Source of the DNA: Candidatus Desulfobacula maris
GTDB lineage: Bacteria; Desulfobacterota; Desulfobacteria; Desulfobacterales; Desulfobacteraceae
NCBI GenBank assembly: GCA_014383445.1
Contig: JACNHV010000250.1
Span: forward strand, 1-34,024
Direction: 5' to 3'
Length of the DNA stretch: 34,024 nt
In this document: piece by piece, positions 1-34,024 of the stretch
Layout: each line of letters opens with the position of its first letter
Position numbering within the stretch: position 1 is the first letter of the stretch
Translations under genes and position numbers: made by a program
Notes under the pieces: model-generated
Seen by the model: only the letters and a program-made list of their open reading frames with translations
Database searches by the model: none
What the model was told of the DNA's origin: nothing

Positions 1-64
1 CAGATACTTTAACCAATACAAATCCCGCTTTTTTAAGCTCTTTTATAATCTGCCTGCTGTTCAT
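1..64 (-). CDS. hicA: HicA-type toxin (mRNA interferase), 5' end only
   Basis: Only the first 21 codons lie in the window; the gene runs off the left edge. The start is ATG at 64 and the product begins MNSRQIIKELKKAGFVLVKV. This is the characteristic N-terminus of HicA toxins, small double-stranded-RNA-binding-fold ribonucleases that cleave mRNA; the catalytic His would lie just beyond the edge. HicB antitoxin would be expected further left, outside the window. No Shine-Dalgarno sequence precedes the ATG, but a good sigma-70 promoter sits so close that the transcript is predicted to be leaderless (separate entry). Family assignment rests on about 20 residues. Confidence 0.7.
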   Translation of the reverse strand, partial: MNSRQIIKELKKAGFVLVKVS

Positions 65-70
65 ATTTAT

Positions 71-99
71 TTTATACACACCGTACACATTAAAATCAA
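71..99 (-). promoter_or_regulatory. Promoter of hicA, predicted leaderless
   Basis: On the minus strand, TTGATT (99-94) and TATAAA (76-71) are separated by exactly 17 bases. Seven bases after the -10 box is position 64, the A of the hicA ATG. Transcription would therefore start at or within a base of the start codon, which fits the missing ribosome binding site. Confidence 0.5.
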
Positions 100-243
100 C
101 TACTGATTACAACTATCTGAAAAAATGTTATTTTTTGGGAATGATACATTCCAAACGTCAAAAGTGATTGGTGGTGATTTCAAAACAGGCATCGCTGGTA
201 TTTCCCCTTGATCTGATTTTTCCAAATTGAAAATATTTTTATA

Positions 244-312
244 GAGAGGACTACTTGCAGGACAGCGTCCATTTTTTAGGAGGATGAGAACCCAAGACTT
301 TTCCTGTTAAAC
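244..312 (+). repeat. Direct repeat R1, left copy, upstream of radical SAM gene
   Basis: Diverged repeat of 1601-1668. Shared blocks include ACTACTTGCA, a run of T followed by AG, and AGACTTTTC. By hand the two copies agree at roughly three quarters of positions. Neither copy has an intact reading frame. They bracket the radical SAM gene in the same orientation. Confidence 0.55.
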
Positions 313-555
313 TTGTTGAAAAATTTATAGGATATTCAAAATATACACAACCGAAAATTAGCTGAAAAATGGCTTTAAGCATACAATTATCATTAACTTT
401 TGGTATTGGGAAAGAAAAATTACTTTGACATCCTGATTGGGTTGCGGATATATGGATTTCATATTATTGTATAATGTAACCTTTTTGAAATTAAAACGGA
501 ATTCGTTTTAAAGGTAGTTTTAATCGATAAGACCGTTGAAAGGATAAATAAGACT

Positions 556-1470
556 ATGAATATGGATGTTGGCAATTTAGAAGCACCAATTTTCAGACCT
601 CCTTCGGAGTGGGATTCATTATTAATAAGTGTCACAAATGGATGCACTCACAGATGTACGTTTTGCTCCATGTATCGAACAAAAAAATTTTCAGTGCGTA
701 AGGATATCGAAGATATCAAGAGCGATATCCACAAGGCTGGGAAAATGTTCGGAAGCCGGGTTGAAAAAATATTTTTGGAAGACGGTAATGCATTTGTTGT
801 GAAATCCAATATCCTCATTGAATTGACAAAATACTGTCATCAGCAGCATCCGAATTTAAGAAAGGTCAGTTCCTATGCCCATGTCAAGGATATCCTCAAG
901 AAGTCTGATGATGATTTGAAACGGCTTGCCGACGCTGGGTTTACAATGGTTTATGTGGGTATTGAAAGCGGGGATGACCAGGTCCTAAAAGACTGCAACA
1001 AAGGGGCAACCCAAGACGATTATGCTTTGGCTGCTCAGAAATGCCATCAGGCAGGAATTGACTGGTCCGGGATCTTCCTGCTGGGTCTTGCCGGGAATGA
1101 CCCGGAAAAAAGTCACAGGCATGCTGTTGAGTCAGCAAAATTGATAAATCGTATGGTCCCCCCCATGCCAAGGAAGTGGTATATTTCCCCTCTCACATTG
1201 GAGATGACCCCAGGGTCAGAGATACTCGCACAGAATATAGAAAATAAATTCCAACCATGTACTTCAACCCAGGTTTTAGAGGAATTGTATACCCTGATAG
1301 AAAATACAGCCGACGACCTGACCGATTGCATATTCAACACGAATCATGCTTCCAATTATCTGAGTTTGAAAGGTGAGCTGGGGAAAGATAAAAAAGACTT
1401 TTTATACAGAATTGAAGCCGGTATCAAAGACCCTAAGGTCAGGCGCCCTGAATACATGCGTGGACTGTAA
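556..1470 (+). CDS. Radical SAM protein
   Basis: A 304-residue protein with a canonical CxxxCxxC [4Fe-4S] cluster motif at Cys30, Cys34 and Cys37 (CTHRCTFC). This is followed by features of the radical SAM barrel: an EDGNAF strand near residue 75, and YVGIESGDD around residue 134, which matches the 'GxESG' SAM-binding segment. The order resembles the Elp3/MiaB-like B12-independent radical SAM enzymes. No C-terminal TRAM, SPASM or extra cysteine cluster is visible, so the substrate cannot be named. Start ATG 556 is preceded by a weak GGA at about 12 bases; a second ATG two codons in is also possible. It is a single-gene unit flanked by diverged direct repeats and gene debris, so it may be an accessory acquisition. 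The reading frame is intact. Confidence 0.85.
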   Translation: MNMDVGNLEAPIFRPPSEWDSLLISVTNGCTHRCTFCSMYRTKKFSVRKDIEDIKSDIHKAGKMFGSRVEKIFLEDGNAFVVKSNILIELTKYCHQQHPNLRKVSSYAHVKDILKKSDDDLKRLADAGFTMVYVGIESGDDQVLKDCNKGATQDDYALAAQKCHQAGIDWSGIFLLGLAGNDPEKSHRHAVESAKLINRMVPPMPRKWYISPLTLEMTPGSEILAQNIENKFQPCTSTQVLEELYTLIENTADDLTDCIFNTNHASNYLSLKGELGKDKKDFLYRIEAGIKDPKVRRPEYMRGL

Positions 1471-1600
1471 ATAGCAGGAAAAATGATAAGGCTCTCTCTA
1501 TCCGATTTTTTGCTGGTGTCCAGAATGTCGGCCGGTTGTCAGCCCCTATGTCATTATTGTATTTTATCAATTGTTAGGCGGAAAACCAAGGTAAATTGAG

Positions 1601-1668
1601 GAGAGAACTACTTGCACGGCAAGCACGATTTTTAGCAGAATCAACACCCCAGACTTTTCTATTATTCA
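1601..1668 (+). repeat. Direct repeat R1, right copy, downstream of radical SAM gene
   Basis: Second copy of the repeat at 244-312. A short frame crosses it but shows no family resemblance; it is treated as repeat DNA. The 130 bases between the radical SAM stop and this repeat hold nothing recognisable. Confidence 0.5.
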
Positions 1669-1785
1669 ACAGTCATTTAAAATTATTCAAACCAAAAATA
1701 GAGTTTTTTTCGAATTTCAAAAGTCAAAGATTCTTGCAACAATCCTTCATAAAATTATGCGTGAAAAGATGTTTAGATTTGCTCT

Positions 1786-2062
1786 GATATCCGGAACAAG
1801 CTTTATATGAAAGTAGTGAGATTTGAGTTTTGAGTAGTGAGAAAAAACCATCAGTCTATCCCCCCTCACATCTCATATCTCACATCTCATTACTCTTTCA
1901 TTTTTTGTTGTGCCCGCAAGGGCATGGGTGTTAGTAGAAGCGTTTTATCTGACAGGTGATATCGAGAAATATGGGACCGGGTTTGTTCGTATCAGAAAAA
2001 AACTTGATGAGCTAAAGACTGCGATTTTTAAAATTAGTGAAATTGCGGATTTTTTCAAGGGT
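1786..2062 (+). pseudogene. Remnant of an AlbA_2/ATP-binding-type protein (C-terminal piece), split by a 134-bp element
   Basis: Two pieces of one gene. Codons from 1786 read DIRNKL; after the inserted element the frame resumes at 1934 as VEAFYLTGDIEKYGTGFVRI and then RKKLDE up to about 2062. 'RNKL-x-EAFYLTGDIEKYGTGF' is the typical ATP-binding C-terminal segment of Schlafen AlbA_2-domain / 'AAA-4' transcriptional-regulator-like proteins. The N-terminal domain is missing, the left piece has an upstream in-frame stop, and the right end runs directly into a truncated SWIM gene in opposite orientation near 2050-2062. The gene is dead. Assignment rests on one conserved segment. Confidence 0.6.
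1802..1935 (+). mobile_element. 134-bp non-autonomous element, copy 1 (inverted, identical copy at 20979-21112)
   Basis: This segment is identical, base for base by eye, to the reverse complement of 20979-21112. Both copies interrupt a protein-coding sequence. It has no open frame of note. Its interior carries GTGAGATTTGAG-like and CTCACATCTCATATCTCAC-like stretches that are imperfect complements, and near the right end a perfect 5-bp hairpin with a GCAA loop (TGCCC-GCAA-GGGCA, about 1910-1923). No transposase is inside, so if mobile it is a MITE-type passenger. Exact borders are uncertain by about 5 bases because both targets share TT...AGT. Confidence 0.65.
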
Positions 2063-2385
2063 TTGATGGTGATGTTGACCTTGTAGGGAGCGGCATAGTT
2101 TCCCTGGACAAGGGCTGCAATTTTTCCGGAGTCGATTTTCAGGTCCAGAACCGCCCCGTGCCGGACATAGGACCGTCCTCTTCCGATACGGTTGCTGAAG
2201 TCTGCGTATCCTTCCAAGTTTGAATTCCATGCCCTGCCCCACCAGGACGCTGCCAGTTTGCTGCCGGAAATGGTTACCGGCGCCAGGTCTGGATTTTTTT
2301 TCCTGAGCTGTTTGATTTTCTTTTCTGCTTTGGCCCTTTTTTCAGCAACACTGACATATTTTGGATATCCGTAGCGATTGCGCAT
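2049..2385 (-). pseudogene. SWIM zinc-finger family protein, truncated N-terminal part
   Basis: Starts at ATG 2385 with an AGAGGG ribosome binding site. Residues 1-112 match the conserved N-terminus of SWIM zinc-finger proteins encoded next to SNF2 helicases: the signatures ASWWGRAWNSNLEGYADF and NRIGRGRSYVRHGAVLDL are clear, ending in YKVNITIKPLKK. After that the frame runs into antisense DNA of the AlbA_2-like remnant and stops at 1945, so the CxCx(n)CxH SWIM finger is gone. It lies 30 bases downstream of the helicase gene on the same strand, the usual two-gene arrangement. The junction around 2049-2062 marks a deletion or recombination. A residual 146-residue fusion product could still be translated but would lack the zinc finger. 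Confidence 0.75.
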
Positions 2386-2415
2386 GGTTTCCCTCTTTGG
2401 TTAACCCTGGATTTT

Positions 2416-5121
2416 TTACAGCCTGAGGCTGAACATCTCCAGCAGTTTTTTATCGTCAAACTCTGTGATCCATCCCCCGGTGGTGTCTGGTATCACGGCT
2501 TGTGCCATTTCTTTTTTGCTCTCAATCATGTCGTCAATATGGTCCTCAATGGTTCCCTTTGTGATAAATTTGTGCACCAGGACCCCTTTTTTCTGGCCGA
2601 TGAGAAAGGCCCTGTCCGTGGCCTGGTTTTCCACTGCAGGATTCCACCACCTGTCAAAATGGATCACGTGGTTTGCCCGGGTCAGGTTGAGTCCCACGCC
2701 CCCTGCCTTGATGGAAAGCACCATAAAGGGAGTATAGTCTGATCCCTGGAATTGCTCAACCGCTGCCTTTCTTTTTTTTACGTTCATGCTGCCATGGAGA
2801 AAGCAGCCCTGCCGGTGAAAAATCTCTGCCATGAACGCCACCAGGGGCGGGATCATCTCCTTGAACTGGGTAAAGACCAGCACCCGTTCCCGCTTGGCAT
2901 AAATGGTTTCGCACAATTCCCTGAGCCGGATGAATTTACCGCTTTCCTCGGGGTCAAACCCGCCGGTTCCCAGGTACTGGTCCGGATGGTTGCAGATCTG
3001 CTTGAACTTGATCAGCGATGTCAGGATCAGCCCCTTGCGCTCTATCCCCTTGTCGGCCCGGGCCAGGCGTTTTTTTAGCTGCCCGACAAAATCTGTATAC
3101 AGCACTATCTGGTGCCGACTGAGTTCAGGAAAGGTTTTCATCTCCACCTTGGCCGGCAGATCCGGTGCAATGGCAGGATCGGTTTTCATACGTCTCAGGA
3201 TATAGGGGGAGATGATCTTTTTCAGGCGAAGGTACCCGGAAGGATCTTTTTTCAGTCCTGCGGCAAAGGTTTTAAATGCCTTGGCACTGCCCAGGAATCC
3301 GGGATTGAGAAAATCGAACAGGGACCACAGATCTGAGAGACTGTTTTCAATGGGCGTGCCCGTCATGATGATCCGGGTGTCGGCCATAAGCTTTTTGACG
3401 CATCTGGTTTGTTTGGTTGACGGGTTTTTTATGGCCTGGGCTTCGTCCAGGATGATGCTTCGCCAGTGAATTTTTTCCATCCATGGGACCCGCTGCGCCA
3501 TGGCATAGGTGGTGATGATGAGATCAAATCTGCCGGGATCGGGCGGGCGGGACCCTTTTTTTAACCCTGTGTCTGCGCTTCCGGGATGGGCCACGGCATA
3601 GGCAAGGCCGGGCAGGAATCGTTGGATCTCCTGTTCCCAGTTGGCGATCAGGGATGCCGGGACAATGAGCAGGGACATGCTGTCGGGTTCCCGTTTCTGG
3701 AAAAGACTTAGCATGCCCAGCACCTGCAGGGTTTTGCCCAGGCCCATGTCGTCGGCCAGACAGGCCCCGAATTTCATGGAATCCAGGAATGACAGCCAGT
3801 TGAGCCCCACCTGCTGGTAGGGCCGCAGGGTTGCCCTTAAGGCTTTGGGTGCAGTGGCGGTCCTGACCTGTTCCGGGTTTGACAGCTGCTTGACCACGGT
3901 GTTGAGCCGGTCGCCATGGGCAAAGGACAGGTCGGTCAGGTTTTCCGTCAATTGAAACCGTTCCGGGTGAAGCTGAAGCAGCAGGGCTTCCTTTAGGGTT
4001 AAGGCACCTTCCTCAACCATTTCCATGGCCTGTTCATAGGCGGCAAGGACCTGTTCCAGCCGCTGGGTGTCCACTTCCACCCATCGGTTTTTGATCCAGG
4101 CCAGGCCCGCACTCTGGGACAAAATGGCAGTGGCTTCTTCCGGGGTGATTGGATCATCCCCGATCATGAGCAGGGCGTTGAAATCCAGGAGCGCGTCCAT
4201 GCCCACATGGGAGGGTGCAAGATTTCCCATGCTGATGGACAGCCGCACGGCCGGCCGCTGATTTTTCCACCAGTCCGGGATGCGGCAGATGATGCCGCAG
4301 GTTTCAAAATGCGGCACCTGCCGGAGAAACTCATAGGCCTCCTGGCTGTCCCAGGCCAGGTGATGAAACAGATCGCCTGTATCCATGAGATCTTTTATCA
4401 TGGGGCTTTGTTTTGCTGCCAGTGTGACCGTGGTCAAAAGTTCCAGCAGGGATTCTCCGGCATATTCTTCAAGGGCATGGTGCAGGGGGCGGTGCTTTTT
4501 GGGGCTGCCGTCTTTGTCCCCGGCCGCATAGGTGGCCAGAAACTGGAACGGGTAGTCGTTCTCTTTGTTTTCCACCAGATGGAAATAGACCCTGCCGGCC
4601 AGGTGAATATGGGGGCATAAGTTTTTGAAAAAGTCTGTGACACTTCCGGGATACGCCTGTATGCCCTGGACAAAGGCCTGGGTTAACTGTTCCCAGATAT
4701 GAACGAGCAGGTCCCGGGTCAGATACTCCCTGCCGATCATGAGGGGGGCTGCATCAACAAAACGGTTTATAGTTTCAGGGTCACAGACAAGGTCGGCACG
4801 ATGGCGGACCGCCTCGATTTCCGGATACCGGGCCACGGTGTCTAAAAAGGTCCGCGAAAGGGACCGGAAAAAGTCAAGGGACGCAGATAAGGCAATACGG
4901 TCCTGGGAACCTCCCAGGTACAGCAGCCAGGTGTCCGGGGTCTTGACATAGTGGTCATGGATGCTCTGGTCCAAAAGATGCTGTTTCTGACTGACCCTTT
5001 CACTGCTGCTTTCCCATGTGAGGCACAGGTCTTGGGGGGGAAGAATTTCAACAACCAGTTCCTGATAATTTTTGGCAGCCACAGCTTTTCCTTTGTTCAG
5101 GCTGTTGTATGATAAGCACAT
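2416..5121 (-). CDS. SNF2-family DEAD/DEAH-box helicase
   Basis: 901 residues, the usual size for bacterial SNF2/HepA-like ATPases that pair with a SWIM protein. The N-terminal 430 residues match the SNF2-associated helper region. Helicase motifs in order: motif I DDMGLGKT (residues 457-464), motif II DEAQ (559-562), motif III MTGTPIENSLSDLW (near 586), motif V GGVGLNLTRA, and motif VI QATDRAFLIGQ. Motif VI normally reads DRxxRIGQ; residue 840 is Leu (codon CTC) where the conserved Arg is expected, which may weaken or abolish ATP hydrolysis. The start at 5121 is the first ATG in frame. It is transcribed with the truncated SWIM gene. The biological role of such pairs is not settled; SNF2 enzymes translocate on double-stranded DNA and remodel bound protein. 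Confidence 0.88.
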   Translation of the reverse strand: MCLSYNSLNKGKAVAAKNYQELVVEILPPQDLCLTWESSSERVSQKQHLLDQSIHDHYVKTPDTWLLYLGGSQDRIALSASLDFFRSLSRTFLDTVARYPEIEAVRHRADLVCDPETINRFVDAAPLMIGREYLTRDLLVHIWEQLTQAFVQGIQAYPGSVTDFFKNLCPHIHLAGRVYFHLVENKENDYPFQFLATYAAGDKDGSPKKHRPLHHALEEYAGESLLELLTTVTLAAKQSPMIKDLMDTGDLFHHLAWDSQEAYEFLRQVPHFETCGIICRIPDWWKNQRPAVRLSISMGNLAPSHVGMDALLDFNALLMIGDDPITPEEATAILSQSAGLAWIKNRWVEVDTQRLEQVLAAYEQAMEMVEEGALTLKEALLLQLHPERFQLTENLTDLSFAHGDRLNTVVKQLSNPEQVRTATAPKALRATLRPYQQVGLNWLSFLDSMKFGACLADDMGLGKTLQVLGMLSLFQKREPDSMSLLIVPASLIANWEQEIQRFLPGLAYAVAHPGSADTGLKKGSRPPDPGRFDLIITTYAMAQRVPWMEKIHWRSIILDEAQAIKNPSTKQTRCVKKLMADTRIIMTGTPIENSLSDLWSLFDFLNPGFLGSAKAFKTFAAGLKKDPSGYLRLKKIISPYILRRMKTDPAIAPDLPAKVEMKTFPELSRHQIVLYTDFVGQLKKRLARADKGIERKGLILTSLIKFKQICNHPDQYLGTGGFDPEESGKFIRLRELCETIYAKRERVLVFTQFKEMIPPLVAFMAEIFHRQGCFLHGSMNVKKRKAAVEQFQGSDYTPFMVLSIKAGGVGLNLTRANHVIHFDRWWNPAVENQATDRAFLIGQKKGVLVHKFITKGTIEDHIDDMIESKKEMAQAVIPDTTGGWITEFDDKKLLEMFSLRL

Positions 5122-5204
5122 GGTTCCATGGAGGATCTCAATATCAGATTAGGGGGCGGGACGCAACCCCCGTAAAATAGAATCTATGCCGGTGCCACTG
5201 TTGT

Positions 5205-5346
5205 CCGCATATCATTCATGACGGGGTGGTCTTTGAGTGGGATATACCATACAAAAAATACATACAGGGCATGTTTCCGGTACTATTCCGCCTTGTCAGT
5301 TCTAAATCGCAGGTGTAAAAATCATTTTTATGACATTTCCCTTATT
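5205..5346 (+). repeat. Direct repeat R2, left copy, flanking the KilA-N/R-M relic
   Basis: About 141 bases that recur in the same orientation at 7603-7743, with roughly ten differences and one gap by hand alignment. The block begins CCGCATATCATTCATG and ends at TTATGACA(T/C)TT. It contains no gene. Together the two copies bracket a 2.25-kb segment holding defence-gene remnants, as expected for an inserted segment or for repeats that support excision. Confidence 0.75.
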
Positions 5347-5893
5347 GTTGGAGAAAATTCTGCGACAGCAAAAATTGATTCCCGTTGCTAAAATAAGAGA
5401 TTTAAGAAAAAGGCCACTGGTAAAACGGCGGCATATTTCAAGGCCGATTATTTCTCCACGGATGGACCAGCAGAGAAAAAAGGTCAGGCAACCAAAAAAA
5501 AAGCCGGAAAGCACAGTCAGCACAACCCAGGAAAATTCGGCAAGCACAGTTACCACGACAAAGAGATTCCATAAACCACGGCCAAGAGAAACAAAAAAGA
5601 GGCAGGAACTGATCCAAAGGAATGACATACCTTTTGATGACACCTTAAAAAATGTTCAATGATTTGGGAGACGTAATATGATTTTCGTATATGAAAGTCA
5701 TAGGCAAGTCCCAATCCCAGCCAGATGGAGATGGGTCGAAGACGCGGAGCCAAGTGCACTGAACACCCAAATAACCGATCACACCAGGTTCATTGGGCTT
5801 GTTGGAATTAAGTATGCTGTCCCCGGAATTTCAAGCGAACATCCGGCTCAAGAATATCATGTGGGGAATCGGGAAAATCCGGATGTAGCGCCA
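5347..5893. other. Region with no recognisable gene between repeat R2 and the KilA-N gene
   Basis: Three overlapping frames cross 5330-5662 (one very Lys/Arg-rich on plus, one very hydrophobic on minus, one Lys/Gly/His-rich on plus without a start). They are alternative readings of the same skewed DNA, and none matches a family I know. A 126-codon frame on plus from 5678 has a GGGAG before its ATG but runs antisense into the KilA-N gene and over a REP-like motif at 5804-5831; I do not accept it as a gene. Confidence 0.4.
5804..5831 (+). repeat. REP-like motif (GGAATTAAGTATGCTGTCCCC)
   Basis: Resembles the two motifs at 29778-29802 and 29811-29836 beside the REP-associated transposase remnant (shared GGAATTAAGxAxGxTGTCCC core). 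Such motifs commonly border REP-associated tyrosine transposases. Here it stands alone, suggesting a trace of an older event within the relic locus. Confidence 0.4.
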
Positions 5894-6712
5894 TTATTTG
5901 CTTCCTCCCAATTTTTCTACGCCATGATCGGCAATCAGAAGTTTCATCTGATGAATAGCAATACTATTCAATTTTTTCAGCCGCTCTTTTTGCGCCATCC
6001 CCTCATCGATAAAAAGGGCATTGATGTTTTCAAGATTAGAAAGACATACCAGTTGTGAGATATTGGCATAATCACGAATATTACCTTTCAGGGCAGGGTT
6101 TTCATCTTGCCATTGTTTTGCCGTTTTGCCGAACAGAGCAACATTCAACACATCCGCTTCCAGTGCGTACACAAAATTAATCTGGCTTTTGGACAGTTCC
6201 GGGGGGATCAGATTGTTTTTAATGGCATCGGTGTGAATGCGGTAGTTGATCTTTGCCAGATTGCGCTTTATATCCCAGCCCAGCTGTTTTAGTTCTTCAT
6301 CTTTCAACCGCTGAAATTCTTTAATCAGATAGAGCTTAAATTCCACGGAAATCCAGGAAGCAAACTCAAAAGCTATATCCTTATGGGCATAGGTTCCACC
6401 ATACCTGCCCGGTTTTGAAATAATACCGATAGCTTTGGTTTTTTGAACCCATTGTTTTACTGTAAGGACAAAGCCGTTTGAACCGCTTTCATTTTTAATG
6501 TTACTGAATTCAGTAACATTAAAATCAGGATTATGTATTTTTTCCCAGACCCCCATGAATTCAACTGTAAACCGGGTGCTGAGCCAGTGAGAAATAATTA
6601 ATCCTGTTGTTTGGGCATTTTTATACTTTGCAATGTCGGTAATGCATATATAATCTTCGTCGTCGCGGGTGTAGAGTGTTATTTCTTTGTCCAACACGTT
6701 GATCTTTACCAT
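5894..6712 (-). CDS. KilA-N domain-containing protein
   Basis: 272 residues, starting at ATG 6712 behind a strong AGGGGGG ribosome binding site. Residues about 5-115 form a KilA-N domain, a phage/nucleocytoplasmic-virus-type DNA-binding module; typical signatures are TGLIISHWLSTRFTVEF, GRYGGTYAHKDIAFEFASW and FKLYLIKEFQRLKDEE. The C-terminal half, rich in charged helices (ALFGKTAKQWQDENP and onward), matches the tail seen in chromosomal homologues. Related genes often sit within restriction-modification loci, and here it follows a methyltransferase C-terminal fragment on the same strand by about 75 bases. The frame is intact although its neighbours are broken. The function is unknown; DNA binding is inferred. 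Confidence 0.85.
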   Translation of the reverse strand: MVKINVLDKEITLYTRDDEDYICITDIAKYKNAQTTGLIISHWLSTRFTVEFMGVWEKIHNPDFNVTEFSNIKNESGSNGFVLTVKQWVQKTKAIGIISKPGRYGGTYAHKDIAFEFASWISVEFKLYLIKEFQRLKDEELKQLGWDIKRNLAKINYRIHTDAIKNNLIPPELSKSQINFVYALEADVLNVALFGKTAKQWQDENPALKGNIRDYANISQLVCLSNLENINALFIDEGMAQKERLKKLNSIAIHQMKLLIADHGVEKLGGSK

Positions 6713-6788
6713 GACTTTCCCCCCTGATGCCTAACTTTAATCCCATCGAATTCGATGGAGTTAAGCCCCTCTTTACTTTGTGTTCTTA

Positions 6789-7226
6789 TCACACCGTCAC
6801 TTCAATAATCTTCATGGTATCATTGCCAAAAATATCAACCACTTTCACAGCAACCTTGCACCGTCCGGGAACACGTTCCACAAAAGCACTTTTCAGCTCC
6901 AGAGACCGGTCTTTTTTGGTGCGAAAGGATTGCCATTCATTCTCAAACACGTAATCCCCCGTCCAGACTTCCTCAATTTCTCCACTTTCCGGATTTTTTA
7001 TCCGAAGAATTTCCCGTTTGGATTCAAAATCAAAATCCACGGACCAGTAATCAATCCAGTCCGTCCATTTTTTGGTCAACACTTCACGGCTGACATCATG
7101 GAACACCACCTGATTTTTTTCAATTGCCCGTTTGTCAAAGACTTCGCGGGGGATATATTTCATGGCAAGGTCAATGCCTTTGCTTTTTCCCCTGAAAGCA
7201 GTTAAACTGACTGACCCCTTCGGCAC
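6789..7226 (-). pseudogene. C-terminal fragment of a type III-like DNA methyltransferase (Mod)
   Basis: The frame covers only the C-terminal ~130 residues of a Mod-type site-specific DNA methyltransferase. Recognisable blocks are YIPREVFDKRAIEKNQVVFHDV, the W-D/S-VDFDF stretch, FENEWQSFRTKKDRSLELKS, and the terminal VAVKVVDIFGNDTMKIIEV. The SAM-binding FxGxG and catalytic DPPY motifs belong to the missing N-terminal part. The fragment abuts a RhuM N-terminal fragment, so the body of the operon has been deleted. It cannot methylate DNA. Confidence 0.65.
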
Positions 7227-7247
7227 GGTAGGCGTGCATTATAATAA

Positions 7248-7514
7248 TCAAGACATCTTTATTACTTCACTGCTTCCTTCTTTTCGAACTGTCAAGTATT
7301 CCTTGACAGTTATTTTTGGAAACAACTCCTGTTCTTTATAAATATTGTTTATATTTAGACTTATATTTTGTTTTGTGGTTTGAAAAAGATCTGCCATAAG
7401 CTGCTGTGTCAGCCAGACTGTTTCATCGGACAATTTCACATCTATTTTGACAGTCCCATCTTCTGCTTTATAGACTAAAAACTGTCCTTTTGAATTTTCT
7501 ATTTCATTTTTCAT
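7248..7514 (-). pseudogene. N-terminal fragment of a RhuM-family protein
   Basis: From ATG 7514 the product reads MKNEIENSKGQFLVYKAEDG, then TVKIDVKLSDETVWLTQQLM and ADLFQTTKQNISLNINNI. This is the clear N-terminus of RhuM ('virulence protein RhuM/Fic-associated') proteins, which are about 330 residues long. After VRKEGSSEV the family pattern breaks, with a possible out-of-frame continuation DYYN near 7235, and the frame stops at 7248. About three quarters of the gene is missing. It is joined to the methyltransferase fragment downstream. Confidence 0.65.
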
Positions 7515-7526
7515 AATTCTTAGCAC

Positions 7527-8090
7527 TCCGGCTTTGATAGCGAACGAGTAATTTAGCGGTTGTCCGCATATCTCCGCAATTTGGTTAATGTCTTTTTTCT
7601 AACCGCATATCATTCATGGCGGGTGGTCTTTGAAAGGGATATACCATACAAAAAATACATACAGGGCATGTTTCAGGTACTATTCCGCCTTGTCAGCTCT
7701 AAATCGCAGGTGTGAAAATTATTTTTATGACACTTTCCTTATATAAAAGAAGGTTGAATTAAGCAATAGGTATAAATACCTATATTTGTTAAATATATTA
7801 AAAAGTTTTATGGTTTTGAAAATAATGGCAGAGCGCCTAGACGATATGTGTGAGAGCCCAGTCGTGCTTTTGCGCAATCTGGGGGACTTAAAATCCATTG
7901 GATAAATCGCTATTCGGCCATTTTGCCAATCCTGGCATTTTGGCCAAATAGAAGGCTGTGGCTAGATTTTCTTTTTTTAGAACAACCACAGCACTCTGAG
8001 AACAGACCAGATGAAATCTTTCTTGTGATTCTCTTACTCTTTATGCTACAAGTTTTTTAAACACTGCAATTCATAACGGAGGTAAAAAAT
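7527..8090. other. Intergenic region upstream of the DHH gene, containing repeat R2 right copy
   Basis: About 560 bases. Holds the right R2 repeat (7603-7743), a 26-codon ATG frame at 7825-7905 without a ribosome binding site, an imperfect inverted repeat built on GGCCATTTTGCCA near 7917-7947, and a perfect 7-bp stem GCTGTGG/CCACAGC spanning 7955-7992 with a T-rich loop. The last might be a terminator or a leader structure for the DHH gene. No promoter was assigned. Confidence 0.4.
7603..7743 (+). repeat. Direct repeat R2, right copy
   Basis: Second copy of 5205-5346, about 93% identical by hand alignment. It sits between the RhuM fragment and the DHH phosphoesterase gene. A partial echo, TTGTCCGCATAT, also occurs just upstream at about 7559-7571, as it does at the left copy. 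Confidence 0.75.
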
Positions 8091-9008
8091 ATGCGACTGG
8101 TAACCAGATCAGACTTTGACGGCCTTGGTTGTGCGGCCATTCTAAAAGAGGTGGGAAAGATTGATGACATCAAGTTTGTTCATCCCAAGGATGTTCAGGA
8201 TGGAAAAATAGAAGTTACATCCAATGATATACTGGCCAATATACCCTATGTAAAGGGTTGCGGCGTATGGTATGACCATCACTCAAGTGAACAGGAACGA
8301 AAGGCCTTTGGTGAATTTAAAGGAAAGTGTGATCCCACAGCTTCCAGTGCCGCACGGGTGGTTTACAATTTTTATGGCGGATATGACGGGTTTAAAAATG
8401 ACCATCTGGATGATCTGGTTGATGCAGTGGACAGGTCTGATTCAGCACTATTCACTAAAGAGGAGATACTTGATCCTGATGGCTGGGTCCTGTTATCCTT
8501 TGTCATGGACCCAAGAACGGGCCTTGGCCGGTACAGAGACTATAGGATCAGCAACTATGCCCTTATGATGGACATGATCGACTATTGCCGTGAAAAGACA
8601 GACAAACAGATTCTTGAGCTTCCTGATATAAAAGAGCGAACCATTCGCTATTTTGAGCAGGACAAGCTGTTCCGTGAGATGCTGCTGCAGAACAGCACGG
8701 CCCATGATTCAGTGGTACTGCTTGACCTGCGTGATCAGGAAGAAATTTATACAGGGAACAGGTTTCTGTTATACAGCCTTTTTCCTGAACAGAACATTTC
8801 CATGACTGTTATGTGGGGTTTTCAACGTCAGAACATTGTAATCACCTGTGGCTACAGCATCATTAACAGAACTGCCACGGTGGATGTTGGATCATTGATG
8901 TTAAAGCACGGCGGCGGAGGTCATCATCGAGTGGGAACCTGTCAGGTTTCAGTGGAAAAGGCAGAACAAGCCATTAGGGAAATTCTGGAAACACTGAACA
9001 AGGGATAA
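8091..9008 (+). CDS. DHH-family phosphoesterase
   Basis: 305 residues with an ideal GGAGG ribosome binding site 7 bases before ATG 8091. The DHH superfamily motifs are present: motif I RSDFDGLGCAAIL (Asp8, Asp10), motif III YDHHSS (Asp62, His63, His64), and a C-terminal DHHA1 glycine-rich motif GGGGHHRVGTC near residue 283. These residues bind Mn ions for cleaving phosphoesters; relatives include RecJ, NrnA (nanoRNase/pAp phosphatase) and PPX-type exopolyphosphatases. The missing RecJ-type extra domains and the small size favour an oligoribonuclease/pAp- or polyphosphate-type enzyme, but the substrate cannot be told from sequence. It is monocistronic and convergent with recD2. Confidence 0.85.
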   Translation: MRLVTRSDFDGLGCAAILKEVGKIDDIKFVHPKDVQDGKIEVTSNDILANIPYVKGCGVWYDHHSSEQERKAFGEFKGKCDPTASSAARVVYNFYGGYDGFKNDHLDDLVDAVDRSDSALFTKEEILDPDGWVLLSFVMDPRTGLGRYRDYRISNYALMMDMIDYCREKTDKQILELPDIKERTIRYFEQDKLFREMLLQNSTAHDSVVLLDLRDQEEIYTGNRFLLYSLFPEQNISMTVMWGFQRQNIVITCGYSIINRTATVDVGSLMLKHGGGGHHRVGTCQVSVEKAEQAIREILETLNKG

Positions 9009-9010
9009 TC

Positions 9011-9029
9011 GATTTTTTTTAGAAAAATC
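9011..9029. terminator. Possible AT-rich hairpin between converging DHH and recD2 genes
   Basis: GATTTTT and AAAAATC pair around a short loop directly after the DHH stop codon, in the gap between two converging genes. The stem has no GC core, so terminator function is uncertain. Confidence 0.3.
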
Positions 9030-9097
9030 CCATGAAAGAGTTGACGCTTCCGGCAATGAACTCAATGTGGACATCAATCTGAAAAAATTGATGAATA

Positions 9098-11248
9098 TCA
9101 GGGCAACATTAATTTTTCTTTAAGGCCTGAGAGGCGCAAGGCGGTTTTATTATTGTTTAAAGCCATCTTAAGGGCTTTTGAAGACCCGACAATGATTACC
9201 AGGTGTTTACCCCGGGTCATGGCAGTATATAAAAGGTTTCTCTGCAAGAGCGGGAAATGGGCCGTGGTCAGTGCGATAATGACGGCGCCATACTCACTGC
9301 CCTGGGATTTATGAACAGATATGGTATATGCCAGGGTAAGTTCATCCAGTTCCAGAATATCATATTCTACAATGCGGCCATCGTAATTCACCAGAACTTT
9401 GTTTTCCGTTTTAATCACCTCGGCAACGATACCGATATCACCGTTAAACACATCTTTTTCATAATTATTTTTCAGATGCATGACCTTGTCATTGGGTTTA
9501 AACATGATGCCCCGGTTCTCTATGCCGCCCCTGGACCGATTTAACACCTTTTGAAGTTGCTGGTTCAAATTTATGGTACCGGCTTCTCCCCGATGCATGG
9601 GTGTTAAGACCTGTATTTCGTCAATATGAGGGAATGCATCGGGTATTCGTTTTGAACACAGTTCAAGGATGGTTTTCACCACTTTTTCAGATGTCTGGTT
9701 CTCAATAAAATAAAACTCTGACAATTCGCCGGCCCCGGCCTTTTGAAAATCCGGCATCTCTCCGTTCCGGATACTGTGGGCATACATGATAATAGGGCTT
9801 TGCTTTGCCTGCCTGAATATATTTGTTAAAGAAAAGACCTTTATGCGCTCAGATTCAATAATATCAGACAATATATTGCCAGGCCCCACAGAAGGAAGCT
9901 GGAATGTATCCCCCACAAGTATCAGGACAGCAGTTACAGGCATGGCTTCAATCAGCCGGTACATGAGAATGGTATCCACCATGGAGGCTTCATCAACGAT
10001 AAACACATCCAGCTCAAGGGGATTGGCAAAATTTCTTTCAAAGGTCTGGTTTTCAAAGTCAAAGCCCAAAAGCTTGTGCAGGGTAAAGGCCTTTTCCCCC
10101 GTTACTTCTGAAAGACGTCTGGCTGCTCTTCCCGTTGGGGCACTTAAGGTAACCTTTAGATTTTGCAGTTTAAAGACTTCACATAATGCTCTTATCAGTG
10201 TTGTTTTACCCGTTCCGGGCCCCCCTGTGATCACAACAATTTTTTCAAGCAACACTTTATTTACAACACTTAATTGCTCTTTGGATAATTTTATGGCCAG
10301 TTTTGAGAGAACCTCTTCAAGTATTTTATCCTTGCTGATTTGATGGGGTATGACAGGCATAGATAAAATGGCTTTTATCCTTGATGCAATAATAGATTCT
10401 GCCTTGTACAGCCTTGAAAGGTAAATTTTTGTTTCATCTTCATGGGTTTCTATTTTTACTTCATCCAAATCTATCAATTGTTCCAGGGCCTTATCAAACC
10501 TGTCCGGGTCTATGCCGGACAGGTTTGAACAGAACAGAAATATTTTTTTCTTAAGTCCATAGACATGCCCATCCTGTTCAAAAGATAATAGACAATGGAT
10601 CAGACATGCCTGAAGGCGGTTTTCATCATCTTTTTTTACACCGCCGTTCATGGCAATCATATCTGCCAGGCTGAACCCGATCACGGGAAGATCCTTTGCA
10701 ATGGCATAGGGGTTTTTCTGTAAAATGTTCAGGGTCTGGGAACCATAAATCTGGAGAATGGTGGCAGCATGATATACACCCACACCATTTTCCTGGAGGA
10801 ATTGCATGACCCTTCTGACAGCATGATGCTTGTTCCAGGTCTGCTCAATCAGTGTTTTTTTAGCTTCTCCGATTCCATGAATATGCTTCAGCTTATCCGG
10901 CTCGTTTTCAATTATATCCAGGGTTTTTTCTTCAAAATGATCCACTATCTTATCAGCCAGGGATTTGCCGATTCCTTTAATCATACCCGAACCAAGATAA
11001 TTACGGATGCCTGAAACCGTTGCAGGCAAAACAACCTTATAAATTTCTACTTTAAACTGGTCTCCATATTTAGGATGGGTGATCCATTTTCCAGAGATTT
11101 CAAGGCTTTCACCTTCAAACACTCCTGCAAGATGTCCCACAATGGTGACAGGGTCATTGATTTTGGCAATCCGAAGCTTGGCTATGGTATAATGGTTATC
11201 CTGGTTTTGATAGGTGAGCCTTTCTAAAATGCCTTTGATGATGATCAT
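9098..11248 (-). CDS. recD2: RecD2-type ATP-dependent helicase
   Basis: 716 residues, the standard RecD2 length. Order: an N-terminal OB-like domain (about 1-75), tandem helix-hairpin-helix segments (GMIKGIGKSLADKIV near 88 and IHGIGEAKKTLIEQ near 123), then a superfamily 1B motor with Walker A GGPGTGKT (342-349), Walker B VFIVDEASMV, motif III GDTFQLPSVG, and the UvrD_C_2 end LAYTISVHKSQGSEY. RecD2 is a 5'-3' DNA helicase acting in repair without RecBC. It is the last gene of the hsp20-lon-rlpA-gmhB-recD2 run; its ATG directly abuts the gmhB stop, so translational coupling is likely. Confidence 0.93.
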   Translation of the reverse strand: MIIIKGILERLTYQNQDNHYTIAKLRIAKINDPVTIVGHLAGVFEGESLEISGKWITHPKYGDQFKVEIYKVVLPATVSGIRNYLGSGMIKGIGKSLADKIVDHFEEKTLDIIENEPDKLKHIHGIGEAKKTLIEQTWNKHHAVRRVMQFLQENGVGVYHAATILQIYGSQTLNILQKNPYAIAKDLPVIGFSLADMIAMNGGVKKDDENRLQACLIHCLLSFEQDGHVYGLKKKIFLFCSNLSGIDPDRFDKALEQLIDLDEVKIETHEDETKIYLSRLYKAESIIASRIKAILSMPVIPHQISKDKILEEVLSKLAIKLSKEQLSVVNKVLLEKIVVITGGPGTGKTTLIRALCEVFKLQNLKVTLSAPTGRAARRLSEVTGEKAFTLHKLLGFDFENQTFERNFANPLELDVFIVDEASMVDTILMYRLIEAMPVTAVLILVGDTFQLPSVGPGNILSDIIESERIKVFSLTNIFRQAKQSPIIMYAHSIRNGEMPDFQKAGAGELSEFYFIENQTSEKVVKTILELCSKRIPDAFPHIDEIQVLTPMHRGEAGTINLNQQLQKVLNRSRGGIENRGIMFKPNDKVMHLKNNYEKDVFNGDIGIVAEVIKTENKVLVNYDGRIVEYDILELDELTLAYTISVHKSQGSEYGAVIIALTTAHFPLLQRNLLYTAMTRGKHLVIIVGSSKALKMALNNNKTALRLSGLKEKLMLP

Positions 11249-11806
11249 TTAACTTTTCACGCTATTGATGATCCAAAGGGCGGCTTCATAAAGATCTGTA
11301 CCAATAAAGTCAGGGATGATGCCTTTTTGAAAAAGCTGCTGTTGTGCCGCAAGCCCATTTCCCGTTTTGACCAGCAAGGCTTTTGAGCACCCTGCATTGC
11401 GTGAGCATTCAATATCTTTGGCACTGTCCCCCACCATAAAGGATTGATTAAGATCAATCTGGTATTTTTTTTGGGCCTTAAGGATAAGTCCAGGGCTTGG
11501 CTTTCTACAGGAACAATTGTCTGTCGGGGTATGGGGGCAGTAAAAAATGTCCTTGATGTCTCCGCCCGCCTTTTTAACCCCGTCTTTCATTTTTTTAAAA
11601 ATAGCATCCAATGTTTTTGGGCTGACCATCTTTCTGCCGACCAAAGACTGGTTGGTGATCACAATGACGTTAAAACCATTTTGGGTCAAAAGGGCAATGG
11701 CCTCAGGGCTATTTGGGATAAACTCAAACTCTGATTCATTTTTAATATATTCGGAAGAGTCCACATTAATGACTCCATCCCGGTCTAAAAAAACTATCCG
11801 TTCCAT
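11249..11806 (-). CDS. gmhB: D-glycero-D-manno-heptose-1,7-bisphosphate 7-phosphatase
   Basis: 185 residues of the HAD superfamily. Motif I is FLDRDGVIN (nucleophile Asp8, acid/base Asp10), motif II ITNQS (50-54), and motif III/IV MVGDSAKDIE (Asp127). The GmhB-specific zinc loop is complete: Cys90, His92, Cys98, Cys100 in CPHTPTDNCSCRKP. The enzyme removes the C7 phosphate during synthesis of ADP-heptose for the LPS inner core, or GDP-heptose depending on subtype; it acts in the cytosol. This supports an LPS-bearing organism. It lies 11 bases after rlpA and abuts recD2. Histidinol-phosphatase-type relatives share the fold, but the zinc loop favours GmhB. Confidence 0.88.
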   Translation of the reverse strand: MERIVFLDRDGVINVDSSEYIKNESEFEFIPNSPEAIALLTQNGFNVIVITNQSLVGRKMVSPKTLDAIFKKMKDGVKKAGGDIKDIFYCPHTPTDNCSCRKPSPGLILKAQKKYQIDLNQSFMVGDSAKDIECSRNAGCSKALLVKTGNGLAAQQQLFQKGIIPDFIGTDLYEAALWIINSVKS

Positions 11807-11817
11807 AATTTTTCTCT

Positions 11818-12612
11818 TTATTCAGCAACGGCAAAGGCACTGCCAAAACCTTGTGCAATGATTTTTTCACTGAATCTTATGGCATCTTTTAAATTGGTAA
11901 ATTGGCCGATTCTTACCCTGTAAAAAGTCCCGCGGTCATCCGTAAACGGTGTAACATGTGCATTTTGATAGTGCTTTGATAATTTATCCCGGTATGCCAG
12001 GGCATTGGCATTGACCTGGAATGCCCCAACCTGTACTGTAAAATTGCCTGTCCAATAATCAATGGGTTTAAAGGCAATGGGATCTTTTGTTTCCTTTGAA
12101 TATGACGTGGCCATTCCAAGGGCAGTCACCTTTACTTTTTCAGTTCCAGATCCCAGTATTCCGATGCGGCTTGCCCCAGTATAAGACAGATCAATGATTC
12201 TGCCAGGGACAAAAGGGCCGCGATCATTGATCCTTACAACAATTTTCCGGTTGTTTTTAAGGTTATCAACACTGACCCAGGTATTCATGGGCAGGGTTTT
12301 GTGCGCAGCCGTCATGGCATACATGTTGTAAGTTTCACCATTGGATGTTTTTCTTCCATGGAATTTTTTCCCGTACCAGGAGGCAAACCCGGTTTGTACA
12401 AACCCTTCAGCGCTGGCAATCGGTGTGTACTGAATTCCATATATTTTATAAGGTCTCTGGGTTGCAGGCTTCTTTTGCCCTGGAGATGAACTTGTTTTAT
12501 CGCTTGATGATTCTATCGGTGGTATATGGTCTGAATCATGGGGGGCAAAGGGGATTGAACATCCGAAAAAAGCCAATGAGAACAATATCAGGATCTGGGA
12601 TGTGAACTTCAA
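11818..12612 (-). CDS. rlpA: RlpA-like septal lytic transglycosylase lipoprotein with SPOR domain
   Basis: 264 residues. The N-terminus is a lipoprotein signal with lipobox ending at Cys18 (LAFFGC). A Ser/Pro-rich linker follows, then the double-psi beta-barrel (about 72-165): GFASWYGKKFHGRKTSNGE, AAHKTLPMNTWV with conserved His104, and RINDRGPFVPGRIIDLS with catalytic Asp130. A SPOR domain (about 190-260, TVQVGAFQV and YRVRIGQF) binds denuded peptidoglycan at the septum. RlpA cleaves glycan strands lacking stem peptides during daughter-cell separation. It sits 27 bases downstream of lon and 11 bases before gmhB, on the same strand. Confidence 0.92.
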   Translation of the reverse strand: MKFTSQILILFSLAFFGCSIPFAPHDSDHIPPIESSSDKTSSSPGQKKPATQRPYKIYGIQYTPIASAEGFVQTGFASWYGKKFHGRKTSNGETYNMYAMTAAHKTLPMNTWVSVDNLKNNRKIVVRINDRGPFVPGRIIDLSYTGASRIGILGSGTEKVKVTALGMATSYSKETKDPIAFKPIDYWTGNFTVQVGAFQVNANALAYRDKLSKHYQNAHVTPFTDDRGTFYRVRIGQFTNLKDAIRFSEKIIAQGFGSAFAVAE

Positions 12613-12639
12613 AAAAATACTCCGTAATCTATAGCATTA

Positions 12640-14991
12640 TCAGTCAAGGGCTAGTTCCAATACGCTTTCCATTTTATCAACAAAGTAAAATTCAATGAAA
12701 TTTTTTATATAATCCGGCACATCCTCCATATCTTTTTGATTCCATAGCGGCAGAATAATCTTTTTAATTCCTGCCCTATGAGCTGCAATCACTTTTTCCT
12801 TGATCCCTCCCACGGGCAGAACTTCTCCTCTTAGGGTAATTTCACCACTCATGGCCAGACGTTTTTTCACAATCCGTCCTGTCATCAATGATGTCAAACA
12901 GGTCAGCATTGCCACACCGGCCGAAGGACCATCCTTTGGTATTGATCCCTCTGGCACATGAATATGAAGATCATGATTGTTGAAAAAGGCTTCATCCACG
13001 TTTAATTTTTTTGCATTGGCCCGGATAAAGCTTAAGGCAGTGCTGGCAGATTCTTTCATGACATCCCCAAGCTGCCCTGTTAAGGTAAGGTTTTTCCCCC
13101 CTTTCATGGCCACGGCCTCTATAAAGAGGATCTCTCCCCCATAGGGAGTCCAGGCAAGCCCCACAACAACCCCGGGATTTTCTATCCTCAACGCCAGATC
13201 CGGCATATTTGATACAGGGCCCAGATATTCATGCAGATCTTTTTGACCCACAATAAGATTTTTAGCTTTTTTTTCTGCAATTTTGCTTGCAACTCCCCGG
13301 CAAACTGATCCGATATGCCGTTCCAGGTTTCGCAAACCTGATTCCCTTGTATATCCTGAAATAATTTTTTTCACGGCACCAAAGGTAATTTTAACCTGGG
13401 TTGAATTTAGACCGTTTGCATCCCTTTGCCTGGGAACCAGATACCGTGTAGCGATTTTTAATTTTTCCTCTTCCGTATAACCGTTCAGTTCAAGAATTTC
13501 CATCCTGTCTCTCAGGGGTGCCGGGATTGTATGGAGCACATTTGCCGTAGTTAAAAACATCACATCGGAAAGATCAAAGGACACATCCAGGTAATGATCT
13601 GAAAAAGAAAAATTCTGTTCCGGGTCAAGGACTTCCAAAAGGGCGGAAGAAGGATCTCCATGATAGGAGGAGCTCACCTTGTCGATCTCATCCAGCATGA
13701 ACACGGGATTTTTTGTGCCGGCTTTTCTCAAACACTGGATAATTCTTCCTGGAAGCGCACCCACATAGGTTCTTCTATGACCCCTGATTTCAGCTTCATC
13801 CCGAACCCCTCCCAGGGCAATTCTGACAAACTCCCGGCCCAGGGCTCTGGCAATAGATCTGCCAAGGGATGTTTTACCCGTGCCTGGAGGGCCTGTAAAA
13901 CAAAGAATCGGGCCTTTGGAATCGTTTTTTAATTTACGAACGGCCAGATATTCAAGAATCCTTTTTTTGGGTTTTTCAAGACCATAATGGTCATTGTTCA
14001 GTATTCTTCTTGCTTCTTTAATATCCAGTTTATCCTTTGACCGCTGATTCCAGGGCAAAGATGTCAGCCAGTCAAGATAGGTGGATGCCACCACATATTC
14101 AGAAGAAGAAGGATGCATCCGAGACAATCTCTGCAACTCTCTTTTCCCTTCTTTTTGTGCTTCTTCAGACAAACCTTTTTCTTCAATTTTAGTCTGGTAT
14201 TCTTTTATTTCAACTCTATCGTCTTCCGTTTCACCCAGCTCTTCTTTAATGGCTTTCATCTGTTGACGAAGATAGTATTCCCGCTGGCGCTTATCCATAT
14301 CTTCTTTTACCTGGGTCTGGATCTTGGAGCCCATTTCCAGGATTTCCAATTGATCATTGACAAGCCGGGTCACTTTTTTCAAACGTTTAGTGACATCCAG
14401 CAGCTCGATAACCTTTTGTTTTTCCAGGACGGGTGCATTAATGGTGGAGGCAACCATATCTGCAAGAACATTGGGTTCCTGCAATGATTTGATCATATGG
14501 CCCATTTCTGACGGAAGCCCAGGGGAAAGGTTTACAACTTTTTCATATTGTTCAACAATATTGACCATCAAGGCCCGGTTTTCTTTGTTCCTGTCAGCAT
14601 TTCTATTTTCCAGGACATCAATTTGCGCCTGTATATATTTTTTGCCGGAAAGAAATTTTTTGACCCTGAAACGGTCTAAACCCTGTATTAAAAGCTGGGC
14701 TTTATCATCTTCCATTTTGGACATTTTTAAAATAATGGCTATGGTACCGATCATGTGGAGATCATTTGCCGTGTGTCTGGAATCAATATCAGATCGTTTG
14801 GATAAAAGCAGTCCCAGCATCCTGTTCCCGGACATGGCCTCATCAATCAGCTCCACTGCTTCATTTTGAACCAATACCAGAGGCAATACCATTTTGGGGA
14901 AAAGATTGGTGTCAACGATGGGAAGAATTGGTATAATATTGGGAATATTATCTGAAGTTATATTGCGTGAGGGAGCCTTAAGATCATCCAT
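12640..14991 (-). CDS. lon: ATP-dependent protease Lon
   Basis: 783 residues, normal for bacterial LonA. The N-terminal substrate-binding domain begins IPNIIPILPIVDTNLFP and covers about 20-215, followed by a coiled-coil segment (215-300). The AAA+ module has Walker A GPPGTGKTS (367-375) and Walker B FMLDEID (431-437). The protease domain has catalytic Ser690 (PKDGPSAGVAM) and the dyad Lys in GGIKEK (728-733). Lon degrades misfolded and regulatory proteins. It follows hsp20 by 31 bases, a natural heat-shock pairing. All catalytic residues are present. Confidence 0.96.
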   Translation of the reverse strand: MDDLKAPSRNITSDNIPNIIPILPIVDTNLFPKMVLPLVLVQNEAVELIDEAMSGNRMLGLLLSKRSDIDSRHTANDLHMIGTIAIILKMSKMEDDKAQLLIQGLDRFRVKKFLSGKKYIQAQIDVLENRNADRNKENRALMVNIVEQYEKVVNLSPGLPSEMGHMIKSLQEPNVLADMVASTINAPVLEKQKVIELLDVTKRLKKVTRLVNDQLEILEMGSKIQTQVKEDMDKRQREYYLRQQMKAIKEELGETEDDRVEIKEYQTKIEEKGLSEEAQKEGKRELQRLSRMHPSSSEYVVASTYLDWLTSLPWNQRSKDKLDIKEARRILNNDHYGLEKPKKRILEYLAVRKLKNDSKGPILCFTGPPGTGKTSLGRSIARALGREFVRIALGGVRDEAEIRGHRRTYVGALPGRIIQCLRKAGTKNPVFMLDEIDKVSSSYHGDPSSALLEVLDPEQNFSFSDHYLDVSFDLSDVMFLTTANVLHTIPAPLRDRMEILELNGYTEEEKLKIATRYLVPRQRDANGLNSTQVKITFGAVKKIISGYTRESGLRNLERHIGSVCRGVASKIAEKKAKNLIVGQKDLHEYLGPVSNMPDLALRIENPGVVVGLAWTPYGGEILFIEAVAMKGGKNLTLTGQLGDVMKESASTALSFIRANAKKLNVDEAFFNNHDLHIHVPEGSIPKDGPSAGVAMLTCLTSLMTGRIVKKRLAMSGEITLRGEVLPVGGIKEKVIAAHRAGIKKIILPLWNQKDMEDVPDYIKNFIEFYFVDKMESVLELALD

Positions 14992-15022
14992 TATTCTAGG
15001 GGTTCCTTTTGGAATCCATGGC

Positions 15023-15475
15023 TTAAATGAAATCTATGGAAACATTTTGTTTCCCCTTAATTTCTTTATTTAAAAATTTTCCAAGGGTAAGCTCTAAAAA
15101 CCCATTGGAAAAAATAGCAGATACTTTTTCAACATCAATAATACTTGGCAGGTATAAAACCCGTTCAAACTGTCCGAATTGTATTTCTGCAAGTCTGTAT
15201 GTGGCTGTCTGGTCAGGATGGTTACTTTTTCTACTGCCTGAAATTTTAACGGCTTTGTTGCTGACTTCAATAACAATATTTTCTCTTTTTACACCTGCTA
15301 TTTCAACCTGGATAATGATTTCACTTCTTGTCTCAAGTATATCCATCTGGGGTTTCCATATCCGTTTTGAAAAACAAAACATGGGATTAACGGATTGAAA
15401 CAATCCTCCAAAAGATTTTTCTTCAGTTGTTTGTGTTTCAATATTATCTCCAAACCGTATTTCTATATGTTTCAT
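15023..15475 (-). CDS. Hsp20/alpha-crystallin small heat-shock protein
   Basis: Start chosen at ATG 15475 (150 residues) because AGGAG lies 5 bases upstream; an earlier in-frame ATG at 15508 lacks a ribosome binding site. The alpha-crystallin domain spans about residues 40-135: PQMDILETRSEIIIQVEIAG, KISGSRK, the QFERVLYLP strand, and the closing AIFSNGFLELTLGK (the A-x-x-x-n-G-x-L signature). Small Hsps hold unfolding proteins as oligomers for later refolding or proteolysis, here probably by the adjacent Lon. It is the first gene of the hsp20-lon-rlpA-gmhB-recD2 run. No obvious CIRCE or sigma-32 element was found. Confidence 0.9.
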   Translation of the reverse strand: MKHIEIRFGDNIETQTTEEKSFGGLFQSVNPMFCFSKRIWKPQMDILETRSEIIIQVEIAGVKRENIVIEVSNKAVKISGSRKSNHPDQTATYRLAEIQFGQFERVLYLPSIIDVEKVSAIFSNGFLELTLGKFLNKEIKGKQNVSIDFI

Positions 15476-15522
15476 ATTAACTCCTGATGATACTGGTAAA
15501 TCAATCATCTGATAATTTGATT

Positions 15523-15551
15523 AAAATACCATTTGACTCAGATATTGTAAA
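15523..15551 (-). promoter_or_regulatory. Candidate promoter of the hsp20-lon cluster
   Basis: On the minus strand TTTACA (15551-15546) and TATTTT (15528-15523) are 17 bases apart, giving a predicted start near 15516 and a 40-base leader before hsp20. It is moderate against the sigma-70 consensus. No CIRCE inverted repeat or sigma-54 GG-N10-GC pair is evident nearby. Confidence 0.4.
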
Positions 15552-15621
15552 GCGGTATTAAAAAACACTATTCTGTAAAAGCCCTGGCAAGTTAGAAGAG
15601 TTAGCTCATGCCACAGCCTTT

Positions 15622-17214
15622 TTATGTTTTATCCAGTATTTTTCGCAGGGTTTGAGCAAATGTACTCAAGGAAAATGGTTTTTGAATAAATCCATGGCAT
15701 CCCTGGTTTAAAAACCCTTCTATTTTATCATCAACGGCCTGGCCCGTGGATATTAGTATTTTAGCATCTTTCTGGATATTTTTGATTTCTAAAAAAGCTT
15801 GTTTCCCATCCATTTCCGGCATGATCAAGTCAAGGACAACCAAAGAAATTTCCTCTTTGCAACGTCTGAATATCTCAATAGCCTCCACCCCATTTTTTGC
15901 AATCATGGGTTTATAACCAAGGTATTCCAGAAATTTTTTGCCTATATTTATAACAGCTTCATCATCATCCACCAGCAGCACGGTTTCAGATCCTTTTTGC
16001 ATGTGATCAAAGGGAAGAGATTCCTTTTTCATCTCTTTTAACTGGATATTTTTGGATGCAGGCAAATAGATATGAAATCTTGCACCTTTGCCTTTTTCAC
16101 TGTCAACCAGAATAAAACCGCCATGATTTTTTATGATGCCATAAACAGTAGACAGTCCTAAGCCCCGACCCTTGTTATTGCCAATTTCTTTTGTGGAAAA
16201 AAACGGGTCAAAAATTTTTTTCTGGGTTTCCAGATCCATGCCAGTGCCTGTATCTTTGATCGTCAATTTAACATATGGCCCGGGCTTGACCTCAAAGGGA
16301 TAATCATTGTCCTTATTAATAATAATATTTTGGGTTGTCACGAAAATATCGCCTGATTCAATAATGGCCTGGGATGCATTGTCCAACAAGTTCAAAAAGA
16401 CCTGCTCAAGCTGGGAAGAGTCTGCATTCACTGGTTGGAGATTTTCTTCATAGTTTTCATGAATGATAATATCTTTTCGGGCAGGCTTAAAAATAGTCAA
16501 AATAGATGCAAATAGCTGGTTTATATTCAATGTTGAAATCTGATATTTCCCACCCCTTGCAAATCCAAGCAACCGCTTTGTAAGTTCAGATGCAGTTTCC
16601 ACAAGCCGGCCAATACGCTTGGCATGGGTCGTCACTTTTTCCGTGGCCGATACATCAATCTGTAATAACGATAAGTGTCCTTGAATACCCATTAGAATAT
16701 TGTTGAAATCATGGGATACCCCACCCGCCAATAACCCGATGGCTTCCATTTTCTGGGCCTGCTGAGCCTGAACCTGAAGCCGCTTGAGTTCTGAGATATT
16801 AGTAATAACAAAGATAATGCCTTTTGACGGATCATTTGCGTTGAGTCTTGAAACCCTGATCATGCAGTCAATGGAATTACCATCTTTTTTTTTCAATGTT
16901 GTTTCAACAAGGCCTTTGCCATGTGTATCCAATTTGGAATACAATTCAACCCCGACTCTGTCATATTCTTTTTGATCAGCATATAAACATCTTGTATTTT
17001 TCCCTTTGAGAGAATCAGGTTCATACCCGAGCATTGAACAGAAAACATTATTGGTCCAGCCAAGAACCCTGTCTTTTATGATTCCAATCCCTGCAGGGGA
17101 AGATTCCAACACTGCCTTCATTTCCCGGGGGGTCAATTCCTGTTTATTGAAAGGCTCCTTTTTTATTGAAAGGCCTTTGGAAGATTTTTTAACACTTTTA
17201 TGCTCAGGTTTCAT
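15622..17214 (-). CDS. PAS-domain hybrid histidine kinase with receiver domain
   Basis: 530 residues with no transmembrane segment, so cytosolic. One PAS domain (about 33-145; AGIGIIKDRVLGWTN, MLGYEPDSLKGK). HisKA with phospho-acceptor His168 in GGVSHDFNNILMG. HATPase with N box EQVFLNLLDNASQAI (N-box Asn275 area), DTGTGMD (321-327) and GRGLGLSTVYG. C-terminal receiver domain (about 410-528) with acidic residues DDD 416-418, phospho-acceptor Asp462 (VVLDLIMPEMDG) and Lys512. The architecture is typical of deltaproteobacterial sensor kinases with a built-in receiver; no output domain follows. It is divergent from lnt and upstream of the hsp20 cluster by about 145 bases. The ligand is unknown. 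Confidence 0.93.
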   Translation of the reverse strand: MKPEHKSVKKSSKGLSIKKEPFNKQELTPREMKAVLESSPAGIGIIKDRVLGWTNNVFCSMLGYEPDSLKGKNTRCLYADQKEYDRVGVELYSKLDTHGKGLVETTLKKKDGNSIDCMIRVSRLNANDPSKGIIFVITNISELKRLQVQAQQAQKMEAIGLLAGGVSHDFNNILMGIQGHLSLLQIDVSATEKVTTHAKRIGRLVETASELTKRLLGFARGGKYQISTLNINQLFASILTIFKPARKDIIIHENYEENLQPVNADSSQLEQVFLNLLDNASQAIIESGDIFVTTQNIIINKDNDYPFEVKPGPYVKLTIKDTGTGMDLETQKKIFDPFFSTKEIGNNKGRGLGLSTVYGIIKNHGGFILVDSEKGKGARFHIYLPASKNIQLKEMKKESLPFDHMQKGSETVLLVDDDEAVINIGKKFLEYLGYKPMIAKNGVEAIEIFRRCKEEISLVVLDLIMPEMDGKQAFLEIKNIQKDAKILISTGQAVDDKIEGFLNQGCHGFIQKPFSLSTFAQTLRKILDKT

Positions 17215-17309
17215 AAAAAATTACCGGTTAAAGATTCTATCATTTGACTGCCTATCTACTAATTGTTAAGTATAGCAGACTTTTTTTAATAATATAAGAT
17301 AAGAAATGA

Positions 17310-18956
17310 ATGATCCATCAAAATAAAAACATTGTTTTGCTGAAATATATTCCAGCTTTGATAAGCGGCCTGGCTTTGACCCTGTCTTTTCCTAAAGCAA
17401 ATTTATCGTACCTGGTTTTTTTTGCCATGGTCCCCTGGTTTATGTCCATGGGGTCAATGACATCAAAAGAATCTTTTTATAGTGGTTTTATCGCAGGGCT
17501 TTTTCATTTTCTCACCCTTATTTACTGGATTGTCCCGACCTTAAATGTGTATGGCGGACTTCACCCGGTTCTTGCTGTTTCCACACTCATCCTTTTATGC
17601 CTTTATCTTTCACTTTATCCGGCTATTTTTGCCTTTCTTTTAAAACAGATGGATGCAAATTATTGGGTTGCACCCATTGCTGCCGCCTGTGTCTGGACTG
17701 GGCTTGAATATATCAGGACCTATGCTTTCACAGGCTTTTCCTGGGGGGCTCTGGGCTACAGTCAGTATGAAAACCTGCTGCTGATCCAGATTGCAGATTT
17801 TTCCGGGGTTTATGGAGTGTCATTTCTCATCGTTCTTATAAATTATCTTTTGGCAACCCTGGGGTTATCCCTTAAAAAAGGACTGCACAAAAAACATGTT
17901 TTTTCTATCATGTATACTATCATCCTGTTCGCAGGCGCTGTTTTTTACGGGGATCAAAAAATCAATACCTTAAATTCTCAAATTGAAAAAGTAAAAAAAC
18001 CGATCCTTACTATTGTTCAGGGAAATATCAGGCAGGATTTAAAATGGAGTGACCAGTTTAAGACCCGGACGCTGGAAAAATATATTCATCTTTCCCAGGA
18101 AGAATTTAAGAATGCTGGATACCTGGAAAAGCCTGACCTTGTGATATGGCCGGAAACAGCTTTGCCGTTTTATTACGGATATGATAAAAATCTGTCAAAC
18201 CGGGTGGATCAATTTGTAAGGGCATCAAAAACAAATTTTTTAATTGGAAGCCCGGCATTTAAAATAGATGAACACAAGACAAAATTTTATAACCGGGCGT
18301 ATATGTTTAACCGGTTTTCGATTATTACAGGAACTTATGACAAGACTCACCTTGTGCCATTTGGAGAGTACGTTCCTTTTGGTAAGTATCTGACATTTTT
18401 AGGGAAGCTTACTGCCCAGGCAGGTGATTTTTCCACTGGCGATAAAACATTTAATCCCCTTGAATTCAATGATCATAACCTGAAGGTCACAAGTAACCTG
18501 AAGGTCACAAGTAACCTGAAGGTCACAAGTAACCTGAAGGTCACAACTAAAACAGGGGTGCTCATTTGTTTTGAAATTTTGTTTCCATCCATTGCATCCA
18601 GGTTTGTAAAAAACGGGGCTGATATCCTCACCACCATTACCAATGATGCCTGGTTTGGTCATACATCGGCAGCAGCGCAGCATTTTTCCATTGCCGTATT
18701 CAGGGCTGTTGAAACCCGCAGAACCATAGCAAGAGCTGCAAATACCGGGATTTCAGGTTTTATTGATCCTAAGGGGAAAATTCTTGAAACAACGGCTTTA
18801 TTCACAGATCGGGCAGTCACACGACAGGTTCCAGTCCTGAACCAGATCTGTTTTTATACAAAATACGGGGATGTTTTTGCCATTTGTTCAATAGTTGCAA
18901 TCTGCATGGTTTTTATGGTAAAAGGTTTCAGGAAAAAGTTTTGGAAAAAAGTCTAG
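17310..18956 (+). CDS. lnt: Apolipoprotein N-acyltransferase
   Basis: 548 residues. Six to seven N-terminal membrane helices (about 10-210, plus one near 520-540) and a periplasmic carbon-nitrogen hydrolase domain. The catalytic triad is visible: Glu282 (IWPETALPF), Lys345 (YDKTHLVPFGEYVPFG) and Cys420 (GVLICFE). The enzyme transfers the third acyl chain from phospholipid to the N-terminal Cys of lipoproteins, completing maturation for outer-membrane sorting. The Lys-Cys distance is 75 residues against 52 in E. coli; the excess is accounted for by four tandem NLKVTS hexapeptides directly before the Cys strand. It lies 11 bases before prfB on the same strand, so likely one operon lnt-prfB-HD. 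Start ATG 17310 lacks a strong Shine-Dalgarno. Confidence 0.93.
   Translation: MIHQNKNIVLLKYIPALISGLALTLSFPKANLSYLVFFAMVPWFMSMGSMTSKESFYSGFIAGLFHFLTLIYWIVPTLNVYGGLHPVLAVSTLILLCLYLSLYPAIFAFLLKQMDANYWVAPIAAACVWTGLEYIRTYAFTGFSWGALGYSQYENLLLIQIADFSGVYGVSFLIVLINYLLATLGLSLKKGLHKKHVFSIMYTIILFAGAVFYGDQKINTLNSQIEKVKKPILTIVQGNIRQDLKWSDQFKTRTLEKYIHLSQEEFKNAGYLEKPDLVIWPETALPFYYGYDKNLSNRVDQFVRASKTNFLIGSPAFKIDEHKTKFYNRAYMFNRFSIITGTYDKTHLVPFGEYVPFGKYLTFLGKLTAQAGDFSTGDKTFNPLEFNDHNLKVTSNLKVTSNLKVTSNLKVTTKTGVLICFEILFPSIASRFVKNGADILTTITNDAWFGHTSAAAQHFSIAVFRAVETRRTIARAANTGISGFIDPKGKILETTALFTDRAVTRQVPVLNQICFYTKYGDVFAICSIVAICMVFMVKGFRKKFWKKV
18477..18546 (+). repeat. 18-bp in-frame tandem repeat inside lnt, 3.9 copies
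   Basis: AACCTGAAGGTCACAAGT repeats from 18477 with three perfect copies and a fourth ending at 18546. It encodes NLKVTS four times (the last NLKVTT). The copies are identical at DNA level, indicating recent slippage expansion. Because the unit is a multiple of three, copy-number changes keep the frame. Confidence 0.97.
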
Positions 18957-18967
18957 GAGAAATTAAA

Positions 18968-20057
18968 ATGAGTGTAGAATTAAACCAAAATATTCAAACC
19001 ATATATACCAAAGCTGAAAAACTCAAGGAGTATCTTTGACCTTCCTTTAAAGCAAAAGCGGTTCCGTGAACTTGAACTAATTATTGCCCGGGAAGATTTC
19101 TGGAACGATTCAGACAAAGCAACGGATCTCTTAAAAGAAAGAACCTTGCTTTTAAATCTTCTGGAAACCTGGAAAAACATTTACCAAGATATTGAAGACG
19201 CAGAGGTCCTTCTGGAACTTGCCCTTGAAGAGTCAGATAAGGAGATTGAAAATGAAGTGGCCGCCCTTTTATCCATACTTGAGAAAAAAATAAAAAAATT
19301 TTCAATCCAGATCACCCTTAACGACGAAGATGATGCAAGAGATGCTCTTGTTTCCATTAATGCCGGTGCCGGTGGGACAGATTCCCAGGATTGGGCGGAA
19401 ATGCTGTTTCGCATGTACACCAGATGGATTGATAAAAAAGGATATAAATGTCAGATTATTGACTATCAGCCAGGGGATGAAGCCGGGATTAAGGGCGCAA
19501 CCCTTCGTGTGTCAGGAGTTAATTGTTATGGGTTTATGAAGGTTGAATCCGGAGTCCACCGCCTTGTGAGGATTTCACCCTATAGCGCAAGCGGGAAACG
19601 CCATACATCATTTGCATCAGTATTTGTCTATCCTGAAATAAAAGATGAAATTACAATCGATATTGAAGAGTCAGATCTGAGAATTGATGTGTATAGGGCC
19701 AGCGGTGCCGGCGGCCAGCATGTGAACAAGACCAGCAGTGCCGTCAGAATCACCCATCTACCCACTGGTGTGGTGGCCCAGTGCCAGCAGGAATCCTCCC
19801 AGCACCGCAACAAAGAGATTGCCTTTAAGGTTTTAAAATCAAGGCTTTATCAGCTTGAAAAAGACAAGCAGGATAAAAAAATGCAGAATCTCCATGACGG
19901 CAAAGATGATATAGCCTGGGGTAGCCAGATCAGATCCTATGTTCTTCATCCCTACAGGATGGTTAAAGACCATAGAACAGATTTTGAAATGGGGGATGTG
20001 GACAGAGTCCTGGATGGAGACCTGGACCAGTTTATTGAAGGAGTTTTACTCTCATAA
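18968..20057 (+). CDS. prfB: Peptide chain release factor 2, programmed +1 frameshift
   Basis: Starts at ATG 18968 with AGGAG 8 bases upstream. The first 23 codons end CTT TGA (UGA at 19037-19039); translation must shift +1 at CTT and continue as GAC from 19038, giving about 362 residues. The GGQ catalytic motif is in ASGAGGQHVNKTSSAVRI. The stop-codon recognition tripeptide, normally SPF in RF2, reads SPY here (LVRISPYSASGKRHTSF). RF2 releases peptides at UGA and UAA and controls its own level through the UGA frameshift. The gene overlaps the start of the following HD gene. Confidence 0.95.
19026..19040 (+). promoter_or_regulatory. prfB +1 frameshift site
   Basis: AGGAG (19026-19030), then TAT, then the slippery CTT-TGA-C (19034-19040). 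Spacing of the internal Shine-Dalgarno to the CTT codon is 3 bases, and C follows UGA, both as in E. coli prfB. Low RF2 lets the ribosome slip +1; high RF2 terminates here. Confidence 0.97.
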
Positions 20058-20608
20058 AAATAAATCCCCTTGCCATTATTGAAAAATTTTATACTGCGGG
20101 CACAAAACCTTACCAGGTCCTTGTTGAGCACAGCCGGATTGTCACTGAAAAAAGCCTTGAGATTGCCCGCAGTCAGATGCACTTAAACCCTGATCTTGAA
20201 TTTATTGAAAAGGCTGCCATGCTCCATGATATAGGCATTTTTCTGACCCAGGCCCAGGCCATTGGCTGTACAGGTGAAAAACCTTATATCTGTCACGGAT
20301 ACCTTGGGAAAAAGCTTTTGGATGAACATGGCCTGCCCCCTGAATACGGCCTTGTCTGTGAACGACATACTGGTGCTGGAATTACAAAAGAAAACATTCT
20401 TTTAAACAATATCCCTTTGCCCCAGAGAGATATGGTTCCCATAAGCCTTGAAGAAAAAATTATCTGTGCGGCAGACAAATATCACTCCAAAAACCCAAAA
20501 TACTCTGACAAAAACATAACCACAATTCAAATTATCGATGAACTTGGAAAAATAAGTAAAGATCATGCAAAAAGATTTTCAATGTGGGCTGAAGAATTCA
20601 ACCTGTGA
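20054..20608 (+). CDS. HD-domain phosphohydrolase-like protein, apparent AUA start
   Basis: The conserved N-terminus (INPLAIIEKFYTAGTKPYQV, then LVEHSRIVTEKSLEIA) lies upstream of the first ATG (20177), and no ATG, GTG or TTG exists in frame between the preceding stop at 20036 and 20177. With the start at ATA 20054 the protein has 184 residues and keeps all HD metal ligands: His26, His58-Asp59 (AAMLHDIG) and a later Asp (CAADKYHS). Starting at 20177 would drop His26. AAGGAG lies at 20038-20043, and ATA overlaps the prfB TAA as ATAA, in the same geometry as an ATGA coupling overlap. HD proteins of this short type are likely phosphohydrolases; the substrate is unknown. Alternatives: an ATT start at 20075, or frameshift read-through from prfB. 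Confidence 0.75.
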   Translation: MKINPLAIIEKFYTAGTKPYQVLVEHSRIVTEKSLEIARSQMHLNPDLEFIEKAAMLHDIGIFLTQAQAIGCTGEKPYICHGYLGKKLLDEHGLPPEYGLVCERHTGAGITKENILLNNIPLPQRDMVPISLEEKIICAADKYHSKNPKYSDKNITTIQIIDELGKISKDHAKRFSMWAEEFNL

Positions 20609-21215
20609 TCAGCCGTACTTATCATCTGCAATAATGGCAGTGATGTGTTTCATAACGGCACTCTGATCGTGGCTTTTATCATCTGTTTCAATCCAATTTT
20701 TCAACCGCAAACCTTCGACTCTCACAAACTCACACATGTTGTTGGTGATCAGGATCAAAGATTTACTTCGGGCATGCCCGGCAATGTGCAAATCATTGAC
20801 CCCTATAGGAGTGCCTTTCTTTTCTAAATCCGCTCTTATATTTCCATAGTGGGCAAGCGGCATTATCGTCATAGGGCAAGACCTCCAAACGGGATACAAA
20901 ATCCTCAACTTTGCGTAGGTTGTGGGACACCATAGAGCTTTTTTCAACACCATCTAATAATTCTGCCAACGTGATTGAACTAACACCCATGCCCTTGCGG
21001 GCACAACAAAAAATGAAAGAGTAATGAGATGTGAGATATGAGATGTGAGGGGGGATAGACTGATGGTTTTTTCTCACTACTCAAAACTCAAATCTCACTA
21101 CTTTCATATAAATACACATCAGTCCTGCATGGGCGTTAAAAATGTCTAATACTTCAATTGGTCGACGCTTAATCACATAAATAACAATATTCGTGTCCAA
21201 CATATACTTTAACAT
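20609..21215 (-). pseudogene. vapC: vapC toxin (PIN-domain RNase), broken by insertion and frameshift
   Basis: Starts at ATG 21215: MLKYMLDTNIVIYVIKRRP then IEVLDIFNAHAGLMCI. At that point the 134-bp element enters and brings an in-frame TGA. Beyond the element the gene resumes as SSITLAELLDGVEKSSMVSH, with a second lesion near 20856 (one extra base), then YGNIRADLEKKGTPIGVNDL and HIAGHARSKSLILITNN. The PIN acidic residues (Asp in LDTN, Glu in LAEL, Asp in VNDL) are all still encoded, but across three frames. VapC toxins cleave tRNA or rRNA. The original stop is probably also lost, as the last frame runs on to 20609. Confidence 0.85.
20979..21112 (-). mobile_element. 134-bp non-autonomous element, copy 2, inserted in vapC
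   Basis: Reverse complement of 1802-1935 with no difference seen. Removing 129 bases (20982-21110) restores the vapC codons TGT ATT | AGT TCA (CI|SSI), the normal VapC sequence, so the insertion point is known nearly to the base. The remaining 5 shared bases derive from similar targets (TT..AGT). Carries the same GCAA-loop hairpin (about 20991-21004) and T-rich/A-rich tracts. Confidence 0.75.
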
Positions 21216-21370
21216 CAAAAAGGTTCCCTTTCAGCTTGTGCTTGTGAAGCACGTTCCGTCATAAAATCATCGGACACACCATCTTCAGAAAGAAAAAAGC
21301 TATCCCATGTATTTTCTACTGGTGAAAGTACACGGTCTTTACCGATAATACGTACAACAACTTTTTTCAC
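21215..21370 (-). pseudogene. vapB: vapB antitoxin, C-terminal part
   Basis: The frame from GTG 21370 reads VKKVVVRIIGKDRVLSPVEN then TWDSFFLSEDGVSDDFMTER and ends EREPF. This matches the C-terminal toxin-wrapping half of VapB antitoxins ('W-D-s-F/W ... V-S-D-D-F-M'). The N-terminal AbrB-type DNA-binding strand (SNRSQAVRLPK-like) is absent; upstream sequence is unrelated. Stop and vapC start overlap as TGATG. With the DNA-binding domain gone and the toxin broken, the module is dead. Confidence 0.65.
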
Positions 21371-21556
21371 ATTCCCTAAAAAACAGTACACCCAGTTAAA
21401 CTATTTTTATATCATATGGAAGTATTTCAGCAGTTAAGAATAATTATCCTAAGGCTGAGTATTCACATCTTGATTTTTACTTTAAAAACGCTTTGGTTTT
21501 ATTATGGATTATTGTATCCTGTTCAAAATTATTGAAAAACAACGACAGGGGGACGG
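21371..21556. other. Intergenic region upstream of the cyclase gene
   Basis: About 185 bases between the vapB remnant and the cyclase. AT-rich, no gene; presumably holds the cyclase promoter, but only a weak TTTACT/TTATTA pair (17-base spacing, around 21480-21508) was seen. Confidence 0.3.
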
Positions 21557-23119
21557 ATGAACAGAATTGTTATTTTAATACCTTTGGTCAATATGGTGGG
21601 TGCAGTGGCTATCTATTTTTATTTTTCATTCATCATGCCTGCCCATGAAATTGCGGCTGATATCCCGGGTTATTTTTCTCCATCTTTTGCTGCAGTCGGA
21701 ACTGCAGTGCTGTGTTTATTAGGGATTTTAAGTTTCCGGCGATCCTTAAGAAGCATCTTTGATGTGGCGTTTGATAAGATACGGATTCATTCCCTTGAAG
21801 AATCAGAAATTTATCACCTTCAGCGGGAAGCACTCAAATTTCCAATGGTTGTTGCAGTTATCTCCTTTATGATCTGGATACTGGCGGGTTTTATTTTCGG
21901 TTTTTTAGAACCTCTGATTGCAGCCAGGATTTTTAATGTTCAGACTCCTGAACTTGTTTTCTGCATAAGACGATTTTTAGGGATCTCTCTTCTGGGGGGT
22001 GGTATTACCTCGATGATTCTGTATTTTGTTATGGAAAATAAATGGCGATCATATATCCCTAATTTTTTCCCTGAAGGTCATTTAAACAGAGTAAAACACG
22101 TATTTAAGTTAAGTGTGAGCAAACGATTTCTAATCGTATTCTTAAGTATAATCCTTATACCCTTGCCCATAATGGGCATGACTATTTATGCCAGTATCCG
22201 GGAAATGAGTATGTCAGATGCCATCACAAGGAGTCATATCATGGATTCACTTGTCTGGGAATTGGGATTCATTTCTTTGTATTTGCTGGCCATTGTCCTT
22301 ATTCTGGCATACTTTTTATCAAAAAGCATTCTGGTTCCGCTTCTTGGTATTAAGAGAGCTATTAAAGATGTTGAAAACAATAACCTGGATACCCGGGTAA
22401 AAATATTATCCAATGATGAGTTTGGAGATGTGGCTGAAGGATTTAATTTGATGATTAACAGTTTAAAGGAAAGCCAGAAGTTAAGAAAATCTTTTGGGAA
22501 ATATGTGAGCAAGGAAATCCGGGATGAAATACTTGCCGGGAATCCTTCCCTTGAAGGTGAAATGAAAAGAGCAACCCTGCTGTTTGCAGATTTAAGAAAT
22601 TTTACAGGTCTTGTGGAAAAAAATCATCCCGAACAAGTTGTGAAAATTATAAATCAGTATTTTAATGAAATGACTTTAGCAGTAGAAGAACATAAAGGTC
22701 TTGTCCTTCAATATGTGGGAGATGAAATAGAGGCGGCTTTTGGTGTACCGATCGGATTTGATGACCATCCGGAAATGGCTGTAAAAGCAGCTCTCGAGAT
22801 GAGGGCCAGGCTTGCTCTTTTAAATAAAAAACTTGAGCAGGATGGATTTGAACCCCTGGCCCATGGTATCGGTATCCATTCGGGTGCCGTGCTTGCAGGT
22901 AATATAGGAAGCACTGAGAGAATGTCATATGGTCTGGTAGGAGATACGGTTAACTCTGCATCAAGGATTGAAGGGCTTACCAAAGATTACGGGTGTGATA
23001 TTATTTTGAGCCAGACCACTTACAATCTTTTAACAGGATCATATAACATGGTGCAGCTTGCACCCGTAAAAGTCAAAGGCAAGAAAGATGAGCTTATTGT
23101 CTATAAGCTTTTATCCTGA
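21557..23119 (+). CDS. Membrane-bound class III adenylate/guanylate cyclase with HAMP domain
   Basis: 520 residues with a GGGGGACGG ribosome binding region before ATG 21557. About six membrane helices (5-27, 42-60, 96-118, 138-158, 190-212, 233-255), a HAMP domain (about 257-308) and a C-terminal class III cyclase domain (335-520). Metal-binding Asp345 (LLFADLRNFTG) and Asp389 (YVGDEIEAAFG), purine-contact Asp463, and transition-state residues Asn466 and Arg470 (GDTVNSASRIEG) are present. The position that is Lys in adenylyl cyclases is Gln385, so ATP versus GTP preference is open. It probably makes cAMP in response to an envelope signal. Monocistronic. Confidence 0.9.
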   Translation: MNRIVILIPLVNMVGAVAIYFYFSFIMPAHEIAADIPGYFSPSFAAVGTAVLCLLGILSFRRSLRSIFDVAFDKIRIHSLEESEIYHLQREALKFPMVVAVISFMIWILAGFIFGFLEPLIAARIFNVQTPELVFCIRRFLGISLLGGGITSMILYFVMENKWRSYIPNFFPEGHLNRVKHVFKLSVSKRFLIVFLSIILIPLPIMGMTIYASIREMSMSDAITRSHIMDSLVWELGFISLYLLAIVLILAYFLSKSILVPLLGIKRAIKDVENNNLDTRVKILSNDEFGDVAEGFNLMINSLKESQKLRKSFGKYVSKEIRDEILAGNPSLEGEMKRATLLFADLRNFTGLVEKNHPEQVVKIINQYFNEMTLAVEEHKGLVLQYVGDEIEAAFGVPIGFDDHPEMAVKAALEMRARLALLNKKLEQDGFEPLAHGIGIHSGAVLAGNIGSTERMSYGLVGDTVNSASRIEGLTKDYGCDIILSQTTYNLLTGSYNMVQLAPVKVKGKKDELIVYKLLS

Positions 23120-23139
23120 AAAGACAATGATTGTTTTTC
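23118..23139 (+). terminator. Possible terminator of the cyclase gene
   Basis: GAAAAGACAA, a TGA loop, then TTGTTTTTC forms a 9-10 bp AT-rich hairpin overlapping the cyclase stop codon. The T run is within the stem, so intrinsic termination is only plausible. Confidence 0.3.
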
Positions 23140-23173
23140 TCAGCCCTTGAATCGGATTTTACCCCTTTGCCGG

Positions 23174-24505
23174 CTATTCTAACAGATTTTGAATAAGATA
23201 TTCTGTGTTCCAGATCATATATAAAGGGATAGACAAAATGCGATCGTGAAATGAAAGTTCATGCATGGAATATCTGATGCCAAAAGGAGTATCAGGATAT
23301 TTTTCCAGAAATAACTTCATGCTTTTCAAGGAACCAGTGGTTCCGGCTTTGACTTCAACAGGGAAAATCTTTCCTTGAATATGAATAAGATAATCTACTT
23401 CAGCATTGCTCCCCCTTGCGTCCCTTGCCCAGAAAAAGAGCCCCGGCTCAGCATAAGGGTCTCCAGCGGCAAGCAGCTCCTGGGCTGTAAATTGTTCTGC
23501 AACACCACCGGCATTGATTGTCATGACCGGAACATTCAGGGCAATGGATGACTGTATGCCAAGGGCATTCTGCATCAGTCCCACGTCAAGACATGCGACC
23601 TTGAATTTTTTTTCATTCAAGTCTGCGGCCATTGGCAGACCCGCACCGGAAGAATGACATATTTTTGTCAGGCACCTGGCTTCACAAAGCAGGTTCAGAG
23701 CATCTTTTAAGAATTTGGATTCAATATCAGGATTCACATGGGAGTACTTGTATCGCTGACCCACCATTCGGGGTGCGCTGTCATATACCTGCCTTAGATA
23801 TTTATGCTTTGCAGTTGAGGCATACTTTGAAAAATCAGCACTATAGGTCCGTATAAGTCCCTGTTGCTGACGTTGTATCTCTTCCATGGGAATCTTGCTG
23901 GAATATGCCTTGACAGAAGCAGGCATGCCACCTGTCAGAAGGTAAGTGCGAATCAGATTTTCAAGACGATCCTTGAATATTTTTTCTAATTGTTTTTCCG
24001 GATTCAAAGTCTTCATGTGCCCGCACAGTTTTTCTTCACCCAGGGCATTAAGGAACTCTTCAAAAGAGAGCGGAAACATAAATACACTTTGGATTCGTCC
24101 CACGGGCATTCTGAAATCCTTTGAACGTAAAGCAAATTCAATTAGAGATCCAGCTCCAATAACATGAAGTTCCGGTATTTTTTCATAAAAATACCGCAGG
24201 GAAGTAATGGCTCTGGGGCATTCTTGAATTTCGTCTAAAAATAACAGGGTCTGACCCGGCTGAATGACAGACTTTGTAAAAATCGACAGACGATCAATGA
24301 TGGCCTTGGTGTCATATTCTGAAAAACAATCTGCCAGCTCGGGCTGCTCTTCAAAGTTGACTGAGACCATATTTTCAAAATTAGAATCTCCAAAAGCGCT
24401 TACTGAATAGGTCTTGCCAACCTGCCGTGCACCCCTTACCAGAAGGGGCTGCCTTAAGGGACTGGTTTTCCATTGGTTTAAAACTGAGTTTATTTTTCGT
24501 TTCAT
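23174..24505 (-). CDS. AAA_14/DUF4143-family ATP-binding protein
   Basis: 443 residues from ATG 24505; an earlier TTG at 24523 would add six residues. Walker A GARQVGKT (residues 25-32), Walker B LLFLDEIQECP, and the AAA_14 sensor stretch HVIGAGSLIEFALR. The C-terminal DUF4143 domain ends with a nuclease-like motif, NAEVDYLI...FPVEVKAGTTGS, resembling the D-(E/Q)xK core of PD-(D/E)XK folds. These widespread 'ATPase with DUF4143' proteins are common in genomes with many mobile genes; their function is unproven. Two 20-base repeats bearing TTGACT promoter-like boxes lie upstream. No partner gene is adjacent. Confidence 0.88.
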   Translation of the reverse strand: MKRKINSVLNQWKTSPLRQPLLVRGARQVGKTYSVSAFGDSNFENMVSVNFEEQPELADCFSEYDTKAIIDRLSIFTKSVIQPGQTLLFLDEIQECPRAITSLRYFYEKIPELHVIGAGSLIEFALRSKDFRMPVGRIQSVFMFPLSFEEFLNALGEEKLCGHMKTLNPEKQLEKIFKDRLENLIRTYLLTGGMPASVKAYSSKIPMEEIQRQQQGLIRTYSADFSKYASTAKHKYLRQVYDSAPRMVGQRYKYSHVNPDIESKFLKDALNLLCEARCLTKICHSSGAGLPMAADLNEKKFKVACLDVGLMQNALGIQSSIALNVPVMTINAGGVAEQFTAQELLAAGDPYAEPGLFFWARDARGSNAEVDYLIHIQGKIFPVEVKAGTTGSLKSMKLFLEKYPDTPFGIRYSMHELSFHDRILSIPLYMIWNTEYLIQNLLE

Positions 24506-24524
24506 GTGTGCTTGATAAACCAAT

Positions 24525-24577
24525 AAGTCATAAAAGTCAAGGTTTAAAAGTGATATAAAGTCATAAAAGTCAAGGTT
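24525..24577 (-). promoter_or_regulatory. Tandem repeat with promoter-like boxes upstream of the AAA_14 gene
   Basis: The 20-mer AAGTCATAAAAGTCAAGGTT occurs at 24525-24544 and again at 24558-24577. On the gene's strand each gives AACC-TTGACT. The copy near the gene has TTGACT followed 17 bases later by TATCAA. A duplicated operator or promoter is likely. Confidence 0.45.
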
Positions 24578-24792
24578 GTTTTAAGAACCCAACCCGAGTT
24601 GGTTTGATATATTTGTCCGGCTTCTTCACTGGTAATTTCCCTGCCCAGTCCCTGTGCGATTATATTGTATGCCCTTTCATCAAACTTAAGGCCGATTTCA
24701 AGCAAGTGTTCGCAGGGCCTTTTCATCAGGCCGGTCTGTACCCGGTTGAGTGTAATTATCAGCTGTTTTTTTACGATACCCCTTGAAATCAA
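24544..24792 (-). CDS. Hypothetical short frame, doubtful
   Basis: An 82-codon frame from a TTG start without a clear ribosome binding site. The segment KRPCEHLLEIGLKFDERAYN then IIAQGLGREITSEEAGQIY has natural-looking amphipathic helices, but I recognise no family. Its 3' end runs through the upstream repeat of the AAA_14 gene and reads FMTLYHF from it. It could be a fragment of an older gene in the gap between AAA_14 and the RND operon, or chance. Confidence 0.25.
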   Translation of the reverse strand: MISRGIVKKQLIITLNRVQTGLMKRPCEHLLEIGLKFDERAYNIIAQGLGREITSEEAGQIYQTNSGWVLKTTLTFMTLYHF

Positions 24793-24845
24793 GCCTGATT
24801 GTTATATATTCCTGCAATAATTTTATATAAACACAAGGCGTATTT

Positions 24846-25997
24846 ATGAAAACCAACACTGATAACAAAAAACCCATTATAAGAAAGTTTTTAAAGCTTA
24901 TCTGGAAAAGCATTCCCTTTGCCTTGGTCCTGCTGGTAATCGGGCTGATCATATTGCCTTTAGGAAAAAAAATATCAGCAGAAAAAGCAGAGCTTGCCCA
25001 AAAACAATCCAATGAAAAAGCTGTTACAAAGGCATTGACCAATGTTATGACCATGGAGCTTGTACCGGCCATGGTCATGGAAAAATTAAGTCTTCCCGGT
25101 GTTGCAAAGCCATGGATATCCCTGGAAGTGGTCTCTGAAATTAGAGGGAAAGTGGTCAGCAAAAAGGTAACCCCGGGTCGTCATGTAAACATTGGTGATG
25201 TTCTGGCAGTCATTGATCAAAGTGATTATCAAAATGCCTATGATTCAGCACTGGCATCCTATGAAACAGCCCTGGCAACTGAAAAAAGATTAATAGCCCT
25301 GGTAAAAAAGAACTTTGTTACCCAGTCCCAGCTTGATGATGCAGTTGCCCGGGTAAAAACCAGCAAGGCAGAATTTGACAATGCCAAGCTCAACTTAAGC
25401 CGCTGTACTATATTATCGCCCATGCAGGGGATTGTTGACCGCATACATATTGAAACCGGCAGCTTTCTTAGTTCCGGAGATCCAGTTGCCCTGATTCTTC
25501 AAATTGACAAACTAAAAGTTGAAGTGGGTATCCCGGAATCTGATGTTGATGCCGTTCGAAAGCTTAAGACCTTTAATATGACCATTGATGCCCTGGATGG
25601 GAAAACCTATACGGGTGAATACCATTATCTGCATAAAACTTCTGATTCCATGGCCCGTTTGTATAACCTTGAAATAAAGGTGGATAATACAGATGGCAAG
25701 ATCCTTCCGGACATGTTTGCAAGGGTGAAAATAGTCAAAAAGCAGGACCCCCAGGGACTTGCTGTCCCCATGTATTCCCTTGTAAACCTTAACAAAGATA
25801 TTGGCGTGTATGTGGAAAAAGACGGCATTGTCCGATTCAGGCCCGTAAGAATTGGATTTCAGGATGGCTGGAAAACTCAAATTCCTGAAGGACTTGATCC
25901 CGGGGAAAAAGTTGTGGTTGTGGGTCACCGCATTATTGAAGATGGAGAACGGGTTAATGTAACAAAAACCATCCAGGATATGGAAGAAATCCTGTAA
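24846..25997 (+). CDS. RND efflux periplasmic adaptor (membrane fusion protein)
   Basis: 383 residues. One N-terminal membrane anchor (about 13-38), then the HlyD/AcrA architecture: lipoyl half-motifs (EVVSEIRGKVVSKKVTPGRH then VNIGDVLAVID, and LSPMQGIVDRIHIETGSFLS), a coiled-coil hairpin (about 125-175, ASYETALATEKRLIAL...SQLDDAVARVKTSKAEFDNA), a beta-barrel and a membrane-proximal domain. It bridges the inner-membrane pump and an outer-membrane channel. AAGG precedes ATG 24846. The stop overlaps the next start (TAATG), so the two pump genes are translationally coupled. No TolC-type gene is in the window. Confidence 0.92.
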   Translation: MKTNTDNKKPIIRKFLKLIWKSIPFALVLLVIGLIILPLGKKISAEKAELAQKQSNEKAVTKALTNVMTMELVPAMVMEKLSLPGVAKPWISLEVVSEIRGKVVSKKVTPGRHVNIGDVLAVIDQSDYQNAYDSALASYETALATEKRLIALVKKNFVTQSQLDDAVARVKTSKAEFDNAKLNLSRCTILSPMQGIVDRIHIETGSFLSSGDPVALILQIDKLKVEVGIPESDVDAVRKLKTFNMTIDALDGKTYTGEYHYLHKTSDSMARLYNLEIKVDNTDGKILPDMFARVKIVKKQDPQGLAVPMYSLVNLNKDIGVYVEKDGIVRFRPVRIGFQDGWKTQIPEGLDPGEKVVVVGHRIIEDGERVNVTKTIQDMEEIL

Positions 25998-28900
25998 TGA
26001 TTATTTCTGACATTGCCATAAAAAACAGAACCAGCGTTCTGGTGCTGGCCCTTATCATCCTCGGCATCGGTATTTATTCCTACATGGTGCTTCCAAGGGA
26101 GAGTGACCCGGATATTACCATTCCTTTTGTATTTGTATCAACTGATTATCGAGGGGTTTCTGCCACTGATATTGAAACCAGTATCACCATAAAAATCGAA
26201 AAAAAACTCAAAGGTCTGGATAAGGTTAAAAATATCAGTTCCGTCAGTTCCCAGGGATTGTCCCAGATTAACATTGAATTTTTACCCGGTACAGATATTG
26301 ACGAGGTGTTAACCAAGGTTAAGGATAAGGTGGATGAAGCAAAGAACGATCTGCCGTCTGATCTTGAAAATGATCCTTCAGTATTTGAGGTAAATATTTC
26401 GGAAATGCCCATTGTTGTCTATTCTCTGGCAGGGACAAGCGGACCCAGAGTTCTCAAAGAAATCGCAGATGATTTAAAAGATGACATTGAAGCGGTTCCC
26501 GGCGTTCTGGAAGTGGATGTAACAGGTGGCCAGGAAAGAGAAATCAGAATAGAGGTTGATCCTGATAAACTGGCCTATTACAGGATACCCATTACATCCC
26601 TGCAGCAGGCAGTTACAAGCGAAAATCAGAACACATCCGGCGGTGCCATCACCCTTGGGGACGGCAGGTATCAGCTAAAAATACCGGGTGAATTTGAAAC
26701 GCCTGAAGAAATACTTTCCCTTGTTGTTGCCACCCATAGCGGCAATCCTATTTATTTAAAGGACGTTGCAACCGTTGTTGACGGCATCAAGGAAGAAGCG
26801 TCAAGATCCCGTTTAAATGGGGTGGACGCTGTTAATATTTCGGTGAAAAAAAGAGTTGGCGAAAATATTATCTTTATTTCCGACAAAGTTGACGTAATCA
26901 TAGCCGAGGCAGAAAAGACCTTCCCGAAAAATACAAGTATCACCAAGTTGATGAATAAATCAAAAGATATCCGGATGATGGTTGCCGACCTTGAAAATAA
27001 TATTATTTCAGGGCTTATCCTTGTGGTGGCTGTATTGTTTGTTGCACTGGGATTTAGGAATGCCTTATTGGTAGGGCTTGCCATCCCCTTTTCAATGTTT
27101 CTGTCTTTTTCCGTACTCCACGCCATGGGGTATACCCTGAATATGATTGTCCTGTTCTCTTTAACCCTGGCACTGGGGATGCTGGTGGACAATGCCATTG
27201 TAATTATTGAAAATACGTATCGCTATATGCAGCAGGGAGTTCCAAGGGTGGAAGCGGCCATGAAAGCCACAGGTGAAGTGGCCTGGCCCGTGATCGGTTC
27301 AACTCTTACAACGCTTGCCGCCTTTTTCCCAATGATTTTCTGGCCGGGTATTATGGGCGAGTTCATGAAATATCTTCCCATCACCCTCATTGTTACTCTT
27401 TCTTCATCTCTGTTTGTTGCAATGATTATAAACCCTGCCCTGTGTGCATTTTTTATGCAGGTAAAAACAAAAATCAATGGAGAACCACTTACTGCCAAAG
27501 AAATAGAAGACCAGGGAGAACAGCCCATTGAAATCAAGGGTATCGTTTTAAAATTTTATATAAAACTGTTAAACAGTGCCCTTAATCACAAAATTACCGT
27601 GCTGACAGGTTCTTTTGTAGTATTGATCCTTCTTATCCAGATCTGGTTTTTAAAAATAGGGATTGAAAAACCACTTGAATTTTTCCCGTCCATTGACCCG
27701 ATATCCGTCTATGTTAATATTGATCCTCCGGAAGGAGCTGATCTTGACTATATTGACAGAATCGTAAAAAAAGTTGAGATTGCCATAACAGGGAATCAAA
27801 CGCTTGATTACAAAAAAGCATTAAATTTTCAGGAGCATGAAAATTCTGACGGTACAAAATTTATGGCCCCCAGCAATATTAATAATATTGAACATATCTA
27901 CACCCGGGTGGTTCAAAATTCCAGCGGATCTGTTTTTGACTCTAACCTGCCCAATCATATCGGTATCCAGTTTATTGCTTTTGAAAACAGAAAATCTCCC
28001 ACCAAAGATGATCTGGAAGAATTAAGAAATCGGGTTAAAAATATTGCCGGTGTGAAAATCACGGTGGATCAGCAGCAGGAAGGTCCTCCCACAGGCCCTC
28101 CTATTAATATTGAGATTTCTGGAAATAATTTTGAAGTGTTAGGTAAGATTGCAGAAAAATTGGGAAAAATAGTTGAAAATATTCCACATGTAAAAGATGT
28201 AAGAAATGATTACCAGGGGGGGCTCCCCAGTGTACAGGTTAAAATTGACCGCCAGAAGACCGCCCTTTTCGGCCTGACCACAAGCGCCATTGGAAATGCA
28301 TTAAAAACAGCCTATAACGGGCTTGATGTTTCTACCTATTATGAAGGCGACGATGACTATGACATCGTGGTAAAACTGGCTGAATCCGACAGGCAGGTGG
28401 CAGATGTCCTTCATAAGCTTTTGATCCCGACACCCACAGGAGAAATCGTTCCTTTGACCACTCTGGCCAGTATCGAATATGCCGGAACCATAGGAAATAT
28501 TGTCAGAAAAAACCATGAACGTGTTGTCACTGTAAAAGCAAATGTAGATGAATCAAAAACCACAGGGCCTATTGCCAGAATGCATGCCCAGGAACTGCTT
28601 AAGGAGATGAAGCTTCCAGTGGGCTATAAATACAAATTTACAGGTGAGGATGAAACTCAGAAAGAATCTGAAGAATTTTTGTCCAAAGCGTTTTTAATTG
28701 CTGTATTCCTGATTTTTCTAATTCTTGTAACCCTGTTTAATTCCATTATACAGCCAGTCATTATTCTTACCTCCGTTGTTCTGTCTTTAGGCGGTGCTTT
28801 TCTGGGACTTGCTGTGATTAACTCACCCTTTGGTGTCATTATGACGGGAGTCGGTATCATTTCTCTTGCCGGTGTTGTTGTGAACAATGCCATTGTTCTA

Positions 28901-29260
28901 ATCGATTATACCAATAAACTTCGGGACAATGGCATGGGCATCCGGGAGGCTGTTGTTGCTGCCGGTGCTACACGGTTAAGGCCGGTTATCTTAACAGCCG
29001 TTACCACCATTTTAGGACTTTTACCCATGGTCACGGGTATCAGTTATGATTTCCATGTCATGGCACTCTCTCTGTCCAGTGAATCCAGCCAATATTGGAG
29101 AACCATGGCAATTGTGGTTATTTTCGGGCTGATGATTGCAACGATATTGACCCTGGTTGTTGTTCCAACACTTTATGCGTTGATTGAAAACGCCAAACTT
29201 AAAATGGCAACGGGTTACAGCAAAACCAGAGCGTTTTTTCTGGGGGCAGACCAGGCATAG
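25997..29260 (+). CDS. RND-family efflux transporter permease
   Basis: 1087 residues, typical of the HAE-1/AcrB-like superfamily. Twelve membrane helices in the 1+5+1+5 pattern with two large periplasmic loops (about 35-335 and 560-865). The helix-4 proton-relay segment reads ALGMLVDNAIVIIENTYRYM; the equivalent in the second half is GVVVNNAIVLIDYTN. The N-terminus, IAIKNRTSVLVLALIILGIG, is of the CusA/MdtC-like type with a PRESDPDI motif. The pump exports drugs, solvents or lipids by proton antiport; the substrate cannot be set from sequence. Expected to use a TolC homologue encoded elsewhere. Confidence 0.93.
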   Translation: MIISDIAIKNRTSVLVLALIILGIGIYSYMVLPRESDPDITIPFVFVSTDYRGVSATDIETSITIKIEKKLKGLDKVKNISSVSSQGLSQINIEFLPGTDIDEVLTKVKDKVDEAKNDLPSDLENDPSVFEVNISEMPIVVYSLAGTSGPRVLKEIADDLKDDIEAVPGVLEVDVTGGQEREIRIEVDPDKLAYYRIPITSLQQAVTSENQNTSGGAITLGDGRYQLKIPGEFETPEEILSLVVATHSGNPIYLKDVATVVDGIKEEASRSRLNGVDAVNISVKKRVGENIIFISDKVDVIIAEAEKTFPKNTSITKLMNKSKDIRMMVADLENNIISGLILVVAVLFVALGFRNALLVGLAIPFSMFLSFSVLHAMGYTLNMIVLFSLTLALGMLVDNAIVIIENTYRYMQQGVPRVEAAMKATGEVAWPVIGSTLTTLAAFFPMIFWPGIMGEFMKYLPITLIVTLSSSLFVAMIINPALCAFFMQVKTKINGEPLTAKEIEDQGEQPIEIKGIVLKFYIKLLNSALNHKITVLTGSFVVLILLIQIWFLKIGIEKPLEFFPSIDPISVYVNIDPPEGADLDYIDRIVKKVEIAITGNQTLDYKKALNFQEHENSDGTKFMAPSNINNIEHIYTRVVQNSSGSVFDSNLPNHIGIQFIAFENRKSPTKDDLEELRNRVKNIAGVKITVDQQQEGPPTGPPINIEISGNNFEVLGKIAEKLGKIVENIPHVKDVRNDYQGGLPSVQVKIDRQKTALFGLTTSAIGNALKTAYNGLDVSTYYEGDDDYDIVVKLAESDRQVADVLHKLLIPTPTGEIVPLTTLASIEYAGTIGNIVRKNHERVVTVKANVDESKTTGPIARMHAQELLKEMKLPVGYKYKFTGEDETQKESEEFLSKAFLIAVFLIFLILVTLFNSIIQPVIILTSVVLSLGGAFLGLAVINSPFGVIMTGVGIISLAGVVVNNAIVLIDYTNKLRDNGMGIREAVVAAGATRLRPVILTAVTTILGLLPMVTGISYDFHVMALSLSSESSQYWRTMAIVVIFGLMIATILTLVVVPTLYALIENAKLKMATGYSKTRAFFLGADQA

Positions 29261-29456
29261 CTTACTGGACACTATCATATTCAATATCATTGGAGGGAAT
29301 AATAGTGATAGCTAAAAATAATAAAATATCAAAAAAGTGGTGCTAAAAAATTGCAAATATATCAAAAAAGTGGCCTGTTAACTCATGCTTTTGTAAATGA
29401 TTCTGTTTATCAGATGCGATTTTCTGTGATAAAAAGTCTGTCCAATTCTGTTGGAG

Positions 29457-29741
29457 TTATGTTAACGGTTTTACATTTACCAGGATATCGTTCTTATTTT
29501 CAATATGAGCATTTGCGCTGCTCCATGGCTATTCTTCGGGATGTTTTACCAGTTTGGCCCTTACCGGGTTCATCTCAATATATCGGGCACATGCAAGCAA
29601 ATAGGCCTCATCCAATATGTACGATGCAAAACGGCCCTGCGCATAATCATCATCTGAGAAAAAAGTTTGCTGACGTCTGTTGCCCCGCTGGGTAATATGG
29701 TGAGGCATACCAGGGGCGACAATTCTTCCTATCCTTGCCAT
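29457..29741 (-). pseudogene. REP-associated tyrosine transposase (IS200-like), internally deleted
   Basis: From ATG 29741 the product reads MARIGRIVAPGMPHHITQRG then NRRQQTFFSDDDY, the standard RAYT N-terminus, but jumps directly to QGRFASYILDEAYLLACARY then IEMNPVRAKLVKHPEE. The middle ~65 residues, with the His-hydrophobic-His (MPNHVHL-type) metal site, are missing. Homology continues past an in-frame TAG (29526-29528 region, normally a Tyr codon) as PWSSANAHIENKNDILVNV to a stop at 29457. The enzyme cannot cut DNA. REP-like motifs lie just upstream. Confidence 0.8.
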
Positions 29742-29777
29742 GGATAGAATATACAGACAGATTATTATTAATGTCAG

Positions 29778-29836
29778 GAATTAAGCAAGGTGTCCCTGAT
29801 TAAAGATAGAGAATTAAGTAAGGTGTCCCCTGATTA
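29778..29836 (+). repeat. Two REP-like motifs beside the RAYT remnant
   Basis: GAATTAAGCAAGGTGTCCC at 29778 (continuing TGATTA) and GAATTAAGTAAGGTGTCCCC at 29811 (continuing TGATTA) are near-identical and 33 bases apart. This AATTAAG...TGTCCC signature accompanies many RAYT genes and probably marks the old transposon border. Confidence 0.6.
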
Positions 29837-29912
29837 AGTATCCAGACTTGAAAAGCGGTAAGCATATCAAGGTAGTGGTAAACGATATTATTTGTGTTTG
29901 TTGTTGGAGTTA

Positions 29913-29941
29913 TTGACAACGGACACGTATGTTGTTATAAT
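29913..29941 (+). promoter_or_regulatory. Consensus sigma-70 promoter of the TumE-type gene, predicted leaderless
   Basis: TTGACA (29913-29918), 17 bases, TATAAT (29936-29941): a full match to the consensus, with TG-like bases (TTGT) before the -10. Seven bases downstream of the -10 is 29948, one base before the ATG at 29949. Transcript start and start codon practically coincide; no Shine-Dalgarno precedes the ATG. Confidence 0.75.
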
Positions 29942-29948
29942 TTCCAAC

Positions 29949-30245
29949 ATGAAAGCTGTTAAACTCATTAGCACACGTATCGTCTATTCTGAATCGACAT
30001 TTGCGGAGTTGGTATTGTTGCGGCTTCCAAAGCCACTGCATGGGTCTGTACACGGGTTCAAGTACAGGCTTGCGTATATCGTGCGTGGTGAATGCGTTTT
30101 GCGCTATGACAATGAGACTGGGAAGGGTGATCATAGGCATTTTGATGGAAAAGAAAGTGACTATGCGTTCACGACACCGGAGCAGTTGGTCGCTGACTTC
30201 CAGAACGATATAGAGAGGTGGAACCATGAAAACTATAACTCTTGA
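29949..30245 (+). CDS. TumE-family toxin of a type II toxin-antitoxin system
   Basis: 98 residues from ATG 29949 (MKAVKLISTRIVYSESTFAE); the frame is open from 29892, but the promoter excludes an earlier start. The core HGFKYRLAYIVRGECVLRYD followed by GKGDHRHF and the helical tail TTPEQLVADFQNDIERW matches DUF6516/TumE-type toxins, small proteins thought to act as ribonuclease-like toxins. The next gene overlaps its last 20 bases and encodes a helix-turn-helix protein, the normal antitoxin partner. The pair looks intact, unlike the other TA genes in the window. The toxin-first order is usual for this class. Confidence 0.7.
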   Translation: MKAVKLISTRIVYSESTFAELVLLRLPKPLHGSVHGFKYRLAYIVRGECVLRYDNETGKGDHRHFDGKESDYAFTTPEQLVADFQNDIERWNHENYNS

Positions 30246-30573
30246 TGTACGAACACCTGCCGATTCAATGGCAGAGTTCACATTGGCATGGAAAACAGGA
30301 AAATCCCAAAAATCCGCACGCATAAGCTTTGCGAAGCCGGAATTACTTTGGCGGGTATTAACTGCAAAACGATGGGAGTTGCTTAAAATTCTCTGCGGAG
30401 CAGGCCCTGTATCAATTCGCGAAGCAGCGCGACGTGTTGGGCGTGATGTAAAGGCCGTTCACGGTGATGTTACTGCACTACTAAACGCTGGAATACTTGA
30501 TCGCTCAGAAAACGGCCGCATCGTCTTTCCATACGAAGCCGTGAAAGTTGAGTTCCTGTTGCATGCGGCATAA
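30226..30573 (+). CDS. HVO_A0114-type HTH antitoxin/regulator partnering TumE
   Basis: 115 residues; GAGAGG lies 7 bases before ATG 30226 inside the toxin gene. A winged helix-turn-helix spans about residues 42-110: LWRVLTAKRWELLKILCGAG, VSIREAARRVGRDVKAVHGD, VTALLNAGILDRSENGRIVF. The N-terminal 35 residues would contact the toxin. The protein presumably neutralises the toxin and represses the consensus promoter upstream. The 20-base overlap implies translational coupling. Confidence 0.7.
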   Translation: MKTITLDVRTPADSMAEFTLAWKTGKSQKSARISFAKPELLWRVLTAKRWELLKILCGAGPVSIREAARRVGRDVKAVHGDVTALLNAGILDRSENGRIVFPYEAVKVEFLLHAA

Positions 30574-30828
30574 TATGAAAAATGACAGGGGCCAAACCAT
30601 TCGCCTGCTGTAGACAGGGTACGAAGAGCGGACTTGAGCGTAACAACGTGATGAAACAGTTCAACGATACGAGTAATCTAAAACATACATGTTTAAGGTC
30701 AATCATATCCGGAATCATCTGCAGTCTTAAATTTCTTGATATGGCAACTGCATTTCGTGTTTATGTAAATGGCGATCTTCTTGTTTCAAATGGAATCCCT
30801 GGAGAAACAGCAACTGTCATTTAGTTTT
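30574..30828. other. Non-coding/remnant stretch after the TA pair
   Basis: No gene recognised. A 27-codon frame from 30739 (MATAFRVYVNGDLL...) and other short frames are present without family resemblance or ribosome binding sites. Confidence 0.3.
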
Positions 30829-30834
30829 ACTTTT

Positions 30835-30972
30835 TTGATTAAAACAGTTCAGGAAACGGATGAGCCTATAATAATCGGTAAGGCAGGAAAACCTGTGGCG
30901 ATTCTTTCCGCTTTTAAGGAAAACAGTTGTCCCCGTCAACTTGGTGGAAGCCCGGAGTTTTATTTGTCCTAA
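30835..30972 (+). pseudogene. Phd/YefM-type antitoxin, C-terminal remnant
   Basis: The frame reads LIKTVQETDEPIIIGKAGKP then VAILSAFKENSCPRQLGG and ends at 30972. 'EPIII-x-KAGKPVA-L' is the C-terminal signature of Phd/YefM-family antitoxins. The N-terminal DNA-binding part and any start codon with ribosome binding site are missing, and no PIN or RelE partner follows. A second TA scrap beside the intact pair. Confidence 0.5.
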
Positions 30973-31221
30973 ATGTTTAAGAGAACCAAAATCTTTTCAG
31001 GAAGTGACCATGCTGATTCTGTTCTATGGCATAAAACCAACCAAGGCAAATGAGCTGATAATTCAGAATTTCTGATTACGTCAAGTCTCCAATAAAGAAC
31101 ATTCCGGCAGCTTCTCCCGGAATCAATTTTATTTTCACCTAAGTTTAATTGTGAAAGATCTTTACAAGCTGTTTTGCAGAAAATCACCACAATGAAAATA
31201 TTTTTCTTTGAATTTCATGTT
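30973..31221. other. Intergenic stretch, no gene recognised
   Basis: Short frames only. One on plus begins near 30958 as ICPKCLREPKSFQEVTMLIL and ends at about 31074; it has a CxxC pair but no start codon and no recognised family. Confidence 0.3.
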
Positions 31222-31461
31222 TTATTTCTCAGGCACCACCCATTTCATCTGAAACTCAATTTCCTCATTATTCCCCTCTCTTTCATGCTCAATATTAAAA
31301 ATAGCATCGGGAGGAACTGAAATCCTTTCGCCGGCAATTTGTATCCGGAACCTTTCATTCTGTTCAATGGAATCAGCAAGTCTCCTTAATTTGGCCACAA
31401 AATCTTTTTGAGAATAATCTTTTTCCAGATCTCTTTCGGGTTTAACTTTACGTTTTGTCAT
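31222..31461 (-). CDS. Amphi-Trp domain-containing protein
   Basis: 79 residues, with GAGAGG 5 bases before ATG 31461. The whole protein is one amphi-Trp domain: DFVAKLRRLADSIEQNERFR, IQIAGERISVPPDA, FNIEHEREGNNEEIEFQMKW. These short proteins are widespread in bacteria and archaea, and their function is not known. Last gene of a minus-strand run, 19 bases after the broken DUF4268 gene. Confidence 0.85.
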   Translation of the reverse strand: MTKRKVKPERDLEKDYSQKDFVAKLRRLADSIEQNERFRIQIAGERISVPPDAIFNIEHEREGNNEEIEFQMKWVVPEK

Positions 31462-31480
31462 GGTACCTCTCTGTTTTTTT

Positions 31481-32310
31481 TCATTTGCCAGAATCTATCT
31501 GATAACTCCCATCCAATCTTTCCCACATTTCTTCAAGTTTTTTATCCAGGATCTCAACCACTTCATCATATTCATTCTGATTTATTTCACCGATTTTCAG
31601 TTTTGAATGAATTAAAAAATCAATATAAAGTTCAGCTCTTCCATAATTTTTTGAGACACCAAAATTATATGATATACCTCTGACACCAGAACCAGCTCCT
31701 ATCCAATTATATTTTCCTGCACTAATATTTTGGAATAGCTTGCTTTTTAAATTCATTGATTGGAGTAACTCTCCCCAAAATTTTTGCCGAATTATGTGTC
31801 TATTTTTTAATTCAGTTTTATTATCAATATCATCTTGAGTCTTCTCAGCAATCCGGATCATATAATCTTCCACTTCTTTTGTTGGTATGATTTGATCCAT
31901 TGTTAAAAAAAGTTGATCATTTCGCTCATAAGGCGTTGCTTTAAAACATTGAATCCTGATTTTATAATTCAATAACCACAATACCGTTGATGTAACTTCT
32001 TTTCTAAATTCAGCAGCAACTAAAATGATTCTTTGCGTTACACCTTTATTACATCCCTTCCAGTGTCATCTAATTTATTTTCAATAATCACCAAGTCCCC
32101 ATTTTTATCAAGGGCGAGAAGGTCTAATCTTTCCTTTGTATCATCAAACCCTGCAAATTCTTTTTGAATTATTAAAAGCTCTTCATCAAAAATATTTGGT
32201 AATTTTACAATCCACTCCTGGAGGTTATCTCTTTCTTTGAAACCAAATTTCGCGAACGATATACTATCAATTTTTTCAACACTATTTGTTTCTTTATTTA
32301 TCAAATACAT
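31481..32310 (-). pseudogene. DUF4268 domain protein with NucS-like N-terminus, internally deleted
   Basis: The N-terminal part (ATG 32310) reads MYLINKETNSVEKIDSISFA through QKEFAGFDDTKERLDLLALD and VIIENKLDDTGRDV, matching the nuclease-like N-terminus in which D-L-L-A-L-D...VIIENK is a PD-(D/E)XK-type core. The C-terminal DUF4268 part resumes in another frame as NKGVTQRIILVAAEFRKEVT and continues through FWGELLQSMNLKSKLFQNIS to GRAELYIDFLI, ending at 31481. At about 32038-32062 the two parts are fused (GATGT|AATAAAGG), deleting roughly 60 codons and shifting the frame. Probably inactive; such proteins are often found near restriction or defence genes. Confidence 0.75.
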
Positions 32311-32343
32311 ATTTTTGAATTCTTTTTAAATAGACCGTAACAT

Positions 32344-32535
32344 CTAAAACGGTGTGAAAACTTCTTTCCCGTCCCTGGCATCAAATAAAATCTGAGAAAC
32401 TTTCCTACCCCCCTCTGTATCATGAAACCCTTTGATATGATTCTCTTTCTTTTCCCCTGAATTGAACTCTGAATTAGATCGCTGATTTTCAATACACTTC
32501 CGGATCTCGGCACGTTTTTCTTCAGATAGATACAT
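32344..32535 (-). CDS. Small hypothetical protein
   Basis: 63 residues from ATG 32535, supported by a strong AAGGAG six bases upstream. Sequence MYLSEEKRAEIRKCIENQRS begins with a charged helix and ends GGRKVSQILFDARDGKEVFT. No family recognised. It heads a minus-strand run followed after 33 bases by the DUF4268 remnant, so it may be its small partner or a truncated gene. Confidence 0.5.
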   Translation of the reverse strand: MYLSEEKRAEIRKCIENQRSNSEFNSGEKKENHIKGFHDTEGGRKVSQILFDARDGKEVFTPF

Positions 32536-32729
32536 GATGATCTCCTTTTTCAGGTTATGGCGAATATGGAGCTGAATCTGTTATTGGTATATTGCACTTG
32601 GGGAAGAGAATTTCAAGAAATAAAGCGAAACCAGTTAAAAATAGGGGTTTTTACCTATAGGGAGGATATCTTTTTTGTAATTTTATTGTTATAAATTCAG
32701 AAAACACTTTTTTAAAAGAAAGGACCAAT

Positions 32730-33080
32730 ATGCCTCCAAAAACTTTCAAATGCAAACAATGCGGTAACTGCTGTCTCAACCTCAGCGATGCTTTCCAAAC
32801 AAGTGTCAGTGATGAAGAAATGGCATTATGGGAAATGGAAGGACGATATGATATCCTTGAATGGGTGACCTCAATACATCTTGGCGAAGACCATTATATT
32901 CATGATATTTGGATAAGCCCAAAAACAGGTGATGATGTGGCCAGGTGTCCATGGTTGAGAAAGTTGCCAAAACAGGATAAATATATTTGCCGGATTCATG
33001 ATTTAAAACCAGAACATTGTCGAAATTATCCACAATCAAGCGAGCATGCTGAAAAAACTGGGTGTAGAGGATTTGAATAA
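32730..33080 (+). CDS. YkgJ-family cysteine-cluster protein
   Basis: 116 residues; AGGA lies 7 bases before ATG 32730. The N-terminal CKQCGNCCLNL (Cys8, Cys11, Cys14, Cys15) is the CxxCxxCC signature of the YkgJ/'zinc- or iron-chelating' family, completed by later Cys residues in ARCPWL, YICRIH, EHCRNYP and TGCRGF. These proteins are thought to bind an Fe-S cluster or zinc; a physiological role is unproven. Only 33 bases separate it from the DMSP-lyase-like gene, so the two may be co-transcribed. An 8-base palindrome CCTATAGG lies upstream near 32656. Confidence 0.85.
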   Translation: MPPKTFKCKQCGNCCLNLSDAFQTSVSDEEMALWEMEGRYDILEWVTSIHLGEDHYIHDIWISPKTGDDVARCPWLRKLPKQDKYICRIHDLKPEHCRNYPQSSEHAEKTGCRGFE

Positions 33081-33113
33081 TTGAAATGGTAGACCTGCTA
33101 AAGATAAAAAGAA

Positions 33114-33707
33114 ATGAAAGCAACTGATCTTGCAAATGTTGTATTCGAGTATCTGAATGATATTGATGATAAAGGTCTTGCTCCATTTATTGAAAAGTTT
33201 CCATCAGAACCTTTTGAAACAAGAAAGGTTAAAAAAAATGAACTTTCTGTCCTTTCATATTTGCCGAAACTTAAGTCAGGCACAAATTCAAGCACCTCTT
33301 GTATTTTTAAACAGTTTCAATCCGTATCGGACTATCTCTATTGGGGACAGACTTATTCTGCTGAAGATTTTGGAGAAACATTTTTAAACAAATATGGTTG
33401 GGCAGAATTGATAGGTCTTAGAGGACCTATTGTCAGTGAAAAAATTGCTTGTGGGTTCCTTCTCCTTGGACCTGATGTTTTGTATCCTAAGCACAGTCAT
33501 GAAGCTGAAGAGGTCTATATACCATTAAGTTCAGATCAAGATGTATTTTGGGTAAAGGGTGATGATGCTTGGGTATCAAGAGCAGTTGGAAGACCCATAT
33601 ATCACAAATCTGGGATGATCCATGGTATGAAGACATCATTGTCACCGCTTCTCGCTTTATACGTTTGGTATGGGGGTGATCTTGCGCAAAAGTCGAAAAT
33701 ATATTGA
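33114..33707 (+). CDS. Cupin of the dimethylsulfoniopropionate (DMSP) lyase family
   Basis: 197 residues, similar in size to DddQ/DddL-type lyases. The conserved C-terminal cupin is clear: ELIGLRGPIVSEKIACGFLL, LGPDVLYPKHSHEAEEVYIP, W-x-x-G strands, YHKSGMIHGMKTSLSPLLAL, YVWYGGDLAQKS. Probable metal ligands are His127, His129, Glu133 and His170, with catalytic-type Tyr135. Known members cleave DMSP to dimethyl sulfide and acrylate using a divalent metal. The N-terminal half is less conserved, as expected for the family. Start ATG 33114 has a weak AAAGA upstream. No DMSP transporter or acrylate-use gene is adjacent, so the substrate is inferred from family only. Confidence 0.75.
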   Translation: MKATDLANVVFEYLNDIDDKGLAPFIEKFPSEPFETRKVKKNELSVLSYLPKLKSGTNSSTSCIFKQFQSVSDYLYWGQTYSAEDFGETFLNKYGWAELIGLRGPIVSEKIACGFLLLGPDVLYPKHSHEAEEVYIPLSSDQDVFWVKGDDAWVSRAVGRPIYHKSGMIHGMKTSLSPLLALYVWYGGDLAQKSKIY

Positions 33708-33773
33708 TAAACAGATCAAATTCATACAAGATTCATTGTTATGAAAATTTACAGTTAGATTCTTGATAAAATG

Positions 33774-34024
33774 TTAACTCCCAAAAACATCCTTCCGGAT
33801 CGTGTCGAATAATATAAGTCCCGTTACACCATGATCATTGAGCAGAATAACAAGATCCTCAATCATTCTTGCAGTAGTTAAAACACCATATTTAGGGAAG
33901 GGAATGCCATCAAACCAAACTACAAAATTGGGTTTAATAAAAACTTTTGAATTTCCAGAAATTTCTTTGATTCCACCAGCTAAATCAATAGCTCTTTTCA
34001 ATGATTCATAGGGTGTTGTGTATT
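33774..34024 (-). pseudogene. DUF362-family protein, N-terminal part, truncated
   Basis: Enters from the right edge in an open frame: YTTPYESLKRAIDLAGGIKE, KVFIKPNFVVWFDGIPFPKY, GVLTTARMIEDLVILLNDHG. This is the N-terminal domain of DUF362 proteins (Fe-S-associated, normally about 300-400 residues). After HGVT the family pattern (usually continuing into a G-E-G segment) is replaced by GLILFDTIRKDVFGS and a stop at 33774. About two thirds of the protein is missing, so a deletion or fusion lies near 33820. The true start is beyond the window; a TTG at 34001 is internal. Confidence 0.65.

Follow-up and report, generated by a model that had tools for sequence, protein, structure and literature searches.

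For IS621 and other members of the IS110 family, the bridge RNA is reported to pair with DNA over 8–14 nt (PMC11208160), and elements of the IS1111 group are described as having subterminal inverted repeats of 7–17 bp and a downstream non-coding region (PMC11208160, PMC11187229). Mini-IS derivatives of ISEc21 and ISEc11, built in the laboratory, moved when the recombinase and the seekRNA were supplied in trans, the ISEc21 version having an LE of 29 bp and an RE of 16 bp by the account in PMC11187229. In Coxiella, QMITE2 is reported as a miniature element that serves as a target for IS1111 (PMC5896051). Among the literature matches listed, with most subscription papers and preprints outside the scope of the search, we found no natural miniature element derived from IS110. 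Here we analyzed a 34,024-nt contig stretch (the window) from the draft assembly of Candidatus Desulfobacula maris (the own genome). We conclude that a 134-bp repeat in this window is very probably a non-autonomous miniature element (mini) whose two ends are those of an insertion sequence (IS) of the IS110 family resident in this genome, and that it is likely moved in trans by the DEDD recombinase and predicted bridge RNA (seekRNA) of that IS.

The 134-bp repeat and its borders

Pairwise comparison confirmed the perfect inverted pair described in an earlier note on this DNA, positions 20979–21112 being 100% the reverse complement of 1802–1935 over 134 nt. A BLAST search of the own genome, which that note had suggested, gave 42 matches in total, and the same 134 bp was free of mismatches at 7 places, so that chance identity is excluded. 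The block consists of a 127-bp body, TT at each end, and three target bases, AGT. In copy 1, on the forward strand, the left TT core (1802–1803) was placed by a border model derived from another copy's empty site, the body (1804–1930) by the 134-bp match and the constant ends, and the right TT core (1931–1932) by the empty site and by right junctions in the own genome. The target bases AGT follow at 1933–1935 (ACT on the other strand), and of 30 distinct right junctions in the own genome 23 likewise read AGT. Copy 2 lies on the reverse strand; its target bases AGT (20979–20981) and right TT core (20982–20983) were assigned from the sequence and the own-genome right junctions, its 127-bp body (20984–21110) from the 134-bp match, and its left TT core (21111–21112) from the sequence and that match. 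A pattern count of left junctions gave 42, from which a check of the bases behind each removed 6 that were not mini-like, leaving 36 distinct mini left junctions in the own draft genome. The end sequences were constant across mini copies.

Copy 1 carries on its forward strand a subterminal inverted repeat, ATGAAAG (1807–1813) and CTTTCAT (1895–1901), identified from the sequence and from arms that pair more within elements than between them. The earlier statement that terminal inverted repeats are lacking thus holds for the classical terminal kind but not for subterminal ones. A terminal hairpin, TGCCC-GCAA-GGGCA, was located at 1911–1924 of the forward strand by folding and by comparison with IS loci read by pattern, in which two stem types occur and the stems are fully paired in 39 of 39; the letters of the copy 2 hairpin (20990–21003, reverse strand) are identical to those of copy 1.

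The border model was fixed by a relative (G022) with a DNA-level empty site for one mini copy, the kind of comparison the earlier note had proposed. The net gain was 129 bp, as predicted and as the earlier guess from removal of 129 bases had it. The empty site reads TG where TT was predicted, and an extra, unrelated stretch of approximately 90 bp lies about 100 bp from it. At a second locus a protein-level empty site has exactly two residues between the pieces. When the retrieved loci were searched all against all for empty sites, 28 candidates emerged; most were tandem-array matches, and none was a clear empty site between species. The two-base TT core is found at both borders without a longer target duplication, at the DNA level for the mini and by junction comparison for the IS. 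The TT..AGT shared by the two window sites is real, TT being the core at both ends and AGT target DNA, and the proposals of little or no target duplication and of a recently moved non-autonomous mobile element are supported.

Placement of the borders from the two window copies was dropped, since the hosts are a gene remnant and a toxin-type gene. Copy 1 had been thought to split an AlbA_2-like gene, but AlbA_2 gave no match; the 49-aa downstream piece resembles PF13749 (RecG C-terminal) at an E of 0.06, under the cut-off, and a stop codon lies just upstream in the frame used previously. This host gene is a remnant, and its site cannot fix the element border. As for the vapC gene said to be split by copy 2, both flanking pieces are PIN-like but weakly so, with PF01850 E values of 0.013 and 0.17, neither of which passes the cut-off.

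Matches to the 134-bp element were present in 16 of 26 genus genomes, the own genome counted. Of 86 family genomes, 43 had the end motif, against 0 in the control. Minis of related genera measure 57–232 bp and differ in their interiors, the interior being nearly absent from the shortest (57 bp). With its interior free to vary, an element can shrink to little beyond its ends.

The IS110-family partner

Both mini ends are found on an IS110-family IS of approximately 1.7 kb, which is present whole in relatives. Its protein contains the domains PF01548 (DEDD_Tnp_IS110, E 1.2e-21) and PF02371 (Transposase_20, E 2.3e-15) and matched only IS621 in the PDB (E 3.4e-7). The IS has subterminal inverted repeats, ATGAAACAC and GTGTTTCAT, and an RNA region after the gene. 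In the own genome the IS is represented at contig ends, by four left ends and a single right end, and by a match at C191 (89% over 215 bp), the draft assembly being without the IS interior and its guide. At an E of 1e-60, several genomes rich in ends had no transposase relative. We rejected as mover the only PF01548 match of the own genome (C33), a different IS110-family gene whose locus is without mini ends.

The earlier note had preferred an IS200/IS605-like single-strand passenger; such an element, or one of the REP/RAYT type, would be moved by a Y1 (HUH) transposase. The hairpin near one end, the fixed left string and the TT-only target duplication would suit such a passenger, and a search for TnpA, also proposed there, gave 5 Y1-transposase (PF01797) matches in the own genome. 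A pattern search around these 5 matches, however, found no right end and a single chance-like left-end string (at L048), so that none has the element's matching ends. Both ends are found instead on the IS110-family element, with whose RNA region the target bases covary, and we consider Y1-driven movement extremely unlikely.

The IS and minis stand side by side in tandem (L021/L103), and repeats are often chosen as targets by IS110 and IS1111 elements. These observations would fit a REP-like target family of the IS110 element, comparable to QMITE2 with IS1111 in Coxiella and not itself mobile by the IS110 system. Against this, both ends belong to the IS at non-repeat sites too, and the empty site shows that the mini is itself an insertion; the target-family explanation is largely refuted and has very little probability left.

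The predicted guide RNA and its targets

The non-coding region downstream of the transposase gene contains a conserved, covarying predicted RNA. In the alignment 97.6% of cells were paired, two-sided changes were seen in 11 of 22 pairs, and the covariation score was reached by 0 of 500 shuffles. Folding of single RNA sequences gave no significant gain over shuffled controls (z −1.4 and −0.8), so the case for an RNA rests on covariation. A comparison of four IS loci with Rfam gave two irrelevant matches, both below the gathering score, and the window had no Rfam match at the gathering score.

The three bases before AA in the RNA region equal the flanking target bases at 34 of 37 IS junctions, in four guide classes, with a mismatch at the other 3. 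None of 20,000 permutations agreed as well, and guides other than TAT matched their targets in 10 of 10 cases. The predicted donor-guide string CATATAAA occurred in 14 of 19 RNAs, which was counted against the model. Mini targets of individual genomes were not used as proof because they are mixed in G031 (nS315bin3), where 20 targets divide into TAT (7), AAT (6), GAT (5), ACT (1) and TGT (1) versus a sole IS guide reading AAT; in G029 (nTSbin20), 8 of 10 mini targets are TAT.

On either strand the 134 bp has a much stronger fold than its shuffled versions (z −4.8 and −4.3, DNA parameters), as would suit a hairpin RNA of the mini, or an ORF-free transcript, that is itself a guide or regulator partly independent of the IS RNA. 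This strong fold is largely due to the imperfect inverted repeat, conserved motifs of the IS RNA such as GAGCGCG and AACATGAC are absent from the 134 bp, and the interiors of other minis differ, down to the 57-bp element with almost none. An RNA function of the mini's own is thus very improbable, and mobilization in trans by the IS110-family system is the preferred reading.

Mobilization model and comparison with known systems

From these comparisons we infer a role for the RNA and mobilization in trans through a circle. The recombinase and the RNA would pair the two ends of the mini and close it to a circle through its TT core. Recombination of the circle with a genomic NNN-AA target, here ACT-AA (TT-AGT on the opposite strand), would then leave the TT core at both borders. 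Because the terminus of the element itself reads CATAT-AA, it is matched by the TAT-AA guide class, which would therefore also insert beside existing copies to produce tandem arrays. It is probable, though less so than for the repeat itself, that a whole bacterial family has natural bridge-RNA minis. These would be pairs of IS110 ends around interiors free to vary, with cores as close as 57 bp; they would have a target of roughly 5 bases on one side, be moved in trans by a shared recombinase and RNA, and accumulate in arrays through the self-matching guide class. If true, RNA-guided IS110 recombination would have a natural non-autonomous class, the first to be described. The minis also account for a repeat family abundant in many Desulfobacteraceae-related genomes.

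Bridge-RNA recombinases are sought as tools for DNA insertion, and the minis look like many natural rounds of a minimal-donor experiment. They reveal which end bases stay when the rest is free, and how small a donor may become; they suggest that about 5 target bases may suffice for dozens of insertions; and they offer an easy readout of guide-target pairs and a finder for active systems.

Like IS621 and other IS110 elements as described in PMC11208160, the partner IS combines a DEDD recombinase with Transposase_20, a core dinucleotide at both ends, and predicted target and donor stretches in an RNA; it differs in its TT (AA) core, in the position of the RNA downstream of the gene, and in its short, one-sided target. 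The downstream non-coding RNA region and the subterminal inverted repeats agree with published descriptions of the IS1111 group, whereas the transposase is longer, at 418 aa or more (open frames of full-length copies mostly 406–450 aa), than the 330–350 aa given for that group, and approximately 36 bp lie outside the repeat at one end. The minis resemble bacterial MITEs, as characterized in PMC10969869, in being small and geneless, in carrying the ends of a full IS, and in their high copy number. Unlike MITEs, they are without true terminal inverted repeats or target duplication beyond the core, their inverted repeats being subterminal and unequal and their insertion predicted to be RNA-guided. 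QMITE2, in its published description, is likewise a miniature element tied to an IS, its partner being of the IS1111 type, but it is a target of that IS, whereas the minis bear the IS's own ends. On this model the minis would correspond, in nature, to the pared-down RNA-guided elements that laboratories have constructed. As in the mini-IS constructs of PMC11187229, for which enzyme and RNA were supplied in trans, two IS ends surround a foreign interior; those constructs are man-made and have longer targets, whereas the minis are natural and occupy dozens of sites, with about 5 target bases recognized by pattern.

Copies and borders of the mini-element

The two arms in the window, copy 1 (1802-1935, + strand) and copy 2 (20979-21112, − strand), are perfect reverse complements over 134 nt. 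We searched the repeat, put forward in the earlier note as a candidate mobile element, by BLASTN against the organism's own draft genome (4.85 Mb, 400 contigs). It proved to be multicopy, with at least 42 matches, at least 7 of them perfect and full length; these counts are lower bounds, as 40 of 80 first candidates were scored. The fetched loci of this genome contain 36 distinct left junctions of the mini-element and 4 of a larger element. Numerous matches break off at contig ends after 54–55 bases, which is expected because the assembler meets a multicopy repeat. Copies of the mini-element begin TTTATATGAAAG, a few differing by one base, and complete copies terminate ...TTTCATnnTTTGTTGTGCCC-nnnn-GGGCATG-nnG-TT, with small variations.

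An element-free counterpart of the copy on contig C4 is present in genome G022, with flanks 93% and 96% identical. In the DNA alignment the left match extends to query base 601 and the right match resumes at 729, one base further back in the subject. The element therefore adds a net 129 bp at this site, the length that the earlier note had proposed for the insertion in vapC. The empty site reads GGGAGG-TG-AGTA, compared to a model prediction of GGGAGG-TT-AGTA, and G022 carries approximately 90 extra unrelated bases about 100 bp to its left. On contig C378 a mini-element splits a gene of unknown function. When the two protein pieces were searched separately, exactly two residues lay between their edges in a 94% identical homologue (P0001), as the model predicts; the length of a second homologue (P0003) is likewise consistent with the model. 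With borders from the empty-site analysis, copy 1 consists on the + strand of a left TT core (1802-1803), a 127-bp body (1804-1930), a right TT core (1931-1932) and the target AGT (1933-1935), and copy 2 has the same layout on the − strand. The body contains a subterminal inverted repeat, a short terminal hairpin, and a long imperfect hairpin whose fold z is -4.8 on one strand and -4.3 on the other.

Mini-elements at L013 (C278), L024 (C121) and L026 (C156) are intergenic or immediately 5' of predicted start codons, positions from which an influence on expression is possible. The window also holds a 122-nt direct repeat (5224-5345 and 7621-7742; 93% identity, 2397 bp apart) with no relation to the mini-element, and four tandem copies of TAACCTGAAGGTCACAAG (18476-18547) inside ORF 17310-18956, the fourth differing at its last base.

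The larger element and its RNA region

Matches to the repeat were found in 16 of 26 genomes of the genus, the own genome included, and in several were confined to its final ~40 bp. At four loci (L059, L060, L062 and L072) these short matches are the ends of ~1.7-kb elements that begin TTTATATGAAACACC and contain one gene on the opposite strand. The encoded protein matches PF01548 (E 1.2e-21) and PF02371 (E 2.3e-15) in a profile search, and the sole matching sequence in the PDB is the IS621 recombinase (E 3.4e-7); on its sequence the protein is assigned to the IS110 family. The own genome contains one right end of this IS with the gene start (C191; 89% over 215 bp), and its left end occurs at four contig ends; the IS interior was not found in the draft assembly. 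On C377 an IS left end is in tandem with two mini-elements. Of 39 IS loci, 26 have the terminal stem TGTCC/GGACA and 13 have TGCCC/GGGCA, and in none is it unpaired. A second, distinct IS110-family gene (472-aa open frame) is present on C33 of the own genome, at a locus without the mini/IS ends.

The RNA region of the IS was aligned from 19 distinct copies (mean column identity 73%). In the consensus fold 11 of the 22 pairs show changes on both sides, and standard pairs make up 97.6% of cells. Its covariation score of 0.418 was higher than in any of 500 shuffles (mean 0.232) or any slid version, a test that favours the fold because the structure was derived from the same alignment. Further pair types did not exceed shuffles (456/500 as high), and two sequences folded singly did no better than shuffles. 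On one side of the inner loop 14 of 19 copies carry CATATAAA, which is the terminus of the IS itself, and the remaining 5 carry one-base variants of it; the other side carries G(C/T)ACAACnAA, which also adjoins the terminal hairpin. Both stretches are predicted donor guides.

Guide and target

The region downstream of the IS gene contains GAGCGCG-NN-NNN-AACATGAC, in which the three bases before AA are the predicted guide, and the 5' junction of the IS reads NNN-AA-C, with NNN coming from the flank. We set 45 IS-bearing loci from 17 genomes in gene orientation. Guide and junction were both recognised by pattern in 37, the junction or guide being unrecognisable in L084, L154, L162, L163, L183, L184, L185 and L187. 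The guide equals the flanking target at all three bases in 34 of the 37 junctions (TAT 24/27, AAT 6/6, ACT 3/3, TAG 1/1). Permutation of 14 genome-guide units gave a mean of 14.0 and a maximum of 31, with none of 20,000 shuffles at 34; independent guide changes are few because junctions of one genome share one guide. A fourth base agrees in 24/37, and beyond it agreement in these junctions is no higher than background. The other flank has A after the core in 36/37, which we read as the IS's own base, and is merely A-rich further on.

In the own genome AGT follows the right TT at 23 of 30 distinct right junctions, one being that of the IS itself. The others are ATT (2), TAT (2), TTA (2) and GGT (1); two of these are tandem junctions, and at L037 the pattern slid past a changed base. 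The target bases carry 1.23, 1.09 and 1.65 bit, and in the left flanks, in a set including 6 non-mini strings, none of ten positions exceeds 0.22 bit, so the target is short and one-sided.

The TAT-AA guide class matches the element terminus CATAT-AA-A, consistent with flanks such as TTTCATATAAC and with the tandem arrays. One complete genome, G057, has tandem arrays of mini-elements and IS copies (L155, L158, L160-L162); at the L161 3' junction the terminus abuts the next element, as expected from insertion at CATAT-AA. Mini-elements of G029 fit its TAT guide in 8 of 10 cases. In G031 the mini-elements are at mixed targets, although the single IS guide there is AAT; this weakens a simple one-guide picture and may be explicable by older IS with other guides.

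Spread, movement and comparison with known elements

The end motif GTTGTGNCCNNNNGGNCATGN{2,4}GTTA was present in 43 of 86 family genomes (maximum 77, in G031), with 0 control matches, and transposase relatives (E <= 1e-60) in 18 of 86. Five genomes (G056, G064, G065, G067 and G077) have 18-34 ends each (34 in G056, 25 in G067, 20 in G065) and no transposase relative at E 1e-60; the partner may be lost or more distant. Among named-species genomes the motif occurred in at least 110 stretches. Most of the 80 that were listed come from Desulfamplus, Desulfotignum, Desulfobacula, Desulfobacter and Desulfocicer, and a few from MAGs labelled Desulfohalobiaceae, Desulfarculaceae or Nitrospirae. The loci labelled Desulfohalobiaceae and Nitrospirae (L191, L202, L215, L229, L254, L262) frequently have different target bases (ATT or GTT before the core), and may reflect either inter-phylum spread or mis-binned contigs. 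In G018 (L094) a mini-like left end continues into TAACCTGAAGGTCA.

These 80 loci hold 87 ends, and for 37 of them a left end lies no more than 450 bp away. The elements so delimited measure 57-232 bp from core to core, cores excluded, and a few at the long end of this range are two in tandem. Interiors vary widely, yet the inner arms of an element pair more with each other than with those of other elements: for 32 dissimilar elements retained out of 75, 118/256 positions paired, whereas shuffles averaged 79 and peaked at 109 (0/5000 as high).

The best reading is that the mini-element is a natural mini-IS moved in trans: it has IS110 ends without recombinase or RNA, both of which would be supplied in trans. 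No natural IS110-derived miniature element came up among the papers listed on IS110/IS1111, bridge RNA and seekRNA; papers compared in part were PMC5896051, PMC10969869, PMC9769881, PMC11578231, PMC3718332, PMC3852290, PMC3189936, PMC4852346 and PMC11208160. The parts of the system are of known kinds and their combination appears new. The short, one-sided target differs from the pairing of 8-14 nt reported for other IS110 elements in the portion compared of PMC11208160. A direct precedent for movement in trans is provided by laboratory minis, as described in the compared portion of PMC11187229: mCherry flanked by ISEc21 ends (LE 29 bp, RE 16 bp) was moved, as was a cargo flanked by ISEc11 ends, with transposase and RNA supplied from outside the mini.
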